This document shows positions 1 to 64,000 of a stretch of 64,000 nt of DNA, in pieces (within the stretch, counting starts at the first letter, position 1; each line of letters opens with the position of its first letter). The notes beneath the pieces were generated by a model. It ran no database searches, had not been told where the DNA came from, and was given only the letters and a program-made list of their open reading frames with translations. Both the position numbers and the translations under genes were made by a program. The DNA is from Kaistia hirudinis (GTDB lineage: Bacteria > Pseudomonadota > Alphaproteobacteria > Rhizobiales > Kaistiaceae), in assembly GCF_014196455.1 (NCBI RefSeq), contig NZ_JACIDS010000001.1, positions 310,001 to 374,000 of the forward strand, read 5' to 3'.

Positions 1-131
1 TTGAGCCGTACTCTGGACGCTTCCGAGCGGACTGTGCCAATCACCGTATGCCCAGCGGCAACCGCAGCCTTCCCGATCGCGAGACCAAAGCCGGAATTCG
101 CGCCGGTTATAAAGAGGGTTTTCTTGGTCAT
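1..131 (-). CDS. SDR family oxidoreductase, N-terminal fragment
   Basis: The first 43 residues of a short-chain dehydrogenase/reductase; the rest lies beyond the window edge. The protein opens MTKKTLFITGANSGFGLAIG, which has the TGxxxGxG dinucleotide-binding motif directly at the N-terminus, as in classical SDRs of about 245-290 residues. The start ATG is the complement of the cat at 129-131. It is divergent from the AraC-type regulator that starts about 85-100 bp away, so that regulator probably controls it. The substrate cannot be told from this piece. Confidence 0.8.
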   Translation of the reverse strand, partial: MTKKTLFITGANSGFGLAIGKAAVAAGHTVIGTVRSEASRVRL

Positions 132-214
132 ATCTGCTACCTCGTATTGCTGACCATCGATTTGACCGATATTCTTCATCCGGTTCAAATTCGACGCCAA
201 TTCGTCTGAAGCTC

Positions 215-1147
215 TTGCCATTTCCTATGACAATGCAGCGAAACAAGGAGAGGCGGCGGGAGTTGCTCGACCTCGCCGGGTCGCTGGCGCCCCGGCAGGG
301 ATACAATTCGACCGGACTTCGCGACGTCCGGCTCCTCAGGACGGAAGCTGTTCTGACGGATGTCCCCGTCCTCTACAAAGCCGGTGCGGTCTTCGTGTTG
401 CAGGGCCGAAAGCAGGGCGTGCTGGGTGGCGAAGCCTATGTTTACGATGAAGACCACTACCTCGCGGTGGCGGTCCCCGCTCCCTTCCGCATGGAGTCTG
501 CAGCGAGCCCTGAAAAGCCGCTTCTGGCTGTTTATGTCGAGTTCGACATGACTCTCGTTGCGGAGATCGTGTCAGCACTCGAAAGCCAGCAAACAAACAT
601 CGCGACCCAGGCAAAGAGCCTGATATCCAGCCGGATGGAGCCTGAGATTGAAGATGTCGTCCTGCGCTTATTGAAGGCGCTCATGAGCCCTGCGGAAACG
701 ACGGTACTTGGAAAAAGCATCCTGCGGGAACTGCATTACCGGATCCTCGTCGGTCCACAGGGATCAGCAATGGTCGCCGCGCTAAGCCAGAAGGGGATGT
801 CCGGACGGACTACGCAAAGTCTCGCCCGCCTGAGCGAAAGCTTCTGCTCCGAGATTTCGATAGCGGCTCTAGCCGGTGATGCAGGTATGAGCGTCCCTTC
901 CTATCACGCGCATTTCAAGGCGCTGACGGGAACCAGTCCGATGCAGTATGTGAAAGCGATGCGCCTTCATCAGGCGAGGGTCCTGCTGGCCCGGCAAGAC
1001 CGAACAATCGCCGAAGTCGCCCTCTCGGTAGGCTATGTCAGTCCCGCCCAGTTCAGCCGTGACTTCAAACGACATTTCCGCCGTACGGCAGCGGAAGAGG
1101 TGAGATGGGTTCGCCAACATCTCGGCGAGATACGCTCCGACCAATGA
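215..1147 (+). CDS. AraC family transcriptional regulator (AraC_N type)
   Basis: A DNA-binding activator of about 305-310 residues. The N-terminal half (about residues 20-170) resembles the AraC_N ligand-binding fold. The C-terminal 100 residues carry the two AraC helix-turn-helix motifs, with typical segments ISIAALAGDAGMSVPSYHAHF, then GTSPMQYVKAMRLHQAR, then a second helix pair ending in GYVSPAQFSRDFKRHF. The frame opens with TTG at 215; ATG codons at 227 and 233 are equally good starts. It is divergent from the SDR fragment at the left edge, an arrangement typical of AraC_N regulators that control a neighbouring oxidoreductase gene. The effector is unknown. Confidence 0.85.
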   Translation: MPFPMTMQRNKERRRELLDLAGSLAPRQGYNSTGLRDVRLLRTEAVLTDVPVLYKAGAVFVLQGRKQGVLGGEAYVYDEDHYLAVAVPAPFRMESAASPEKPLLAVYVEFDMTLVAEIVSALESQQTNIATQAKSLISSRMEPEIEDVVLRLLKALMSPAETTVLGKSILRELHYRILVGPQGSAMVAALSQKGMSGRTTQSLARLSESFCSEISIAALAGDAGMSVPSYHAHFKALTGTSPMQYVKAMRLHQARVLLARQDRTIAEVALSVGYVSPAQFSRDFKRHFRRTAAEEVRWVRQHLGEIRSDQ

Positions 1148-1762
1148 AGCCAAGTCAGCCGTTGGCGTATTGCGGCCATCCCTGTGAGCATGGCGGATTT
1201 CAAACTTCGCAACTGCGGCATGGTCGAGGCGCGGCCTCAACAGCGCTAGCCCCCGAGATCCCGCCAAATGATATTGAAGGCTGTCCCCCAAGCCGGCCTA
1301 GGCCTCGGGGTTGAGGTTGAGGGCCGCCCTGGCAGTCGCGAGAGGCTGCTCGAACCATCCGACGGCGTTACGCACCCGATTGAGATCCAGATGCGCTGCG
1401 CCGGTAACAATCGAACTTGAGCCTTATCCCGCCGTTACGCTGCAGCAGGCGCACGAATTCTATGCCAACGCTGGCGCTTCTAGTCGCTCAGCGAACTCAA
1501 ACCTCCATGTGCGGCGGAGTTCGGCCGCTTTGTGCCGGCGGTTGTCTGACGCCTCCGAACGTTGCAGGTTTGGCATCGGAATTGGTCGCCCGTTGTCGTC
1601 GAGAGCAACAGCGTCTCTTTTCGTCGTCCTCAAGACGTCGCATCTCGTTGCAGGCGCACTGTCCGTCGCGACGAAATCACCCTTTATGATCTTATCTTGA
1701 GCCCCGAAGGCCCGTTACCCGAATTTTGGACTTCCAGTGATCGAAGAACATCCGTCAGCACG
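1148..1762. other. Gene-free stretch between AraC gene and redox operon
   Basis: About 615 bp with no convincing gene. Short overlapping open frames exist on both strands, but none has a recognisable motif or consistent codon use. It lies downstream of the AraC gene and downstream of the minus-strand operon that ends at 1763, so it is a convergent spacer. It may hold decayed coding sequence, but I could not assign any family. Confidence 0.5.
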
Positions 1763-2164
1763 TCAGGCCGGGTTCTTCTTCAACATCGTGCCGCCTATCG
1801 CTATTGCACTCTGCTCGTCGGCGGCAAACCGTACGGAGAAGCCGAGCGCGTTGCTGACCGCAGTCGCCGCGGTCCGGGTGGCGCTGTTGAACGGGGAGGC
1901 GCCCTCGATCACGATCAGCCCGAGGCAATACTGCCTCATTCGGTCCTTTATCCGCTTGAAGAAGAGTGCTTTTCCCTTTCGCTCCTCGGGTGTCTCGTGA
2001 TCGTGATCATGCGCGGCATGATCGGCAATCAGCACGAACGGTTCCTGTCTATTCAGTAGAGCTTCGAGTTGGGCGTTTCTCTCAAATACCTCGCCGACGG
2101 AAGAGTTCTTCTCCTCGTGCTCACGCAGGAAGACGAGGGGAAACTGGGAAACGTCCAGGAGCAT
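1763..2164 (-). CDS. Hypothetical protein, last gene of the redox operon
   Basis: A 133-residue soluble protein that I do not recognise. It starts MLLDVSQFPLVFLREHEEK, has a histidine/aspartate patch near residues 48-56 (ADHAAHDHDHE), then a lysine/arginine-rich helix and a small-residue C-terminal part. No signal peptide or membrane segment is visible. It lies 161 bp downstream of the PPOX gene on the same strand, so it is probably the last gene of the reductase-flavodoxin-PPOX transcript. The His/Asp patch could bind metal or may simply be a charged loop. Its constant strand and clean ATG support a real gene; its function is unknown. Confidence 0.6.
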   Translation of the reverse strand: MLLDVSQFPLVFLREHEEKNSSVGEVFERNAQLEALLNRQEPFVLIADHAAHDHDHETPEERKGKALFFKRIKDRMRQYCLGLIVIEGASPFNSATRTAATAVSNALGFSVRFAADEQSAIAIGGTMLKKNPA

Positions 2165-2325
2165 TATTGTTGCCTTTCGTTGATGTGCGACAATTCAGTG
2201 TGACCGCCGGCCCGAAGCGTCGTCGTTTGGTCGCTCGCGCTCACCCAGATCTACCGCGAGTAACTGCTGGCTGGCGTCGGGGCGGTCCTAAGGTTTCGGA
2301 TAGCTTCGGCCCCTCTGCGGCGCTC

Positions 2326-3321
2326 TCAATAAAGGTTCTTCTTGTAGTCCTTGGCCATCTCACGCTCGACAAGACCGGGAACGGACATGGCGAGGCCAGC
2401 AAGCTTGGCTCCGACGCCCTTGCTCAATTTCAAATGGCCTGCGGCGATCCTGCCGGCGTTCAAGCCCGGCGGCGCGCTGGCTGCCGGCCAAGCGTTCGCG
2501 CGCGCCAGGGCCTGGCTTTCCCGCCGATCGATGCTGATGTCGGTGACCACTGTCACAAGTTCAGGCACCTTGTCGTTGACGGAGAACTTCTCGCGCTCTG
2601 CAAGCTCATCCGTGATACGGGCCGTACCCCTGACGATCATCAGGTGAAATGAGCCAGGAACGACCAAGGCTGCGGCGACGCGCGGTTGATCAACGATGTT
2701 GCGGAAGCTGTCTGTCCGACGATTGCCCGGTCGGTCGGCAAACCGGAGCGAGGCATGGTCCAACTGGACCATCAAGCCGGCGGGATCCCCCTTTGGGCTC
2801 AAATCGGCGTGCGCGTGCGGATCGCACGTCGCCAGCCCTATGAAGCGGCAATGCTCCGCGAAGCGTTCTGGAGCGTGGCGATCATGATTGTCCGGCGTGT
2901 GCGACCAAAAATCTGACCGGATCAACGCCTTGCCGCAGTGAATATAGCATTCCTCGACGGTGACCCAGACTTCGGAACCCTCGCTTGCGATGACCCGGCC
3001 ATTGACCCGCATCAATTCGTTGAGGGATGGCACCATGAAGATCGATCCGAATGCGGAGCCGGGCACCAAGAGCTCTGGAGGATCCAGCGCGTCGACTGGC
3101 AACCGAAGCGTGGCGTTGTCGCCTCCCGCCCAGCCTGCAGCCCCACCACCGAGCAGAATGTCGATGTCGTCTCCAGTCGCGATCGATGCGATCATGATGG
3201 TGGATGCGGCAAGCCAGGACTTCGCTCCGGCGTCGAGTTGGTGAATGGTCTTCGCCAACACGATTCCTGGTGGAGCACCAAAGCGTGCTTCAAGTTGCTT
3301 GCGACTCGTAAGGTCAGTCAT
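2326..3321 (-). CDS. PPOX-type flavoprotein with two split-barrel domains
   Basis: A 331-residue protein with two consecutive split-barrel regions of the pyridoxamine-5-phosphate-oxidase class. The first (about 20-145) ends with VEECYIHCGKALIRS, close to the E-C-x-x-H-C-x-K-A signature of FMN-dependent PPOX flavoproteins of the MSMEG_1061 group. The second (about 160-285) has FIGLATCDPHAHADLSPKGD, the usual N-terminal strand pattern of a PPOX barrel. Family members bind FMN, heme or F420 and act as oxidases, reductases or heme-degrading proteins. The gene is 59 bp downstream of the flavodoxin gene in an operon with a reductase, suggesting it receives electrons from them. The substrate is unknown. 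Confidence 0.75.
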   Translation of the reverse strand: MTDLTSRKQLEARFGAPPGIVLAKTIHQLDAGAKSWLAASTIMIASIATGDDIDILLGGGAAGWAGGDNATLRLPVDALDPPELLVPGSAFGSIFMVPSLNELMRVNGRVIASEGSEVWVTVEECYIHCGKALIRSDFWSHTPDNHDRHAPERFAEHCRFIGLATCDPHAHADLSPKGDPAGLMVQLDHASLRFADRPGNRRTDSFRNIVDQPRVAAALVVPGSFHLMIVRGTARITDELAEREKFSVNDKVPELVTVVTDISIDRRESQALARANAWPAASAPPGLNAGRIAAGHLKLSKGVGAKLAGLAMSVPGLVEREMAKDYKKNLY

Positions 3322-3380
3322 TTTCTTAAGCCTGATAGGAATGTCGCCAGAACGTCAGTATATCCTCGCGCAGAAGGTTA

Positions 3381-3854
3381 CTAATTCTTGCCGGTGGCAG
3401 AGGTCTGTACGCCTTGTAAGTCTTTCAGCACCTCATTCGCCCATTCCTTGCCAAGCTGGATGGCGTCGTCTTGGCTTGAGGCATCGTACCTGCCGAATGG
3501 TCCATGGCGTTTGGCGCCATGCGCGCGAAGCAACTCATCAACCACATCGCTGCCGCGCGAGTAATTGTCATAGCTACTGTCCCCCAGACCGAACATCGCA
3601 TAGCGAAGTCCACGAAGGTCGGGTTTCGCATCCATGAGCGCTGTTGCGAAAGGCACAGCGCCGCTCGGCAGTTCACCCTCACCATGGGTCGAGCACACAA
3701 CAAGATGAAAGTCGTCACGCGAGAGTTCGGCCGGATCAACGTCGCTCATATCGCGTATAAATACTGTATATCGGCCGTTGATCGCTTCTGCGATCTCAAA
3801 AGAGATCAGTTCGGCATTGCCACTTTCAGTTCCAAAAAGGATCATGATATTCAT
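3381..3854 (-). CDS. Flavodoxin (MioC/cindoxin-like)
   Basis: A 157-residue FMN electron carrier. FMN contacts are visible: the phosphate loop FGTESGNAE (about 7-15), the STHGEGELPSG loop (about 54-64) and FGLGDSSYDNYSRGSD (about 88-103). Its length is typical of short-chain flavodoxins. The start overlaps the stop of the upstream reductase gene by 4 bp (ATGA), showing translational coupling; the pair forms an NADPH-reductase-flavodoxin unit like the cindoxin system that feeds P450cin. No P450 lies nearby, so the partner is probably the PPOX protein encoded next, or an enzyme elsewhere. Confidence 0.88.
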   Translation of the reverse strand: MNIMILFGTESGNAELISFEIAEAINGRYTVFIRDMSDVDPAELSRDDFHLVVCSTHGEGELPSGAVPFATALMDAKPDLRGLRYAMFGLGDSSYDNYSRGSDVVDELLRAHGAKRHGPFGRYDASSQDDAIQLGKEWANEVLKDLQGVQTSATGKN

Positions 3855-5146
3855 TTCAAATAATCGTTTGCGAGTAGATGCGAACCGGTAGCCGCTTCGG
3901 CGACCGTGTGAATGAGTTCGATGTCCGCAAGTTTTCGTCGAACGCGCTTTTCAGCGGCGCGAGCCCGTTCGAACCGGTCGATCCGGCGCCATCCGGCGAA
4001 GTCAGTCGTGCGTCCGCTTGGGAGGGCGCTGCGGCCTGGGCGGGGGCTGGCGATCAACCCTTCGCGCAGATCCCGCGTGATTTCCGAGGCAAGCTGCTTT
4101 GCCAGGGTCCGTTGCAGCGGGATGGTGCCTTGTGGGCCCGTTTTCAGCCATCCGGTCAGGTAAACGCGGGAAGGAAGTGCACTACGCGGCTGGGGCTCGA
4201 AACCGATGGCCGTGACGACCGTACCGACTGCAATGTCCTTGGTTTCGCCGGAACGGCTACGGATGCGAAGACCTTCGACCCGCTTCTCTCCTAAGACGCG
4301 TTCGACGTCGCATTCCATGTGGAGATTGATGGCGAGGTCCGTTGGTCCGTCTCGTTCGACAAGAAGAGTGCGGAGAGCGTCGACCGCCAATGACTGCCCG
4401 GCCTCGACGTCTCCAGTCAGCAGTCGGAATTCTGGCCGTTGCAGGCTACCGAGTTCACGGAGCATGGCGGCGTCCCAACGTGCCTGTACCGCGCTTGACC
4501 GTGCAATCAGATGTATTTCCATGACCGGCTTCGGGAGGATGTGCCCCAGAACCGCGTCGTCCATATCGGACCCGTGCCACTCGTCCGTCCCCTTCGACAA
4601 GAGTCGAAGAAGGTCGATGGCCACGTTCCCGGCTCCGACGATCGCCACGTGCGGCGAAACCACAGGCGGGTCTGCAAACGCTTCCGGATGCGAGTTCAAA
4701 GCTCGGGTCAACCGCCCGGCACCTAAGATGCCTTCAAGCGTGTCCCCCTCGACGCCGAGATGCCGATCTTGAGGAGTGCCGGTCGCTAGAACAACGATAT
4801 CGAATATCTCGGTCAGCTGGTCGAGATGAAAGTCTCGGCCAAGTTCGAGGCCTCCGATGAAGGCAACATTAGTGCTGTGAAACAGCCGCTCGAACTGCTG
4901 CTGAACCGCCTTAGTGCCCTGATGGTCGGCAGCGACGCCATAGCGTAACAAGCCGAAGGGAGTCGGGAGGCGGTCGACGACCGTGATCTTGGCGAAAGGG
5001 AGTTTCTTCCGAAGTGCCTGGGCGGCATAGCAGCCCGCCGGGCCGGCTCCGACAATGACGATCGACAGAGTACTCGTGAGGCTTCCGCCAACGGGATCAA
5101 CGGCGGCAGAACGCTCTTCATAGTCTTCACGCGTTGCTTCGGCCAT
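3851..5146 (-). CDS. FAD-dependent NADPH:flavodoxin/ferredoxin reductase (FprA/adrenodoxin-reductase type)
   Basis: An oxidoreductase of about 431 residues. It has an N-terminal FAD Rossmann motif (SIVIVGAGPAGCYAAQAL), then PTPFGLLRYGVAADHQGTK, typical of the adrenodoxin-reductase/FprA group, and a central NADP-binding motif VAIVGAGNVAIDLLRLL. It passes electrons from NADPH to a small carrier, here the flavodoxin whose ATG overlaps this gene's stop codon. I chose the ATG at 5146 (MAEATREDYEE), just before the FAD domain; an in-frame ATG at 5227 would add 27 poorly conserved residues. It is divergent from an AraC-type regulator starting at about 5297. Confidence 0.87.
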   Translation of the reverse strand: MAEATREDYEERSAAVDPVGGSLTSTLSIVIVGAGPAGCYAAQALRKKLPFAKITVVDRLPTPFGLLRYGVAADHQGTKAVQQQFERLFHSTNVAFIGGLELGRDFHLDQLTEIFDIVVLATGTPQDRHLGVEGDTLEGILGAGRLTRALNSHPEAFADPPVVSPHVAIVGAGNVAIDLLRLLSKGTDEWHGSDMDDAVLGHILPKPVMEIHLIARSSAVQARWDAAMLRELGSLQRPEFRLLTGDVEAGQSLAVDALRTLLVERDGPTDLAINLHMECDVERVLGEKRVEGLRIRSRSGETKDIAVGTVVTAIGFEPQPRSALPSRVYLTGWLKTGPQGTIPLQRTLAKQLASEITRDLREGLIASPRPGRSALPSGRTTDFAGWRRIDRFERARAAEKRVRRKLADIELIHTVAEAATGSHLLANDYLK

Positions 5147-5296
5147 TGTCGTCGCTTTCCTCGCGGGTCCTTTGAAGCCGTGCCGAGGTCGTTCGACCAT
5201 CGGCTGACCACACGAGGATATAGACAAAGCGGGAGTGGCGGCATTACGAAGTAGCGACAGATTATTATCGTATCACGCCAAAGCGAAGAGTTGTTG

Positions 5297-6094
5297 ATGC
5301 CTCTCCTTCGCCATCCTTCGCCAGAACCCGGTTGGGTCGACCCCGACGATGTGCCCCGCCCAGTCGTAACCTACGGCATCGCCGCCGAAGCGTTGGGCAG
5401 CTTCGAATTGGACCCGCACCAGCATGCCAAGAGCCAGCTCATTCTCGTTCAACGTGGGGCGCTGAGCTGCGCGACAGAAAACGGGTTGTGGATCGTGCCG
5501 CCGCGTAGTGCGATCTGGATACCGGGCGGCACCGTTCACGCGATCAAAGTGACGGGCGAACTGGAGGGCTACGGCGCCTTTGTCGCTCTTGCGGATGGCA
5601 CCATCTTGCCGGCGAAATGTTGTTCGATCGCGGTGACTCCGCTCCTGCGGGAGTTGTTGATCCGAGCAGCAAGTTTGCCGCTTCTCTATGAAGAGGGCGG
5701 TGCGAACTCTCGTATGCTGGCGGTTCTGCTCGATGAACTCGCATCTGCCAAGATCGACGCACTGCACCTCCCGATGCCGACTGATCCTCGGTTGCGCAGG
5801 ATCATCGACGTAATCATGGAGACGCCGGCCGATCGGGGAACGCTGGATGAATGGGCCAGGCGAACCGGCATGAGCGGACGAACGCTGGAACGGTTGATGA
5901 GCCGAGAGACTGGGATGAGTTTCGGGCGCTGGCGTCAGCAGCTTGCCGTTATGCTCGCAGTGAAATGGTTGGCGGGCGGCGCTTCAATCCAACAGGTCGC
6001 GGCGAACCTCGGCTACGAGAGCGTGCCCAGCTTCGCAACGATGTTTAAGAAGGCGGCCGGCATCTCGCCGGGGCGATACATGGCGGAGCGATGA
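5297..6094 (+). CDS. AraC family regulator with cupin sensor domain
   Basis: A regulator of about 265 residues. The N-terminal cupin (about 15-110) has the jelly-roll signature HQHAKSQLILVQRGALSC and a later IPGGTVHAI segment, as in NimR-type AraC proteins. The C-terminal 100 residues hold the double HTH, including TLDEWARRTGMSGRTLERLM and a terminal IQQVAANLGYESVPSFATMF. The codons at 5291 and 5294 are TTG and are followed by ATG at 5297, the likeliest start. It is divergent from the reductase-flavodoxin-PPOX operon with about 150 bp between start codons, so it is the likely regulator of that operon. Confidence 0.87.
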   Translation: MPLLRHPSPEPGWVDPDDVPRPVVTYGIAAEALGSFELDPHQHAKSQLILVQRGALSCATENGLWIVPPRSAIWIPGGTVHAIKVTGELEGYGAFVALADGTILPAKCCSIAVTPLLRELLIRAASLPLLYEEGGANSRMLAVLLDELASAKIDALHLPMPTDPRLRRIIDVIMETPADRGTLDEWARRTGMSGRTLERLMSRETGMSFGRWRQQLAVMLAVKWLAGGASIQQVAANLGYESVPSFATMFKKAAGISPGRYMAER

Positions 6095-6145
6095 TTGGGC
6101 TCGGGGACACCGAGATTGGGTGTTTCATGAAGCCTGAGGCGGCGC

Positions 6146-7012
6146 ATGCAGCGACGACGATTTGGGCGTGAGTTCAGGATCGAGGCTGTTCGCCTGATCA
6201 GGGAAAGCGGGGTGAGCGTCGCTCAGGCGCCTTGTGATCCGGAGGTCTATGAGAACGTGTTGTGCGGATGGGTGAAGGCGTTTGCCGGCGATCCAGGGCA
6301 AGCCGTTGTCGGGCAGGGTCAGATGAAGCCCGAGCAGCTGGAGATCGAGCGGCAGCGGCGTCAGGTGGCCAAGCTGAACGCGGAGCGCGACATCCCAAAA
6401 AAGGGCCGCAGCCCACTTGCGAGGGAAGGGCTACCAAGTTCGCCTTCATCGCGAGGCACCGGAGCATCTGGCCGGTGGCATGGCTTTGCGAAGCGCTGGA
6501 TGTCACCCGCTTCGGGTTCCATGCTTGGCTGACGCGCTCGCCGAGCCAGCGCTCCGTGAACGACGAGGTGGTTGGCACCAAGGTCTATGCGCGCTTCAAG
6601 GCCAGCGACCGAACCTGTGGCGCTCGCCGAGTCTGGCGCGATGTCCGGATGACAGCCCAACTCGTCACCGACGCGCTCGTCATGGCGATCTGGCGGCGCG
6701 GCAAGCCCGATGCGCAGCTGCATCACTCGGATCAGGACAGCCAATAGACCAGCCAGCACTCCCAGGAATTACTGGCCGAGAACGGGGTCACTTGCTCGAT
6801 GAGCGGATCCGGCAACGTCTGGGACAGTGCCGCGATGGAGAGATTCTTCTCATGCCCGAAAGCCGAACGGATCAGGGGCGAGATTTACCGGACCCGTGAC
6901 GCGGCCAGGGCCGATGAGTTCGACTGCATTGGACGGGTCCACAACACGGTCCGCCGCCACTCGACCACCGGCGATCTCGGCCCGGTCCGAGTTCGAAAAT
7001 GACGCCGGGTGA
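6146..7012 (+). mobile_element. Degenerate IS3-family element (OrfA/OrfB remnant)
   Basis: Remains of an IS3-type transposase spread over several frames. The OrfA-like part starts at 6146 (RRRFGREFRIEAVRLIRESG, an HTH_Tnp_1-like segment) and runs to a KLNAERDIPKKG motif. The OrfB part continues in another frame: PVAWLCEALDVTRFGFHAWL, then GARRVWRDV. It jumps directly to the second catalytic-Asp region (LHHSDQDSQ) and then to SMSGSGNVWDSAAMERFF, which carries the catalytic Glu. The first-Asp segment of the DDE core is deleted. A TAG at 6745-6747 interrupts the frame where Tyr is usual, and the last residues shift frame again. No terminal repeats were identified. The element is inactive. Confidence 0.85.
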
Positions 7013-7198
7013 GAACAATTGTTTGCTTGGACTTCTGTCGATAGCTGTCAGTCTGTAATGATCGTAGCCGTCTTCATCAGTGACGGTCTTCGCCGATACT
7101 GCTCGCGAGACGAGCCGCGAAGCTACGGCAATGCTGTTCACGCCTGTATTGATACCGTCAGAGGATCATCTATGGCGGAGGCTGCCCGTTCCGCCCGT

Positions 7199-7966
7199 TC
7201 AGTCCAACTCCTGGACGTCGCCGCCCGATACAGTGAGCACCTGCCCGCTGATCCAGTTCGATGCCGGAGCGCACAAGAAGAGGGCGGCATTGGCGATGTC
7301 TTCAGGTTGACCCAGGCGTCCAAGTGGCGTGTGTCGCAACATCGCCAACTCTGTCTCCGGGGTGAGGACTTTCGCCAACGCGTCCGTCCTGACAGCGCCT
7401 GGTGCGATGGCGTTGACCCGAATGCCCAGGGGGCCAAGGTCGAATGCCATGTTCCGCGTCAGGTGATTCACCGCAGCCTTCGACGAGCCGTACGAGGTCA
7501 TGCGCGCGTTCTTGTTCTCTCCCGCCATCGAGGAAATGTTCAGGATGGCGCCGTGGCCTGCCTCGCTCATATGTGGTGCTACCAACTGCGACAGCCGGAA
7601 CAGCGAGAAGACGTTAAGCTCGAACGCCCGACGGAAATCGTGCATGGGCATGCCAAAGGGCTTGGGTCCCCCGCCGCCCGCGTTGTTGACCAACACCGTT
7701 AGGCTGCCAAACGAGCCGACCGCCGCCTGCACCGCGGCCCCAAGATCGCTGTCGTTGGTGACGTCGCAACCGATGGCAATCGCGCGGCCTCCGGCCTCGA
7801 GGATTTCTGAAGCGACGCTTCCGGCCCGGCCGTCGTCAATGTCGCTCACCGCTACGGCCGCCCCGGCCGCGGCGAATGTCAGCGCGATAGATCGTCCGAT
7901 CCCGGCGGCCGCGCCGGTGACCAGTGCTACTTCGCCATCCAATCGGAAGAGCCGTTGATCTGGCAT
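7199..7966 (-). CDS. hdhA: 7-alpha-hydroxysteroid dehydrogenase-like SDR
   Basis: A 255-residue NAD(P)-dependent SDR that closely matches the E. coli 7-alpha-HSDH pattern as I recall it. It has TGAAAGIG at 17-24, the long conserved stretch VNNAGGGGPKPF, and the catalytic residues Ser146, Tyr159 and Lys163 at the same numbering. The C-terminal ILTVSGGGVQELN tail of HdhA appears here as VLTVSGGDVQELD. HdhA oxidises the 7-alpha hydroxyl of bile acids; in a soil bacterium the true substrate may be another polycyclic or terpenoid alcohol. It lies 25 bp downstream of a secreted serine hydrolase gene on the same strand, so the two are probably co-transcribed. Confidence 0.8.
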   Translation of the reverse strand: MPDQRLFRLDGEVALVTGAAAGIGRSIALTFAAAGAAVAVSDIDDGRAGSVASEILEAGGRAIAIGCDVTNDSDLGAAVQAAVGSFGSLTVLVNNAGGGGPKPFGMPMHDFRRAFELNVFSLFRLSQLVAPHMSEAGHGAILNISSMAGENKNARMTSYGSSKAAVNHLTRNMAFDLGPLGIRVNAIAPGAVRTDALAKVLTPETELAMLRHTPLGRLGQPEDIANAALFLCAPASNWISGQVLTVSGGDVQELD

Positions 7967-7991
7967 TGAAAGCTCCGTCGAAGACGTTCAG

Positions 7992-9359
7992 CTAGTTCGG
8001 ACTCGATTTCAGATACTCGGCCATCGCTCGAAATGCGGGCAGGGAGGTCGGATCGATGAGGGGATTCTCCGCCCGAGGGTAGGATGCAAAGCGTACCAGC
8101 ACCATGTCGGCCGATGGGTCCACGTAGATCGTCTGCCCATGGACACCTCTGGCCGCGAAAACGCCTTCCTGGCCAGGGTAGATCCACCACATGCTGCTGT
8201 AACGGCCACCCAGCAACGCCGGATAGTTGGTGCCGAACTTGCTCGCGTCGCCGCCTTCGCGGATGCTCCGAACGGCCTCGGCCGGAAACAGCCGCTCGCC
8301 CCCCACGACACCTTCATTGAGCATCAAGAGCCCAAGGCGTCCCAGGTCGCGAAGTCCTGCACTCAGTCCGCCTCCTGCGAACGGCACGCCGGTTCCGTCT
8401 ACCGTCATGTAGGCGTCCTGCTCGGCACCTATCGGCTGCCACAGTCGCTCCGACGCCAATTCGGTCACTGACTTGCCGGAGACGCGCGACACGATCCAAC
8501 CCAGCATATCGGCGTCGATCGTCTTGTAGTGGAATGCAGCCCCGTGTTGGCCCTGCGCTTCTACCGTGGGAAGATAGTCCCAGTATCCAGAAGGTCCTTG
8601 GAAGTGCTCTGCCTTCGGAAGTGGGCTCACGGCTGCGGAATACCGCCAGATGTCCGCATCGGGATCGGAATAGTCCTCTGAGAATTTGAGCCCGGTCGTC
8701 ATGTTCATGACCTGACGGACGGTTGCCGATCCGTATCCCTTCCCCTTGACCTCGGGGATAATGTCGGACACGAGCGCGGAATCGTTCAGCTTTCCCTCGG
8801 CGACCAGGATTGAAGCGAGAAGTCCTGTCACAGATTTCGTCATCGACATTGCGGCATGCTTCCCGTCAGGGTTCAGGCAGCCGAGATATCGTTCATAGAC
8901 GACGCGCCCCTTGTGAAGGATCAGCAGACCATCCGTATAGTTAGCGTAGAGTGACTCCTCCCAGGTCATCGTCTTGTCGCTGTCGATCGGCTTGAACGTC
9001 AGCGCGTCGATCGCCTGTCGCTCGTTCGCGAATTGATAGGGCGGAGGATATTCCAGGGGACGTGGCGCGCCGAGGCCGCGACTGATCTCCTCCGTCGGCA
9101 GAAGCTCGCGCAGATGGCAGACCGACCAGCGGAGTTTTGGAAAACTGAAATAAACCGACTCAGGTTGTGTGATGATCCGGTCGCGGGGAGGCGGAAACCC
9201 CTTCATCCAGCCCATGACGGCAGGATCCGACTCCTGCGCCGAGAGAGGGGCCGTTTGCGCGGCAGCCGGTACTGCAAGCAGCGACACGGCTGCAAGGCCG
9301 GCGCCAAGTGCGGTCGGGGAGGCCACAAATCGCCGGAGAACAGAGCGCAAAACTGTCAT
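7992..9359 (-). CDS. Secreted serine hydrolase (class C beta-lactamase/NylB-like)
   Basis: A 455-residue protein with a Sec-type signal peptide (about 1-35, ending VPAAAQT). It has the serine-hydrolase fold shared by class C beta-lactamases, EstB esterases and 6-aminohexanoate-dimer hydrolase. YTDGLLILHKGRVVYERY (about 141-158) is typical of the NylB-like subgroup. The nucleophile motif SMTK is at 172-175, and the Tyr in DIWRYSAAV is a candidate general base. It acts in the periplasm or outside the cell, probably on an ester or amide. It is the first gene of a pair with the HdhA-like SDR, so the hydrolase may release the alcohol that the SDR oxidises. Confidence 0.82.
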   Translation of the reverse strand: MTVLRSVLRRFVASPTALGAGLAAVSLLAVPAAAQTAPLSAQESDPAVMGWMKGFPPPRDRIITQPESVYFSFPKLRWSVCHLRELLPTEEISRGLGAPRPLEYPPPYQFANERQAIDALTFKPIDSDKTMTWEESLYANYTDGLLILHKGRVVYERYLGCLNPDGKHAAMSMTKSVTGLLASILVAEGKLNDSALVSDIIPEVKGKGYGSATVRQVMNMTTGLKFSEDYSDPDADIWRYSAAVSPLPKAEHFQGPSGYWDYLPTVEAQGQHGAAFHYKTIDADMLGWIVSRVSGKSVTELASERLWQPIGAEQDAYMTVDGTGVPFAGGGLSAGLRDLGRLGLLMLNEGVVGGERLFPAEAVRSIREGGDASKFGTNYPALLGGRYSSMWWIYPGQEGVFAARGVHGQTIYVDPSADMVLVRFASYPRAENPLIDPTSLPAFRAMAEYLKSSPN

Positions 9360-10001
9360 GGGCGCACCTGAGAGCTCGTGGGACGGGCATTACACTCATC
9401 GCCAATCGTCTCGGAGACGGTATGGCGCTAGCGCATCGGTCGCCGTCCGGTTCGAACCCACAGTTGGTCTAGGCACCGAGCTGGTACGGCTGCGCTTTCT
9501 CGATCAATTCTCTGCCTTGGCCGAAGCAATCGGGATGCGTCAGAGACGCTCGAGCTGTTTTAGCTTTCCCGTGATTTGCTCACTTACGATGAGTTTTCTA
9601 GCATATTTGCCAACCGGGCGTGCGTCTAAAAACGCCCCGATTGGCAGCCGGCGTTCGCATCGACGTTAGCGCTCGTCGTCTTCGCTCCTGCGCTCGCTGA
9701 TGCGAGTTCCGTGCCCGACGAAGCCTGCCGATATATCCGGCAGTATGCATGCCAGGGCGTACGGCCTGCTCCTGACTGCTAAGTAGTCTAGTGATGTATA
9801 TATTTCACATAATCTGTAATGAAAGAAAATTAATCGTAAAAAGTTCACGCGATCAGGTAATTTATGGTATCTAAGATGGTGTGCTTGCCTGAGAGATATT
9901 ACTCTCATCTGGATATGGAATTCTTGGGGTGGAGAAGTATTAGCGTGGGAGTGAGAGCCTCGGCTGTATCGCCAGAGGTCACGACATCGACGCCGACGTC
10001 G
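9360..10001. other. AT-rich gene-free stretch
   Basis: About 640 bp with no supported gene. The part at about 9780-9900 is strikingly AT-rich for this window, with runs such as tatatatttcacataatc and gaaagaaaattaatcg. A small perfect hairpin (GAGAG, 6-nt loop, CTCTC) lies at 9891-9906. It marks the border between the accessory left segment and the GC-rich sugar-catabolism block, and may be the seam of an insertion or a decayed element. No integrase, tRNA or direct repeat was recognised. Confidence 0.5.
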
Positions 10002-11033
10002 TCACGATCGCGCGGCCGGTAGCGGTGCCGAGCCGACGAGGCTCAGCGTTCGCAGCACTTCGCGGGGTGCGGGCTTGCGCCAGACGGTCTGGAAGCACTC
10101 GACGACATTCTCGGCCGTAACGGCGAGGCCGGGGAGGGCGACCCAGTCCGGCGTCAGGCGGCCGAGCAGGGCGCTGACGGTGACGGAGGCGGCCGTTTCG
10201 CCCTGACGGAAGGGTTGCTGGGCGGCGATCGCGACCAGCGAACGGGTTGCGGCGAGGCCGATGGCGGCATTCTGACCGAGATCCACCGTCACCATCGGAA
10301 TCTTGCGGCCTAGCGTCGCGAGGACGCCGGCAGCCGCGATCGAGGGCGTGTCCCAGACCACGAAGAGGCCGGCGAGATCCGGGTGATCCTCGAACAGACT
10401 GCGCGTAACGCGGCCCGCCTCCGCGAGGGACGGAAAACGGCGGACGCGCAGTTGCACATCCGGACGGTTGATCCGCATCCATTTCACGAAGGCGATCTCG
10501 CGCTCATTGGTCGCGAAGAAATCGGCCTCATAGCCGAGCACGCCGACTTCGCTTCCATCAGGCACATGCGGCGACAGGCATTCGGCCGCGATCTTGCCGA
10601 GGCCAAAATTATCGGCCGAGACGAGCGAGGTGTAATCCTTGCCGGGCAGAAGGCCTGTCGGCACGTTGTCAAGCAGCACCAGCTTGATGCCGGCTGCGGC
10701 GACGCGGGCGTGGGCGGCGGCAACCTTGGCGTTGGCGACGGGCAGCGAAATGATTGCGTCGGGGGCCTCCGCGATCAGCCGGTCGAGCGCTTCGATCTGG
10801 ACCTCGGGCGTGAAGGCGCAGTCGACGACGTCGATAACGGCGACGCCGCAATCGCCGAGCATGCCGATAAGGCCGGAGAGCTGCTGCTTGGTCCAGTCGC
10901 TCGCCAGTGTATGCAAAACGATCGCGACGCGCAGGCCGCGCGCCCGCGCCCGGGCCATATCCTCCGGCAGCAGCAGAACCCGTTCGGGGGCCGACGCGCG
11001 CTCTCCATGCGGGCCGAGTCCAGAAATCGCCAT
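10002..11033 (-). CDS. Leaderless periplasmic-binding-protein-like (cytosolic sugar-sensor) protein
   Basis: A 343-residue type-1 periplasmic-binding-protein fold without a signal peptide. It aligns throughout with the exported sugar-binding protein at 13440-14561: LLDNVPTGLLPGKDYTSLVS here against FMDNVPTGFVAGKDYVSVVS there, and WTKQQLSGL against WSRAQINGL. A GTG at 11051 opens the frame, but ATG at 11033 follows a GAGGAGG ribosome site and is preferred. It is 10 bp downstream of the ROK gene and co-transcribed with it. A leaderless copy should stay in the cytoplasm and probably senses the same ligand as the exported one, perhaps with the ROK protein. It has no visible DNA-binding domain, so it is not a LacI repressor. 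Confidence 0.75.
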   Translation of the reverse strand: MAISGLGPHGERASAPERVLLLPEDMARARARGLRVAIVLHTLASDWTKQQLSGLIGMLGDCGVAVIDVVDCAFTPEVQIEALDRLIAEAPDAIISLPVANAKVAAAHARVAAAGIKLVLLDNVPTGLLPGKDYTSLVSADNFGLGKIAAECLSPHVPDGSEVGVLGYEADFFATNEREIAFVKWMRINRPDVQLRVRRFPSLAEAGRVTRSLFEDHPDLAGLFVVWDTPSIAAAGVLATLGRKIPMVTVDLGQNAAIGLAATRSLVAIAAQQPFRQGETAASVTVSALLGRLTPDWVALPGLAVTAENVVECFQTVWRKPAPREVLRTLSLVGSAPLPAARS

Positions 11034-11043
11034 TCCATCCTCC

Positions 11044-12396
11044 TCACGCACCCGGCGGCCGGACCGTGCGCTCCTCCGTGGCTCTCCTCCGCGCGATATC
11101 GTCCTTCATCCGCTGGAACAGAGGATGCGCCTGCGGCCGGCCGGCCATGATCCAGTCTCGCAGGATCGACGGCGCGAACAGTCCTTCCGCCGCGACAATG
11201 GCCGCGCCCACGAGGCCGGCCGAACTGCCCATCTGGGAGCGGATGACTTGCAGGTCGCGGCTCACCATGGGGTGGCAGGCGCCATAGATTGCCTCGCGCG
11301 CTGAGGCGAGCAGGATGTCGTTGGTCTGCGCGATCGAGCCGGAAAGAACGATCAGGGCTGGATTCAGCATATTGGCCAGCGTCGCGACCACCTGGCCGAT
11401 CAGCCGGCCGCTCTGCGAGAGAATCTCGATCGCCGCCGCATCGCCGATCTGCGCCGCCTGCGCCACTTCGAGCGCCGTGATCTCGCCGCCGCGGCGCAGG
11501 TGCTCGGCGAGGATCGGGCTGGTGCCGCGCTCGGCGGCAAGCCGGCCTTCCTGCGCGATATGGTCCGAGCCCGCCATCGCCTCGAGCGTGCCGACGCCAC
11601 CGGCCGATGACACCGGGACGGAGCCGATGAGGCCGACCGCGCCTTGGGCGCCGCGAAACAGCCGGCCGTCGCTGCCGAGACCCGCGCCGATGCGCTTGCC
11701 GACCTTCACGAACAGCATCGTTCGATGGCCGCTTCCGGCCCCGGCATGGAGTTCGCCCATCGTCATCGTCTCGACGCTGGAGCGCAGCCACACCGGGGCA
11801 TCGAAGGCTTCGACCAGCGTCTCAACGAGCGGGAAGCTATCCCAGCCGGGCAGGACCACGGGCGTGGTGCCCAGGAACAGTGCCTCGCCGCCATCGGGCA
11901 CGGCTCCCGGCACGGAAATCGAGATGCCGTAGAGCGGCGGATTGCCCTGCCGCTCCAAGATCCAGCGGAACAGCGTGATCAGCCGCTCGGCAAGGGCGGC
12001 AACTGGCTGGGTGAGCTCGCTCGCCTCGTGATGCTCCATGAGCAGGGCGCCGCCGAGATCGGCGATTCCGACGCCGAGCGCCGTCTGGTCAAGTGTCGCG
12101 ACGAGGATCCGGCCGCGATCGGCGCTGAAGCGCACCAGGCGGGGCGCCCGGCCGCCGGTTGCCGCGCCCAGTTCGCTCTCGTCCACGAGCCCGAGCTCGG
12201 AGAGCGTGCCGAGCCGATCGGCGACGACCGCGCGTCCGAGCTCGCTCTGGCGCTCGATCTCCTGGCGTGTGGTCGCCTGCTCGGAACGGACCAGATTGAG
12301 GATTTCGACGAGGCTCGGGGAGGCTGTCTCGGATACGCGCGGACGGCCTTTCCGGCGCGGACGGGCAGCGGCTTCCGCAATGGCCGTCCTCGACAT
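11044..12396 (-). CDS. ROK family transcriptional repressor
   Basis: A 450-residue regulator. An N-terminal winged helix (about 25-85: SLVEILNLVRSEQATTRQEI, then LGRAVVADRLGTLSELGLVDE) precedes a ROK sugar-kinase-like domain (about 95-400). The kinase features are eroded: the glycine loop is not canonical, and the usual ExGH plus Cys-rich zinc motif is replaced by LIGSVPVSSAGGVGTLEAM. It is therefore a sensor or repressor, not an active kinase. It is divergent from the CUT2 sugar operon beginning at 12584 and co-directional with the leaderless binding protein, so it most likely represses the operon and itself from the 12397-12583 region. Confidence 0.88.
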   Translation of the reverse strand: MSRTAIAEAAARPRRKGRPRVSETASPSLVEILNLVRSEQATTRQEIERQSELGRAVVADRLGTLSELGLVDESELGAATGGRAPRLVRFSADRGRILVATLDQTALGVGIADLGGALLMEHHEASELTQPVAALAERLITLFRWILERQGNPPLYGISISVPGAVPDGGEALFLGTTPVVLPGWDSFPLVETLVEAFDAPVWLRSSVETMTMGELHAGAGSGHRTMLFVKVGKRIGAGLGSDGRLFRGAQGAVGLIGSVPVSSAGGVGTLEAMAGSDHIAQEGRLAAERGTSPILAEHLRRGGEITALEVAQAAQIGDAAAIEILSQSGRLIGQVVATLANMLNPALIVLSGSIAQTNDILLASAREAIYGACHPMVSRDLQVIRSQMGSSAGLVGAAIVAAEGLFAPSILRDWIMAGRPQAHPLFQRMKDDIARRRATEERTVRPPGA

Positions 12397-12515
12397 GTCT
12401 CGTCCTCTCTGGCGCCGTCGCGATCGCCTCTTTCATAAGGCTGCCCGTTTCGACTGGCAACGTCGCTCTTATGTCGTAAATCTGCAAAAGATACGGCACA
12501 TATGGTCTTAAATGA

Positions 12516-12544
12516 TTGACATCGATTTTTTAGCGCCCTAAGAG
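12516..12544 (+). promoter_or_regulatory. Putative sigma-70 promoter of the CUT2 sugar operon
   Basis: A perfect -35 hexamer TTGACA (12516-12521) is followed after 17 bp by a weak -10 TAAGAG (12539-12544), upstream of the first gene at 12584. It sits in the 187-bp divergent region between the ROK gene and the isomerase gene. The same region has a small dyad ATCT-GCAAA-AGAT at 12480-12492 that could be part of a ROK operator. The -35 is convincing; the -10 is not. Confidence 0.4.
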
Positions 12545-12583
12545 GTCGTTAAGGATCGCGGCAAGCACTGGGAGGAGATGCCG

Positions 12584-13396
12584 ATGTCGAGCTTCAAGCT
12601 CGCCTATCATGCGAATTGCTGGGGAAGCCTCGGCGGAGACGCGGTCGGCGTCACGTCGATCACGAACCTCGCCTATCGCACCTTCGGCGACATACGCCGC
12701 GCCTTCGCCGACATCGCCACGGCCGGGTATGAGGGCGTCGAGCTTTTCGACGGCAATCTGCTCGATTTCAGCGCTGCCGAGATGCGCGGCCTGCTCGCGG
12801 ATAACGGGCTTACGCTCGTCGCGACCTATGCCGGCGGCAATTTCATTTTCGACGATATCCTGCCCGAAGAGCTGGCCCGCATCGTCCGCGCGGCGGACCG
12901 GGCTGCCGAGCTTGGCGCGCCGCATCTCGTTGTCGGTGGCGGCGCCAAGCGCTTCGACGGCATCCGCGAGGCAGACTATCCGCGGCTTGCCGCGGCGCTC
13001 GACCGCGTGAAGGAGATCGCAGAGGCGCGCGGCCTCACCGCCCATTACCACCCGCATCTTTCGACCATCGTCGAAGGGCCGGCCGAAGTGCGCAAGATCT
13101 TCGCCCTGACCGGCATCGACTTCTGCCCGGACACGGCGCACCTCGCCGCGGCCGGCGGCGATCCGGCTGCGCTGATCCGCGAGCATGCGGCGCGCATCTC
13201 CTACGTGCATCTCAAGGGCTTCCAGAAGGAGCCCTTCGCCTTCACCCCCCTCGACCGTGGCGATGTGCCGACGGACTCGATCATCGCTGCGCTGCGCGAA
13301 ATCGGCTTCGAGGGCTGGGTGTGCACCGAACTCGATTCCTGGGCCGACCCGCTGGAGGGCGCGAAGGCCAGCAGGAGCTATCTCGAATCGGCCTGA
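12584..13396 (+). CDS. TIM-barrel sugar isomerase/epimerase (xylose-isomerase-like, IolE/IolI type)
   Basis: A protein of about 270 residues in the AP_endonuc_2/sugar-phosphate-isomerase superfamily. It starts KLAYHANCWGSLGG and has GYEGVELFDG, HYHPHLSTIVE, FCPDTAHLAAAGGD and ISYVHLKGF: the Glu, His, Asp and His residues that bind the divalent metal in this fold. IolE-type members dehydrate inosose and IolI-type members isomerise it. Two ATGs compete: 12578 lies only one base after GGAGGAG, while 12584 is six bases after it and is preferred. It is the first gene of an operon with a CUT2 transporter and an Idh/MocA dehydrogenase, suggesting catabolism of an inositol-like or rare sugar. Confidence 0.82.
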   Translation: MSSFKLAYHANCWGSLGGDAVGVTSITNLAYRTFGDIRRAFADIATAGYEGVELFDGNLLDFSAAEMRGLLADNGLTLVATYAGGNFIFDDILPEELARIVRAADRAAELGAPHLVVGGGAKRFDGIREADYPRLAAALDRVKEIAEARGLTAHYHPHLSTIVEGPAEVRKIFALTGIDFCPDTAHLAAAGGDPAALIREHAARISYVHLKGFQKEPFAFTPLDRGDVPTDSIIAALREIGFEGWVCTELDSWADPLEGAKASRSYLESA

Positions 13397-13439
13397 AGGC
13401 CGCGACCGGGGCGCAGCCCCAATTCCGGGAGGATTGACG

Positions 13440-14561
13440 ATGATCTCCAGACGAACCCTGTTGGGCTCGGCCGCCGCGCTGACGCTCGCTCTCGCCTATG
13501 CCGGCCCGGCGCTCGCCGATCCGGATCAGGCCCTCGCCGACCTGCAGAAGACGGTTCTGTCGAAGGGCCCCTCGGGCGAGGCGCCGTCGCCGGCGTCGAG
13601 CGTCGTGCTGACGGATGACGAACTCGCCAGGATCAAGGGCATGAACGCGACGGCCGCCATCGTCATGCATTACGGTGGCAATGACTGGTCGCGCGCCCAG
13701 ATCAACGGCCTGCAGAAGCAGTTCGCCGATATGGGCATCAAGGTGCTCGCTGTCACCGATGCCGGCTTCAAGCCCGAGAAGCAGGTCTCCGACATCGAGA
13801 CGATCATGGCGCAGAAGCCGAACATCATCGTCTCGATCCCGACCGACCCGACCGCGACCGCCGCCGCGTACAAGGCTGCCGCTGCCGCTGGAACCAAGCT
13901 CGTCTTCATGGACAACGTGCCGACGGGTTTCGTGGCCGGCAAGGACTATGTGTCCGTGGTTTCGGCCGACAATTACGGCAACGGCGTCGCCTCGGCGCAC
14001 CTGATGGCCAAGGCGCTCGGCGGCAAGGGCGATATCGGCGTCATATTCCACGCGGCCGACTTCTTCGTCACCAAGCAGCGCTACGACGCCTTCAAGGCGA
14101 CGATCGCCTCCGACTATCCGGACATCAAGATCGTTGCGGAGCAGGGCATCGGCGGTCCGGATTTCTCGGGCGATGCAGAGAAGGCCGCCTCGGCCATCCT
14201 CACCTCCAACCCGAACGTCAAGGGCATCTGGGCGGTCTGGGACGTTCCGGCCGAGGGCGTGATCTCGGCGGCGCGCGTCGCCGGCCGCGACGACCTCGTC
14301 ATCACCACGATCGACCTCGGAGAAAACGTCGCGATCTCCATGGCGCAGAACGGCTTCGTGAAGGGCCTCGGCGCGCAGCGTCCCTATGATGCCGGCGTCG
14401 TGGAAGCGAAGCTCGCCGGTTACGGCCTGCTCGGCAAGGAGGCCCCGGCCTTCGTCGCGCTGCCGGCCCTCCCGGTCACGCGGGACACGCTGCTCGATGG
14501 CTGGAAGGCGGTCTATTCGACCGACGCGACCGACAACATCAAGAAGAGCCTCGGCCAGTAA
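13440..14561 (+). CDS. Sugar ABC transporter substrate-binding protein (CUT2), Tat-type leader
   Basis: A 373-residue periplasmic binding protein of the type-1 (ribose/xylose) fold. The leader begins MISRRTLLGSAAALTLALAY and fits the twin-arginine pattern (SRRTLLG), with cleavage probably after ALA near residue 26. The mature part has MHYGGNDWSRAQINGL, the hinge-region FMDNVPTGFVAGKDY and VSADNYGNG. The ATG at 13440 follows a GGAGGA ribosome site. Downstream are the dehydrogenase, ATPase and permease of the same uptake system, after a strong hairpin at 14571-14597. A leaderless paralogue is encoded at 10002-11033. Confidence 0.88.
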   Translation: MISRRTLLGSAAALTLALAYAGPALADPDQALADLQKTVLSKGPSGEAPSPASSVVLTDDELARIKGMNATAAIVMHYGGNDWSRAQINGLQKQFADMGIKVLAVTDAGFKPEKQVSDIETIMAQKPNIIVSIPTDPTATAAAYKAAAAAGTKLVFMDNVPTGFVAGKDYVSVVSADNYGNGVASAHLMAKALGGKGDIGVIFHAADFFVTKQRYDAFKATIASDYPDIKIVAEQGIGGPDFSGDAEKAASAILTSNPNVKGIWAVWDVPAEGVISAARVAGRDDLVITTIDLGENVAISMAQNGFVKGLGAQRPYDAGVVEAKLAGYGLLGKEAPAFVALPALPVTRDTLLDGWKAVYSTDATDNIKKSLGQ

Positions 14562-14570
14562 GGCCGGGAA

Positions 14571-14597
14571 GCACGGGGCGCTGCGCGCGCCCCGTGC
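14571..14597 (+). promoter_or_regulatory. Intercistronic hairpin after the CUT2 binding-protein gene
   Basis: A perfect 11-bp stem (GCACGGGGCGC / GCGCCCCGTGC) with a 5-nt loop begins 10 bp after the stop codon. No T-run follows, so it is more likely a 3'-end stabilising or partial-termination structure that allows more binding protein than permease to be made. Confidence 0.7.
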
Positions 14598-14689
14598 GAC
14601 AGGACCAAGGCCCGACCCGCGCCAACCTCCGGCCTCGGCCGGCGGACGAAGGCTGCTCGCCGAAGCCGCTCGCTCTCAGGAGAAAACCG

Positions 14690-15856
14690 ATGACCAAAGT
14701 GATGAACGTCGCCATGATCGGCGGCGGGTTCATGGGCAAGGCGCATGCGATGGCCTATGCCTCGATGCCGATGTTCTTCTGGCCGGCCCCGGCCATTCCC
14801 CACCGCAAGGTCGTTGTCGACGTGAGCGATGGTATGGCCGAGGAAGCGCGCCGCCGCTTCGGCTTCGAGGAGGCGTCCTCGGACTGGCGCGCCGTCGTCA
14901 ACCGCCCGGATATCGACGTCGTCGACATCTGCACGCCCAACAATGTGCATGCGGAGATCGCCATTGCAGCGGCCAAGGCCGGCAAGCACATCATCTGCGA
15001 GAAGCCGCTCTCCCGCACGGTGGAAGAGGCGCGGGCGATGGTCGAGGCGGTCGAGGCCGCCGGCGTCATCCATATGGTCGCCTTCAACTATCGCCGCACG
15101 CCTGCCGTGGCGCTTGCCAAGAAGTTCATCGAGGAGGGCCGGATCGGCCGCATCCTGAACTTCCGCGGCACCTATCTCCAGGACTGGTCCGCCGATCCCG
15201 ACTCGCCGCTCTCCTGGCGCTTCCAGAAGAAGATCGCCGGCTCCGGTTCCGTGGGCGACATCGGCACGCATGTCGTCGATCTCGCCCATTACCTGGTCGG
15301 GCCGATCGCCGAGGTGATCGCCATGACGCCGACCTACAACAAGACCCGCCCGCTGCAGCAGGGCGGCGTCGACAAGCTGGGCGCGGCCGAGAAGTCCGCC
15401 GATGCCGAGCGCGGCGAGGTCGATGTGGACGACGAGCTCGTTTCGATGCTGCGGTTCAAGGGCGGCGCCATCGGCAGCCTCGAGGCGACCCGCAATGCCT
15501 ATGGCCGCAACAACTTCATCACGCTGGAAATCCACGGCACCAAGGGCTCGATCCACTTCAACTACGAGCGCCGCGACGAGCTGCAGGTGATGTTCGCCGA
15601 CGATCCGGCGGATGCGCGCGGCTTCCGCACCATCTACACCGGGCCGGCGCATCCCTATGGTGCCGGCCTCTGGCCGATACCGGGCCTCGGCATCGGCTAT
15701 TCGGAGACCAAGATCGTCGAGTGCTATGACTTCTTCTCCGCCATCGCGAAGAAGCAGCAGCCGAGCCCGAATTTCGCCGACGGCCTGCTGACCGAACTCG
15801 TCGCCGACGCGTTCCTGCGCTCGGGTCAGAGCGGCGTCTGGGAGAAGGTTGGATGA
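14690..15856 (+). CDS. Gfo/Idh/MocA family NAD(P)-dependent sugar dehydrogenase
   Basis: A 388-residue oxidoreductase. The N-terminal Rossmann motif is VAMIGGGFMGKAHAMAY (about 7-23). DVVDICTPNNVHAEIA and HIICEKPLSRTVEEA (about 102-117) carry the EKP lysine signature, and GSVGDIGTHVVDLAHYLVG (about 185-203) contains the Asp and His that are catalytic in inositol dehydrogenase relatives. The length fits the MviM/inositol-dehydrogenase-like group. The ATG at 14690 follows an AGGAG site. The stop overlaps the ATPase start by 4 bp (ATGA), so it is coupled to the transporter. It probably oxidises the imported sugar or polyol before the TIM-barrel enzyme acts. Confidence 0.88.
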   Translation: MTKVMNVAMIGGGFMGKAHAMAYASMPMFFWPAPAIPHRKVVVDVSDGMAEEARRRFGFEEASSDWRAVVNRPDIDVVDICTPNNVHAEIAIAAAKAGKHIICEKPLSRTVEEARAMVEAVEAAGVIHMVAFNYRRTPAVALAKKFIEEGRIGRILNFRGTYLQDWSADPDSPLSWRFQKKIAGSGSVGDIGTHVVDLAHYLVGPIAEVIAMTPTYNKTRPLQQGGVDKLGAAEKSADAERGEVDVDDELVSMLRFKGGAIGSLEATRNAYGRNNFITLEIHGTKGSIHFNYERRDELQVMFADDPADARGFRTIYTGPAHPYGAGLWPIPGLGIGYSETKIVECYDFFSAIAKKQQPSPNFADGLLTELVADAFLRSGQSGVWEKVG

Positions 15857-17418
15857 GTGCCACTGCCGCCGCCGTTCGCATGACAGGCATCTCCAAGGCC
15901 TTCGGGGGCGTGCGCGCGCTGGATGGCGTGAGCCTCGAAGTGCTTCCGGGCGAGGTCCATGCGCTGCTCGGCGGCAATGGCGCCGGCAAGTCGACGATCC
16001 TCAAGATCCTGAACGGGGTCCATCGCCCCGATCAGGGGACGATCGAGGTCGGTGGCGTGCCGCTGACGACGCATACGCCGGAGGCCTCGCGGGCCGCCGG
16101 CATTGCCATGAACTATCAGGAGATGAGCCTGGTCCCGACCCTGACGGTGGCCCAGAACATCTTCCTGACGCGCGAATGGCGCGACGGCGCCGGCCTGATC
16201 GACGACGAGGAGGCTGAGCGCCGCGCTGCCGAGATCTTCGCGATGCTTGAGGTCTTCGTGGATCCGAAGGCGCTCGTCGCCGATCTCGGGGCCGGCCAGA
16301 AGCAGCTGACCGAGATCGCCAAGGCGATTTCGCAGGATGCGAAGGTGCTCGTGCTCGACGAGCCCTCGACGGCGCTCGCCGTGTCCGACGTCGAGCGGCT
16401 GTTCGTCTTCCTGCGCAAGCTGAAGGCGAAGGGCGTCGCGATCATCTATGTCAGCCATCGCATGGACGAGATCGCGCGCATTGCCGACCGCGCGACCATC
16501 CTGCGCGACGGCCGCCATGTCATCACGGCGCCGCTGTCGGAGCTGCCGATCGATACGATGATCGAACACATCGTCGGCAGGCGCTCCAAAGGCCTGTCCG
16601 ACGTGGAGCGGACGCAGGCCGCGAAGGGCGAGGTGCTGCTCCAGCTGAAGGACGTCAGCGGCGTCCACAAGCCTGAACACGTTTCGCTGACGCTGCATCG
16701 CGGCGAGGTGCTCGGCCTCGCCGGCCTGCTCGGCTCCGGCCGCTCGTCGCTGGCGCGCGTCATGGCCGGGATCGAGCCGATCGCCGCCGGCGAGATCTCG
16801 ATCAAGGGTCGCAGCATCGTCATCCGCAAGCCCAGCGACGCGATCGCGGCTGGCGTCGCGCTCGTGCCGGAAGCGCGGGCGACCCAGGGCATCATTCCGG
16901 CTCACTCCGTCGCCTCCAACATGATCCTCGCCGTCATCGGCCGTCTGTCCAAAGCGGGCTTTGTCGAAACGAAAGCGGCGAACGATCTGACCGATGCGCA
17001 GATTGCGCGGCTCAAGGTGAAGACGGCCAGCCGCGAGCACGCGGTCGCCACGCTTTCCGGCGGCAACCAGCAGAAGGTGGTGATCGGCAAGTGGCTCGCC
17101 ACCGATCCGGACATCCTCATTCTCGACGAGCCGACGGCCGGCATCGACATCGGCTCCAAGTCCGAGATCATCCGCCTGGTGCGCGATCTGGCCGCGGCGG
17201 GGAAGGGGATCATCATGATCTCGTCCGAGCTATCGGAACTGCTGACCGCCTGCGACCGCATTCTCGTCATGGCGGATGGGCGCGTGCACCAGGACCTGCC
17301 GCGCGAGGCGCTGGACGATCCGGACGTTCCCGTCGACGACCAGGCGCATCGTCTTCAGGCGGCCGAGCAGCGGCTGCAGATCGAAATCCAGAAGGCCCTT
17401 GCGGTTCAGGAGATCTAA
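15853..17418 (+). CDS. Sugar ABC transporter ATP-binding protein (CUT2, two NBDs)
   Basis: A 521-residue tandem ATPase of the RbsA/XylG type. NBD1 has Walker A GGNGAGKST (about 37-45) and Walker B VLVLDEPSTAL; its signature is LGAGQKQLTEIAKA, unusual because LSxGxxQ is normal. NBD2 has a degenerate Walker A (GLLGSGRSSL, without the lysine), as is common in the second half of CUT2 ATPases, with an intact LSGGNQQKV signature and ILILDEPTAGID. It powers the single permease encoded immediately downstream. The C-terminus extends about 25 residues beyond the usual end (DQAHRLQAAEQRLQIEIQKA), probably as a helix. Confidence 0.92.
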   Translation: MSATAAAVRMTGISKAFGGVRALDGVSLEVLPGEVHALLGGNGAGKSTILKILNGVHRPDQGTIEVGGVPLTTHTPEASRAAGIAMNYQEMSLVPTLTVAQNIFLTREWRDGAGLIDDEEAERRAAEIFAMLEVFVDPKALVADLGAGQKQLTEIAKAISQDAKVLVLDEPSTALAVSDVERLFVFLRKLKAKGVAIIYVSHRMDEIARIADRATILRDGRHVITAPLSELPIDTMIEHIVGRRSKGLSDVERTQAAKGEVLLQLKDVSGVHKPEHVSLTLHRGEVLGLAGLLGSGRSSLARVMAGIEPIAAGEISIKGRSIVIRKPSDAIAAGVALVPEARATQGIIPAHSVASNMILAVIGRLSKAGFVETKAANDLTDAQIARLKVKTASREHAVATLSGGNQQKVVIGKWLATDPDILILDEPTAGIDIGSKSEIIRLVRDLAAAGKGIIMISSELSELLTACDRILVMADGRVHQDLPREALDDPDVPVDDQAHRLQAAEQRLQIEIQKALAVQEI

Positions 17419-18354
17419 ATGGCTAGCGCCTTCTTCGCCAACTGGCGTCAGAACATCATCTATATCGGCTTCGTGGTCATCTTCATCGTCTTCGCGGCGA
17501 CGCTGGCCGACAAGGGGTTCCTCAACCCCAATAATCTGCTCAATATCGTCCGGCAGACAGCGATGATTGCGGTGATGGCCATCGCCATGACCTTCGTGCT
17601 GTCGGCCGGTGAGATCGACCTCTCGGTCGGCGCGGTCGCCGGCCTCTCCACCGTCACCGTCGCCATGGCGATCGCCGTGGGCGGGCCGTTCGTCGGCGTG
17701 ATCGCCGGCCTCGCTACGGGCCTTGCCGTCGGCATGTTCAATGGCTGGCTGACGACGCGCATCGGCATTCCGTCCTTCCTGACCACGCTCGCGATGATGG
17801 GCATCGCCAAGGGTGTCGCGATGTGGATCTCCGCGACGGCGGCCGTGCCGATCCTTTCGCCCGGCTATTCCTGGCTGTTCGGCGGCGGCAATGTCGGACC
17901 CGTGCCGGTCCTGCTGCTGTGGATGGTGATCCTGGGTGCGATCGGCCACATCGTGCTGCGCCGGACCGGTTTCGGCCGGCGGGTGCTGGCGACCGGCGGC
18001 GGCGAGACCGCGGCCCGCTATTCGGGCATCGATACCAAGGCGATCAAGTTCAAGGTGCTCGTCATTTCGTCCTGCGCCGCGGCGCTGGCCGGGATGCTCT
18101 ATGCGGGCCGCCTGCAGTCCGGCCGCTTCCAGCTCGGCGAAGGCGACGAGCTTTCGGTCATCGCGGCGGCGGTTCTGGGCGGCACGAGCCTGTTCGGCGG
18201 CCGCGGAACTGTGATCGGGACCATTGTCGGCGCGCTGATGATCGGCCTCATCAACAACGGCCTGATCCTGATGGGGCTCGAATTCAGCCAGCAGCTGATC
18301 GCTCGTGGCGGGATCATCATTCTCGCCGTGGCGCTCAGCCAGAAGCGAGCCTGA
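17419..18354 (+). CDS. Sugar ABC transporter permease (CUT2, RbsC-like)
   Basis: A 311-residue inner-membrane permease with about 8-10 hydrophobic segments. The RbsC-type signatures are VLSAGEIDLSVGAVAGLSTV (about 66-85) and AAAVLGGTSLFGGRGTVIGT (about 251-270), which form the conserved core of BPD_transp_2 proteins. The start ATG follows directly on the ATPase stop codon. It is the last gene of the operon and converges on the CUT1 permease gene that ends at 18373, leaving only 18 bp between them. Confidence 0.92.
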   Translation: MASAFFANWRQNIIYIGFVVIFIVFAATLADKGFLNPNNLLNIVRQTAMIAVMAIAMTFVLSAGEIDLSVGAVAGLSTVTVAMAIAVGGPFVGVIAGLATGLAVGMFNGWLTTRIGIPSFLTTLAMMGIAKGVAMWISATAAVPILSPGYSWLFGGGNVGPVPVLLLWMVILGAIGHIVLRRTGFGRRVLATGGGETAARYSGIDTKAIKFKVLVISSCAAALAGMLYAGRLQSGRFQLGEGDELSVIAAAVLGGTSLFGGRGTVIGTIVGALMIGLINNGLILMGLEFSQQLIARGGIIILAVALSQKRA

Positions 18355-18372
18355 CCGAGGATCGCGGCGGGC

Positions 18373-19206
18373 TCAGCCTTTTACGGCGCCCGCCGTCATC
18401 GAGCGGCCGATCTGGCGATACATGACGAGGCCGAGCAGCAGCGGCGGCAGTGTCGCGAGGATCATGACCGCTGCTGCGACGCCCCAGCGCACGCCGCCGC
18501 CGGAGGCAGCGAAGAAGAAGGATGCGCCGACCGAGATCGGCGTCGCCCTGCTCGTGGTCAGCATCAGGCCGAACAGGAACTCGTTCCAGGAATAGATGAA
18601 GGCGAGCACCGACGAGGCCGCCACCACATTGAGCGACATCGGCAGCACGACATGCAGGATCAGCCTGAACGTGCCGGCGCCATCGACCCGGGCCGCCTCC
18701 TCGATCTCGATCGGGAGTTCGGCGATCGCCGAGGTGAACAGTACCAGCACCAGCGGCACGTTGATGAGGCAGAAGATCAGCGACAGTCCGAGCCGCGTGT
18801 CGAGCAGGCCGACCTGCTGGTACATGAGATAGATCGGGATCGCGAAGATGATCAGCGGCACGGCGCGCAGATTGACCGCGAGCGGCAGCAGCCAGCGCCG
18901 CCCGGTGCCGAAGCGCGCCATCGCATAGGCGGCGGGGAAGGCGAGGGCGATGGCGAGCGCCGAGCCGAGCGTCGAGGCGACGAGGCTGTTCATCAGGAAG
19001 TGCAGGATGTCGAAGCGATCAGCCATGCCGAAGATGGCGGCATAGTTGTCGAGCGTCGGGTTCTCGATCACCAGCGAAGCGTTGGACGAGATCTCCGCCT
19101 CGCTCTTCAGCGAGGTCACCAGCGTCGCGATCACCGGGAAGTTGAGAATGAGGACGGCGAGGCCGAACACCAGCCAGCGCAGTGCCTGAATCGCCGGACG
19201 TCTCAT
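18373..19206 (-). CDS. Carbohydrate ABC transporter permease (CUT1, MalG-like)
   Basis: A 277-residue permease with six predicted membrane segments. The EAA loop reads EIEEAARVDGAGTFRLILHV (about 167-186), which is typical of MalG-type subunits. The start overlaps the stop of the MalF-like gene by 4 bp. It is the last gene of the minus-strand operon nanEK, binding protein, permease, permease. No ATPase gene accompanies the set, so the pair must use a shared MsmK/UgpC-type ATPase encoded elsewhere. Confidence 0.9.
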   Translation of the reverse strand: MRRPAIQALRWLVFGLAVLILNFPVIATLVTSLKSEAEISSNASLVIENPTLDNYAAIFGMADRFDILHFLMNSLVASTLGSALAIALAFPAAYAMARFGTGRRWLLPLAVNLRAVPLIIFAIPIYLMYQQVGLLDTRLGLSLIFCLINVPLVLVLFTSAIAELPIEIEEAARVDGAGTFRLILHVVLPMSLNVVAASSVLAFIYSWNEFLFGLMLTTSRATPISVGASFFFAASGGGVRWGVAAAVMILATLPPLLLGLVMYRQIGRSMTAGAVKG

Positions 19207-20072
19207 GTCGCGACCTTCCGGGCGGTGAAGTGGTTGATGATCCAGAGCACGACGAAGGAGGCCGCCAGCAGCAGCATCGAGGCGGCGACGGCGAGACCGA
19301 TATCGCCCACCTTGAAGAAGGCCTGGTAGATATAAATGCTCATCGAGGTGGTGGAGCCGCCGGCCCCTGAGCCGACCAGCGTGTAGAGATTGTCGAACAC
19401 GCGGAAGGAATCGATGAAGCGGATGAAGGCGGTGATGCCGATCGCCGGCAGCATTAGCGGCAGGTCGACATTGAGGAACAGGCGAAGCCCTGTTGCCCCG
19501 TCAAGCGACGCTGCCTCGCGGACATCGGGCGAGATCGCCGCATAGGCCGAGTGCAGGATCAGCAGCGCGAAGGGCGTCCACTGCAGCGTCTCGATCACGA
19601 CGAGCGTGGTGAAGACCCACTGGCGACCGAGAAAGGCGGGGAAGTCGCCATACCATTCGAGCAGGTAATAGGGCACGGCGCCGACGAATTCGTGCAGGAT
19701 CAGCCGGTACATCAGGCCCACCAGCGCGGGCGCCACCATCATCGGCAGCATCAGCAGGGCGATGAGCCAGGGCCGCGCCGCAAAGAGCGGCGCGAGGAAG
19801 ATTGCGAGGATCAGGCCGACCACCACCTGGATGGAGGCGACGATCAGGCCGAAGCGCAGCGAGAACCAAGCCGCGCCCCAGAATTCGGGATCCGCCAGCG
19901 CCTTGGCGTAGTTGCCGAGCCCGGTGATCTCCGGCGCGCGGATATTCTCGAAGCCGACGCGCGAGACCGAATAGACGAGATCGACTACCAGCGGGAAGCC
20001 GAGCAGCGCGATCAGGAAGGCGGTGAGGGGAGCGAGGAGGACGCGCCCTTCGAAGATGGTCTGCCGCTCCAT
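19203..20072 (-). CDS. Carbohydrate ABC transporter permease (CUT1, MalF-like)
   Basis: A 289-residue inner-membrane permease with six likely transmembrane segments and the EAA-loop sequence REAASLDGATGLRLFLNVDL (about 191-210). The start is taken at ATG 20072 (MERQTIFEGRVLLAPLTAF), just ahead of the first membrane helix; a longer frame from 20111 adds only an arginine-rich stretch. It pairs with the MalG-like subunit encoded next (4-bp overlap). A strong hairpin separates it from the upstream binding-protein gene. Confidence 0.9.
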   Translation of the reverse strand: MERQTIFEGRVLLAPLTAFLIALLGFPLVVDLVYSVSRVGFENIRAPEITGLGNYAKALADPEFWGAAWFSLRFGLIVASIQVVVGLILAIFLAPLFAARPWLIALLMLPMMVAPALVGLMYRLILHEFVGAVPYYLLEWYGDFPAFLGRQWVFTTLVVIETLQWTPFALLILHSAYAAISPDVREAASLDGATGLRLFLNVDLPLMLPAIGITAFIRFIDSFRVFDNLYTLVGSGAGGSTTSMSIYIYQAFFKVGDIGLAVAASMLLLAASFVVLWIINHFTARKVAT

Positions 20073-20112
20073 GCGGTGTCGTCCTCGGCGAGATCGGCCA
20101 CGGTCAGGCATT

Positions 20113-20138
20113 CCCCGGCGCCGCGTACGGCGCCGGGG
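20113..20138 (-). promoter_or_regulatory. Intercistronic hairpin after the CUT1 binding-protein gene
   Basis: A perfect 11-bp stem (CCCCGGCGCCG / CGGCGCCGGGG) with a 4-nt loop lies between the binding-protein stop and the MalF-like start. There is no T-run, so it probably stabilises the upstream message or partly terminates transcription. It mirrors the hairpin at 14571-14597. Confidence 0.7.
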
Positions 20139-20205
20139 GGCTCAGATTGCCGGATCGCGCCGCAGCGCGAAACCGGCCATTGCCACGAGATCGCGTTTCC
20201 GCGCC

Positions 20206-21525
20206 TTACGGCTTCAGCAGCTCGGTCATGCCGGCCTTGGTAGCCGCGAGCGCCTCGTCGAGCGACTTCTCGCCGGACCAGTACGCCGTGAATTCCTTAG
20301 CCTGGAGCTCATAGACCTGCAGCGCCTTCGCCGCCGTGCCGCCGGTCATGACGAAGCCGTAGGAGCCCGCGAATTCGCCGAGCTTCTTGAGGTCCGGCCG
20401 CTCCTTGACGACGCCGGCCACCACCGTCTCCGTCAGCGCCGGCGAGCCGCCGCCGAGGGCGTAGATCGTCATCGCCTCGGGCGTCGCCAGCCAGTCGAGG
20501 AACTTCTTCGCCTCGTCCTTGTGGGTCGAGGCCTTGTTCAGGCCGAGGCCGAGACCGTGAATATGCGTGAAGCGGCCGGCAGGCCCGGTCGGCGGAGCCA
20601 CCGTGCCGATCTTGCCGGCGACGGCGGGCGTCTTTTCCTTGTTGTCGAGATCGGCGAAGGCGGCGTTCCATTGCAGCATGGTCGCGGCCTGCCCGGCGCC
20701 GAAGGCGGCATTGGCCTCGGCGAACTCGTAGGTGGTCGAGTCCTTCGGCGACGCGCCCTCGTCATAGAGCTTCTTGTAGATCTCGAGCGCGGTGCGATAG
20801 GCGGGGCTGTCGACGGTGATCGTGCCGCTCGCGTCCATCCAGTCGCCGCCCTGCGCCTTGGCGGCGGAGTGCCAGACCATCATGTTGAACAGCAGATTCT
20901 TCATCTGCAGCACGGCGCCGTAGCGCGTCGGGCTCTCCTTGTTGATGGACTTGGTGAAGAACAGCGCGGTGGCCATCCAGTCTTCCCAGGTCCAGCTGTC
21001 CGGATCCTTCGGCTCCATGGTCTTGCCGAGATATTTCTGCGAGATCTCGCCATAGGCCTTCTTCCATTCGGCGTCGGAGAGGAGCTTCTCCATGAGGTCC
21101 GAGCGGTAATACATGAAGTGCAGCGAGAGATCGGTCGGGATGCCGTACTGCTTGCCGTCATACTGCATCGTGGCCAGCACCTTGTCGGAGAAGGTGTCCT
21201 TGGCCGAGGCCGGCAGCGTCAGCGGCTCCATGAAGGGCGCGTATCGGCCGAGCGCGTAGGTCGCGAGCAGGTTGACGTCGAAATCGGTGGAGCCGGCCGC
21301 CAGATCCGCCGCGAGCTTGTCGAAAAAGCCGTCGCGGTTGAAGAAGATCAGCTTGACCTTGTCGGCCTCGGCCGCCTTGGCGTTGTAGGCCTCGGCGACC
21401 TTGCGCAGGCCCGCCTCTTCCGGACCGCCCGGCCAGCCGAGCACGGTCACTTCGGCCTGCGCCATCGGCAGGCCCATGGCGGCGAACACGGCCGCACCCA
21501 TCAGCATAGATTTCAGTCGCGTCAT
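20206..21525 (-). CDS. Carbohydrate ABC transporter substrate-binding protein (family 1, CUT1)
   Basis: A 439-residue exported binding protein of the MalE/UgpB class. The signal peptide is residues 1-24 (MTRLKSMLMGAAVFAAMGLP then MAQA). The mature part has the usual VTVLGWPGGPEEAGLRKVAEAY opening and ends with helices typical of SBP_bac_1. The start ATG overlaps the stop of nanEK by 4 bp, so binding-protein synthesis is coupled to the amino-sugar enzyme. The genetic link to NanE-NanK suggests N-acetylmannosamine, sialic acid or a related N-acetylated sugar as ligand. That is inference from context; the binding site cannot be read by eye. Confidence 0.88.
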   Translation of the reverse strand: MTRLKSMLMGAAVFAAMGLPMAQAEVTVLGWPGGPEEAGLRKVAEAYNAKAAEADKVKLIFFNRDGFFDKLAADLAAGSTDFDVNLLATYALGRYAPFMEPLTLPASAKDTFSDKVLATMQYDGKQYGIPTDLSLHFMYYRSDLMEKLLSDAEWKKAYGEISQKYLGKTMEPKDPDSWTWEDWMATALFFTKSINKESPTRYGAVLQMKNLLFNMMVWHSAAKAQGGDWMDASGTITVDSPAYRTALEIYKKLYDEGASPKDSTTYEFAEANAAFGAGQAATMLQWNAAFADLDNKEKTPAVAGKIGTVAPPTGPAGRFTHIHGLGLGLNKASTHKDEAKKFLDWLATPEAMTIYALGGGSPALTETVVAGVVKERPDLKKLGEFAGSYGFVMTGGTAAKALQVYELQAKEFTAYWSGEKSLDEALAATKAGMTELLKP

Positions 21526-23111
21526 TTTTTCGTTCCCCTGGATTTCGACATCCGACGGGCGTGGTCGGCGACGCCGATCACGCCGGCATTCCTCCCGAGC
21601 ATCGCCGCGCGAAGCTCGGGTCTCATCAACGGCGGTTGGCCCGCCAGCCGAAGTTCAAGGCGCTCGCGATAGCCCTCCGCAAGGCCGACGCCGCCGCCGA
21701 TCACCACGATGTCGGGATCGAACAGCAGCTGGATATTGCCGATCAGGCCGGCGACCAGATCGGCCGACCGATCGATGATCCCGACGGCCCAGGCCTCGCC
21801 GCGTGCGGCGGCGAGGAAGATCGCGGGCGCATCCGCATCGATGCCGACGGCCTTGACGGCGGCGGCCATGGCGCGGCCGCTCGCCACGCTTTCGATCGGC
21901 CCGCCGTCGCCGGAGGGGCGGAGCCGGGTCAGGCCGGCGCTGCCGGCAACGCCGGAACGTCCGATGCGCAGCGCACCGCCCAGCACGACACCGCCGCCGA
22001 TGCCCGTGGAAATCGTGAGGAAGACAAGGTCGCGTCCCACGCCCCCGCCGTAGCGATATTCACCCCAGGCAGCCGCCTGGGCGTCGTTGAGGAGGGCCAC
22101 TTCGGTGCCGAGCCGCGTTGCGAGCGCGTCGGCCAAGGGGAAGCCGGCGGGCACGGGCAGGGTTTCAGGGTTCAATGCGGTCCAGCGGCCGCCGTCCACG
22201 ACGCCGGTGACGCAACCGCCCACGGCGCCGTACCGTCCGCGCCAGGGTTCGGCCAGGGCGGCGACCCGGTCGCACCAGGCCTCGGCGCCGTCACCGCGCA
22301 GCGTCTCCTCGCTTCGGGTCTCGATCACGCGCCCGCCCACGACGAGCGCCACGAGCGTCTTGCTGCCGCCGAGATCGAAGGCGAGCGTCGGAGTTTCGTC
22401 CTCGCCCGCCTTCACCGCTTCGATCGCGTCGGCGAACCAGGTGGTGATGTGCTCGGGCCGGGTGATGGCCGAGCCGACGACGACGCCATGCGCGCCGAGC
22501 CGGATCGCCTCCGCCGCCTGGTCTGGCACACGGATGCGGCCTTCGGCGATGACGGGATGGCCGAGCGCGACGGCCGCGGCAAGCAGGTCGAAATCGGGTT
22601 CGGTGGGCTCCGGTCCGCCGGTATAGCCGGACATGGTCGTGCCCACGAGATCGACGCCGAACGCGATCGCGGCCCGCGCCTCCTCGATCGTCGAGATATC
22701 GGCCATGGCGAGCTTGCCATGCGCATGCACCAGCGCGCAGAGCTCCGCCGCCGGTACAGGGCGGACCCGGTCGGTGGCGTCGAAGGCGATGATGTCGGCG
22801 CCGGCCTCGGCCAGCGCGATGACGTCCTCCACGAGCGGCGTGATCCGAACCGGCGACGTATCCATGTCGCGCTTGATGAGGCCGATGATCGGCGCGTCCG
22901 TCGCCGTGCGGACAGCTCTCAGATTGGCGACGCCTTCGATGCGGAGGCCTTTTGCCCCGCTTGCCAGCGCAGCGAGCGCGAAGCCGACCACGCTTTCGGG
23001 ATGGTCCAGCGGCCCGCCGGGGACCGGCTGGCAAGAGACGATGAGCGAAGAGGCGAAACGCTGGAGACAGGCCTGCACGGAATTCCTCGCTGCGGATGAG
23101 ACCACACCCAA
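21522..23111 (-). CDS. nanEK: Fused N-acetylmannosamine-6-phosphate 2-epimerase / N-acetylmannosamine kinase
   Basis: A 529-residue fusion. Residues 1-235 are NanE: SSLIVSCQPVPGGPLDHPES, GLIKRD with catalytic-type Lys80, GADIIAFDATDR, GTTMSGYTGG, and IAEGRI with catalytic-type Glu190. Residues 241-529 are NanK, a ROK kinase: LAFDLGGSKT, LLNDAQAAAWGE with presumptive base Asp343, and TISTGIGGGVV. The ROK zinc site and its His are absent (GSAGLTRLRPSGDGG instead). Together the two halves convert ManNAc to ManNAc-6-P and then GlcNAc-6-P. The start at 23111 leaves a short leader before the barrel; a GTG at 23078 is possible. It is the first enzyme gene of the CUT1 operon, 79 bp after the GntR gene. 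No N-acetylneuraminate lyase lies in the window. Confidence 0.88.
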   Translation of the reverse strand: MGVVSSAARNSVQACLQRFASSLIVSCQPVPGGPLDHPESVVGFALAALASGAKGLRIEGVANLRAVRTATDAPIIGLIKRDMDTSPVRITPLVEDVIALAEAGADIIAFDATDRVRPVPAAELCALVHAHGKLAMADISTIEEARAAIAFGVDLVGTTMSGYTGGPEPTEPDFDLLAAAVALGHPVIAEGRIRVPDQAAEAIRLGAHGVVVGSAITRPEHITTWFADAIEAVKAGEDETPTLAFDLGGSKTLVALVVGGRVIETRSEETLRGDGAEAWCDRVAALAEPWRGRYGAVGGCVTGVVDGGRWTALNPETLPVPAGFPLADALATRLGTEVALLNDAQAAAWGEYRYGGGVGRDLVFLTISTGIGGGVVLGGALRIGRSGVAGSAGLTRLRPSGDGGPIESVASGRAMAAAVKAVGIDADAPAIFLAAARGEAWAVGIIDRSADLVAGLIGNIQLLFDPDIVVIGGGVGLAEGYRERLELRLAGQPPLMRPELRAAMLGRNAGVIGVADHARRMSKSRGTKK

Positions 23112-23190
23112 ACCGTAGCGACGAAGGAACCAGTTAGCAACCAGTCAGATGCAGGTCAGCCGAAAATCGCCAACTGGTTTTCAACAGGTA

Positions 23191-23973
23191 TCATTCGACA
23201 TCCTGGGACCGTAGCTCCACGAGGAAGTCGTAGCGTGTGCCGCAATAGAGCGTGCGCGTGAATTCGATCGGCGTTCCGTCGCGCGTGAAGCAGCGTCGCT
23301 CCGCCACCAGCAGCGGTGCGCCGGGTTCGAGATTGAGCAGCAGGCTGTCTTCAGGACTGGCGATCGCGGCCCTGAGGCGCTGCAGCGCGCGTACCGGCCG
23401 CCGGTCGAGGCGCGTCAACACCTCATAGAGCGAGCCCGTGACCTCGGCCGGATCGCTCAGCACCTCCGCGGGCACGACCGCATGCTCGATCGCCATCGGC
23501 TTGCCGTCGCCGGTCCTCAGGCGCTTCAGCCGGCAGACCTTGGCGCCGACCGAGAGATTGAGCGCCATGATCTCCGCCGGGGAGGCGGGGGCGACTTCCT
23601 TGGCGATCCAGATCATGCCCGGCTCGATGCCGCGCGAGCGCATGTCCTCGGAGAAGGAGGTGAGGGCGGAGAGCGGCTTTTCCACCCGCTCGGCCACCGC
23701 CGTCCGCGCACCGTGTCGCCGCAGCAGGATGCCGTCATGGACGAGGCTCTCGATCGCCTTGCGAACGGATGTGCGGGAGATATCGATCGCCTCCGCGAGA
23801 TCGCGCTCGCCGGGCAGGACATCGCCGGCCGAAAGAATGTCCTCGGTGACCGCCTGCCGCAGCGCCTGCGCCAGATCGCGATAGATGACGCCATCGGTCT
23901 GGCGGGCGAGCGCATGCCGGAGAAAATCGATCAGAGGGGGCGGGGCAGCGGTCGTTTCCAGCATGGAAGCCAT
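23191..23973 (-). CDS. GntR family transcriptional regulator (HutC/UTRA type)
   Basis: A 260-residue regulator. The winged helix (about 20-90) contains IYRDLAQALRQAVTEDILSA, GDVLPGERDLAEAIDISRTS and VRKAIESLVHDGILLRRHG, as in NagR/YvoA relatives. The UTRA effector domain (about 110-255) includes KRLRTGDGKPMAIEHAVVPA and ends FTRTLYCGTRYDFLVELR. I chose ATG 23973 (MASMLETT); the frame can be extended upstream, but only through low-complexity residues. It precedes nanEK on the same strand. HutC-type regulators in amino-sugar operons often respond to GlcNAc-6-P or similar, so autoregulation of the operon is likely. Confidence 0.88.
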   Translation of the reverse strand: MASMLETTAAPPPLIDFLRHALARQTDGVIYRDLAQALRQAVTEDILSAGDVLPGERDLAEAIDISRTSVRKAIESLVHDGILLRRHGARTAVAERVEKPLSALTSFSEDMRSRGIEPGMIWIAKEVAPASPAEIMALNLSVGAKVCRLKRLRTGDGKPMAIEHAVVPAEVLSDPAEVTGSLYEVLTRLDRRPVRALQRLRAAIASPEDSLLLNLEPGAPLLVAERRCFTRDGTPIEFTRTLYCGTRYDFLVELRSQDVE

Positions 23974-24109
23974 CTCGTCGGACGTCGATCCTTCGGCGGC
24001 TTTACCAGTTCGGCGGCCCGCGCGAAACCGGATCGACATCCGCGCCGCGGTCGATGTGCATCGGGACGAGACGGGCGGCGCGCACGTGTAGCGGCGCCCG
24101 GCGCGGGCG

Positions 24110-24904
24110 TCAGTCGGTCGGCGTCTCCGCCAGAATGCCGGTCTGGACGGCCACGCGGCGGTAGGCTGCCCCGGCGGTGAAGCCACCGTCGATGACGAAA
24201 TCCTCGCCCGTGATGAAGGCGGAGGCGTCCGAGGCGAGGAACAGCACCAGTTCGGCGATCTCGCCCGGCTTGCCGCTGCGGCGCATCGGCGTCATCTCGA
24301 TCATCGGCTTCAAGTGTGGGCTGGCGGCGTTGAGGCCGGTGACAACGAGGCCCGGACAAACCGCGTTGACGCGGATGCCCTTGCTGACCAGCTCCATGGC
24401 GGCACTGCGGGTCAGGCCGCGCAAGCCCCATTTCGAGGCGGTGTAAGCCGGGTCGTAGTGGCCGGAGAAGGCGCTGTTCGACGATATGTTGACGATCGAA
24501 CCGCCGCCGCTCTCTTCCATGAGGTCGGCCACCGCCTGGATGCCGAGGAACGCACCGGTCAGATTGACCTTCAGCACCCTCTCCCAATCGTCGAGGGCGG
24601 TCTTCGCGACGATGGTGCGATTGATGATCCCGGCATTGTTCACCAGGATGTCGAGCCGGCCGAGCCAGTCGCGCGCCAGGGCGACGCAGCCGGCCCAGCT
24701 CTCCGGGCTGGTAACGTCATGGCGATAGAAGCGCACCTGCCGGCCGGCGTCCGTGAGCGCCTTGGCCAAAGCCTCGCCTTCCGCCTCGAGCACGTCGGCG
24801 ATGATGACCGCCGCGCCCTTGTCGGAGAGGAGACGGACTTCGGCCTCGCCCTGTCCGCGTGCGCCGCCCGTGACGATCGCGACCCGCCCCTGGAGATCGG
24901 TCAT
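24110..24904 (-). CDS. SDR family oxidoreductase
   Basis: A 264-residue classical SDR. It has TGGARGQG (about 12-19), LVNNAGI, the catalytic Ser in SIVNISSNSAFSGHY, and YTASK with the Tyr and Lys. The C-terminal DFVIDGGFTAGA is normal. The ATG at 24904 (MTDLQGRVAIVTG) is the clear start. It lies 136 bp upstream of the GntR gene and 128 bp downstream of the cupin gene, all on the minus strand. It could therefore be the first gene of the amino-sugar operon or the last gene of the aromatic operon; the sequence does not decide. The substrate is unknown. Confidence 0.85.
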   Translation of the reverse strand: MTDLQGRVAIVTGGARGQGEAEVRLLSDKGAAVIIADVLEAEGEALAKALTDAGRQVRFYRHDVTSPESWAGCVALARDWLGRLDILVNNAGIINRTIVAKTALDDWERVLKVNLTGAFLGIQAVADLMEESGGGSIVNISSNSAFSGHYDPAYTASKWGLRGLTRSAAMELVSKGIRVNAVCPGLVVTGLNAASPHLKPMIEMTPMRRSGKPGEIAELVLFLASDASAFITGEDFVIDGGFTAGAAYRRVAVQTGILAETPTD

Positions 24905-25032
24905 GCTCTGCTCCTTGCATCGAAAGTGGCAGGCAAAAGCCCGCATCGTCCATCGCCGGCGAGCGTCTCGTCCGTCAGGCGGAGCTCTCGCCGGTCGTGC
25001 CGGGTCGTCGGTTCGCTGACTGCGTCGCGGCC

Positions 25033-25458
25033 TTAGGAGGCGCGGCGGAAGCCGACCAGCGTCTCGTCCGCGACGTCGGGAAGATTGACGACGATGTTGT
25101 CGGGCGTGCGGGTCGTCAGCCAGACCAGCTCTTCGGTGGTCGACATGTTCACTTCGACATGCGGCCAGAAGGGCGGCACGAAGATGAAGTCGCCTTCCTC
25201 CATGTCGAGATATTCAGAGAAGTTCTCGCCGTAATAGATGCGCGCCTTGCCCTTCAGCACATAGCCGCCGGTCTCGGCCTCGCCATGGTGATGAGGGTAC
25301 GAGCGATAGCCCGGCTCATTGGAAACCTTGCCGAACCAGATCTTGGTCGCCGGGGTGTGCTGCGGACCGACGCCGCTGACGCGCACGCAGCCGCCGGACT
25401 GGGTCGTCTGCTTATCTTCGTGGCCCTTGCGCGTGATGACGGGCATAACCTGGGACAT
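25033..25458 (-). CDS. Cupin domain protein
   Basis: A 141-residue single-domain cupin. Motif 1 is YPHHHGEAETGGYVLKGKA (about 54-72), with His-His-His and Glu as metal ligands. Motif 2 is GDFIFVPPFWPHVEVN (about 88-103), with a further His. It has no signal peptide. It is the last gene of the 2-aminobenzoyl-CoA-type operon that starts at 29469. Its size is far below that of gentisate dioxygenases (about 350 residues), so it is not that enzyme. It may be a small ring-product hydrolase, an isomerase or a dioxygenase; the function is open. Confidence 0.82.
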   Translation of the reverse strand: MSQVMPVITRKGHEDKQTTQSGGCVRVSGVGPQHTPATKIWFGKVSNEPGYRSYPHHHGEAETGGYVLKGKARIYYGENFSEYLDMEEGDFIFVPPFWPHVEVNMSTTEELVWLTTRTPDNIVVNLPDVADETLVGFRRAS

Positions 25459-25512
25459 GTCTTCCTCCTGCTGAAATCGGGCCTCTTCGTGATGGGCCCG
25501 GATGCTGATGGC

Positions 25513-25911
25513 TCAGTCCGGCACGACGGCCAGGACCTGGATTTCCACCTTGGCGCGGTCTTCCATGAGCGCGACGACCTGAACCGCCGCCATGGGCGGG
25601 AAATGGCGGCCGATGATCGAGCGGTAGACCGCGCCGATCTCCTTCATCCGCGATTTGTAGGCGTCGCGGTCCGTGAAGTACCAGGTCATCTGGATGATGT
25701 GCTCGGGCTTCGCGTCCGCATGCTCCAGCACCGTGACAATGTTGATCAGCGTCTGGCGCACCTGGTCGACGAAGTCGTCCGAATGAAACTGACAGTTCTC
25801 GTCCCAGCCGACCTGTCCGCCGACCTGTACGATGCGCCCGCGCGCGGAGATGCCGTTGGCATAGCCGACGGGCTTCGCCCAATGGTCGGGCTGGATGATT
25901 TCATGCTTCAT
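25513..25911 (-). CDS. Rid family protein (YjgF/YER057c/UK114)
   Basis: A 132-residue protein with the Rid fold: AKPVGYANGISARGRIVQVGGQ in parts, DDFVDQVRQTLINIVTVLEH, and a C-terminal AAVQVVALMEDRAKVEIQ. RidA itself hydrolyses reactive enamines or imines and needs Arg105 in a PARS-type motif; here the matching residues read PPMA. The catalytic Arg therefore appears missing, which places the protein in an Arg-less Rid subgroup of uncertain activity. The start is ATG 25911 (MKHEII). The upstream thioesterase gene overlaps it by 11 bp. Its place in the operon suggests a job on an amino or keto intermediate of the pathway. Confidence 0.85.
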   Translation of the reverse strand: MKHEIIQPDHWAKPVGYANGISARGRIVQVGGQVGWDENCQFHSDDFVDQVRQTLINIVTVLEHADAKPEHIIQMTWYFTDRDAYKSRMKEIGAVYRSIIGRHFPPMAAVQVVALMEDRAKVEIQVLAVVPD

Positions 25912-26320
25912 CGAGGGGCTCCAGGTAGCGGGAAAGACCGGCCCGGACATCGTGCGGCCAGGGATGAGACTTGTGGTTGTCGAGCGAGGTGGCGACGATG
26001 CGCTGCTTCACGGTCCAGATGACATCGCCGCGCACGCGGACGACCGTCTCCAGATCGAGCGACGAGCGACCCATCGCGCGGACATGGACCTCGAAATCGA
26101 GCACGTCGCCATAGGTGGACGGCAGCTTGAATTCGAGATTCAGCGTCACGGTCGGCAGGCCGATGCGCCGCTCGACCAGCAGTTCCTTCCAGCTGATGCC
26201 GACGGAGGCGAACATGGCTTCGTTCACGTCGACCAGCATCGAGAGATAGGCGGGGTGATAGGCGATCCCGGTGATGTCGCAATCGCCGAAGCGCAGGGGT
26301 TTTGAGATCGTGAAGGGCAT
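25901..26320 (-). CDS. Acyl-CoA thioesterase, 4-hydroxybenzoyl-CoA thioesterase family
   Basis: A 139-residue hot-dog-fold thioesterase. RFGDCDITGIAYHPAYL (about 10-26) matches the active-site helix of 4-hydroxybenzoyl-CoA thioesterases, including the catalytic Asp. YGDVLDFEVHVRAMGRSSL is a typical central strand pair. It hydrolyses an aromatic or alicyclic CoA thioester, either to release the pathway product or to free CoA from dead-end intermediates. It sits between the SDR and Rid genes in the monooxygenase/reductase operon and overlaps the Rid gene by 11 bp. Confidence 0.87.
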   Translation of the reverse strand: MPFTISKPLRFGDCDITGIAYHPAYLSMLVDVNEAMFASVGISWKELLVERRIGLPTVTLNLEFKLPSTYGDVLDFEVHVRAMGRSSLDLETVVRVRGDVIWTVKQRIVATSLDNHKSHPWPHDVRAGLSRYLEPLDEA

Positions 26321-26344
26321 CGCGTTTGCTTTCGGTTCTGCGTC

Positions 26345-27136
26345 CTAGCCGGCCATCACTTCGCCGCCGGCGACGACGATGGACTGGCCGGTGATGGCAT
26401 CGGACGCGGGAAGGACGAGCCAGAGGACGCTGCTCGCAACCTCCTCGGGCGTGACGAGACGGCCCTGCGGATTGGCCTTGGTGAATTCCGCCAGCGCCTC
26501 GGCCTCCGTCCGGCCGGTCTTCTCGACGATTGTCGCGATCGAGTTGCGGATGATCGGCGTGTCGGTGAAGCCGGGGCAGACCGCGTTGACGGTGACGCCC
26601 TTGCGCGCAAGCTCGAGCGCCAGCGCGCGCGTCAGGCCGACGACGCCGTGCTTGGCGGCGCAATAGGCCGTCACATAGGCATAGCCGGTCAATCCGGCAG
26701 TCGAGGCGATGTTGACGATCCGCGCGCCGGCGCCGAAGGCCTTCAGATCGGGGAGGACCGCCTGCGTGACGTTGAAGACGCCGCCGAGATCGACCGCCAT
26801 GACATGCGACCACATTTCATGGGTCGTCTTCTCGAAGGGCGCGCTCGGCGCTTCGCCGGCATTGTTGATCAGGACCGAGACCGGTCCGAAGCGCTCGCGC
26901 GCCGCTGCGAGCCCAGTGGCGATCGCCTCGGCATCCGTGACGTCGAAACCGGCGGCGACATGCGTGTTCGCCGCGCCGAGCTCTTCGGCCAGCGCCTCCA
27001 GCGGCTCACGCCGCCGTCCGGCGATCGTCACGCGGAGACCCTCAGCGACAAGGGCACGGGCGACCGCGGCGCCGATGCCGCTGCCGGCGCCGGTCACCAG
27101 CGCATGCCGGCCGTTGAGGGAGGGAAGTGCGGGCAT
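26345..27136 (-). CDS. SDR family dehydrogenase (3-hydroxyacyl-CoA-dehydrogenase-like)
   Basis: A 263-residue classical SDR. It has LVTGAGSGIGAAVARAL (about 13-29), LINNAGEAPSAPFEKTTHE, catalytic Ser in IVNIASTAGLTGYAYV, and YCAAKHGVVGLTRAL with Tyr and Lys. CPGFTDTPIIRNSI resembles SDRs of hybrid aerobic aryl-CoA pathways. The start is ATG 27136 (MPALPSLNGR). It lies 8 bp downstream of the two-domain monooxygenase/reductase, so it is translated in concert. It probably oxidises or reduces the hydroxy/oxo alicyclic CoA ester made by that enzyme; this role is inferred from the operon. Confidence 0.85.
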   Translation of the reverse strand: MPALPSLNGRHALVTGAGSGIGAAVARALVAEGLRVTIAGRRREPLEALAEELGAANTHVAAGFDVTDAEAIATGLAAARERFGPVSVLINNAGEAPSAPFEKTTHEMWSHVMAVDLGGVFNVTQAVLPDLKAFGAGARIVNIASTAGLTGYAYVTAYCAAKHGVVGLTRALALELARKGVTVNAVCPGFTDTPIIRNSIATIVEKTGRTEAEALAEFTKANPQGRLVTPEEVASSVLWLVLPASDAITGQSIVVAGGEVMAG

Positions 27137-27144
27137 GGCCGGCC

Positions 27145-29469
27145 TCACTTCGCCGCGGCAGGGGCCACGTTCGCGCGGGCGAGATTGGCCTCGTACTGGT
27201 ACTTGCCGGCGCGGTACTGCTTCGGCCACGGCACCGAGGTCAACCCGATCTTGGCCGCCTCATGCAGAGCCCAGGCGGGATCGGCGAGATGCGGGCGCGC
27301 AACGGCGCACAGATCCGCGCGGCCGGCGGCGATGATCGAATTGGCGTGGTCGGCCTCCGAGATCGCGCCGACGGCGATGGTCGGGATGCGGATCTCGTTG
27401 CGGATCTTGTCGGCAAAGGGCGTCTGGAACAGACGGCCATAGACGGGCTTCTCTTCCTTCCAGACCTGGCCCGACGAGCAGTCGATCAGATCCGCGCCCG
27501 CCGCCTTGAACATCTCGGCGAAGATCGCCGCATCGTCCGGCGTGTTGCCTCCCTCGAACCAGTCATGGCAGGAGAGGCGCACAGAGATCGGCCGATCCTC
27601 CGGCCAGGCGGCACGCACGGCGCGGAAGACCTCGAGCGGGAAGCGCGCGCGGTTCTCATGGCTGCCGCCATATTCATCCTCGCGCCGGTTGGTCAGCGGC
27701 GACAGGAAGCTCGACAGCAGATAGCCGTGGGCGCAATGGAGTTCGAGCCAGTCGACACCGGCCTCGGCCGCCCGCTTCGTCGCGGCGACGAAATCGGCGG
27801 TGACGCGGTCCATGTCGGCGCGGTCCATCGCCTTCGGGACCTGGCTGTTCTTGAGATAGGGCAGGGCGGAGGCGGAGAGGAGCGGCCATCCACCGCTCTC
27901 CAGCGGCTGGTCGATGCCGTCCCAGGCGAGCTTGGTCGCGCCCTTGCGGCCCGCATGGCCGAGCTGCATGCCGACCTTGGCGTCGCCGGCGCCATGCACG
28001 AAATCGACGAGACGCTTCCAGCCTTCCGCCTGCGCATCGTTCCAGATGCCGAGGCAGCCGGGCGTGATGCGCGCGTCGGGCGAGACACAGGTCATCTCCG
28101 CGAAGACAAGCCCGGCACCGCCGAGCGCGCGGCTGCCGAGATGCACCATATGGAAGTCGTCGATCAGGCCGTCCGTCGCCGAGTACATCGCCATTGGCGA
28201 GACGACGATGCGGTTCGGCAGCGTCACGCCGCGCACCGTATAGGGCGTGAACATGGGCGGCGTGCAGCGCTCGTTCTCGCGCGCGTCGAGGCCCGACTTG
28301 CGGGCGAACCAGCGCTCATAGCCTTCGAGCCAGGTCTTGTCGCGCAGGCGCAGATTCTCGTGGCTGATGCGCTGCGAGCGCGTCAGCATGGAATACATGA
28401 ACTGCTCGGGCTCCAGCGTATCGGCATAGCGCTCGCCGACCACCTCGAACCACTCCATTGCGTTGCGCGCCGCATTCTGAATGCGCGCGACATCGACGCG
28501 GCGGATTTCCTCATAGGTCGCGAGCACGGAGGGGATCGTGTCCTTGCCGTGCCCGGCCTTGTTGAACTGGTTCGCGAGCTCAATCGCGTCGTCGATGGCG
28601 AGCTTGGTGCCCGAGCCGATCGCGAAATGGGCGGTATGGGCGGCATCGCCCATCAGCACGACATGCGAATTGCCGTTGAAATGGCTCCACTTGCCGCAGA
28701 TGAGGCGCTGGAAATTGAGCCAGGCCGAGCCGCGGAGATGCCGCGCATTGGTCATCAGCGACGCGCCGTCCAGAACCTCCGCGAAGAGGTTCTCGCAGAA
28801 GGCGATCGACTGGTCCTGGCTCATCTCGCCGAGGCCATGCGCCTCATAGGCGGCTTCCGTCGTCTCGACGATGAAGGTCGAAGTCTTGTCGTCGAACTTG
28901 TAGATATGCGCCTGGAACCAGCCGTGATCCGTCTTGCGGAAATCGAAGGTGAACGCGTCGAACGACTTGTTGGTGCCGAGCCAGATATAGCGGTTCGGAC
29001 GCACGACGAGATCTGGCTGGAACACGTCGGCATAGCGGTTGCGGATCTTGGAGCCGAGGCCGTCTGAGGCGATGACGAGGTCGGCGTCCGGGAAATCGGC
29101 GTCGCTGTCGACCTCGGTCTCGAACTTCAGTTCAACGCCGAGCGCTTCGCAGCGCGCCTGCAGGATGTTGAGCAGCTTCTTGCGGCCGATGCCGACGAAG
29201 CCATGGCCGGTCGTGCGCTGGCGGGTGCCCTTGAAGAGCACCTCGATATCGTCCCAATGGTTGAAGGCGGTCTCGATCTCGGCCGCGCTTTCCGGATCCC
29301 AGGCGCGCATCGACGTCATGGTCGCGTCGGAGAAGACGACGCCCCAGCCGAATGTGTCATAGGGGCGGTTGCGCTCGACCACCGTCACGGAATGCTCCGG
29401 ATGGAGCTTCTTCATCAGGAGCCCGAAATAGAGCCCGGCCGGACCGCCGCCGATACAGACGATGCGCAT
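27145..29469 (-). CDS. Two-domain aryl-CoA monooxygenase/reductase (2-aminobenzoyl-CoA or salicylyl-CoA type)
   Basis: A 774-residue fusion. Residues 1-390 are a group-A flavoprotein monooxygenase: [18 protein letters not shown] at the N-terminus and [20 protein letters not shown] near 275-295, the second FAD motif. Residues about 400-760 are an Old-Yellow-Enzyme domain: [52 protein letters not shown]. This order and size match 2-aminobenzoyl-CoA monooxygenase/reductase of Azoarcus evansii, often labelled bifunctional salicylyl-CoA 5-hydroxylase/oxidoreductase. It hydroxylates and reduces the ring of 2-aminobenzoyl-CoA. It is the first gene of an operon with SDR, thioesterase, Rid and cupin genes. 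No aryl-CoA ligase is present. A palindrome 40 bp upstream is a likely operator. Confidence 0.88.
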
Positions 29470-29508
29470 GGTGGTCTCTCCTAATGAGACACTGGCGTCC
29501 GCCAGATG

Positions 29509-29522
29509 CTTTAAGCTTAAAG
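29509..29522. promoter_or_regulatory. Perfect 14-bp palindrome, candidate MarR operator
   Basis: CTTTAAGCTTAAAG is a perfect dyad 40 bp before the monooxygenase/reductase start codon. The same AAGCTT core recurs in the promoter regions at 30813-30826 and 41199-41210. A MarR-type regulator gene lies at 30849. Function is inferred from position and symmetry. Confidence 0.6.
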
Positions 29523-29601
29523 TAATTGGCTGGACGGCCGCCCGTCAAGCCGAATTATGCCGCTTTTCGTAACCGGTGCGCCGTTCGCAGTGGCCGGAGG
29601 A

Positions 29602-29626
29602 CTCCCCGCGCCGGATGCGCGGGGAG
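29602..29626 (-). terminator. GC-rich hairpin after the luciferase-like gene
   Basis: A perfect 10-bp stem (CTCCCCGCGC / GCGCGGGGAG) with a 5-nt loop starts 14 bp past the stop of the luciferase-like gene at 29640. It has no clear T-run on the minus strand, so it is a weak or factor-assisted terminator, or a message-stabilising structure. Confidence 0.5.
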
Positions 29627-29639
29627 GGGGCCCGAAAGC

Positions 29640-30764
29640 TCAGGCGGCGACCGACTGGCGGGCCGCTACCGGGCGGCGGATGCCGCGGGCTTCGAGGATC
29701 GGCAGCACGGTGTCGCGGAAATACGGGAACTCTTCCGCGTAATCGACGAAGGAGAGCGTCGTGCCGCTGAAGCCGGCTTCGTGGAGCGCGATCAGGCCTT
29801 CGGCGACCTGCTCAGGCGTTCCGATGAGCGGGAAACCGCCATGGCCGGCCGCCATCCGGTCGCGGATGAGGGCGAGCAGGTCGTGCGGGAAGGAGTGCGC
29901 ATGGGCGAACTGGAGCTTGACCAGATTGTCCACGGCCGCCCAATCGGCGTTGTCCTGCACGAAGTATTTCAGATAGTCGCGCGCCTCCTTCTCCGTCGGG
30001 CGGCAGACGACATGCGAGAAGGTGAGGACGCCGAGCGGGCGGCCGGCCGCCTGGCTCTGCGCCTTGATCTGGCCGATCTCTTCCTTTGAGCGATCGAGGT
30101 CGATGGCCGGCGTGAACAGGAAATCGGCATTGCGCACGGCGAATTCGCGGCCCTGCGGGGAGCCGGCGGCGTTGAGGATCGGCACCTTGCGCGAGGGGCG
30201 CGGATCGCCCAGCACCTGCTTCAGCTTGAAGAACCGGCCGTCGAAATCAAAGGCCTCCTCGCGCTGCCAGAGCGCCTTGACGATCTCGAACCACTCTTCG
30301 GAATAGGCGTAGCGGGTCTCGTGGTCGCTCGGCAGCGTCAGCCCCAGCGCTTCATATTCCGGGCTGTTCCAGCCGGCCACGATGTTGAGTCCGATGCGGC
30401 CCTTGCTGATCTGGTCGACCGTGGCAATCTGCTTGGCGACGACGACGGGATGGTTGGCGGCGGTGTGGATCGTGGCGAAGACGTTGATGTTGCTGGTATG
30501 AGCAAGCAGACCGGTCGCCCATGTCATGGTCTCGAGGACGCCACCATGGAAATTCGTTTCGCCGCCATAACCGATCCAGCGCGCGATCGGCAGCATGAAG
30601 TCGATGCCCGCATCGTCGAGCAGGCGGGCGAGCTTCAGGTTGTTGTCCCAGGAATTGTCCCAGCGCTCCGGTATCTTCGTCACCGACATGCCGCTCGAGC
30701 AATTCGAGGCGAAGGTGCCGAGCAAAAACTGCCCGGCGGCGAACATGGAGTTCTCCGTCATCAT
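29640..30764 (-). CDS. LLM-class flavin-dependent monooxygenase (luciferase-like)
   Basis: A 374-residue FMNH2-using monooxygenase of the bacterial luciferase fold, close in layout to RutA/alkanesulfonate-monooxygenase members. Seen segments are LARLLDDAGIDFMLPIARW, THTAANHPVVVAKQIATVDQ (written there as IHTAANHP), ISKGRIGLNIVAGWNSPEYE and YSEEWFEIVKALWQREE. It needs a separate reductase to supply FMNH2; none is adjacent, and the nearest flavin reductases are at 33654 and 57639. The start is ATGATG at 30764. It is divergent from a MarR gene, with an AAGCTT site between them. The substrate is unknown; C-S or C-N oxidation of a heterocycle is possible. Confidence 0.85.
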   Translation of the reverse strand: MMTENSMFAAGQFLLGTFASNCSSGMSVTKIPERWDNSWDNNLKLARLLDDAGIDFMLPIARWIGYGGETNFHGGVLETMTWATGLLAHTSNINVFATIHTAANHPVVVAKQIATVDQISKGRIGLNIVAGWNSPEYEALGLTLPSDHETRYAYSEEWFEIVKALWQREEAFDFDGRFFKLKQVLGDPRPSRKVPILNAAGSPQGREFAVRNADFLFTPAIDLDRSKEEIGQIKAQSQAAGRPLGVLTFSHVVCRPTEKEARDYLKYFVQDNADWAAVDNLVKLQFAHAHSFPHDLLALIRDRMAAGHGGFPLIGTPEQVAEGLIALHEAGFSGTTLSFVDYAEEFPYFRDTVLPILEARGIRRPVAARQSVAA

Positions 30765-30812
30765 GGTGTCCCTGCGTATTGTTAGAATTTACGATAGAAA
30801 GTTTATTTGAAG

Positions 30813-30826
30813 TTTGAAGCTTGTCA
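30813..30826. promoter_or_regulatory. AAGCTT-centred site in the divergent LLM-marR promoter
   Basis: TTTGAAGCTTGTCA shares the AAGCTT core and left flank with the sites at 29509 and 41199. It lies between the luciferase-like gene and the MarR gene, where an autoregulatory operator is expected. Only the 6-bp core is symmetric. Confidence 0.45.
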
Positions 30827-30848
30827 ATGGCTGTCGGCGCGCGCGCCG

Positions 30849-31439
30849 ATGAGAATGGGGACTGCAGCGATGAACTCGTCGGGGAGCGATCAGGGGGGCG
30901 GGGCAGGCGGGCTCGACCGCAGCTGGCATCTGGCGCGCACGCCGGTCGAGGTCGATGTCGCTGAGCTGGAATATGCGCTGATGCGGGCCTATGAGGCCTT
31001 CGGGCGCTGGCAGGCGGAGTGCCTCGCCTGCGTCAGTGAACTCGCGGCCAGCGGGCCCGAGAACGCCATGCTGCACATCATCCGCATGCATGACCGGCCG
31101 AAGACGATCAAGGATCTGGCGCGCCTCTCCAATCGCGATGACGTGCCCAACATGCAGTACAGCCTGCGCAAGCTGCTGGGGGCGGGGCTCATCGAGCGGC
31201 AGGGAAGCGGCCGCTCGGGCGTGACCTATTCGGTCACCGAAAAGGGCCGCGCGGTCACCGACCACTATGCCGATGTGCGCGCCGCGCTCCTGATCAAGGC
31301 GGTGCAGCACGTGCCCGATCTCGGGCTCAGGCTGCGCGAGGCGACCGATACGCTGGAACTGCTGACCGGCATCTATGAGCAGGTGGCGCGCGGGGCGGCG
31401 ACCCATCGCGCCTTCCCTCGGAAACAGACGCCGAAGTGA
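30849..31439 (+). CDS. MarR-family/winged-helix transcriptional regulator
   Basis: A regulator of about 190-196 residues. The winged-helix region (about 70-140) has IIRMHDRPKTIKDLARLSNR, then VPNMQYSLRKLLGAGLIERQ, then GVTYSVTEKGRAVTDHYADV. This is typical of the MarR-like regulators found beside hybrid aryl-CoA operons. Starts at 30849, 30855 and 30870 are all possible: 30849 is the first ATG, while 30870 has the better upstream GGGGA. It is divergent from the luciferase-like gene and followed by a good terminator. It is the best candidate to bind the AAGCTT-centred sites and to respond to an aryl-CoA ester. Confidence 0.82.
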   Translation: MRMGTAAMNSSGSDQGGGAGGLDRSWHLARTPVEVDVAELEYALMRAYEAFGRWQAECLACVSELAASGPENAMLHIIRMHDRPKTIKDLARLSNRDDVPNMQYSLRKLLGAGLIERQGSGRSGVTYSVTEKGRAVTDHYADVRAALLIKAVQHVPDLGLRLREATDTLELLTGIYEQVARGAATHRAFPRKQTPK

Positions 31440-31440
31440 G

Positions 31441-31469
31441 CCGGAGCCGCCACGCGGCCCCGGCCTTTT
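31441..31469 (+). terminator. Intrinsic terminator of the MarR gene
   Basis: Directly after the stop codon, CCGGAGCCGC-CAC-GCGGCCCCGG forms a stem of about 10 bp with one mismatch, followed by CC and a TTTT run. It separates the plus-strand MarR gene from the convergent StyA-like gene ending at 31480. Confidence 0.6.
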
Positions 31470-31479
31470 GCCGCGCGCC

Positions 31480-32718
31480 TCAGGCCGCGAGGCGTGCGAG
31501 ATAGGCGTCGGCCTCTTCCGGCACGGCGAGCCAGGGGAAGAAATCGGTCGGATCGTCGAAGCCGTTGGCGATCCGCTTCGCCAGGACCGGGATGGCCTGC
31601 GCTGCGCCGAAGATGTTGAGGACATGCGGCGGCGGGGGCATCAGAAGGGCATTGGTCCAGCCGACGACAAACTGCGCATAGGCCCAATAGGTCTCGAACG
31701 TCTCGACCATGAAGGCCTCGTCGAACGCCTTGTCGCCATGCTCGAGGATGGCGTCGAGATAGACCTTGGCCGCCTTGGAGGCATTGTTGGAGCCCTGCCC
31801 AGTGATCGGGTCGTTCAGGCAGACCGCGTCGGCGAGGCCGAGCACGATCGCGCCGGAGGGCAGCCGGCCGACGGGCTTGCGCACTGTGGGGGCGAAGGCG
31901 CCGGCGAGGCGGCCATTGTCGTCCGTCAGCGCGATGTCGGCGCAGCGCTCCGCCTCCCAGGGCAGGAACGTCTTGAGGATGGTCTTCGAGACCTCCAGAT
32001 GCTGCTCCGGCGTGGTCGCGTCCTTCCAGCAATCCATCGGTCCGCCCGGAATGCCTTCGAACACCATGATGTCGCAGGCGCCGGTGGTCGTGAGGGCCGG
32101 GAAGTTGAAATATTCGCCGACGCCGGGAATGAGGTTGAAGTTCACGGCGGAATGGCCGGGGCGGGGCGTCATGCCCGTTACATAGGTCAGCGCCAGAGCG
32201 CGCTGCGGCTTGTCGAAGGGCGAGCGGGTCGCGTCACGCTCGAACAGCTTGGCGATCTCGCCCTTGCCGGCCGCGACGATCACGAGATCGCTGGCGCCGG
32301 CATAGGCTTCGAGATCGGCGATGCCGGCGTCATGGATGACGAGTTCGCCGCCGCGGCGCGTGAATTCCTCCATCCAGCGCGGGATCTTCACGCGCTGGTC
32401 GACGGAAAGCGCCGGCTTGTCGAGCAGGCCGTTCCAACTGATCGCCTTGGCGGGCGTGCCATCGGGCATCGGGACGGAGAAGTCGATCGAATCCACCGTC
32501 GGGCAGGTGTCGTCCCAGAAGGCGAGGCCGAGATCGCGCTCGTTCTGGAGCGCGGTGTCGAACATGCACTGACTGGAGAGAACGCGGCCGGCGGCGATCT
32601 CCTCCGCCGTCCGGTTCTGCACGACGCGCACACGATGTCCGGCGTCCAGCAGGCCGCAGGCGAGCTGGAGGCCGGACTGGCCGCCGCCGATGATGGTGAA
32701 GTTCCGCGAAGCGCTCAT
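31480..32718 (-). CDS. StyA-type flavin-dependent monooxygenase (indole/styrene monooxygenase)
   Basis: A 412-residue group-E FAD monooxygenase. The FAD motif is FTIIGGGQSGLQLACGLLDA (about 7-26). VIVAAGKGEIAKLFERDATR followed by SPFDKPQRAL (about 145-175) mirrors the matching segment of styrene monooxygenase StyA, and LGLADAVCLNDPITGQGSNN is the second flavin motif. StyA-type enzymes epoxidise styrene or indole using FADH2 from a partner reductase. Here the partner is encoded two genes upstream (33654-34166), with an SDR between. The set SDR, monooxygenase, reductase and divergent AraC regulator matches the iif/ind indole-oxidation operons. Indole is the favoured substrate, by context only. 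Confidence 0.86.
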   Translation of the reverse strand: MSASRNFTIIGGGQSGLQLACGLLDAGHRVRVVQNRTAEEIAAGRVLSSQCMFDTALQNERDLGLAFWDDTCPTVDSIDFSVPMPDGTPAKAISWNGLLDKPALSVDQRVKIPRWMEEFTRRGGELVIHDAGIADLEAYAGASDLVIVAAGKGEIAKLFERDATRSPFDKPQRALALTYVTGMTPRPGHSAVNFNLIPGVGEYFNFPALTTTGACDIMVFEGIPGGPMDCWKDATTPEQHLEVSKTILKTFLPWEAERCADIALTDDNGRLAGAFAPTVRKPVGRLPSGAIVLGLADAVCLNDPITGQGSNNASKAAKVYLDAILEHGDKAFDEAFMVETFETYWAYAQFVVGWTNALLMPPPPHVLNIFGAAQAIPVLAKRIANGFDDPTDFFPWLAVPEEADAYLARLAA

Positions 32719-32798
32719 GATCGGATTCCCTGGCTTGGCTTCCGGACTCTGTGTTCCTGGAAGCGATTGATGTCTGGAAGGCTGGTGACGTCGGCTGG

Positions 32799-33578
32799 TC
32801 AGGCGGAGAGCAGCGGGATGGCGGCGTCGGCGCGCTCGGGGCCCATGGCGGTGTAGCCGCCATCGACGCAGAGATCGGTGCCGGTGATGAAAGAGGCGCC
32901 ATCGGACAGCAGGAAGGCGATCGCCTCCGCGACCTCCGAGGGGCTGCCGGTGCGCCCGAGCATGTGGAACGGCTTGGCCACGGCATCGGCCTTGGCGCGC
33001 GTGTCCTTGGTCAGCTCGACCATGACATTGGACCAGGTCCAGCCGGGCGAGACGGCGTTGACGCGAATGCCCTCGGGCGCGAGGTCCATCGCCTGGCTGC
33101 GCGTTAATTGCAGGATGGCCGCCTTGGAGACGGGGTAGACCCAGCGCCCGGTCTGCGCCACGCGGGACGAGATCGAGCCGAAATTGACGATCGCGCCCTT
33201 GTTGGCGGCGAGATGCGGCCGTGCCGCCTGCATCAGCATGATCGAGGAGACGATGTTGACGTCGAGCGCCTTCAGCCAGTCGGCGCGCGTCGTCTCGGCG
33301 CCATTGTCGAGATAGGTACAGGCGACGTTGACGAGATAATCGAGCCGGCCGGTCGTCTTGACCGTCTCCGCGACTAGCGCCGCGATGTCGGCGTCGCTCG
33401 TGATGTCGGTCCGGATGAAGCGGGCGCCGAGCCGTTCGGCCGCAGCCGATCCGGCTTCCGCCGCGATATCGGCGATGACGACATTGACGCCATATTTGGC
33501 CAGCACCTCGGCGGTGCCTTGGCCGATCAACGTGGCGCCGCCCGAGATGATGGCGGTCTTGCCTTGGAGTCCGAGCAT
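32799..33578 (-). CDS. SDR family dehydrogenase of the StyA-like operon
   Basis: A 259-residue SDR. The nucleotide motif is variant, SGGATLIGQGTAEVLAKYG (about 10-28), and the usual NNAG reads NVAC. The catalytic Ser, Tyr and Lys are present in IVNFGSISSRVAQTG and WVYPVSKAAILQLTRSQAMD. The start is ATG 33578 (MLGLQGKTAI); the frame extends further, but into non-conserved sequence. It lies between the flavin reductase and the StyA-like monooxygenase. In indole operons of the iif type the SDR oxidises the indole-2,3-dihydrodiol to 3-hydroxyindolin-2-one; a similar step is inferred here. Confidence 0.83.
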   Translation of the reverse strand: MLGLQGKTAIISGGATLIGQGTAEVLAKYGVNVVIADIAAEAGSAAAERLGARFIRTDITSDADIAALVAETVKTTGRLDYLVNVACTYLDNGAETTRADWLKALDVNIVSSIMLMQAARPHLAANKGAIVNFGSISSRVAQTGRWVYPVSKAAILQLTRSQAMDLAPEGIRVNAVSPGWTWSNVMVELTKDTRAKADAVAKPFHMLGRTGSPSEVAEAIAFLLSDGASFITGTDLCVDGGYTAMGPERADAAIPLLSA

Positions 33579-33653
33579 GTGGGGCCTCTGGATTCGGGTT
33601 GGTTTCTTGGGCAGGTCGCTGCCCATCGTCGGGCTGGCTGTTCTTGTGACGGC

Positions 33654-34166
33654 TCAGGCGGAGGCGGCGAGCGCGGGCGGCGCGAAGGCGGCGAGGAAGC
33701 TGCCATTGCCATAGACGAGGGGCGCGCCGTCGCCCTCGTTGGAGCGCGTGTGCAGCACATGGCCGATGAGGATCAGATGCGTACCGAAGGCCTTGGGCTC
33801 GGCCAGTTCGCACTCGAAGCTGCATTCGGCGTCGGCCAGGATGGGCAGGCCCGACGCCCCCTCGATCCAGCGGCCATGAGCGAAGCGCTCGTCGCGGGCG
33901 AGGCCGTGCCGTCCGGCGAAGGTTTCTGCGACGCGCTGGTGGCCGGACGAGAGCACGTTGACGGCGAAATGGCGCGCGTCCTGGAGTGCGCGGGCGACTG
34001 AGCTCTGCAGGTTCACGCAGGCGATGAGCGAGGGCGGCTCGGTCGACAGCGAACAGACGGCGGTCGCCGTCAATCCGCAGCGCACGCCTTCGGCATCGCG
34101 GGCGGTTATGATCGTCACTCCGCCGGCGAGCTTGCGCATGCCGGCGCGAAACTGGTCGCGATCCAT
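33654..34166 (-). CDS. Flavin reductase (StyB/HpaC-like)
   Basis: A 170-residue split-barrel flavin reductase. FRAGMRKLAGGVTIITARDA (about 6-25) and CGLTATAVCSLSTEPPSLIA (about 30-49) are the hallmark strands of the family, followed by VARALQDARHFAVNVLSSGH. It uses NAD(P)H to make free reduced flavin for the StyA-like monooxygenase, which is encoded two genes downstream in the same operon. The start ATG at 34166 follows an AGAGGGA site. It is the first gene of the transcript, and a 19-bp dyad lies immediately upstream. Confidence 0.88.
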   Translation of the reverse strand: MDRDQFRAGMRKLAGGVTIITARDAEGVRCGLTATAVCSLSTEPPSLIACVNLQSSVARALQDARHFAVNVLSSGHQRVAETFAGRHGLARDERFAHGRWIEGASGLPILADAECSFECELAEPKAFGTHLILIGHVLHTRSNEGDGAPLVYGNGSFLAAFAPPALAASA

Positions 34167-34184
34167 CGCTTTGTCCCTCTGGAG

Positions 34185-34203
34185 TGAATGGATTTCCCAT
34201 TCA
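34185..34203. promoter_or_regulatory. 19-bp dyad upstream of the flavin reductase gene
   Basis: TGAATGG-ATTTC-CCATTCA, a perfect 7-bp inverted repeat with a 5-bp spacer, lies 18 bp before the start codon in the 172-bp divergent region shared with the AraC gene. It is a candidate operator or 5'-leader hairpin. AraC proteins usually bind direct repeats, so another regulator is also possible. Confidence 0.5.
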
Positions 34204-34338
34204 TTTTATGGTTCAATTAATTCGGATGGTCGGACCGAAGCGGCTTCGCCGGCAATCCGAATTGCGCGGCCGATTGTCCAGATCCGGCAAAAGAACCGCG
34301 AGAATCCCGTATCGCCATCGGAGACTGCGGGGTGCGCC

Positions 34339-35325
34339 ATGGAGAGCCTTCAGTCCGTCCCGCTTGAACCCTTCCGCCTCGTCGACACGCACGACACGGA
34401 CGAGGCGCGGGAAGCGATCGGCCGGATTTTCTGTCCCCATTTCCTGGTGCCGCGCGCCGACCGCGCGCAGTTCCACGCCCGCCACAATGCGGCGGTCCAG
34501 CCGGGCTATTCGGTGAATTTCGTATCCTATGGCGCCGAGGTGGAGATCGATCCCGGCGAGCTGTCGCGCTTTTTCCTGCTCCAGATTCCGGTGCGCGGCG
34601 GCGCTGAGGTGCGCTGCGGCGGGCGGACGACCCTGGCGGAGGCCGGCCAGCGCGCCTCGATCCTGTCGCCGACGCTGGCGAGCCGCATGGTGTGGGGCGA
34701 GGGCTGCGAGAAGCTCATCGTGCTGCTGTTGCGCGAGACCGTCGAGCAGCTCTATGCGGCGCTGACCCATCGCCCGGCCGACGTCATCGAATTCGAGCCG
34801 GGCTTTGACCTGACATCGCCGGTCGGGCGGGGCGTGTTGCAGCATGTGCAGCTTCTGCTGCATGCGGCCGAGCAGGGCGACGCGCTGCCGGATGCCTACC
34901 GGGTGATGCTGCGCGACGGCCTGTCGACGCTGCTCCTGACGAGCCTCGCCCATAGCCGCTCAGTCGCCCTCGCTCGGCCCGAGGCGGACGGCGGTCCGCG
35001 CGCGGTCCAGCGGGCGATGCAGTTCATCGAGGCGGCTTATGCGAGGCCCTTCTCGGCTGCCGATGTGGCGGAGGCTGCCGGCGTGTCGCTGCGCGCCCTT
35101 CAGGATGCCTTCCGCAAGGCGCGCGACGAGAGCCTCTGGCAGGCGGTGCAGGGCGTCCGCCTGGAGAAGCTGCGGGCCAGTCTGATGCAGGCGGGCGAGA
35201 CGGCGAGCGTCGCCGATGCCGTCTATGCCGCGGGCCTTGGTCATCTCGGGCGGGCGGCTGCGGCCTATCAGACGCGCTTTGGCGAAAGCCCGTCGCAGAC
35301 CTTGCGGCGGGCGCAGCGGCGCTGA
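34339..35325 (+). CDS. AraC/XylS family regulator (AraC-binding-like domain 2)
   Basis: A 328-residue activator. The N-terminal sensor (about 15-190) resembles XylS/AntR/FeaR proteins: FLVPRADRAQFHARHNAAVQ, then FFLLQIPVRGGAEVRCGG. The C-terminal HTH pair has FSAADVAEAAGVSLRALQDA and ASVADAVYAAGLGHLGRAAA, ending GESPSQTLRRAQRR. The ATG at 34339 (MESLQSVPLEPFRL) begins the conserved domain; the frame extends far upstream without support. It is divergent from the reductase-SDR-StyA operon. Indole and anthranilate operons elsewhere are controlled by AraC proteins of this group, so it is the likely activator. Confidence 0.86.
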   Translation: MESLQSVPLEPFRLVDTHDTDEAREAIGRIFCPHFLVPRADRAQFHARHNAAVQPGYSVNFVSYGAEVEIDPGELSRFFLLQIPVRGGAEVRCGGRTTLAEAGQRASILSPTLASRMVWGEGCEKLIVLLLRETVEQLYAALTHRPADVIEFEPGFDLTSPVGRGVLQHVQLLLHAAEQGDALPDAYRVMLRDGLSTLLLTSLAHSRSVALARPEADGGPRAVQRAMQFIEAAYARPFSAADVAEAAGVSLRALQDAFRKARDESLWQAVQGVRLEKLRASLMQAGETASVADAVYAAGLGHLGRAAAAYQTRFGESPSQTLRRAQRR

Positions 35326-35340
35326 AGGCGCCTTATCGGA

Positions 35341-35892
35341 TCAGAGCGCGGGGCTGCGCGGATCCCAGAGCTTCACGGCGCAATCGGCCTCATAGGCCAT
35401 GCCGCGGGGATAGCTGATCAGCTCCAGCTGCAGGCCCCAGGGCGACTGGAAATAGAGGATCGACTGCCCGGCATTCGGGCCGGCGGTGATCGGGATCGGT
35501 CCGAGCCGTGTCTCGATGCCCTGTGCGTCGAGATAGGCCTTCGCCGCCTCGATGTCGTGCACGTAGAGCGCGACGTGGAAGGCGCCGATGTCGCTGTTCT
35601 TCGCCTCGATCTGGCGCTGGTCGGGCGCCTCATATTCGAACAGCTCGAGATTGGAGCCGTGCCCGATGCGGATAAGGGCGCAGCGCTTGATCCGGGCGCG
35701 CGGATGCACGCCGAGCGCCGCCGTCATGAACGTGCCCTCGCCATCCTCGATCGGCCCGAAGGTGTAGCCGTGACGGCAGCCGAGGACATCGACGAAGAAG
35801 GCGAGCGCCGCGTCGAGATCGGGCACGGTGATGCCGGCATGGTCCTGCCCGACGAGGCCGGGCAGGCCGGACGGCGCGGCGGTATCAGACAT
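35341..35892 (-). CDS. VOC (glyoxalase/extradiol-dioxygenase-fold) protein
   Basis: A 183-residue vicinal-oxygen-chelate protein with two beta-alpha-beta-beta-beta modules. Metal-ligand candidates are His in VGQDHAGITVPDLDAALAFF (about 17), His in IGAFHVALYVHDIEAA (about 120) and Glu in LQLELISYPRGM (about 159). This pattern fits lyases, epimerases and single-domain dioxygenases. It is the last gene of the dipeptide-type ABC operon and overlaps the preceding ATPase gene by 8 bp. It lies close to the StyA-like operon, so action on an aromatic breakdown product is possible, but the sequence does not show its substrate. Confidence 0.83.
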   Translation of the reverse strand: MSDTAAPSGLPGLVGQDHAGITVPDLDAALAFFVDVLGCRHGYTFGPIEDGEGTFMTAALGVHPRARIKRCALIRIGHGSNLELFEYEAPDQRQIEAKNSDIGAFHVALYVHDIEAAKAYLDAQGIETRLGPIPITAGPNAGQSILYFQSPWGLQLELISYPRGMAYEADCAVKLWDPRSPAL

Positions 35893-36739
35893 GGATGTTC
35901 TCCAGTTCGCGGCCGGCGGGCACGCGTGAATCGAGCCAGTGCGGATCGATGTCGGGCAGCGGGATCGCGTCGATCAGCAGGCGCGTATAATCCGAGCCGG
36001 GATTGGCGAAGATCCGCTCGCACGGGCCTTCCTCCACCACCCTGCCGAGCCGCATCACATAGACGCGGTCGCAAACGGCGCGGATGACGGAGAGGTCGTG
36101 GCTGATGAAGGCCATGGCGAGGCCCATCTCGCGCGAGAGGTCCTTCAGGAGGCGCAGCACCTGCGCCTGCGTCGACACGTCCAGCCCGGAGACGATCTCG
36201 TCGGCGAGGACAAAGTCGGGTTCGAGCAATGCGGCGCGCGCAATGCCGATGCGCTGGCGCTGTCCGCCCGAGAGTTCATGCGGATAGCGGTCGAGGACCA
36301 GTTCCGGGAGGGAGACGCGGGCGAGCGTCGCGTGCGCCCGTTCCTCCGCCGCCCGCTGGTTCGGCGCGACGCCATGCAGAAGTAGCGGCGCGGTGAGGAT
36401 GGTGCGGATCGTGTGGCGCGGATTGAGCGAGGCCATCGGATCCTGAAAGATCATCTGCATGCGGCGCCGCACGGCGCGCATGCGCTCCGGCGAGGCGGCG
36501 GTGATGTCCTCGCCGCCAAAACGGATCGAGCCGGCCGACACGGGCACGAGGCGCAGCAGAGCGCGGCCGAGCGTCGTCTTGCCCGAGCCGGACTCGCCGA
36601 CAATGCCGACCGTCTCGCCGCGGCGGATGCTGACATCAACGCCGTGCAGCACGCGGGTGCCCGGCGATTTCGCCAGCAATCCGTGGCGCCGGCCATAGGT
36701 CACTTCAAGCCCGCGGGCATCGAGCAGAATGTCGGTCAT
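35885..36739 (-). CDS. Dipeptide/oligopeptide-type ABC ATPase (DppF/OppF-like)
   Basis: A 284-residue ATPase. Walker A is GESGSGKTT (about 49-57), the Q-loop region is MQMIFQDPMASLNPRHTI, the signature is LSGGQRQRIGIARA (about 156-169) and Walker B is FVLADEIVSGLD. The Pro usual in ADEPVS is replaced by Ile, a mild oddity. The start overlaps the stop of the DppD-like gene by 4 bp. It serves the permease pair at 37611-39504 with the binding protein at 39602-41137. Confidence 0.92.
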   Translation of the reverse strand: MTDILLDARGLEVTYGRRHGLLAKSPGTRVLHGVDVSIRRGETVGIVGESGSGKTTLGRALLRLVPVSAGSIRFGGEDITAASPERMRAVRRRMQMIFQDPMASLNPRHTIRTILTAPLLLHGVAPNQRAAEERAHATLARVSLPELVLDRYPHELSGGQRQRIGIARAALLEPDFVLADEIVSGLDVSTQAQVLRLLKDLSREMGLAMAFISHDLSVIRAVCDRVYVMRLGRVVEEGPCERIFANPGSDYTRLLIDAIPLPDIDPHWLDSRVPAGRELENIHV

Positions 36740-37614
36740 GGCGCACCCTTGGCGGCGGTGCCCGCCAGTTCGGCCCGCAACTGGCGGAAGATCGCTTCGG
36801 GCACGGGCTCGAGCCCCTGGCCGGGCCGGTCATAACGGGGACCGGCCGCGATCAGCGCCTTGGTATAGGCATGCTGCGGCCGCTCGATCACGTCGGCCGT
36901 CGTTCCCGCCTCGATGACCTTGCCGGCATAGAGCAGCGTGACGCTGTCGCAGACCTTGGCGACGACGCCGAGATCATGCGTGACGAAGATCACGGCGGTG
37001 CCGTGGCGCTCCTGCATGCGCCGCATCAGGCGAAGGATCTCCTTCTGCACGGTCACATCAAGAGCCGTGGTGGGCTCGTCGGCGACCACGAGCTTGGGGC
37101 CCGGCGCGAAGGCTGCGGCGATCAGGATGCGCTGGCGCATGCCGCCGGAGAGCTGGTGCGGATAGGATCGCAGCACGCGGTCGGGCTCGCGGATCTGCAC
37201 CTCTTCGAGCAGTTCGATCGCGCGCGCGTGGAGAGCGGTGCCGCGAAGGCCGAGCTTCATGCGCAGCCCGTCGGTCAACTGCGCCTCGATGGTGCGGGCG
37301 GGATTGAGGGCCGTCTGCGGATCCTGCGGGATGAGCGTGATGTCGCGCCCGCGCATCGCCCGGAGTTCGCCGGACGGCATCGTCAGCAGATCGCGTCCCT
37401 CGAAGCGCAGCCAGCCGCCGGTGATGCGGATCGTCTCCGGCAGTATGCCGAGCAGAGCCTTGGCGATGGTGGACTTGCCGGCGCCGGATTCGCCGACGAG
37501 GCCGCGCACTTCGCCGCGTTCGAGCGTGAGGCTCACGTCGCGCAGCACGGGCGTGCCGCCTTCACGAACCGACGAGGCGGACAGGGCTTCGATGGAGACC
37601 AGAGGAGGGGTCAT
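36736..37614 (-). CDS. Dipeptide/oligopeptide-type ABC ATPase (DppD/OppD-like)
   Basis: A 292-residue ATPase. Walker A is GESGAGKST (about 39-47), the Q-loop is ITLIPQDPQTALNPARTI, the signature is LSGGMRQRILIAAA and Walker B is LVVADEPTTALD. The start is ATG 37614 (MTPPLVSIEAL), which overlaps the DppC-like stop by 4 bp; the longer frame lacks support. The C-terminal oligopeptide/dipeptide extension is short and lacks the Cys cluster seen in many OppD proteins. It is the partner of the DppF-like ATPase. Confidence 0.92.
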   Translation of the reverse strand: MTPPLVSIEALSASSVREGGTPVLRDVSLTLERGEVRGLVGESGAGKSTIAKALLGILPETIRITGGWLRFEGRDLLTMPSGELRAMRGRDITLIPQDPQTALNPARTIEAQLTDGLRMKLGLRGTALHARAIELLEEVQIREPDRVLRSYPHQLSGGMRQRILIAAAFAPGPKLVVADEPTTALDVTVQKEILRLMRRMQERHGTAVIFVTHDLGVVAKVCDSVTLLYAGKVIEAGTTADVIERPQHAYTKALIAAGPRYDRPGQGLEPVPEAIFRQLRAELAGTAAKGAP

Positions 37615-38504
37615 CGGCGCATCACCGGATCGAGGGCATTGCGGAGGCCATTGCCGAGGAGGTTGAAGGCGAGCACGGTGGCGAAGAGCGTGACGAGCGG
37701 GAACACCAGCACCCACCAGCTCTCATGCAGCACCTGCCGTCCCTGTGCGACCATGCCGCCCCATGTCGGCGCGTCGCTGGAAATGGAGAGGCCGACGAAG
37801 GACAGGATCGCCTCGACAATCACGGCGATGCCCATTTCGAGGCTGAGCAGGGCGATGATCACCGGTGCCACATTGGGCAGGATCTCGCGCCACAGGATGT
37901 GCCGCCGCGAGAAGCCGATGGCCTCCGCTGCCGTCACATAGTCGAGGCTGCTTTGGGCGAGCGTCTCCGCCCGGACCACGCGGCTGAAGCGAGTCCAGTC
38001 GATGATCGCGATGGCGATGATGACCGAATGGAGCCCTGCGCCCATCACGGCGACGAGCAGCACGGAGAGCAGGACCGGCGGGAACGACATCCAGATATCG
38101 ACCAGCCGGGAGACGATGCGGTCCGTCCAGCCGCGATACCAGCCGGAGGCGAGGCCGAGCAGCGAGCCGATCAGGCCGGCGAGACTCGCCGCGACCAGCG
38201 ACACGGTGAGCGCGATGCGCGCACCGAAGATGATGCGCGAGAGCACGTCGCGGCCGAGGTCGTCTGTCCCGAGATAATAGCCGGGCTCATAGCCTTCGAA
38301 GCCGATCGGCGGCAGCGAGGCCATCATCAGGTCCTGTTCGAGCGGATCCTTCGGCGCGATCCAGGGTGCGAAGATCGCGACCAGGGCGAGCGCGATCAGA
38401 AACCCGCCGGCCCAGACCACGCGCGGCTCGCGCAGGAGCGGGCGGAGGCTGCGGAAGCGCCGGTTTACGACGGTCACGGGAGCGGACACGGCAACGTCAG
38501 CCAT
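37611..38504 (-). CDS. Dipeptide-type ABC permease (DppC-like)
   Basis: A 297-residue permease. An N-terminal helix (VVWAGGFLIALALVAIFAPW) is followed by LGTDDLGRDVLSRIIFGARI, the DppC hallmark, and by five more hydrophobic segments. The EAA-type loop reads DYVTAAEAIGFSRRHILWRE. The start is ATG 38504 (MADVAVSAP), which overlaps the end of the DppB-like gene by 8 bp. It is part of the complete five-gene importer transcribed from 41137. Confidence 0.92.
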   Translation of the reverse strand: MADVAVSAPVTVVNRRFRSLRPLLREPRVVWAGGFLIALALVAIFAPWIAPKDPLEQDLMMASLPPIGFEGYEPGYYLGTDDLGRDVLSRIIFGARIALTVSLVAASLAGLIGSLLGLASGWYRGWTDRIVSRLVDIWMSFPPVLLSVLLVAVMGAGLHSVIIAIAIIDWTRFSRVVRAETLAQSSLDYVTAAEAIGFSRRHILWREILPNVAPVIIALLSLEMGIAVIVEAILSFVGLSISSDAPTWGGMVAQGRQVLHESWWVLVFPLVTLFATVLAFNLLGNGLRNALDPVMRR

Positions 38505-39504
38505 GGAGTTGCCTCGGATTGAGCCGGTCGGCGATGAGGTCCACCGCGATGTTGATGACGATGAACAGCGCACCGAACACGAGCACGATGCCCTGGATCA
38601 GCGGCAGGTCGCGGTTGATGACGGCGTCGATCGCCATATTGCCGATGCCGGGATAGGCGAAGATCCGCTCCACGATCACCGTGCCGCCGATCATGAAGGT
38701 GAACTGCACGCCGGTCAGCGTCAGCGTCGGGCCGACGGCATTGCGCAGCGCCTCCTGCAGCACGAGCCGCGTTTCCGACATGCCCTTGAGGCGCGCCAGC
38801 AGCACATAGTCCTGCACCATCGCCTCGCCGAGGGCCTCTTTCAAAGTGCGCGCGATCACCGCGGCGAGCGGCAGGCCGAGCGCCAGGGTCGGCATGACGA
38901 GATGGGCGAGAACATCGCCGACATCGGTCCAGTTGAACCGCGCCAGACTCTCCAGCAGGTAGAACGGCGTGTAGAAATCGGTCGAAAGCGCGGGGTCAAG
39001 CCGTCCGGACAGCGGGAAGATCGGCCAGAGCACGCCGACGAGCAGGACGAGGGCGAGTGCCCAGACGAAATCCGGCACGGCGAGGAAGAGGCCGTTGACG
39101 AAATCCATCACCGCTTCGAGCGGCGTGCGGCGCAGGAGGACGCCCGCCACGGCGACGATGCCGCCGGCGAGAATGCCGAAGACGAGCGCGGCGAAGGTCA
39201 ATTCCAGCGTCGCCGGCAGGCGCTCGCCGATGAGCTGCAAGACGCCGCGGCGCAGCGAGATCGACGTGCCGAAATCGAGATGCAGCAAATCGCGGAGCCA
39301 GAGGAAGAACTGCTCGGCCAGCGGCAGGTCGAGCCCGTAATGGGCGCGCAGCGCGGCGATGTCGGCTGGCGTCGCGCTCGGCGAGATCATCATGGCGACG
39401 GGGTCTCCGGGGACGACCCGGAGCAGAACGAAGACCACGAGGCCGACGCCGAGAAGCGTGAGCACGGCCATGGCCAGCCGGTTGAAGACGGAGGTCAGCG
39501 TCAT
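38497..39504 (-). CDS. Dipeptide-type ABC permease (DppB-like)
   Basis: A 335-residue permease. It begins with the typical first helix (LAMAVLTLLGVGLVVFVLLR) then VVPGDPVAMM, followed by YGLDLPLAEQFFLWLRDLLH and DFGTSIS. The loop YVLLARLKGMSETRLVLQEA is the EAA motif, and ERIFAYPGIGNMAIDAVINR is conserved near the C-terminus. It forms the membrane channel with the DppC-like subunit. It lies 97 bp after the binding-protein gene, with an intercistronic hairpin between. Confidence 0.92.
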   Translation of the reverse strand: MTLTSVFNRLAMAVLTLLGVGLVVFVLLRVVPGDPVAMMISPSATPADIAALRAHYGLDLPLAEQFFLWLRDLLHLDFGTSISLRRGVLQLIGERLPATLELTFAALVFGILAGGIVAVAGVLLRRTPLEAVMDFVNGLFLAVPDFVWALALVLLVGVLWPIFPLSGRLDPALSTDFYTPFYLLESLARFNWTDVGDVLAHLVMPTLALGLPLAAVIARTLKEALGEAMVQDYVLLARLKGMSETRLVLQEALRNAVGPTLTLTGVQFTFMIGGTVIVERIFAYPGIGNMAIDAVINRDLPLIQGIVLVFGALFIVINIAVDLIADRLNPRQLHG

Positions 39505-39568
39505 CGCTTGCCCTGCATTGCCTCGGCGGAAGGCCTCATCGGCCGCCCGGACATCGCATCAGGCGGGA

Positions 39569-39591
39569 GGGGCGGGCGCATGACCCGCCCC
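39569..39591 (-). promoter_or_regulatory. Intercistronic hairpin after the peptide-binding-protein gene
   Basis: A perfect 8-bp stem (GGGGCGGG / CCCGCCCC) with a 7-nt loop lies between the binding-protein stop and the DppB-like start. It is the third such hairpin found directly after a binding-protein gene in this window. Confidence 0.65.
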
Positions 39592-39601
39592 GCGCCGCGC
39601 T

Positions 39602-41137
39602 TCAGGACTTGGAGATGAGCGTCGGCTGCAGCGCGCTCGACGTATTCGGCGTCACCTTCAGCGTCGACTTGTAGAGGATCGGCTGAACATACTGGAGCAG
39701 CGGGATCACATAGCCCTGCTCGGCGATGTATTTGTCGACCGCCTTCCAGCCGGCGATCCGCTTGGCCTCGTCGGGCTCGGCCCAGAGCGGCCCGATCAGC
39801 GCATCCACATCGTCGCTCTTCCAGGCGGAGTGCGGCGACTTGGAGAACATGGCAAAGCCGGTGGACGTCGTCGGATCGCCGATCGCGTCGCCCCAGTTGT
39901 AGAACGCCGCCGGGGCGAGCTTGTGCGACATGCGCAGCTCGAAATGCTTGGCGATGTCGTAGACCTCGATCTCGGCCTCGATACCGACCTTGCGCCACAT
40001 GCCGACGATCGCCTGGATCATTTCATAATCCTTGGGCTTCAGCCCGCGCGTCGTCTGGATCGTGAACTTGACCGGCTTTTCGGTACTGTAGCCCGAGGCG
40101 GAGAGGAGCTCGACGGCCTTCTTCGGGTCGTAGCCGACCTTGATCGAGGCGTCATAGGCTTCGTATTCGGGGGCTTCGAGCGTATCGATCGGCACGCCAT
40201 AGCCGCGCAGCAGCTTCTTGACGATGCCGGCCTTGTCGATCGCATGATGCGCGGCGAGGCGGACATTCTTGTCCAGCATCGGCTCGACATTGGTGATGAA
40301 GAGCATGCCGATGTCGGAGATCGGCGGGGAGACCCCGGCGAGGCCTTCCTTCTTCCGCAGGCGGTCATATTCCTCATAGGGAACTTCGAGCGTCACGTCG
40401 GACGAGCCGGACTCGATCTCGGCCACGCGGCTGGTCGGATCGGTCACGAACTTGAACACGACGGTGTCGAAGGCCGGCTTGCCGCCGAAATAGTTCGGGT
40501 TGGCCTTGAGACGGAGGAAGGAGTTTCCTTCGTAAGCGTCGAACATATACGGGCCGGTGCCGATCGGCTTGGCCTCGAAGCCCGCCGCGCCGACCTTGGT
40601 GTAATAGGCCTTGGGCAGGACATAGCCGGTCAGGAACGCCATCCACTTGAAGATGGTCGGGTCGAAGCTCTTGACGTCGCCGGTGATGCGCTGGCCGTCG
40701 ATGGTGAAATTGCCGATGCTCGCCCAGACATTGGCGACCGGATTGCCCGTGGCCGGATCGCCGGCGCGCTCGAGCGACCAGACGACATCCTCGGGCGTCA
40801 GCGGCGTACCGTCATGCCAGGTCACGCCGGAGCGCACATCCATCCAGACCTTGGTCTTGTCGTCGTTCCAGCCCCAGGCCGTCAGCAGGCCGGGCTCGAA
40901 GGACAGGTCCGGCTTCTGGCCGATATACTGATCGAAGATCGACCGGTAGATCGCCTGGATCGCCGGATTGACCGCGGAAGGACCGGTCGTGCCGTCGAAG
41001 GACGGCAGGTTGGCGTTGAAGGCGATCGTGAGCGTGGAGCTCTCGGCCGCGGACACGGCGAGGCGGCCACTAAGGAGTCCGGAAATGAATGCGGCTGCGC
41101 CAAGCCCGAGGGCCTGGCGACGATTGAGTTCGACCAT
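39602..41137 (-). CDS. ABC transporter substrate-binding protein, family 5 (peptide/nickel type)
   Basis: A 511-residue exported binding protein of the DppA/OppA class. The leader has a possible twin-arginine pattern (NRRQALGLGAAAF, about 5-17), with cleavage near SAAES. LLTAWGWNDDKTKVWMDVRS and VTWHDGTPLTPEDVVWSLER are the family hallmarks. The start is ATG 41137 (MVELNRRQ). It is the first gene of the importer operon and is divergent from iorA, with an AAGCTT-centred site 62 bp upstream. Family 5 proteins bind peptides but also opines, sugars and aromatic amides, so the ligand could belong to the aromatic pathway. Confidence 0.9.
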   Translation of the reverse strand: MVELNRRQALGLGAAAFISGLLSGRLAVSAAESSTLTIAFNANLPSFDGTTGPSAVNPAIQAIYRSIFDQYIGQKPDLSFEPGLLTAWGWNDDKTKVWMDVRSGVTWHDGTPLTPEDVVWSLERAGDPATGNPVANVWASIGNFTIDGQRITGDVKSFDPTIFKWMAFLTGYVLPKAYYTKVGAAGFEAKPIGTGPYMFDAYEGNSFLRLKANPNYFGGKPAFDTVVFKFVTDPTSRVAEIESGSSDVTLEVPYEEYDRLRKKEGLAGVSPPISDIGMLFITNVEPMLDKNVRLAAHHAIDKAGIVKKLLRGYGVPIDTLEAPEYEAYDASIKVGYDPKKAVELLSASGYSTEKPVKFTIQTTRGLKPKDYEMIQAIVGMWRKVGIEAEIEVYDIAKHFELRMSHKLAPAAFYNWGDAIGDPTTSTGFAMFSKSPHSAWKSDDVDALIGPLWAEPDEAKRIAGWKAVDKYIAEQGYVIPLLQYVQPILYKSTLKVTPNTSSALQPTLISKS

Positions 41138-41454
41138 GACGAGTCTCCGTAGTTCCCTGTTCGCCGGCTTTTCCGGCAGGCACATTCATGCGCATTAGTT
41201 GAAGCTTAAAATAAGCAGGTGGTGCCGACAAGCGTGAAATGCGGCCACTGGCGAAATTCGGCGCGGCTGCATCGGCGTTGGGCAAATGCCTGATTCAGAG
41301 GCGGGATTTTTCATATGCATGCGCATTTGCATGGCAAGCGAACCATCCTTCGCGATCCTGAACAGGGCCGCAAAATCCCTTGACAAACGGCAGTGATCCG
41401 AAAATATGTAAATGCATATAATAACGCTTCCAGTGTCGAAAAAAGGGGACCACC
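41138..41454. promoter_or_regulatory. Divergent control region between ABC transporter and iorAB
   Basis: A 317-bp AT-richer region. At 41199-41210 TTGAAGCTTAAA is a near-palindrome matching the site at 29509. GCAAATGC (41282-41289) and GCATTTGC (41323-41330) form an 8-bp inverted repeat. TATGTAAATGCATATA lies at 41405-41420, overlapping a TATAAT at 41417-41422. A TTGACA at 41380-41385 has no good -10 at 16-18 bp. iorA has a GGGGA ribosome site just before 41455. Confidence 0.55.
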
Positions 41455-43608
41455 ATGGCCGAGCGATCATTCGCCCGAGAGGTCGAGGACCTGAAGCTGG
41501 GTGCAGGCGAGATCTTCAGCGGCGAGGGCATCCTCGCCATCACGAAGGCGCTGCTTCAGTCGGGCGTTTCCTATGTCGGCGGCTATCAGGGCTCGCCGAT
41601 CTCGCATCTGATGGACGTGCTCGCCGACGCGCGGGACGTGATGGCGGATCTCGGCGTTCACTTCGAGACCTCCGCCTCCGAAGCGGCGGCCGCGGCGATG
41701 CTGTCGGCGTCTGTGCTTTATCCCGTGCGCGGCGCCGTGACCTGGAAGTCGACGGCCGGAACCAATGTCGCGTCGGATGCGCTGTCCAATCTGGCCTCGG
41801 GCGGCGTCACCGGCGGCGCGCTCGTCATCATCGGCGAGGATTATGGCGAGGGCTCCTCCATCATGCAGGAGCGCAGCCACGCCTATGCGATGAAATCGCA
41901 GATGTGGCTGCTGACGCCGCGCCCGAACCTCGCCTCGATCGTCGATGCGGTGGAGAAGGGCTTCGAACTGTCGGAGGCGTCGAACACCCCCGTGATGCTG
42001 CAGGTCGGCATCCGGTCCTGCCATGTGCATGGTCAGTTCGAGGCCAAGGACAATCAGAAGCCGAAATTCACGCTGAAGGAGGCGCTGGAGAATCCGCGGC
42101 GCGATCTCGGCCGCATCGTGCTCCCGCCCGCCTCGTTCCAGCACGAGAAGGAGAAGCTCGAGCAGCGCTGGCCGGCCGCGGTCGATTATGTGAAGGCCGC
42201 GAAGCTGAACGAGTTCTTCGGTCCCGAGACCGGCGACGTCGGCATCATCCTGCAGGGCGGCGTCTACAATGGCGCGATGCGCGCGTTGCAGCAGCTCGGC
42301 CTCGCCGACATCTACGGCAATTGCCGCGTTCCGCTCTATGTGATGAACGTCTCCTACCCGATGATCGACGACGAGGTCATCGCCTTTGCCGCGGGCAAAA
42401 AGGCGGTGCTGATGGTCGAGGAGGGGGCGCCCGAATATATCGAGCAGGCGCTGCATACGCTGTTCCGCCGGCGCGACATCCAGACCCGCGTGTCCGGCAA
42501 GGACGTGCTCCCGCTCGGCGGGGAATATACCGCGCCGGTGCTGGCGAAGGGTTTTGCGGCCTTCTTCGATGCGCATGCGCCGGCGCTTCGCGGCAACCGA
42601 CCGCCGATCCCCGATCCCTCCGAAGTGCTCGCCGATGCGCGCGTGAAGGCGCTCGCCGAAGTCGTGCCGCCGCGGCCGGCGGGCTTCTGCACCGGCTGCC
42701 CCGAACGGCCCATCTTCGCCGCCATGAAGCTGGTCGAGAAGGAACTCGGGCCGCATCACGTGGCGGCCGATATCGGCTGCCATCTGTTCTCGATCCTGCC
42801 GCCCTTCAATATCGGCGGCACGACCATGGGCTACGGCCTCGGGCCGGCCTCCGCATCCGCGTTCAATGTCGAGGCGGACAAGCGCTCCATCTCGGTGATG
42901 GGCGATGGCGGCTTCTGGCACAACGGCCTCGCGACCTCCGTCGGCAATGCGGTCTTCAATCAGCAGGACGGCGTCACGCTGATCGTCGACAATTTCTATT
43001 CGGCGGCGACCGGCGGGCAGGACATCATGTCGTCGCGCGCCGAGAACCCGCGCCGCAAGACCAACAATTCCATCGTCAGCGCGGTGAAGGGCATAGGCGC
43101 GACCTGGGTGCGCCAGATCGACCGCACCTATGACGTGGCGAAGATGCGCGACACGCTGAAGGAGGCGCTGACCAGCACCGAGAAGGGGCCGAAGATCATC
43201 GTCGCCTCGTCGGAATGCATGCTGAACAAGCAGCGCCGTGTGAAGCCGCTTTTCGCCAAGGCGGTTAAGGACGGCAAGCGCATGGTGCGCGAGCGCTTCG
43301 GTGTCGACGAGGATGTCTGCACGGGCGATCACGCCTGCATCCGCCTCTCCGGCTGCCCGTCGCTCTCGGTCAAGCACACCGACGATCCGCTCAAGGACGA
43401 TCCCGTGGCGGCGATCGACAATTCCTGCGTCGGCTGCGGCAATTGCGGCGAGGTCTCGGAAGCGGCGGTGCTGTGCCCGTCCTTCTACCGCGCCGACATC
43501 ATCCACAATCCGACCCGTTGGGACCGGTTGCTGCACCGCATGCGCGGCGCCGTGATCGGCTGGCTGCAGGCCCGCCGGCAGCGCCAGCGTCTTGTCTTCG
43601 CGGACTGA
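41455..43608 (+). CDS. iorA: Indolepyruvate:ferredoxin oxidoreductase-like, alpha subunit
   Basis: A 717-residue TPP-dependent 2-oxoacid oxidoreductase subunit. The N-terminal pyrimidine-binding domain has AITKALLQSGVSYVGGYQGS (about 28-47). CTGCPERPIF (about 412-421) is typical of IorA. The TPP motif starts GDGGFWHNG near residue 483 and ends in VDNF about 30 residues on. The C-terminus has a ferredoxin domain: VCTGDHACIRLSGCP (about 621-635) and NSCVGCGNCGEVSEAAVLCP (about 657-676). IorAB decarboxylates arylpyruvates to acyl-CoA. Here an aryl-glyoxylate such as isatinate is an alternative substrate, given the neighbouring cyclase and aryl-CoA genes. iorB follows 10 bp downstream. Confidence 0.9.
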   Translation: MAERSFAREVEDLKLGAGEIFSGEGILAITKALLQSGVSYVGGYQGSPISHLMDVLADARDVMADLGVHFETSASEAAAAAMLSASVLYPVRGAVTWKSTAGTNVASDALSNLASGGVTGGALVIIGEDYGEGSSIMQERSHAYAMKSQMWLLTPRPNLASIVDAVEKGFELSEASNTPVMLQVGIRSCHVHGQFEAKDNQKPKFTLKEALENPRRDLGRIVLPPASFQHEKEKLEQRWPAAVDYVKAAKLNEFFGPETGDVGIILQGGVYNGAMRALQQLGLADIYGNCRVPLYVMNVSYPMIDDEVIAFAAGKKAVLMVEEGAPEYIEQALHTLFRRRDIQTRVSGKDVLPLGGEYTAPVLAKGFAAFFDAHAPALRGNRPPIPDPSEVLADARVKALAEVVPPRPAGFCTGCPERPIFAAMKLVEKELGPHHVAADIGCHLFSILPPFNIGGTTMGYGLGPASASAFNVEADKRSISVMGDGGFWHNGLATSVGNAVFNQQDGVTLIVDNFYSAATGGQDIMSSRAENPRRKTNNSIVSAVKGIGATWVRQIDRTYDVAKMRDTLKEALTSTEKGPKIIVASSECMLNKQRRVKPLFAKAVKDGKRMVRERFGVDEDVCTGDHACIRLSGCPSLSVKHTDDPLKDDPVAAIDNSCVGCGNCGEVSEAAVLCPSFYRADIIHNPTRWDRLLHRMRGAVIGWLQARRQRQRLVFAD

Positions 43609-43618
43609 GGAGCGCGAC

Positions 43619-45175
43619 ATGCTGAACGAACCGACCATCACCGCCGGATCGGCCGAGCTTGCCGCCGAGAAGCCGATCACCGTCGCCATCCTCGCCATGG
43701 GCGGGCAGGGCGGCGGCGTGCTCGCCGACTGGATCGTCGCGCTCGCCGAAGAGCAGGGCTGGGTGGCGCAGTCCACCTCGGTGCCGGGCGTCGCGCAGCG
43801 CACCGGCGCGACGATCTATTATCTCGAACTCATCAAGGCGCGCCCTGGGGCGCGGCCCGTGCTGGCGCTAATGCCGACGCCGGGCGACGTCGATCTCGTC
43901 GTGGCGGCGGAGCTGATGGAGGCCGGGCGCTCCGTGTTGCGCGGCCTCGTGACGCCGGATCGCACCATGCTGATCGCCTCGACGCATCGCTCCTATGCGG
44001 TGGGCGAGAAGGAGAAGCCGGGCAACGGCATCGGCAATCCGCTCGTCGTCGTCGACGCCACCGAATTCGCGGCCAAGAAAACGATCGCCTTCGACATGGA
44101 GACGCTCGCGACGAAGAATGGCAGCGTCGTCTCCGCCTCGCTGTTCGGCGCGATCGCCGCTTCCGGCCGGCTGCCTTTCGAAAAGGCCGCCTTCGAGGCG
44201 ACGATCAAAGCCGGCGGCAAGGGCATCGAGCCGAGCCTCAAGGCGTTCAACGCCGCCTTCGAGCGGGCGCGGAAGGGCGAGAACGACAAGCTCTCCGACA
44301 CGCCGGCGAAGCGCCTGGACCCGCTCCCCGATTCCGCGGGCCATCCGAAGCTGGATGGCGTGCTCGAGCGAATCCGGACCGAGTTTCCGCCGGAGGCGCA
44401 GGCCATGCTCTATGCCGGCGCCAAGAAGCTTACCGACTTTCAGGACGTCGCCTATGCCGACGCCTATCTCGACCGCATGGCCGCTCTGCTGCGTGCCGAT
44501 ACCGTTGCCGGCGGCGAAGGCCACGACTACGCCTTCACCGTCGAGGCAGCCAAATATCTCGCCGTCGCCATGGCCTATGACGACGTGATTCACGTCGCCG
44601 ACCTGAAGATCCGCGGCTCCCGCTTCGACCGGGTGCGTCGCGAGGTCGGAGCCAAGGCGGATCAGCTCGTCTACACGACAGAGTTCATGCATCCGCGCAT
44701 GGAAGAGGTCTGCGGCACCTTGCCGAAGGGGCTGGGCCAATGGATCGAGAATCGGCCGGCCGTGTTCCAGTGGCTGGACCGCCGCGTCAACAAGGGGCGC
44801 CGCGTCCGCACCGGCACGCTCGGCTGGTTCCTCGGGCTCTATGTGCTGTCCTCGTTCCGGGGATTGCGCCCGCGCAGCCTTCGTCATGCCCGCGAAATGG
44901 CGCATTGCGAGGCCTGGCTCGATACCGCGCTCGCGACGCTCGGCGTGAATTATGATCTTGCGGTCGAGGTGATCGCCTGCCGGCGGCTCGTGAAGGGCTA
45001 TTCCGACACGCACGCCCGCGGCCTGTCGAAATTTGACCGCGTCCTCTCCAGTCTGCCGCTTCTCGTTGGACGCGAGGATGGCGCCGCCTGGCTCCGGCGG
45101 CTGCGTCAGGCGGCGCTGCTGGACGAAAACGGGATCGCGCTCGACGGGGCGCTCAAGACGGTCGCGACCCTCTAG
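43619..45175 (+). CDS. iorB: Indolepyruvate:ferredoxin oxidoreductase-like, beta subunit with C-terminal extension
   Basis: A 518-residue protein. Residues 15-210 form the gamma/IorB domain: TVAILAMGGQGGGVLADWIV, STSVPGVAQRTGATIYYLEL, GDVDLVVAAELMEAGRSVLR. Residues about 230-518 form a large extra domain seen in the long aerobic-type IorB proteins (DUF6537-like), containing AKYLAVAMAYDDVIHVADLK and LGWFLGLYVLSSFRGLRPRS. Archaeal IorB is only about 200 residues, so this is the long form. The start is ATG 43619, 10 bp after iorA. It completes the oxidoreductase; the electron acceptor is not encoded beside it. Confidence 0.9.
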   Translation: MLNEPTITAGSAELAAEKPITVAILAMGGQGGGVLADWIVALAEEQGWVAQSTSVPGVAQRTGATIYYLELIKARPGARPVLALMPTPGDVDLVVAAELMEAGRSVLRGLVTPDRTMLIASTHRSYAVGEKEKPGNGIGNPLVVVDATEFAAKKTIAFDMETLATKNGSVVSASLFGAIAASGRLPFEKAAFEATIKAGGKGIEPSLKAFNAAFERARKGENDKLSDTPAKRLDPLPDSAGHPKLDGVLERIRTEFPPEAQAMLYAGAKKLTDFQDVAYADAYLDRMAALLRADTVAGGEGHDYAFTVEAAKYLAVAMAYDDVIHVADLKIRGSRFDRVRREVGAKADQLVYTTEFMHPRMEEVCGTLPKGLGQWIENRPAVFQWLDRRVNKGRRVRTGTLGWFLGLYVLSSFRGLRPRSLRHAREMAHCEAWLDTALATLGVNYDLAVEVIACRRLVKGYSDTHARGLSKFDRVLSSLPLLVGREDGAAWLRRLRQAALLDENGIALDGALKTVATL

Positions 45176-45197
45176 GGGGGCGCGGCCGGCGGTGATC

Positions 45198-45719
45198 TTA
45201 CGGTTCGTCCGAGCGGACGTTGCGCAGGATCTTCTGCAGGATCGCGACGAGGAAGCGTTGTTCCTCGTCGGAGACGTCGGCGAACATCTCGTTCAGATGC
45301 GCGAACATCATCGGCCAGATCCGGTCGAAGACGGCGCGGCCTTCGGGCGTGATCGAGATGTCGCGGATGCGCATATCGTCCGCACGCGACTGGCGCTGGA
45401 CGAAGCCCTGCTCCTCGAGCGCATCGATCGTGCGGCTCAGCGTGGACTGCTCCGTCACGGCATAGACGGCGAGCTCGTTCACGGTGAGCGAGGAGAACAT
45501 CGACAGGACGGCGAGCGCCCGCATCTTCGGCGTGGTCACGCCCATGGCGCGCAGTTCAGCCGCCAGGCCGCCGTTCCAGCGCGCCATGACGCGGTTCATG
45601 AGATAGGGCGCGAAATTGTTCAGCCCGATCTCGCCGAGGCTCTGCATGCGCGTGCCGGCGGGCGGCGGCTCCGGCAGGGGCGTCGTGGCAGGGATCTTCG
45701 AACGCGCGCGCGTCTTCAA
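45198..45719 (-). CDS. MarR family transcriptional regulator
   Basis: A regulator of about 173 residues. The MarR wHTH (about 60-130) reads TTPKMRALAVLSMFSSLTVN, ELAVYAVTEQSTLSRTIDAL, EEQGFVQRQ and a wing DDMRIRDISITPEGRAVF. The start is uncertain: TTG at 45719 has a GAGGAG site nine bases upstream and is chosen, while ATG at 45647 has no visible site. It converges on iorB (22 bp apart) and follows the flavoprotein gene ending at 45769. It probably controls iorAB and/or the cyclase-flavoprotein genes. Confidence 0.85.
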   Translation of the reverse strand: MKTRARSKIPATTPLPEPPPAGTRMQSLGEIGLNNFAPYLMNRVMARWNGGLAAELRAMGVTTPKMRALAVLSMFSSLTVNELAVYAVTEQSTLSRTIDALEEQGFVQRQSRADDMRIRDISITPEGRAVFDRIWPMMFAHLNEMFADVSDEEQRFLVAILQKILRNVRSDEP

Positions 45720-45768
45720 CAGGACGATCTCCTCAAGAACCTTCGTTCCGCTGCGCGCGTTCCCACAT

Positions 45769-47367
45769 CTAGAGCGACGATCCCAGCAGGAATCCGGACC
45801 CGCCGCCGAGGCCGGGGCCGGGGTGGGTCGATGCGCCGATGTGATACAGCCCCGCAATGTGGGTCCTGTGGTTAGACGGCCTCTTCAGCGGGCGCCAGAG
45901 GAAAAATTGGTCCAGCCCGCAGAAGCCGCCATAGGGATCGCCGCCGACCAGATTGACGTTCATGGCTTCAAGATCGGCCGGCGAATAGACGCGTCGGCTC
46001 AGGATCGTGTCGCGGAAACCCTCGATATGGCCGGCGAGGATCGTCTCGATCCGGTCGGCGAAGGCTTCGCGCAGCCCATCCGTCCACCGGCCGTCGGGGG
46101 GAATGGCAAGTTCGCCCGCCGCATCGCCCTTGATGTGGCGTGGCGTGTCGGGGATCTGCAGCCAGAGCAGGCCGCTGCCTTCCGGCGCGCGGCTTGGATC
46201 GAAGCTGGCGGGCTGGCCGACGCAGATGGTCGGCACGGCAGGCAACTGCCCGCGCTCAGCCTCGTTGGCCGAACGCGAGACGCCGTCGAGCCCGGGCGTC
46301 AGATGCAGCAACGCGATCTTGCCGAGCTCCGCGCCGGCCTTCCAGGCCGGCGGCGCGCTCAGGGCGTAGTGGATCTGCATGTTGCCCTTGCCGTAGCGAT
46401 AGGATTTGACGCCCTCGTCGACTTCAGCCGGAAGCGGCGTCGGCCAATCGCCGAGCAGCCGTTCATAGAGCTGGTTCGGCGTCACCGAGGCGATGACGCC
46501 CTTGCCCGCCTTGAGCACCTGGCCATCGGCGAGCCTGACGCCGGCGGCGCGCCCTGCGCCGTCGGGCACGATCGCGGCGACATCGGCCTCTGTCATGATC
46601 GCGCCGCCCTGGTCGCGGATCAACCGCTCGAACGCCGCGAGCAGATTGCGGGCGCCGCCTTTGACGATCGGGCAGCCGGCCATCTCGATCGCGAAGCCGA
46701 TGACCTTTGTCATCTCGGCGGAATAGGCGCTCTCCGGCCCGAGGCCGCAATGCAGCGCCCAGGGCGCGAACAGCGCACGCATCTCCTCGGAGCGATAGGT
46801 TGTCTCCAGATAGCCGCGCGCGGGGGCGAGCGCCTCGCCGAAGAAGGCGGCGAGTCCCTTAAGCCCGCGCTTCCAGGCCTCCTTCGCGACGAGCTTGAGC
46901 GTCGCTGCGGTCCAGAGCTCGCCGCCGAGCAGGCCGAAGACGAAGCCGGCATTGCCGCCGAAACGGCCCATCTCGCGCTCGAAGGCCGTGCCGTCGCCGG
47001 CGGCAAGGGCGTCGAAATGCGCGATGTTGCGGGCGCGGTCCATGCTGAGGATCGCGTGGCTCCCATCGGGGCGGAGTACGCCCGTCGGCGTCGGGCAATG
47101 GGCGAACTCGAGCCCGCGCGCCTCGAGGTCCTTGCCGAGCGCCGCATAGGCCGGCGAGGTGATGAACAGCACCATGGTGGTGGCCATCACATCGTGCACG
47201 AAGCCGGGGCGGGTGATCTCTTCGGTGCGGAGGCAGCCGCCGATCACCGGGTTGCGTTCGAGCAGCAGGACCTTGCGGCCCTTCTTGCCGAGCATGGCGG
47301 CGGCCACGAGGGCATTGATGCCGCTGCCGATGATGATGTGGTCATAGGCTGTCGTCGGAGCGTTCAC
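45769..47367 (-). CDS. FAD-dependent oxidoreductase, PYROXD2/phytoene-dehydrogenase-like (copy 1)
   Basis: A 532-residue flavoprotein. The FAD motif DHIIIGSGINALVAAAML with KVLLLERNPVIGGCLRTEEI sits at the N-terminus. The CrtI-like C-terminal motif is GLYHIGASTHPGPGLGGGSG. The start is a GTG at 47367 preceded by GGGGAGG; the upstream ATG of the frame lies in non-conserved sequence. PYROXD2-type enzymes dehydrogenate or isomerise unsaturated bonds; no carotenoid genes are nearby. A second paralogue is at 48618-50189, with the cyclase gene between. Both are probably part of the same catabolic route. The reaction is unknown. Confidence 0.83.
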   Translation of the reverse strand: MNAPTTAYDHIIIGSGINALVAAAMLGKKGRKVLLLERNPVIGGCLRTEEITRPGFVHDVMATTMVLFITSPAYAALGKDLEARGLEFAHCPTPTGVLRPDGSHAILSMDRARNIAHFDALAAGDGTAFEREMGRFGGNAGFVFGLLGGELWTAATLKLVAKEAWKRGLKGLAAFFGEALAPARGYLETTYRSEEMRALFAPWALHCGLGPESAYSAEMTKVIGFAIEMAGCPIVKGGARNLLAAFERLIRDQGGAIMTEADVAAIVPDGAGRAAGVRLADGQVLKAGKGVIASVTPNQLYERLLGDWPTPLPAEVDEGVKSYRYGKGNMQIHYALSAPPAWKAGAELGKIALLHLTPGLDGVSRSANEAERGQLPAVPTICVGQPASFDPSRAPEGSGLLWLQIPDTPRHIKGDAAGELAIPPDGRWTDGLREAFADRIETILAGHIEGFRDTILSRRVYSPADLEAMNVNLVGGDPYGGFCGLDQFFLWRPLKRPSNHRTHIAGLYHIGASTHPGPGLGGGSGFLLGSSL

Positions 47368-47526
47368 GCGCGGACCTCCCCTTGGCTGGCAGCGAGCGGG
47401 GCTGACGGCATCGGCCCGAAGGGCAGGCGGGATGACCGGCAGCATCCGCGGCAGGTTCAGGCTGATCGAGGCAGGGCGCCGCGCCGTTCCCGAGGGAAGT
47501 AGCGCGCCGCTGTTCTGCCCTATTGA

Positions 47527-48312
47527 TCAGGCCAGCAGCGCCAGCGCGCGGACCGGCGAGCCGGTGCCCTGCACGAACTTCAGCGGCGCGGCGATCAGGA
47601 TCGCCCCCTTCGGCGGCAGCTTGTCGAGATGGCTGAGGCTCGCGAGGCCATAGCGATTGGCCTTGTGCATCAGATTGTGGGCCGGGAAGGGCGGGTTCAT
47701 GCCGCCGGCCGCACCGGCGTCGGTGCCGATCGTCTCCTGGCCCCAGCCGATGATGCCCTTGCCGATCAGGTACTCGATTGCCTCTGCGGTCGGTCCCGGC
47801 GAATGCGGGCCGTTCTCATCGGCGTTCAGGAAGGCCTCGGTCGAGCCGTTGCGCTTGTACCAGTCGGTGCGGAGCAACACCCAGGTGCCGGGTTCGATGG
47901 CGCCGTGCTCGGCTTCCCATTCCTTGATGCTCTCGACGGTGAGCAGGTAGTCCGGGTTTGCCGCCGCTTCCTTCGAACGGTCGATGACATTGACCGGCGC
48001 GACGAAGTTCTGCGGCGGGATGGTGTCGGTCGTGTTTTCGGGCAGGTCCTTGCCGGTGATCCAGTGGCAGGGCGCGTCGAAATGCGTGCCGGTATGCTCG
48101 CCGAGTTCCAGCCAGTTCCAGGCCCAGAACGGGCCGTCCTGGTCATAGGCCGAGATCTTGTGCACCTTCACATTCGGCGTGTTGTTGCCGAACTGCGGCG
48201 GCAGATAAAGTACCGGGGTCTCCGGTCCCAGCGGCGCGGTGAGATCCACGACCTTGATGGATCCGGCGACGAGACCGGCGGCGAGCGCTGCGAGAGCGGT
48301 TTGATCGGACAT
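47527..48312 (-). CDS. Cyclase family metal-dependent hydrolase (isatin hydrolase / kynurenine formamidase-like)
   Basis: A 261-residue enzyme of the cyclase family. The metal signature HTGTHFDAPCHW gives His73, His77, Asp79 and His83, the manganese- or zinc-binding set of isatin hydrolase and KynB. IEPGTWVLLRTDWYKR and ETIGTDAGAAGG are further family segments. Isatin hydrolase opens isatin to isatinate; KynB hydrolyses N-formylkynurenine. The StyA-type operon and iorAB in this island favour isatin. The gene is divergent from the second PYROXD2-like gene, with a perfect 13-bp dyad (48397-48409) 85 bp upstream. Confidence 0.84.
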   Translation of the reverse strand: MSDQTALAALAAGLVAGSIKVVDLTAPLGPETPVLYLPPQFGNNTPNVKVHKISAYDQDGPFWAWNWLELGEHTGTHFDAPCHWITGKDLPENTTDTIPPQNFVAPVNVIDRSKEAAANPDYLLTVESIKEWEAEHGAIEPGTWVLLRTDWYKRNGSTEAFLNADENGPHSPGPTAEAIEYLIGKGIIGWGQETIGTDAGAAGGMNPPFPAHNLMHKANRYGLASLSHLDKLPPKGAILIAAPLKFVQGTGSPVRALALLA

Positions 48313-48617
48313 ACGAGGTTCCCTTCGGCTTATTCTTGGCGGCCGTCCGGGCGCTCAGCGCATGCCGGCCATCCTGATGCACGCAGGAAGCCTAGATCAT
48401 AAAATATGAGCCTGCAACTATCTGTGATGGCCGGCGCGAAGGCGGCTGGCGATGCCCCATCCAACGCCGATACTCCTTAAAAACAGCCATATCGCGCCAA
48501 AGATCGAGGCAGTGCGCCGGCAGGGCGGCGTGTGTGCCCAGACCGCTCTTGTGCCGATAACGGCCTGAATATATGCATTCAAAGATATAATCACATAATC
48601 CGCTTCCAGGGGTCGAC
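48313..48617. promoter_or_regulatory. Divergent control region between cyclase and flavoprotein genes
   Basis: A 305-bp region. TCATA-AAA-TATGA at 48397-48409 is a perfect 13-bp dyad on the cyclase side. On the flavoprotein side TATATGCATTCAAAGATATA (48570-48589) starts like the complement of the iorA upstream element at 41405-41420 (TATATGCATTTACATA). Both are plausible MarR-type operators. No gene is seen here. Confidence 0.5.
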
Positions 48618-50189
48618 ATGGATCATTTTGACGCCGTCGTCATCGGTGCCGGTCATAACGGGCTCGCCGCCGCCATCGATTTAACCTTTAAGGGATGGCG
48701 TGTCGCGGTGGTGGAGCGCGCGGCCGTGCCGGGCGGCGCGGTGAAGACGCAGGAGGTCACGGAGCCGGGCTTCCGCCACGACCTCTGCGCGATGAACCTC
48801 TCCATGTTCGCGGGCTCGGCATTCCACGCGACCTATAAGGATGTGCTGGCCGAGCACGGCCTCGCCTTCGTCCCGGCGCCGCATTGCTTCGCCAGCGTCT
48901 TTCCCGACGGAACCCATCTGGGCGTCGGGACGGATGTCGCCGCGACGCTTGCCGGCATAAGGGCCCTGTCGGACGAGGATGCCGGCGCCTGGCAGGCGAT
49001 GCTGGACGATTTCGGCCGCAAGGCGCCGCACATCTTCGGCCTGCTCGGGTCGCCTATGCCCTCGGCGGCCGCCCTCAAGGTGGTCTGGAAGGCCTGGCGG
49101 GCCGGCGGCTGGCCCATGCTCTATGACCTCGGCCGGCTGCTGCTGTCCTCGCCGCGCGAATTCCTCGACGATCATTTTGCCAGCGAGAAGCTGAAGGCGA
49201 CCTTGGCCGCCTGGGGGCTGCATCTCGACTTTGCCCCGGATGTCGCGGGCGGCGCGCTGTTCCCCTATCTCGAATCGATGACCAACCAGCTCTTTGGCAT
49301 GGTGATCGGCAAGGGCGGCGCCGACACGATCATTCGCGCCATGACCGCGCTGTTCGCGGCGAAGGGCGGAACGTTGCTGCTGGATGCGCCCGTGGCCGCC
49401 ATCGAGATGACCGGCGGCAAGGCGAGCGGCGTTCGCCTCGCCGATGGCCGCGTCCTCGCGGCGCGGCGCGCCGTCATCTCCAACGTCAATCCGCGCGTGA
49501 CCTTCGAGCGGCTGGTCCCGGCCGCGGCGGGCGCGGCCGATTATCGCCGGGCGCTCGGCAAATTCCGACCCGGGCCGGCGGCGATGATGATCCATCTGGC
49601 GATGGACGACCTGCCGGATTGGAGCGCTGGCGCCGCGCTTCGGGACTACGCCTATGTCCATATCGCACCCGACATGGCGATGATGAACCGCGTCTATTCC
49701 GAGGCGATGTCCGGCTTGCTGCCGGTCGAGCCGGCTCTGGTTGTCGGCCAGCCGACCACCCTCGACCCCAGCCGCGCGCCCGCGGGCAAGCATGTGCTGT
49801 GGGTGCAGGTGCGCGTCCTGCCCGCGCAGATCCGCGGCGACGCGGCCGGCGTGATCACGGCAACGAACTGGGACGAAGCGAAGGAGGCCTATGCCGACCG
49901 CGCGCTGGCGATCATCGAGCGCTATGCGCCGGGAACGCGCGCCAAGGTGCGGAGCCGTGCCGTCCTTTCGCCGGCCGATCTGGAAGCGGAGAATCCGAGC
50001 CTCATCGGCGGCGACAGCCTGTCGGGCTCGCATCATCTGGCGCAGAACTTCCTGTTCCGGCCTGTCGCCGGCCATTCGCGCTACAAGACGCCGGTGCCCA
50101 ATCTCTATGTCTGCGGCGCGGGTACCTGGCCGGGGGCCGGCACCGGCGCCGGCTCGGGCTACATGCTCGCGAAGATGCTCGCGCGCTGA
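48618..50189 (+). CDS. FAD-dependent oxidoreductase, PYROXD2/phytoene-dehydrogenase-like (copy 2)
   Basis: A 523-residue flavoprotein, paralogous to the 45769-47367 product. The FAD motif FDAVVIGAGHNGLAAAIDLT with VAVVERAAVPGGAVKTQEVT is at the N-terminus. NVNPRVTFERLVPAAAGAAD and the C-terminal NLYVCGAGTWPGAGTGAGSG are typical CrtI/PYROXD2 elements. The start is ATG 48618. It is divergent from the cyclase gene and followed by a MarR gene 106 bp downstream. Two such flavoproteins around one hydrolase suggest successive dehydrogenations or a shared substrate class; this is inference. Confidence 0.85.
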   Translation: MDHFDAVVIGAGHNGLAAAIDLTFKGWRVAVVERAAVPGGAVKTQEVTEPGFRHDLCAMNLSMFAGSAFHATYKDVLAEHGLAFVPAPHCFASVFPDGTHLGVGTDVAATLAGIRALSDEDAGAWQAMLDDFGRKAPHIFGLLGSPMPSAAALKVVWKAWRAGGWPMLYDLGRLLLSSPREFLDDHFASEKLKATLAAWGLHLDFAPDVAGGALFPYLESMTNQLFGMVIGKGGADTIIRAMTALFAAKGGTLLLDAPVAAIEMTGGKASGVRLADGRVLAARRAVISNVNPRVTFERLVPAAAGAADYRRALGKFRPGPAAMMIHLAMDDLPDWSAGAALRDYAYVHIAPDMAMMNRVYSEAMSGLLPVEPALVVGQPTTLDPSRAPAGKHVLWVQVRVLPAQIRGDAAGVITATNWDEAKEAYADRALAIIERYAPGTRAKVRSRAVLSPADLEAENPSLIGGDSLSGSHHLAQNFLFRPVAGHSRYKTPVPNLYVCGAGTWPGAGTGAGSGYMLAKMLAR

Positions 50190-50229
50190 GCGGACGAGGG
50201 CCGGCGCCGGAATGCCTTGCCAGTCGCTT

Positions 50230-50264
50230 GAAACATGAAGTATCTCCGGCCCGTCGAAACATGA
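50230..50264. promoter_or_regulatory. Paired 9-bp direct repeats upstream of the MarR gene
   Basis: GAAACATGA occurs exactly at 50230-50238 and again at 50256-50264, 26 bp apart, ending 31 bp before the MarR start codon. The spacing is near two and a half helical turns. It is a candidate autoregulatory site. Confidence 0.45.
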
Positions 50265-50295
50265 TCGGCGCGATGCCCGATTGCAGGACAGGTGA

Positions 50296-50793
50296 ATGTC
50301 GGTCGATCTGGAAGCCATCGTCAGTGATACGCAGGACGGCAAGAAGCAGGAGCTTCGGCTGTGGCTGCGGGTGCTCTCGACTTCCAAGCTGATCTCGCAG
50401 GAAATCCGCCGCCGGCTGCGCCGCGAGTTCGACGCGACGCTGCCGCAGTTCGATATCCTGTCGCAGCTATATCGCGAGAAAGACGGGCTGCGGCTGGGCG
50501 AACTCTCCCGCCGCGCCATGGTCACCAATGGCAATGTCACCGGCCTGGTCGAGCGCCTCGAGCAGGACGGGTATGTCGCGCGCGAGCGCCTCGATGACGA
50601 CCGCCGCGTTACCGTCGCGATGCTGACCGACAAGGGCCGTCGCACCTTCGCCGCGATGGCCGAAGCGCATGAGCAATGGTTGCGCGACATGCTGGCCGAT
50701 GTCGATCCGATCGTCGTCTCGGGCCTGCTCACCCATATGGGCCAGGTCAAGCAATCCGTCCGCAATCACCTTAGCGGCGAAGGCGACGACTGA
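50296..50793 (+). CDS. MarR family transcriptional regulator
   Basis: A 165-residue classical MarR protein. The HTH region reads LPQFDILSQLYREKDGLRLG, ELSRRAMVTNGNVTGLVERL and EQDGYVARERLDDDRRVTVA, including the DDRR wing typical of the family. MGQVKQSVRNHL forms the C-terminal dimerisation helix. The start is ATG 50296; GTG at 50292 is out of frame. It follows the second flavoprotein gene and precedes the next ABC operon, so it could control either; exact 9-bp repeats lie just upstream. Confidence 0.9.
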   Translation: MSVDLEAIVSDTQDGKKQELRLWLRVLSTSKLISQEIRRRLRREFDATLPQFDILSQLYREKDGLRLGELSRRAMVTNGNVTGLVERLEQDGYVARERLDDDRRVTVAMLTDKGRRTFAAMAEAHEQWLRDMLADVDPIVVSGLLTHMGQVKQSVRNHLSGEGDD

Positions 50794-50933
50794 TCGCGAT
50801 CGTGTCGTTCGGACGGCAAAACGTCGGCTGATTTCGGCGGGTCTTCAGGGCTGCGCCGGGCAACTTCGACGCGCTCGCAGGTGCCTCCCGATCTCTTCCT
50901 CTCGTTTGACCGGTGCACGACCGTCAATTGCTG

Positions 50934-50961
50934 TTGTTCATCTCTTGGGCGTGATCATAAT
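50934..50961 (+). promoter_or_regulatory. Putative promoter of the second dipeptide-type ABC operon
   Basis: TTGTTC (50934-50939) and CATAAT (50956-50961), 16 bp apart, precede the binding-protein gene at 50985. A GAGGGGA ribosome site lies between them and the start codon. This is a moderate match to a sigma-70 consensus. Confidence 0.35.
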
Positions 50962-50984
50962 GGGGTCAAAAGAGGGGACCATCG

Positions 50985-52565
50985 ATGAGAATGACGAAAC
51001 GGAACTATCGCGTCCTGCCGCTGGCTTTCGCCGCGAGCATGGCAACGGTCTGGGGCGCGTTCGCGCAGGAGGCCGGCACGCTGGTCGTGGATACGGCGTT
51101 CCAGCTGAAGACGGCGGACCCGGCACGCGAGTTCGAGCCGACGGCCAATCTCGTGCTGCATCCCGTCTATGAGACGCTGATCACCTTCAAGGGCAGCGAC
51201 CTGACGAAGCTGGAGCCCTCGCTGGCGAGCGTTCCGACGATCAGCTCCGACGCGAAGACCTTCACCTTCGAGCTCAATCCGGCGGCGAAGTTCTCCGACG
51301 GCTCGCCGGTGACGGTCGATGACGTGATCTTCTCGTTCAACCGCGTGAAGAATGTGAAGGGCAGCCCGTCCTTCCTGCTCGACGGCGTGACCGTCGCGAA
51401 GGGCTCGAAGGACGGCGAGATCGTCCTCACCACCGAGCAGCCCGATCCCGGCCTCCCGTACAAGCTCGCCAATCCGGCACTCGGCATCGTCAATGCGAAG
51501 GTCGTGAAGGCGAACCAGGGCTCGGCCGACGAGGGCGCCGACAAGACCGACCGTGCCGACACCTTCTTCGCGACGGCCTCCGCCGGCTCGGGCCCGTATG
51601 TGCTCGACAAGTTCGACATGGCCGCCGAGGTCGTGCTGAAGAAGAACGACGCCTATTGGGGCGCGAAGCCGAATTACGACCAGATCGTCGTGCGCAATGT
51701 CGACACCAGCGCGCAGCAGATGAACGTCATGCGCGGCGACAGCCAGATCGCGCTCGATCTGCGTCCCGACCAGCTCGACGCGATCAAGGACACGGCCTAC
51801 ACGCTGTCCGTCCCGGGCGCGGATGTCGTGTTCATGTTCACGAACTCCAACCCCGAGATCTCGAAGGTCGCCGCCAATCGCGACTTCCAGCAGGCCGTGC
51901 GCCTCGCGATCGACTATGACGGGCTGCTCGAAATCGCCGGCGAGGGCGCGGCGCGGCCGGGCTCGATCATCCCGACGATGTTCGCCGGCGCGCTGCCGAC
52001 GGCCGAAGGTCCCAAGCGCGATGTCGAGGGCGCCAAGGCGGCGCTCGCCAAGAGCGGCATCAAGGATCCGGTGATCGAGCTGACCTATGTCTCCGACATC
52101 ACCAAGAACGGCATCTCCTTCGCCGATGTCGCGGCGAAGATGCAGGCCGACCTCAAGGAAGTCGGCATCACCGCCGACCTGAAGCCCTCGCCGGTCTCGA
52201 CCTTCCTCGACAATTATCGCGCCGGCACGCTGCCGATGACGATCGTGTGGTGGGGTCCGGACTTCCCCGATCCGAGCGACTATCTGCTGTTTGGACCCGG
52301 CGAGAAGGTTGGCCTCCGCGCCGGCTGGAAGGAAGGCACCGCGCCCGAAGTCGCTGAGATCGCCAAGAAGGCGGCGGTCGAGATCGACCAGACGAAGCGC
52401 ACCGCGCTCTATGACGAGTGGCAGAAGAAGCTGAACGAGCAGGGGCCGTTCACGTCCCTGTTCCAGCCCGCCTTCTCCATGGCGAGCTCGAAGACGCTTG
52501 AGCCGGTCGAATACAACGCGATGTGGACGATCGACCTGACGGCGATCGCGCCGGCCAAGCAATAG
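50985..52565 (+). CDS. ABC transporter substrate-binding protein, family 5 (peptide type)
   Basis: A 526-residue exported binding protein. The Sec signal peptide is about residues 1-28 (RVLPLAFAASMATVWGAFAQ). FELNPAAKFSDGSPVTVDDV and IFSFNRVKN are the DppA-class hallmarks, with KKNDAYWGAKPNYDQIV later. It is the first gene of a complete importer (binding protein, two permeases, two ATPases) whose last gene is an M24 peptidase. It differs clearly from the family-5 protein at 39602-41137, so the two systems have different ligands. A peptide ligand is favoured here by the peptidase. Confidence 0.9.
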   Translation: MRMTKRNYRVLPLAFAASMATVWGAFAQEAGTLVVDTAFQLKTADPAREFEPTANLVLHPVYETLITFKGSDLTKLEPSLASVPTISSDAKTFTFELNPAAKFSDGSPVTVDDVIFSFNRVKNVKGSPSFLLDGVTVAKGSKDGEIVLTTEQPDPGLPYKLANPALGIVNAKVVKANQGSADEGADKTDRADTFFATASAGSGPYVLDKFDMAAEVVLKKNDAYWGAKPNYDQIVVRNVDTSAQQMNVMRGDSQIALDLRPDQLDAIKDTAYTLSVPGADVVFMFTNSNPEISKVAANRDFQQAVRLAIDYDGLLEIAGEGAARPGSIIPTMFAGALPTAEGPKRDVEGAKAALAKSGIKDPVIELTYVSDITKNGISFADVAAKMQADLKEVGITADLKPSPVSTFLDNYRAGTLPMTIVWWGPDFPDPSDYLLFGPGEKVGLRAGWKEGTAPEVAEIAKKAAVEIDQTKRTALYDEWQKKLNEQGPFTSLFQPAFSMASSKTLEPVEYNAMWTIDLTAIAPAKQ

Positions 52566-52582
52566 GATCGTCGCGTCCGGCA

Positions 52583-53635
52583 ATGACATATCTTCGGAAG
52601 TCCTGGTATGCGTTGCCGAACCTCCTGCGTTTCGTGGTGCGCCGGCTCTTCGTCGGCGCGCTGCTGTGCCTCGGCATCACCTTCGTCTCCTTCGCACTGA
52701 CGCAGGTGGTGCCTGGCGATCCGGTCTCCGCCAATCTCGGTGATCGGGCGGCGAGCGATCCCGAGATCGTCGCCGCGTTCCGTGCGCGCTATGGTCTCGA
52801 CCAGCCGATCCCGCAGCAATACGCGCTCTATCTGGAACGGCTCGTCCATGGCGATCTCGGCGAATCGCAGCAGACCCATCGCCCGGTGACGACGGATCTG
52901 TCGCAATATCTCCCGGCGACGATCGAGCTCGCATCGGCGGCCATGATCCTGGCGCTCGTCATCGGCATATCGCTCGGCGTGCTGGCGGCGATCGCCCGCG
53001 ACCGCTGGCCCGATCAGATCATCCGCGTCATTTCGCTCGCCGGCGTCTCGGTGCCGACCTTCTGGCTGGCGTTGGTCACTTTCTATGTCTTCTTCTTCAA
53101 GCTCGGCATTGCGCCCGGTGTCGGCCGCCTCAATCCGGGCGGCAAGGCGCCGCCTTCCATCACCAACATGTTCACGATCGACGCGCTGCTGGCGGGGCAG
53201 TGGGCGACCTTCGGCATTGCGCTCAGCCATATCGTGCTGCCGGCGGCGGTGCTCGCGATCTACACGATCGGCTCGATCACCCGCTTCACGCGCGCGGCCA
53301 TGCTCGAATCGCTCAGTCAGGATTATGTGCGCGCGGCCCGCGCCAAGGGTCTGCCGACCCGAACCGTCATCCTCCGCCATGCGCTGCGGCCGGCTCTCGC
53401 CGCAATCGTGACCGTGGCCGGTATGGCCTTCGGCCGCATGCTCTCCGGGACGGTGCTGGTCGAATCCGTATTCTCGTGGCCCGGCATCGGCCAATACGCC
53501 TATAAGAGCGCGCTGGCGCTCGACCTCCGCGCGATCATGGGCGTCAGTCTCGTCGTCGCGGTGATCTATATCCTCGTCAACATGGCGGTTGACCTGATCT
53601 ACGCCTTCATCGACCCGCGGATTCGCCTCGGATGA
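52583..53635 (+). CDS. Dipeptide-type ABC permease (DppB-like)
   Basis: A 350-residue permease. The first membrane helix with FVSFALTQVVPGDPVSANLG is typical of DppB. YVRAARAKGLPTRTVILRHA is the EAA loop and ESVFSWPGIGQYAYKSALAL the conserved C-terminal segment. The start is ATG 52583 (MTYLRKSW), 17 bp after the binding-protein stop. Its stop overlaps the DppC-like start by 4 bp. Confidence 0.92.
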   Translation: MTYLRKSWYALPNLLRFVVRRLFVGALLCLGITFVSFALTQVVPGDPVSANLGDRAASDPEIVAAFRARYGLDQPIPQQYALYLERLVHGDLGESQQTHRPVTTDLSQYLPATIELASAAMILALVIGISLGVLAAIARDRWPDQIIRVISLAGVSVPTFWLALVTFYVFFFKLGIAPGVGRLNPGGKAPPSITNMFTIDALLAGQWATFGIALSHIVLPAAVLAIYTIGSITRFTRAAMLESLSQDYVRAARAKGLPTRTVILRHALRPALAAIVTVAGMAFGRMLSGTVLVESVFSWPGIGQYAYKSALALDLRAIMGVSLVVAVIYILVNMAVDLIYAFIDPRIRLG

Positions 53636-54513
53636 GTGACGCGGCTCCCCTTGTCGAGGATGTGCCGGCGCGGCCGCGACGCCGCCTGATGCGCCGCTCG
53701 GCCTGGACGCAGCCGCTCGGCCTCGTCGGCGCGGCGCTGCTCGTCATCATCGTGCTCCTGGCGATCTTTGCGCCCTGGCTGACGGCGCATGGGCCGATCG
53801 ACCAGGTCGGGCGTCGCTTCATGGCGCCCTCGGCCGAGCACTGGTTCGGAACCGACCAGATCGGCCGCGACGTCTTCGCCCGCGTCATCTATGGCGCGCG
53901 GGTCTCGCTGCCCTATGCGCTGCAGCTCGTGATCATGGCGAGCGTCATCGGCACGCTGCTCGGTGCCATCGCCGGCTATTTCGGTGGCTGGATCGACGGC
54001 TTCATCATGCGCGCCGCCGATCTGGTGATGGCATTTCCCGACATCATCCTCGCCATGGCGGTGGTGGCCGCGCTCGGGCCAGGCCTCTTCAACGCGGTTC
54101 TGGCTGTCGTGGTCGTTAGCTGGCCGATCTATGCCCGCGTCGTGCGCTCGATGATCCTCACCATTCGCGACGAGCCCTATGTGCAGTCGAGTCGGCTGCT
54201 CGGCGTCTCCACGGCGCGCGCGCTTTGGGTCGATGTGCGGCCGAACGTGATGGGGCCGCTCGTCGTGCTGGCGGCGCTCGAGTTCGGCCATGCCGTGCTG
54301 ATCCTCGCCGGCCTTTCCTTCCTCGGCCTCGGCGCGCAGCCTCCGGCGCCCGAATGGGGCTCCATGGTCTCGGAAGGCTCGAAATATTTCGACAAATGGT
54401 GGCTGTCGGTGTTTCCGGGTCTCGCCATCCTCCTGGTCGTGCTCGCCGCGAATTTCCTCGGCGATACGCTGCGTGACGCGCTCGATCCGCGCACGGCGAA
54501 GGCGTTCCGATAA
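53632..54513 (+). CDS. Dipeptide-type ABC permease (DppC-like)
   Basis: A 293-residue permease. After a cytoplasmic arginine-rich leader, the first helix (LGLVGAALLVIIVLLAIFAP) is followed by FGTDQIGRDVFARVIYGARV, the DppC signature. PYVQSSRLLGVSTARALWVD is the EAA loop, and the C-terminal region has LGLGAQPPAPEWGSMVSEGS. It overlaps the DppB-like gene by 4 bp and touches the next ATPase gene by one base (TAATG). Confidence 0.92.
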   Translation: MSDAAPLVEDVPARPRRRLMRRSAWTQPLGLVGAALLVIIVLLAIFAPWLTAHGPIDQVGRRFMAPSAEHWFGTDQIGRDVFARVIYGARVSLPYALQLVIMASVIGTLLGAIAGYFGGWIDGFIMRAADLVMAFPDIILAMAVVAALGPGLFNAVLAVVVVSWPIYARVVRSMILTIRDEPYVQSSRLLGVSTARALWVDVRPNVMGPLVVLAALEFGHAVLILAGLSFLGLGAQPPAPEWGSMVSEGSKYFDKWWLSVFPGLAILLVVLAANFLGDTLRDALDPRTAKAFR

Positions 54514-55502
54514 TGGCCGAGCGGCAACCCCTTCTCGCCATCGAGGGGCTGACCATCAGCCTGCCGACCGCCGATGGCGGACGGGCGAGCGCGGTGCGCG
54601 GCGTCGATCTCTCCATCGGCGAGGGCGAGATCGTCGGCCTTGCCGGCGAGAGCGGCAGCGGCAAGACGCTGTCGGCGCTCGCCGTGCTCGGGCTGCTCCC
54701 CGGGGGTGCCAAGACCGGCGGCATGATCCACTTCGCCGGGCGTGAGCTCTCCGCCGCCGATGGCCGCGCGCAGGCGGAACTGCGCGGCAAGGACGTCGCC
54801 ATGGTGTTCCAGGACCCGATGACGGCGCTGCATCCGATGCTATCCGTCGGCCGGCAGATGACCGAACATCTCGTCTTTCACCGCAAGATCGGGCGCGCCG
54901 AGGCGGACAAGATCGCGATCGACATGCTGGAGCGGGTGCGCATCCCCAACCCGCGCGCGGCCATGGCGCGCTTTCCGCATCAGTTCTCCGGCGGCATGCG
55001 CCAGCGTATCGCCATCGCCTCGGCGCTGGTGACCGGGCCGAAGCTGCTGATCGCGGACGAGCCGACCACGGCGCTCGACGTGACGGTGCAGGCCGGAATC
55101 CTTCGCCTCATCGAGCAATTGCGGCGCGAGCTGAAGCTCTCGGTCTTGCTGATCACGCATGATCTCGGCGTGATGTCGGCGCTCGCCGATCGCGTCTATG
55201 TCATGTATGCCGGCCGCGTCGTCGAGCGCGGCGCGCGAGCCGAGGTTCTGGCTCGGCCGCGCCATCCCTATACACGCGGGCTGCTCGACGCGTTGCCGCA
55301 TGGCAGCCCGTCCGATCATCCGCTCACCGCGCTGCCAGGCTCGCCGCCGGCAATCGGGCGCTTTCCGGCCGGCTGTGCGTTCCATCCGCGCTGCCGCTTT
55401 GCCGAGGATATCTGCCGCGCGGATATCCCGGAGCTGCGCGACGTCCAGCCCGGCCGCGCCATCGCCTGTCCCGTCGATCCGTTGTCGGCGGTGCCGGCAT
55501 GA
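54513..55502 (+). CDS. Dipeptide-type ABC ATPase (DppD-like)
   Basis: A 329-residue ATPase. Walker A is AGESGSGKTLSALA (about 47-60), the Q-loop is VAMVFQDPMTALHPMLSVGR, the signature is FSGGMRQRIAIASA and Walker B is LLIADEPTTALD. The C-terminal oligopeptide extension has the Cys-containing segment AGCAFHPRCRFAEDICR, often linked to a 4Fe-4S site. It overlaps the DppF-like gene by 4 bp. Confidence 0.93.
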   Translation: MAERQPLLAIEGLTISLPTADGGRASAVRGVDLSIGEGEIVGLAGESGSGKTLSALAVLGLLPGGAKTGGMIHFAGRELSAADGRAQAELRGKDVAMVFQDPMTALHPMLSVGRQMTEHLVFHRKIGRAEADKIAIDMLERVRIPNPRAAMARFPHQFSGGMRQRIAIASALVTGPKLLIADEPTTALDVTVQAGILRLIEQLRRELKLSVLLITHDLGVMSALADRVYVMYAGRVVERGARAEVLARPRHPYTRGLLDALPHGSPSDHPLTALPGSPPAIGRFPAGCAFHPRCRFAEDICRADIPELRDVQPGRAIACPVDPLSAVPA

Positions 55503-56446
55503 GCTTGCTGTCGATCCGCGACCTCGTCGTGTCCTATCGCGGCCATTCCGGCGGCACGGTAACGGCCGTCGCCGGCTGCAACCTCGATGTCGAGGCGGGC
55601 CAGATCGTGGCGCTGGTCGGCGAATCCGGCTGCGGCAAGTCCTCGCTCGGCAAGACGGCCGTCGGCCTGATCCATCCCGCGGGCGGCTCGGTCACCTTCG
55701 ACGGCGAGCGCGTCGTGCCGCTCGGCCGCAAGGCGCGGCCGGCGCCGCAGCGGCGTCTGCAGATGGTGTTCCAGGATCCGTTTTCCTCGCTCAACCCGCG
55801 TCGCAAGATCGGTGACCTCATCGCCGACGGGATCAGGGTTTCCGAGGGGCATGGCGGCCGGCGCTTTTCCGTCGGCGAATGCCTTGAACGCGTTGGGCTT
55901 TCAGCGGGGATTGCCGATCGCTTTCCGCATCAGTTCTCCGGCGGCCAGCGCCAGCGCATCGCGATTGCCCGCGCGCTGGCGGCCGACCCGCGCTGCATCG
56001 TCGCCGACGAGCCGATCTCGGCGCTGGATGCCTCGGCGCAGGCCTCGATCGCCAATCTTCTCGTCGAGCTGGTCGAGGAGCTGGATGTCGGTCTGCTCTT
56101 CATCTCGCACGACCTTTCGATCGTCCGCCGCATCGCCGATGTCACCGCGGTGATGTATCTCGGCAAGATCGTCGAGATGGCGCCGAGCGAGGCCCTCTGG
56201 CAGCGGCCATTGCATCCCTATTCCGCCGGGCTGATCGGCGCGATCACCGAGCCGGACGGGGAGGGCAGGCTGCCCGCCGACCTGCCCGGCGACGTGCCCG
56301 ACCCCGCCGCGCCGCCGTCCGGCTGCCGGTTTCATCCGCGTTGCCCGATTGCGCTCGAACGCTGCTCGGTCGAGGAGCCGGCATGGCGGCTGCTCGCGCC
56401 CGGACGCACCGTCGCCTGCCATCGCGCCGAAGCCGCATTGACCTGA
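55499..56446 (+). CDS. Dipeptide-type ABC ATPase (DppF-like)
   Basis: A 315-residue ATPase. Walker A is GESGCGKSSLG (about 40-50), the Q-loop is LQMVFQDPFSSLNPRRKIGD, the signature is FSGGQRQRIAIARA and Walker B is CIVADEPISALD. It also has the Cys-bearing C-terminal extension (GCRFHPRCPIALERCS). It completes the five-gene importer; the M24 peptidase gene begins 22 bp downstream. Confidence 0.93.
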   Translation: MSLLSIRDLVVSYRGHSGGTVTAVAGCNLDVEAGQIVALVGESGCGKSSLGKTAVGLIHPAGGSVTFDGERVVPLGRKARPAPQRRLQMVFQDPFSSLNPRRKIGDLIADGIRVSEGHGGRRFSVGECLERVGLSAGIADRFPHQFSGGQRQRIAIARALAADPRCIVADEPISALDASAQASIANLLVELVEELDVGLLFISHDLSIVRRIADVTAVMYLGKIVEMAPSEALWQRPLHPYSAGLIGAITEPDGEGRLPADLPGDVPDPAAPPSGCRFHPRCPIALERCSVEEPAWRLLAPGRTVACHRAEAALT

Positions 56447-56468
56447 ACCATCTATAGACGAGAGACGC

Positions 56469-57620
56469 ATGATGACCCGCACCCAGCAGCGCATGCAGCG
56501 CTTCCAAGCCCTGATCGCCGACGCCGCCGATCTCGTCTTCTTCCATATCGGCACCGATCTCGACTATCTCACTGGAATCCATCGCGATATTCCGAACTAT
56601 GGCCGCGTGCTGCATCCCGGCGCCTGGCTCGAAGGCGCCTGGCTCTCGGCAGATCGGGGACCGATCCTGACACTGCCGCGAATGACGGCGGAGCTAGGCG
56701 GCAAGGGCGGCATCGAGGGATTCGAAATCCGCGTGCTCGGCGATTGGGACGATCCGGCCGTGATGGCGAAAGGCATCATCGACGAGATGAAGCTGCCACC
56801 TTCGCCGCGGATCGCCGTCAGCGAGAATGCCGAGGCGGAATCGCTGATCCAGCTGCAGAAATTGATCCCGGATGCGTGCTTCGTCTCGGCGACGGCGCTG
56901 CTGCGGAAGCTCCGCGTCATCAAGGATGCCGACGAGATCGCGACCATGCGCGCGGCCGGCGTCATCACCGAGGCGGCGCTGACCGACGCCATCGCCACGT
57001 TCAAGCTCGGCATGACCGAGCTCGATGTCGTCTCCGAGCTTGATTATCAGATGAAACGGCACGGCTCGCTCGGGCCGTCGTTCACAACCTCACTGTATAA
57101 TACCGGTACAAATCATCCGATGGTGCTCGGCCAGCCGCTGAAGACCTGGCCGCGCAAGCTCAATCCGCCAGTTTCCGTGCTGCTCGACTTCGGTGCGGTG
57201 CATGACGGCATGTGCTACGACTATGGCCGCACGGTTTCGTTCGGCGCGCCGAGCGCGGAACAGATCAAGGTGCATCGCCTGATCATGGATTCGCAGGCGG
57301 CCGGCATTGCGGCGCTGAAGGCCGACCGGGCGACCTGCGCCGAGGTCGACAAGGCGGCGCGCGACGTGATCGCAAGTGCCGGTTATGACAAGGCTTTCCG
57401 CCATCGCCTCGGCCATTCCATCGGTGCCGACGTGCATGAGCCGCCCTTCCTGACCAAGGGCAGCGACACCGTCGTGCAGGAAGGCATGATCTTCACGGTC
57501 GAGCCGAGCATCCTGCAGGACGGCAGTTTCTCGGCCCGGGTCGAGGATTGCGTCGTCGTGCGGCCGGAGGGTGGCGAGAAGCTGACCAACGGCTTCCAGG
57601 ACCTGATCGTCGTCGAGTGA
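56469..57620 (+). CDS. M24 family Xaa-Pro peptidase/creatinase-like hydrolase
   Basis: A 383-residue protein with a creatinase-type N-terminal domain (about 1-150) and a pita-bread M24 domain (about 155-380). The two-metal ligand set is present: Asp pair in LLDFGAVHDGMCYDYGRTV, His in FRHRLGHSIGADVHEPPF, Glu in IFTVEPSILQ and Glu in RVEDCVVV. Substrates in this family are Xaa-Pro peptides, creatine or related C-N bonds. It starts at ATGATG 56469, co-transcribed with the upstream dipeptide-type importer, so it probably cleaves the imported peptide in the cytoplasm. It converges on the flavin reductase gene. Confidence 0.9.
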   Translation: MMTRTQQRMQRFQALIADAADLVFFHIGTDLDYLTGIHRDIPNYGRVLHPGAWLEGAWLSADRGPILTLPRMTAELGGKGGIEGFEIRVLGDWDDPAVMAKGIIDEMKLPPSPRIAVSENAEAESLIQLQKLIPDACFVSATALLRKLRVIKDADEIATMRAAGVITEAALTDAIATFKLGMTELDVVSELDYQMKRHGSLGPSFTTSLYNTGTNHPMVLGQPLKTWPRKLNPPVSVLLDFGAVHDGMCYDYGRTVSFGAPSAEQIKVHRLIMDSQAAGIAALKADRATCAEVDKAARDVIASAGYDKAFRHRLGHSIGADVHEPPFLTKGSDTVVQEGMIFTVEPSILQDGSFSARVEDCVVVRPEGGEKLTNGFQDLIVVE

Positions 57621-57638
57621 GGGCGTGGCGCCGGCGGG

Positions 57639-58148
57639 TCAGAGCGGCTCGCCGACGCCCTTCCAGCTCTTGCCGCGGAAGAAGACGAGCGGCGTCCCGT
57701 CCGGGTTGACCGCCGTCGCCCGGACGCCGCCAATGGCGATGACGATGTTGCCGCGCTCGATGAACTCGTCGACGGCGCAGTCGAACACGCCGAGCGCCGC
57801 CTTCAGAACCGGCGCGCCGGTGGCGAGCGTGGTCCATTCGCCCTCCGCGAAACGGTCGGCACCCGATACGCCGGTCCGGCCGCCGAAGGCATCGGCGAGG
57901 GCGGCGGCTTCGGCCGGCAGATAGTTGATCGCGAAGTGGCGGCGCGAGACGATGCCGGCGAGCGCGCTGGTCTTGCGGTCGATCGAGACGATCATCGTCG
58001 CCGGGTCGGCCGTGACATGGCTGGCCGAAAGACCGAGGAAGCCGACCGGACCTTCGTCGCTGTCGGCGGTGACGACGGTCATGCCGGTGGCGCGCATGCC
58101 GAGGGTGCGCCAGAAGGTCTTCATGTCGATGCCGGTGGTCTCGCTCAT
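57639..58148 (-). CDS. Flavin reductase family protein (RutF/HpaC-like)
   Basis: A 169-residue split-barrel flavin reductase. GMRATGMTVVTADSDEGPVG (about 17-36) and LSASHVTADPATMIVSIDRK (about 40-59) are the family strands, then HFAINYLPAEAAALADAF. It supplies reduced flavin to a partner monooxygenase. No monooxygenase is in its own operon (adenine-deaminase-like, XRE, carbamoylase); the orphan luciferase-like enzyme at 29640 is the nearest candidate partner. It is the last gene of the minus-strand operon and lies 33 bp after the deaminase gene. Confidence 0.87.
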   Translation of the reverse strand: MSETTGIDMKTFWRTLGMRATGMTVVTADSDEGPVGFLGLSASHVTADPATMIVSIDRKTSALAGIVSRRHFAINYLPAEAAALADAFGGRTGVSGADRFAEGEWTTLATGAPVLKAALGVFDCAVDEFIERGNIVIAIGGVRATAVNPDGTPLVFFRGKSWKGVGEPL

Positions 58149-58181
58149 CTCGGTCTCCGGGGATTGGATCGGGTGCGGACC

Positions 58182-60044
58182 TTACCAGACGACGGGATGG
58201 GTTGCGCCGGTCTGCACGTTGACGAAGCCCTGGGGAATAGCATCACTCGGGGCGACGAGCGCCCAGGCCCAGGGCGCGCAGGTCAGCGTCGCGAACTGGA
58301 GGCGTTCGGGGAAGCCCGGCCACCAGCGCGGCGAGAAGGTCGGCTCGTAGAGCCACTCGATCGCATTCGCCTCGGCGTAGAAGGCCTCCATCTCCGCATC
58401 CAGCGCCTCGGCGCTGCGATGCGTCATCAGCCCGCCGATCTCGTAGCGGACCTCGGCCTTGACGGTGCCGCCCGAGGCGAGGACCCAGCCGCCCTGCGTT
58501 TCGCGCATGCGATTGGCGACCAGCGCCATGGCGGCATCGGAGGAGCCGACGATCCACAGATTGTGCTGGTCATGGGCGACGGTGCAGCCGACGGCGGTAT
58601 CCGGCGTCTTCGGCCCGCAGCCGAGCCAGAACATCTTCGCGACCCGCGCCGCGCCGGTATGGCGGTCGATGATCGCGAACTTGGTGATGTTGCGGTCCGT
58701 GTCGCGCTGCACCGCGCCGTTTTCGACCGGCAGCTCGGTGGTGATGAAGTCCGGCGCCCAATGGAACGGCCGCAGCAGGGCGGCCTTGGCGACCGGCCCG
58801 TCATGCAGGATCGCGAAATCGGCTGCCGTGATCGTGCGCGGGATGTTGACCGACTGCCGCGCCCAGTCCGGCCAGGTGATCTCAGGCAGCGCGCCGACAT
58901 AGCGCCCGCTTTTCGCCGCAGGCTGACCGTCCGCCCAGACCTCGACGATCGAGATCTTCGCGACGTCGTCCATCAGCACGATGTCGGCGAAGCGGCCGGG
59001 CGCGATCAGGCCGACATGGGGCGTCAGGCGCATATGGCGCGCCGGATTGATAGTCACGCACTGGATCGCCTTTTCCGGCGACAGCCCGGCCGCGATCGCG
59101 GTGCGGACATTGTGGTCGGTGCCGCCGAGCTTCAGCGTATCGGAGGCCGTGCGGTCGTCGGTCGCGAAGGCGACCTGCGACCAGTCGGTGAGGCCGCGCT
59201 CCAGCAGGCCCTTGACGATATCGGGCATGGAATGGACGCGGATCTCGAGGAAGAGGCCGTGCCGAATCTTGTCCCACGCCTCTTCGGCGGTCCAGGATTC
59301 ATGGTCCGAAGCAAGGCCCGCCGCCGCGAAGGCATTGATGTTGGGGAGATCGCGGATACCGGCCGCATGACCTTCCACGACGCCGCGCGCGGCGATCGTC
59401 GCCTCGATCATGCCCCAGAGCCGGTCATGGCTCGGATTGTCGGCGTTGCAGACGGCCGGCCAGTCCATGACCTCGTCGAGGCCGGCGACCATGGCGTTCG
59501 CCATGAAGGTCGCCTGCTCGTCATGGCCGAAATATCCGCCGCCGCCTTCATAGGCGGTCGGCGGCACGGCCGAGCCGGGCAGGGGGAAGATCTTCATTGG
59601 CGAGCCGGCGGCGCGCGCTGTCAGCCAGAATTCGAGGTTTCGCGGCCCGTTGACGTTCGAATATTCGTGGCTCGCCTCGCAGGCCCAGGTGCAGCCACGC
59701 GGAATGACCAGCGCCGCCTCATATTCCGGCGTCACATGGCTCGATTCGATGTGCTTGTGGACCTCGCCGAAGCCGGGCACCGCCGAGAGGTTTGGCCGCT
59801 CGACGATCTCCGCCGCCGTGCCGGGATAGCTGCCGCGCGGGCCGACAAAGGCGATGCGCCGTCCGGCGATGACGATCTCGGCATCCTCCATCCAGCTGCC
59901 GGTTCCAGCCTCGAACAGCCGGCCGACGCGCAGTATGCGGTCGGCGGGGCGCCGGCCAAGGGCGACGAGCAGCAGGTTCTGCCGGACCGCGACATCGTCG
60001 CGGGCATTCAGCAGGAGGTCGTCTGGAAGCGGGGACCGGGTCAT
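58182..60044 (-). CDS. ade: Adenine-deaminase-like amidohydrolase
   Basis: A 620-residue amidohydrolase with the two-domain layout of adenine deaminase: an amidohydrolase barrel (about 35-400) and a C-terminal adenine-deaminase domain (about 430-610, WLGCGPKTPDTAVGCTVAHD). Expected motifs are shifted: PGFGEVHKHIESSHV where PGxIDxHxHIESS is usual, GHAAGI for GHxPGL, and AFATDDRTASDTLKLGGTDH. The metal HxH is kept, but the Asp before it is Glu. Adenine deaminase makes hypoxanthine and ammonia; this divergent copy may use another purine-like or cyclic amidine substrate. It is part of the operon with a carbamoylase and nucleoside-type permeases. Confidence 0.78.
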   Translation of the reverse strand: MTRSPLPDDLLLNARDDVAVRQNLLLVALGRRPADRILRVGRLFEAGTGSWMEDAEIVIAGRRIAFVGPRGSYPGTAAEIVERPNLSAVPGFGEVHKHIESSHVTPEYEAALVIPRGCTWACEASHEYSNVNGPRNLEFWLTARAAGSPMKIFPLPGSAVPPTAYEGGGGYFGHDEQATFMANAMVAGLDEVMDWPAVCNADNPSHDRLWGMIEATIAARGVVEGHAAGIRDLPNINAFAAAGLASDHESWTAEEAWDKIRHGLFLEIRVHSMPDIVKGLLERGLTDWSQVAFATDDRTASDTLKLGGTDHNVRTAIAAGLSPEKAIQCVTINPARHMRLTPHVGLIAPGRFADIVLMDDVAKISIVEVWADGQPAAKSGRYVGALPEITWPDWARQSVNIPRTITAADFAILHDGPVAKAALLRPFHWAPDFITTELPVENGAVQRDTDRNITKFAIIDRHTGAARVAKMFWLGCGPKTPDTAVGCTVAHDQHNLWIVGSSDAAMALVANRMRETQGGWVLASGGTVKAEVRYEIGGLMTHRSAEALDAEMEAFYAEANAIEWLYEPTFSPRWWPGFPERLQFATLTCAPWAWALVAPSDAIPQGFVNVQTGATHPVVW

Positions 60045-60106
60045 GGGAGCGGGCCTTGTCGTGGATCGGCGAGAAAGGTGCGGGGTCTCGTTAATGAAGG
60101 GGACGC

Positions 60107-60712
60107 CTAGGCGGGCTTCGGCTGAAGAGCGGGCGCGTTCACGGCGTGGCAGACCGAGAGGATGCGCGCGCCTTCAGGCCCCTCGGCGGAGAAACCATGC
60201 TGCACGGCGGAGTCGAAATAGAGGCTGTCGCCCTCGCCGAGGATGACCGGCTCATGCGCGGCCATCTCGAAGATGACGGCGCCCTTGAGCACGAGGACAT
60301 ATTCCTGGCCGCGATGCTCCGAGCGGACCCGCGTGTCGCTGTCGTCGCGAAACGGGATGTCGATGATCATCGGCTGCATCGTCTTGCCGGAGAGCGCGGC
60401 GGCGACATCCTCGTAGCTCCCCATCTCGTTGACATAGCTCGGACCTTCCCCCTTGCGCGTGATGCCGCGCGCGCCGGTGCCGAGGGCTTCTCGCGGGCTG
60501 ACGAGTAGGGCGCTGATGTCGATCTTGAGCCCCTCCGCGAGGCGAACCAGCACGGAATAGGCGGGAGCCGAGACGCCGTTCTCGATCTTCGACAGGGAGG
60601 AGATCGAGACGCCGGTGAGACGCGACACGTCGGCGAGCGTCCAGCGGCGCTCGCGGCGCAGGCCCGCCAGCATGTCACCGACCGGATTGATCCTGCGCTG
60701 CGGCTCGCCCAT
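60107..60712 (-). CDS. XRE-cupin transcriptional regulator
   Basis: A 201-residue regulator. The XRE HTH (about 10-65) reads VGDMLAGLRRERRWTLADVS, RLTGVSISSLSKIENGVSAP. The C-terminal cupin (about 110-190) has RSEHRGQEYVLVLKGAVIFE and GDSLYFDSAVQHGFSAEG. This PuuR-like architecture senses a small metabolite in the cupin. It lies 5 bp downstream of the carbamoylase gene and upstream of the deaminase gene, so it probably autoregulates the operon. Confidence 0.9.
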   Translation of the reverse strand: MGEPQRRINPVGDMLAGLRRERRWTLADVSRLTGVSISSLSKIENGVSAPAYSVLVRLAEGLKIDISALLVSPREALGTGARGITRKGEGPSYVNEMGSYEDVAAALSGKTMQPMIIDIPFRDDSDTRVRSEHRGQEYVLVLKGAVIFEMAAHEPVILGEGDSLYFDSAVQHGFSAEGPEGARILSVCHAVNAPALQPKPA

Positions 60713-60717
60713 GCCAG

Positions 60718-61641
60718 TCAGACCTCCACGACCGGTCCCTTGCGGGTGGTGATGAGGTGGTATTGCTCGGGCTCGCGATGGCGCGCGAAATCGAAGATCG
60801 TGCGGCGATAGAGCGAGGCCATGTCGAGATCGATGCGCGCTGTGATCACCTCGTCGCCCGTCGTCAGTGCCTGTGCCGCGATCTGGCCGGAGGGGGCGAC
60901 GATCATCGAGTCGCCGATCATCCGCGAGCCTTCCTCATTGCCGCATTTCGCGGCGGCACCCAGCCACATCGAGTTCTGATAGGCGCCAGCCTGCAGCGAG
61001 AGCTGGTTGTGGAACGAGGTCAGGTTGTCGAAGTCGAAATCGCCGGTGTGATCGTCGGGCGTGTTGTAGCCGATGAAGCCCACCTCGGCGCCCTGCAGCG
61101 AGAGCATGCGATAGGCCTCGGGCCAGCGGCGGTCGTTGCAGATCAGCGCGCCCGCGATGCCGTAGTCGGTCCGGGCGACCGGAAAGCCGAGATTGCCGGG
61201 CTCGAAATAGCGCTTTTCGAGATGATGCAGCGTGCGGCCCGGGATCGGCTCGGCGGTGCCGGGGAGGTGCACCTTGCGATATTTGAGGATGATCTTGCCG
61301 GCGCGGTCGACGACGATCGCGGTGTTGAAGAAGTGTCCGGCCTCTATCTCCGCATATCCGAGATAGAAGCCGACGCCGAGCCGCGCAGCCTCCGCGAACA
61401 GGGGCGCCGTGTCGGCATTCGGCATTTCCGTCTCGTAGAAGGACTGCCGCTCGTCTTCGCCGAGGATCCAGCGCGGGAAGAAGGTGGTCAGCGCCAGCTC
61501 CGGGAAGACGACGAAGGCGGCGCCGCGGGCATGGGCCTCGCGGAGCAATTCGATCTGCCGGGCGACCACGGCGGCGCGGCTGTCGCTGCGGGCGATCGGC
61601 CCCATCTGGGCCACGGCGAGGACATAGCGTCTGTCGGTCAT
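60718..61641 (-). CDS. Nitrilase-superfamily amidase, N-carbamoyl-D-amino-acid-hydrolase-like
   Basis: A 307-residue carbon-nitrogen hydrolase. The catalytic triad is clear: Glu48 in VVFPELALTTFFPRW, Lys123 in KYRKVHLPG and Cys168 in ALICNDRRWPEA. The flanking text (SFYETEMPNADTAPLF, LEKRYFEPGNLGFPV, YNTPDD) matches D-N-carbamoylases of Agrobacterium type as I recall them. These release ammonia and CO2 from N-carbamoyl-D-amino acids in hydantoin breakdown. The start is ATG 61641 (MTDRRYVLAVAQ). No hydantoinase gene is in the window; it may lie beyond 64000, or the substrate may be an N-carbamoyl purine or pyrimidine product. Confidence 0.87.
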   Translation of the reverse strand: MTDRRYVLAVAQMGPIARSDSRAAVVARQIELLREAHARGAAFVVFPELALTTFFPRWILGEDERQSFYETEMPNADTAPLFAEAARLGVGFYLGYAEIEAGHFFNTAIVVDRAGKIILKYRKVHLPGTAEPIPGRTLHHLEKRYFEPGNLGFPVARTDYGIAGALICNDRRWPEAYRMLSLQGAEVGFIGYNTPDDHTGDFDFDNLTSFHNQLSLQAGAYQNSMWLGAAAKCGNEEGSRMIGDSMIVAPSGQIAAQALTTGDEVITARIDLDMASLYRRTIFDFARHREPEQYHLITTRKGPVVEV

Positions 61642-61675
61642 CGGCGTTGCTCCTGGCGTCGGGCGGTGCTGCTGA

Positions 61676-62464
61676 TCAGGCGGATCGCGCGGCGAAGGCC
61701 TTGGAAAAGAGGCGCCTTGTATTGGCGCTGCATTGCGCCGCGAGGCTGCCGACATCGGTGCCGCGCAGCTTGGCCAGAAGCTGCGCCGTCAGAACGATAT
61801 TGGCCGGCTCGTTGCGGGTCTCCTGCAGCGGCGCCGGGGCGAGCGAGGGCGAATCCGTTTCCAGCAGCAGCCGATCGGCGGGGAGGGCGGCAGCGATCTC
61901 GCGCTGGAGATCATTGCCCGGATAGGTGAGCAGCCCGCCGAAGCCGAAATAACCGCCGAGCGCGAGCGTCGTCTCCGCGAGAAGCGGACCGCCCGAGAAG
62001 GCATGCACCACGAAGGGGAAGGGGGCTTTCGCATGCGCTTCGCGCAGCATGCCGGCCATCGCCTCGTCCTCGCGGACGGAGTGGATGACGAGCGGCAGCT
62101 GGGTGCGCTGCGCGGCCTCGATATGGGCCGCGAAGACGGCCGTCTGGGCCGGCCAGGCCGCATTGCCATAGACGCGGTCGAGCCCGGCTTCACCGATGCC
62201 GACCACCTTCGGGTGATGCGTCAGCGCGATGATCTCGTCGGCCGTGACATCGTGCTCCTCATCGGCGAGATGGGGCAACGTCCCGACCGTGCAGAAGACG
62301 TTGTCATAGGCCTCCGCGACGGCGATGACGCGCGCCGAATCCCGCACGCGGATGCCGATCGTCACATAGGCCTCGACGCCCACCGCGGCGGCGCGCGCCA
62401 TCACCGCGTCGCGGTCCTCAGCGAATTCATCGAAGTCGAGATGCAGATGGCTGTCGATGATCAT
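61676..62464 (-). CDS. tatD: TatD family metal-dependent hydrolase
   Basis: A 262-residue TIM-barrel hydrolase. Metal ligands sit in IDSHLHLD (about 3-10), GIGEAGLD (about 91-98), LVIHSVRE, VVHAFSGG and LLLETDSPSLAP. TatD proteins are metal-dependent 3'-5' exonucleases, but many amidohydrolase-like relatives have other roles. It lies 34 bp upstream of the carbamoylase gene and 9 bp after the permease gene, so it is embedded in the nucleobase operon. That unusual context suggests a metabolic hydrolase rather than a DNA-repair role. Confidence 0.83.
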   Translation of the reverse strand: MIIDSHLHLDFDEFAEDRDAVMARAAAVGVEAYVTIGIRVRDSARVIAVAEAYDNVFCTVGTLPHLADEEHDVTADEIIALTHHPKVVGIGEAGLDRVYGNAAWPAQTAVFAAHIEAAQRTQLPLVIHSVREDEAMAGMLREAHAKAPFPFVVHAFSGGPLLAETTLALGGYFGFGGLLTYPGNDLQREIAAALPADRLLLETDSPSLAPAPLQETRNEPANIVLTAQLLAKLRGTDVGSLAAQCSANTRRLFSKAFAARSA

Positions 62465-62473
62465 GGCGTGTCT

Positions 62474-63424
62474 CTATTCGGCGCGGTTGCGCTGGAAGGG
62501 CCGGCCGAGGGCGGCGGGGTCGCGACCCTTGCCGGCAAAGCCGATCAGCACCACGATGGTGAGGATGTAGGGGAGCATGACCAGGAACTGATAGGGGATG
62601 CCGCTGCCGAAGCCCTGCCCGCGCAGCTGGAACGCATCGGCGCCGCCGAACAGCGCGGCTGCCGCCGCGATGCCCCATGGATTGCGCCGGCCGAGCAGCA
62701 GGATCGCCAGCGCGATATAGCCGCGTCCGGCGGTCATGTTGTCGAGGAAGAGGCCGGTGGCGCTCAGCGACAGGAAGGCGCCGCCGAGACCGGCGATGAG
62801 CCCGGAGGCGACGAGGCAGAGCGTGCGCACGCGGGCGACGGAGATGCCGAGCGTCTCGGCCGCTTCCGGATGCTCGCCGACGGCGGTGATCGCCATGCCG
62901 GCCGACATGCGCGACATCACGATCCAGCTGAGCGGGATCAGCACGAAGGCGGCATAGACGAGCACGCCCTGCTGGAAGAAGAGCGGGCCGAGGATCGGGA
63001 TATCGGCGAGGATCGGGATGTTCACCGGCGGGAAGGGCGTGACGCGCGGCGCGTCGGTGCCGGGGCCGAAGATCGCGCGGAAGGCATAGCTCGTCGCGCC
63101 GATCATCATCAAATTGATCGCGATGCCGACCACGACCTGGTTGCTGGTGAGCTTCACCGTATAGAAGGCGAGCACCAGCCCGATGACGGCGCCCGCGCTC
63201 ATGCCGAGCGCCACGCCGAGCCAGAGGCTGCCGCTCGCATAGGCCGTGGCAAAGCCGGTGAAGGCGCCGGCGAGCATCATGCCTTCGAGGGCGATGTTGA
63301 GCACGCCCGCGCGCTCCGCGAACATGCCGCCGAGCGCCGCCAGCATGATGGGGATGGCGAGACGCGTCGTCGCCTGCAGGAAGCCCTGCATGACCGGGTC
63401 GGTGACGAAAGCGATCGGGTCCAT
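62474..63424 (-). CDS. Nucleoside-type ABC transporter permease (NupQ/YufQ-like)
   Basis: A 316-residue permease of the BPD_transp_2 group with about eight membrane segments. MFAERAGVLNIALEGMMLAG (about 34-53) is the signature of the BMP-linked nucleoside permeases, and AGRGYIALAILLLGRRNPWG is the second conserved block. It imports nucleosides or purine-like compounds together with the permease encoded just upstream (3-bp spacing). It feeds the carbamoylase/deaminase genes downstream. Confidence 0.88.
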   Translation of the reverse strand: MDPIAFVTDPVMQGFLQATTRLAIPIMLAALGGMFAERAGVLNIALEGMMLAGAFTGFATAYASGSLWLGVALGMSAGAVIGLVLAFYTVKLTSNQVVVGIAINLMMIGATSYAFRAIFGPGTDAPRVTPFPPVNIPILADIPILGPLFFQQGVLVYAAFVLIPLSWIVMSRMSAGMAITAVGEHPEAAETLGISVARVRTLCLVASGLIAGLGGAFLSLSATGLFLDNMTAGRGYIALAILLLGRRNPWGIAAAAALFGGADAFQLRGQGFGSGIPYQFLVMLPYILTIVVLIGFAGKGRDPAALGRPFQRNRAE

Positions 63425-63426
63425 GG

Positions 63427-64000
63427 CTATTTCGCCCCCCGCCGCGCGAGGAAGAGATCGACGGCGCCGCGGCCGATGACGAAGAGCACGACCAGCCCCT
63501 GGATGATCGTCGTCAGCGTGCTCGGCACGCCCGAGGCGGTCTGCATCGTGCTGCCGCCGACCTGGAGGCCGGCGAACAGGATCGCCGCGGCGAGGACGCC
63601 GAACGGGCTCGTCTGGCCGAGCAGGGCGACGATGATGCCGGTGTAACCGAAGCCGGGCGAGAGGTTCTCGATCATGCGTCGCTGCACGCCGACGACCTCC
63701 ATATAGCCGGCGAGGCCGGCCAGCACGCCGCTGACCACGAAGGCGGAGAGCGTCAGGAGGCGGACATTGTAGCCGGCATTGAGCGCGGCGCGGGCGTTGA
63801 GGCCGACGACGCGCAGCTTGAAGCCCCAGCTCGTATGCCAGAGCGCGATATGGGCGAGCACGACGGCGGCGAGCGCCAGCAGGAAACCCAGATGCAGTCG
63901 CGTGCCAGCGATGAGCGCCGGGAAGCGCGCATTGGCGGAAAGACGCTCGGTCTGCGGCAGATAGCCGGCCGCCTCCTGCAAGGGGCCGCGCAGCAGATAG
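63427..64000 (-). CDS. Nucleoside-type ABC transporter permease (NupP/YufP-like), truncated by the window edge
   Basis: The C-terminal 190 or so residues of a second BPD_transp_2 permease; the frame stays open to the last base, so the gene starts beyond 64000. Seen segments are YLLRGPLQEAAGYLPQTERL at the edge, then helices LGFLLALAAVVLAHIALW and AFVVSGVLAGLAGYMEVVGV, then NLSPGFGYTGIIVALLGQTS. This is typical of the YufP-type subunit that pairs with the YufQ-type subunit encoded downstream. The ATPase and lipoprotein BMP genes are expected further to the right. Confidence 0.85.
   Translation of the reverse strand, partial: YLLRGPLQEAAGYLPQTERLSANARFPALIAGTRLHLGFLLALAAVVLAHIALWHTSWGFKLRVVGLNARAALNAGYNVRLLTLSAFVVSGVLAGLAGYMEVVGVQRRMIENLSPGFGYTGIIVALLGQTSPFGVLAAAILFAGLQVGGSTMQTASGVPSTLTTIIQGLVVLFVIGRGAVDLFLARRGAK

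Follow-up and report, generated by a model that had tools for sequence, protein, structure and literature searches.

The window, a 64-kb stretch of a 5.26-Mb host genome listed as 100% complete, was found to contain the following genes and operator-like words:

24110..24946, minus strand: SDR dehydrogenase, possible lower-pathway member (Pfam adh_short_C2)
25033..25458, minus strand: small cupin protein (Pfam Cupin_2)
25513..25950, minus strand: RidA-type imine deaminase, putative lower pathway (Pfam Ribonuc_L-PSP; adjoins ACMR in relatives)
25901..26320, minus strand: thioesterase-like protein, putative lower pathway (read by eye)
26345..27136, minus strand: SDR dehydrogenase downstream of ACMR (Pfam adh_short; adjoins ACMR in relatives)
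27145..29469, minus strand: ACMR, two-domain 2-aminobenzoyl-CoA-type monooxygenase/reductase (NF006101; Pfam FAD_binding_3 and Oxidored_FMN)
29640..30764, minus strand: luciferase-like flavin monooxygenase (Pfam Bac_luciferase; adjoins ACMR and StyA in Agrobacterium cavarae L018)
30807..31439, plus strand: small MarR-like regulator (identified by eye; L018 has a homologue in the equivalent position)
31480..32718, minus strand: StyA-type indole monooxygenase, IifC-like (start MSASRN; Pfam Smoa_sbd, E 5e-46)
32799..33626, minus strand: SDR, IifB-like dihydrodiol dehydrogenase (58% to the corresponding SDR in a Burkholderia operon of the iif type)
33654..34166, minus strand: flavin reductase, IifD-like (Pfam Flavin_Reduct)
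34339..35325, plus strand: AraC-family regulator (read by eye; 33-36% to the AraC beside StyA in L096, L097 and L098)
35341..35892, minus strand: glyoxalase-fold protein (Pfam Glyoxalase_4)
35885..41185, minus strand: Opp-type ABC transporter, five genes, often beside iorAB (Pfam)
41313..41420: operator-like ATATGCAT words upstream of iorA, at 41313-41320 and 41412-41419
41455..43608, plus strand: IorA (IadA-like), TPP and Fe-S subunit of the proposed isatinate oxidoreductase (TIGR03336)
43592..45175, plus strand: IorB (IadB-like), POR and DUF6537 subunit (Pfam; NF006179)
45198..45857, minus strand: MarR regulator whose true start is probably below 45857 (PDB 3cjn, E 3e-41, then 7kym, E 2e-26)
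45769..47445, minus strand: FADox1, CrtI/CrtO-like FAD oxidoreductase, proposed to convert dioxindole to isatin
47527..48312, minus strand: isatin hydrolase (PDB 4j0n)
48570..48581: operator-like TATATGCATTCA between the isatin hydrolase gene and FADox2
48618..50189, plus strand: FADox2, second CrtI/CrtO-like FAD oxidoreductase
50296..50793, plus strand: second MarR regulator (Pfam MarR; PDB 3boq)

The initial annotation of this DNA had named a StyA-type monooxygenase with SDR and flavin reductase (31480-34166), a 2-aminobenzoyl-CoA-type monooxygenase/reductase, an iorAB-type 2-oxoacid oxidoreductase (41455-45175) and a cyclase carrying the metal motif of isatin hydrolases, all of which are present at the locus. 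It did not list the RidA, the thioesterase-like protein, the cupin, the further SDRs, the luciferase-like monooxygenase, the AraC and MarR regulators, the two FAD oxidoreductases or the transporter.

ACMR lies above the family cut-off of NF006101/PRK08255 (1371.8 bits; cut-off 1078), whose family name is salicylyl-CoA 5-hydroxylase/oxidoreductase, and the RidA gene beside it hints at an amine substrate. The thioesterase-like protein yielded no NCBIfam match at E 1e-30 and matches by BLAST the thioesterase neighbors of ACMR in relatives (29% in L096). The StyA-type protein is of the iif type, with 59% to its counterpart in a Burkholderia operon of that type, and scores 208 bits, below the 550-bit equivalog cut-off for styrene-monooxygenase StyA. 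No IifA-type gene was seen in the window cluster. Two minus-strand ORFs (34213-34953 and 30789-31625) were considered as candidate IifA and dropped; they are probably not genes because the AraC- and MarR-like ORFs, which have homologues, lie opposite them on the plus strand. A dienelactone-hydrolase-type gene at the place of IifA in L097, identified by position only, has partial matches of 31-33% elsewhere in the host genome, and no gene of this type lies inside a run from StyA to the cyclase in Azospirillum thermophilum. This run comprises SDR-StyA-FR-transporter-FAD oxidoreductase-cyclase, with 67% to FADox1 and 56% to the window cyclase.

The cyclase itself is an isatin hydrolase by sequence, as it aligns over the full length with isatin hydrolase B (PDB 4j0n; E 7e-122) and carries the metal motif EHTGTHFDAP at residue 72. 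FADox2 matches phytoene dehydrogenase weakly (4dgk, E 1e-18); therefore, the reaction proposed for the FAD oxidoreductases is based on gene context. Of the structures matched by the MarR regulator next to iorB, 7KYM is the MarR protein of a Bradyrhizobium locus for indole-3-acetic acid (IAA) (PMC11630574).

IorB exceeds the cut-off of the indolepyruvate oxidoreductase beta family NF006179 (718 bits; cut-off 348) and no other POR-domain place was found in the host genome. IorA carries a TPP motif (residue 483) and, beyond residue 560, eight Cys, and no solved structure matches it by sequence. As it reaches 270.5 bits with the indolepyruvate ferredoxin oxidoreductase equivalog TIGR03336, far under the cut-off of 650.9, its chemistry is one that we infer. 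The best NCBIfam names of both subunits, together with the single POR-domain place, would fit a conventional indolepyruvate (arylpyruvate) oxidoreductase supplying acyl-CoA derived from tryptophan, with the isatin hydrolase as an incidental neighbor. We consider this very unlikely, given the low equivalog score of IorA and the comparative data described below.

Instead, the cluster of this Kaistia-like soil bacterium is probably catabolic and leads from indole via dioxindole, isatin and isatinate to 2-aminobenzoyl-CoA, with IorAB catalyzing a ligase-free last step; all substrates and reactions in this pathway are ones that we infer from sequence. In this model, StyA and the flavin reductase would oxidize indole and the SDR would yield 3-hydroxyindolin-2-one (dioxindole), which FADox1 and/or FADox2 may convert to isatin. 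The isatin hydrolase would then produce isatinate (2-aminophenylglyoxylate), and IorAB, as a TPP- and Fe-S-dependent 2-oxoacid oxidoreductase, would combine isatinate with CoA in an oxidative decarboxylation yielding 2-aminobenzoyl-CoA and CO2. Decarboxylation of the 2-oxoacid would supply the energy for thioester formation, making a CoA ligase unnecessary. Finally, ACMR, an SDR, RidA and the thioesterase-like protein would dearomatize, reduce and deaminate 2-aminobenzoyl-CoA.

The statement that no aryl-CoA ligase is present, made at first from the stretch alone, also holds genome-wide with respect to recognizable ligases. A PF00501 search, used as a first-look filter and positive in 12 of 14 control genomes, pointed to five AMP-binding places in the host genome, and TIGR02262 pointed to the identical five without any match above its cut-off. 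Three of the five proteins pass NCBIfam cut-offs as malonyl-CoA synthase, acetate-CoA ligase and acetoacetate-CoA ligase, whereas the other two best match acyl-ACP-ligase models below cut-off, and no aryl-CoA or 2-aminobenzoate-CoA ligase is recognizable among them. The smaller of the latter two, L009, has no sure substrate and reaches 111.6 bits with TIGR02262 (cut-off 375). It is highly improbable that this search missed an AMP-binding or other activating enzyme that makes 2-aminobenzoyl-CoA from anthranilate: the filter is a coarse one, L009 falls short of its best model, and relatives do carry benzoate-CoA-ligase-type genes, but two models agree on the same places in a genome listed as complete and L009 scores far from the ligase family. 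A further route without a ligase would have isatinate converted to free anthranilate, by IorAB acting without CoA or otherwise, followed by thioester formation by a CoA-transferase. Anthranilate is the reported product of iad loci (PMC9613470), and the host genome contains four family III CoA-transferases, one of which comes closest to succinate-glutarate CoA-transferase (580.7 bits, below the cut-off of 750), while the other three received no NCBIfam name at E 1e-80. However, no CoA-transferase was found among the subset of window ORFs given to Pfam, and thioester formation is what has been described for Pad and IorAB enzymes (PMC5109826), which makes this route unlikely.

The co-occurrence of iorAB, the cyclase and the aryl-CoA monooxygenase, proposed in the initial annotation as a check, was analyzed in 396 genomes of the same order. 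Among 140 ACMR-positive genomes, the 78 with ACMR scores of at least 1255 bits were examined, the other 62 being outside the counts of ligase, IorB and isatin hydrolase. Isatin hydrolase, scored at E 1e-40, was found in 41 of 43 genomes with a close IorB (at least 600 bits) as opposed to 0 of 35 without, the latter including seven genomes with a weaker IorB of 274-436 bits; collapsed by genus, the numbers are 20/22 and 0/24. The two exceptions are G289 and G086. In 34 of the 41 genomes, isatin hydrolase is located within 20 kb of IorB. A close IorB was also present in 10/10 ligase-negative genomes, defined by no TIGR02262 match at E 1e-90, compared to 33/68 ligase-positive ones (Fisher 0.0017; genus-collapsed 0.022). 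Within 20 kb of ACMR, 42 of the 78 genomes carry the ligase only, 18 IorB only, nine both and nine neither, an alternation with a Fisher value of 3.4e-5 (genus-collapsed 0.0037; kinship is corrected by genus collapse only in these tests). The co-occurrence with isatin hydrolase and this alternation argue against an arylpyruvate-specific role of IorAB. The ligase-free state is not a general trait: a benzoate-CoA-ligase-type gene is also present in 33 of the 43 close-IorB genomes and in 19 of 29 named relatives. These relatives were drawn from 30 loci, mostly of isolates, hand-chosen among 80 IorB loci, with L042 left out, and their ligase split of 19 versus 10 was read by hand at 350 bits; among the 10 without a ligase, ACMR was seen in L018 and L023, and in Kaistia dalseonensis if this is G016.

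The indole entry is similarly restricted. StyA, taken at E 1e-100, is a rare add-on present in nine of the 396 genomes, and only two of the 80 IorB loci contain it, as compared to 38 with oppA and 54 with isatin hydrolase. The widely kept core, commoner than the StyA trio, consists of IorAB, isatin hydrolase, FAD oxidoreductases and transporter. Indole as the substrate, as initially annotated, has support in genomes with the StyA trio but not as a general rule. These frequencies could also mean that the main natural substrate is an already formed compound of the oxindole, dioxindole or isatin type, imported by the Opp-type transporter, with the StyA trio as a late add-on. This explanation, which would leave the IorAB step unchanged and overlaps with the pathway from indole, is possible though somewhat unlikely, as the trio sits inside the window cluster and StyA also accompanies IorAB in Alloyangia, where the modules share one plasmid, in Devosia equisanguinis and in Agrobacterium cavarae. 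In the last of these (L018; best TIGR02262 score in the genome 277.7 bits), ACMR-LLM-MarR-StyA-SDR-FR-AraC-IorA-IorB form one run. Moreover, seven of the nine StyA genomes fall in the 78-genome set and a close IorB was found in all seven.

The word ATATGCAT is common to the promoters of iorA and isatin hydrolase, which also speaks against an incidental neighborhood. Across the 80 loci, the promoters of iorA, isatin hydrolase, FADox2 and ACMR contain this word, which was chosen from the two window promoters themselves, at roughly 64-fold the density of the remaining sequence. Of eight control words, AATTGCAT and ATGCAATT likewise had a higher density in promoters (0.065 and 0.13 versus 0.007 and 0.004 per kb). 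With two mismatches allowed, three occurrences were found in the window versus 1.21 expected, and 15 of 100 shuffles gave as many, which is chance level.

The IorAB homologues are known as IadA and IadB of auxin-degrading iad loci. The iad route for IAA passes through dioxindole, isatin and isatinic acid, and Variovorax degrading IAA via this locus was found to contain anthranilate, reported as its end product, which speaks against the pathway proposed here (PMC9613470); the available text of that study assigns no reaction to the IadAB pair. In the IorB loci of relatives, IorAB occurs with two kinds of entry enzymes, StyA-type and Rieske-type (labeled by sequence motif), and isatinate would therefore be a shared intermediate of both routes. 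Some loci speak against the proposed pathway: in nine of 66 long IorB loci, L018 included, no isatin hydrolase and no Rieske motif were seen. Also against it, IorB homologues of about 53% in Ruegeria and Sulfitobacter have a different gene context with no cyclase shown within 25 kb, and the Alloyangia IorB is only 48% identical to that of the window and forms a long outlier in the tree. L100 and L107, marked as isatin-hydrolase-positive in the tree from annotation, were afterwards found by BLAST to have 49-55% to the window enzyme. A further point against the pathway is that 39 of the 80 loci contain some AMP-binding gene. Such genes of iad-type loci were considered as anthranilate ligases and rejected, since in the loci checked their best NCBIfam match is PRK06155 and not the benzoate-CoA-ligase model; one gene each in L035, L066, L075 and L100 passes the PRK06155 cut-off, while the second genes of L035 and L075 and those of L080, L091, L095 and L099 remain under it.

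A broader proposal, whose chances we judge to be even, would make IorAB/IadAB of this clade an isatinate:acceptor oxidoreductase (2-aminobenzoyl-CoA forming) and the common exit of indole and IAA breakdown via isatin. The anthranilate of iad loci would then lie off the actual route as a side product, and the ring-hydroxylating enzyme could be supplied interchangeably by ligase or by IorAB. A link from isatin or isatinate to 2-aminobenzoyl-CoA formation by an indolepyruvate-type oxidoreductase was not found in the open-licence PubMed Central literature, and a 2018 review lists the part of isatin in indole degradation and the role of the isatin hydrolase gene among open questions (PMC6221969). 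If true, the cluster would answer both the role of isatin and the reaction of IadAB, with isatin hydrolase and IorAB leading directly to the CoA thioester without the ATP expense of a ligase. It could also change the annotation of auxin-degrading loci in plant-associated bacteria.

Compared with known systems, the window shares a StyA-type monooxygenase, flavin reductase, SDR and AraC regulator with the iif, ind and WHOP (dhoAB-ipoABC) operons (PMC6221969; PMC12538310), but has isatin hydrolase, FAD oxidoreductases and IorAB in place of an IifA-type gene. With the iad locus of Variovorax, Achromobacter and Bradyrhizobium it shares IorA/IorB homologues and MarR regulators (PMC9613470); it differs in having StyA, CrtI-like oxidoreductases, the Opp-type transporter and ACMR, and no Rieske family of the IadD/IadE type was found among the subset of window ORFs tested by Pfam. 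A PRK08255-family monooxygenase/reductase, SDR, thioesterase-like protein and RidA are common to the window and the 2-aminobenzoyl-CoA pathway of anthranilate, which uses a 2-aminobenzoyl-CoA ligase (PMC6221969) that has no recognizable counterpart in the host genome. For the IorAB step proposed initially, the genome-wide ligase result, the co-occurrence and the precedent of PadEFGHI stand in support, whereas the indole entry and the ligase-free state do not extend to relatives in general. PadEFGHI, the CoA-benzoylating phenylglyoxylate oxidoreductase, converts phenylglyoxylate to benzoyl-CoA (PMC5109826), and the chemistry proposed for IorAB would be alike, with an aryl-glyoxylate and CoA yielding an aroyl-CoA and CO2. 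PadEFGHI is a five-gene enzyme of anaerobic metabolism, whereas the window enzyme is of the two-subunit IOR type and located beside oxygenases.

The genes named by the initial annotation are confirmed in the window, where the cluster is laid out as follows.

Cluster layout in the window
24110-30764, mostly minus: SDR, cupin, RidA, thioesterase-like protein, SDR, two-domain 2-aminobenzoyl-CoA-type monooxygenase/reductase (ACMR), luciferase-like monooxygenase, left to right
31480-34166, minus: StyA-type monooxygenase, SDR, flavin reductase
34339-35325, plus: AraC-type regulator
35341-41185, minus: glyoxalase-fold protein, then Opp-type transporter of five genes
41455-45175, plus: iorA, iorB
45198-48312, minus: MarR, FAD oxidoreductase FADox1, isatin hydrolase (cyclase)
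48618-50793, plus: FAD oxidoreductase FADox2, second MarR

The best solved relative of the cyclase is isatin hydrolase B (PDB 4j0n, E 7e-122). The MarR protein at 45198 is nearest to structure 3cjn, followed by 7kym, listed as an IAA-degradation MarR from Bradyrhizobium (PMC11630574). The luciferase-like monooxygenase (29640-30764), situated between ACMR and StyA, is kept in Agrobacterium cavarae. Downstream of the cluster (50985-57620) lie an M24 peptidase-family protein and a second Opp-type transporter; the Kaistia dalseonensis locus showed no counterpart of this transporter's binding protein. The opposite flank (18373-24186), with a fused NanE epimerase/ROK kinase protein (21522-23111), a GntR regulator and a sugar-type ABC transporter, is probably concerned with the use of amino sugars or sialic acid.

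The window genome comprises 5.26 Mb in 14 contigs, with a listed completeness of 100% and contamination of 2.99%. A whole-genome profile search with PF00501 identified five AMP-binding places, three of which exceed NCBIfam cut-offs as malonyl-CoA synthase, acetate-CoA ligase and acetoacetate-CoA ligase. For the other two, the best matches are acyl-ACP-ligase models, at scores under the cut-off; the smaller protein (L009), without a sure substrate, reaches 111.6 bits against the benzoate-CoA-ligase model TIGR02262 (cut-off 375), and the genome-wide top score with this model is 219.7 bits, for the malonyl-CoA synthase. The earlier observation that no aryl-CoA ligase is present thus extends to the whole genome, as none is recognisable among these five places. 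Four family III CoA-transferases were found, one nearest succinate-glutarate CoA-transferase and three without an NCBIfam name at E 1e-80; these would permit a ligase-free route through anthranilate, with activation by a CoA-transferase.

The comparison across the order drew on 396 genomes at least 95% complete, 140 of which carry ACMR at E 1e-150, and examined the 78 with an ACMR score of at least 1255 bits (ligase of TIGR02262 type, E 1e-90; IorB, E 1e-60; isatin hydrolase, E 1e-40). A benzoate-CoA-ligase-type gene occurs in 68 and IorB in 50, in 43 of them as a close form (at least 600 bits). Close IorB is present in each of the ten ligase-negative genomes (6 genera), compared with 33 of the 68 ligase-positive ones (Fisher 0.0017; 0.022 after collapse to distinct genus states). 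Within 20 kb of ACMR, 42 genomes have only the ligase, 18 only IorB, nine both and nine neither (Fisher 3.4e-5 for the alternation; genus-collapsed 0.0037), and eight of the last nine carry close IorB elsewhere. Isatin hydrolase is found in 41 of 43 close-IorB genomes (34 of the 41 have it at most 20 kb from IorB) but in none of the 35 others (genus-collapsed 20/22 versus 0/24); G289 and G086 have IorB and lack it. Read most simply, IorB of the clade would act on what isatin hydrolase produces, with IorAB and the ligase as alternative sources of the substrate for ACMR.

Nevertheless, 19 of 29 named genomes and 33 of the 43 close-IorB genomes possess a ligase-type gene alongside the cluster, so that IorAB is no strict ligase substitute everywhere; the proposed ligase-free bridge would apply to the window genome, which has no recognisable aryl-CoA ligase, but is not general. 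Three records of the named-genome comparison (G031, G032, G034) show benzoate-CoA-ligase-like matches of about 500 bits in open frames of 922-974 aa, exceeding normal ligase length. The coexisting ligase may serve external anthranilate. StyA (E 1e-100) occurs in only nine of the 396 genomes, which makes indole one of the entry substrates, though perhaps not the principal one. Seven of the nine fall within the 78, all seven with close IorB.

The closest IorB among named genomes is that of K. dalseonensis (89% identity), which makes a Kaistia host probable. Window-type IorB (E 1e-60) is present in four of 28 genomes of the family and two of 14 of the genus, and the cluster is thus patchy. Of 584 IorB loci in named genomes, the best 80 were compared: isatin hydrolase lies within reach in 54, FADox1 in 41, some AMP-binding gene in 39, oppA in 38, a Rieske-like motif in 17, ACMR in 12 and StyA in two. 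Neither isatin hydrolase nor the Rieske motif was found in nine of the 66 loci spanning at least 19 kb, including that of A. cavarae, where ACMR, the luciferase-like protein, MarR, StyA, SDR, flavin reductase, AraC, IorA and IorB form one run; the best TIGR02262 match in that genome is 277.7 bits. An Alloyangia pacifica plasmid joins the modules (StyA, isatin hydrolase and IorA each 67%, ACMR 54%, IorB 48%) and bears both FAD oxidoreductases and, adjoining the transporter, a benzoate-CoA-ligase-type gene (365.5 bits). A separate run in Azospirillum thermophilum, SDR-StyA-flavin reductase-transporter-FADox1 (67%)-cyclase (56%), links FADox1 to the dioxindole-to-isatin step.

A tree of 87 IorB rows puts the window in a supported group of 50, none Rieske-labelled; next to it, a group of 15 with less support contains both isatin hydrolase loci and Rieske loci. 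The IorB proteins of two records, Mycobacterium sp. KBS0706 and Frankia sp. RB7, fall inside Inquilinus and Bradyrhizobium groups; the record names are probably erroneous, unless gene transfer took place. Distant homologues (about 53%) in Ruegeria and Sulfitobacter neighbour nitrilase-family, cupin and fumarylacetoacetate-hydrolase genes, with no cyclase in the displayed stretch; given this other context, function is not transferable at that distance. These loci and one from Shinella (L107-L109), in which IorAB homologues of this identity accompany carbon-nitrogen hydrolase, cupin, fumarylacetoacetate hydrolase, Asp/Glu racemase and thioesterase genes, may belong to a different pathway for aryl-2-oxoacids. 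Two isatin-hydrolase-like cyclases (49% and 55%) are also present in the Shinella stretch.

In the window, the word TATATGCATTYA has exactly two sites, one upstream of iorA and the other in the gap separating isatin hydrolase from FADox2; the exact-form expectation of 0.02 is post hoc, the pattern being derived from the same sites. The form ATATGCAT has three sites, all in these promoters (0.82 expected; count matched by two of 100 shuffles), and with two mismatches the count in the window is no better than chance. Neither the StyA nor the ACMR promoter of the window contains the exact word. In the 80 loci, the 61,455 bases of cluster promoter hold 55 copies of the word (30 of 80 loci), with related promoters counted repeatedly, and the 1,503,835 remaining bases hold 21. 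Eight control words gave at most eight promoter matches each; two of them, AATTGCAT and ATGCAATT, likewise have a higher density in promoters, so that AT-rich intergenic DNA or motif relatives may account for part of the excess.

Because of the genome-scale association and the absence of a recognisable ligase, it is plausible, and somewhat favoured, that IorAB would convert isatinate to 2-aminobenzoyl-CoA without a ligase in this genome. Whether it would provide the isatinate step in indole and auxin degradation generally is evenly balanced. IorA/IorB homologues are described as marker genes of iad (IAA-degradation) loci, with IadDE necessary and sufficient for IAA loss (PMC9613470). Against the direct step from isatinate to the thioester count the detection of anthranilate in IAA-grown Variovorax, together with dioxindole, isatin and isatinic acid (PMC9613470), and its report from Pseudomonas LY1 on IAA (PMC8383072). 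Three iad-type or related IorAB loci (L099 at 14493-16115, L075, L100 at 8198-9799) contain an acyl-CoA ligase nearest PRK06155; as a guess, it might activate dioxindole-3-acetate, so that cleavage would yield isatin and acetyl-CoA.

No report assigning isatinate to IorAB was found among the open-licence PubMed Central papers searched. For indole, roles are assigned to IifC, D, B and A, while the part played by isatin is left open or isatin is viewed as a possible dead end (PMC6221969; PMC12538310); in a Burkholderia iif-type operon, a dienelactone-hydrolase-type gene occupies, by position only, the presumed IifA place. Among known 2-oxoacid systems, PadEFGHI converts phenylglyoxylate to benzoyl-CoA, and indolepyruvate oxidoreductase converts arylpyruvate to arylacetyl-CoA (PMC5109826).
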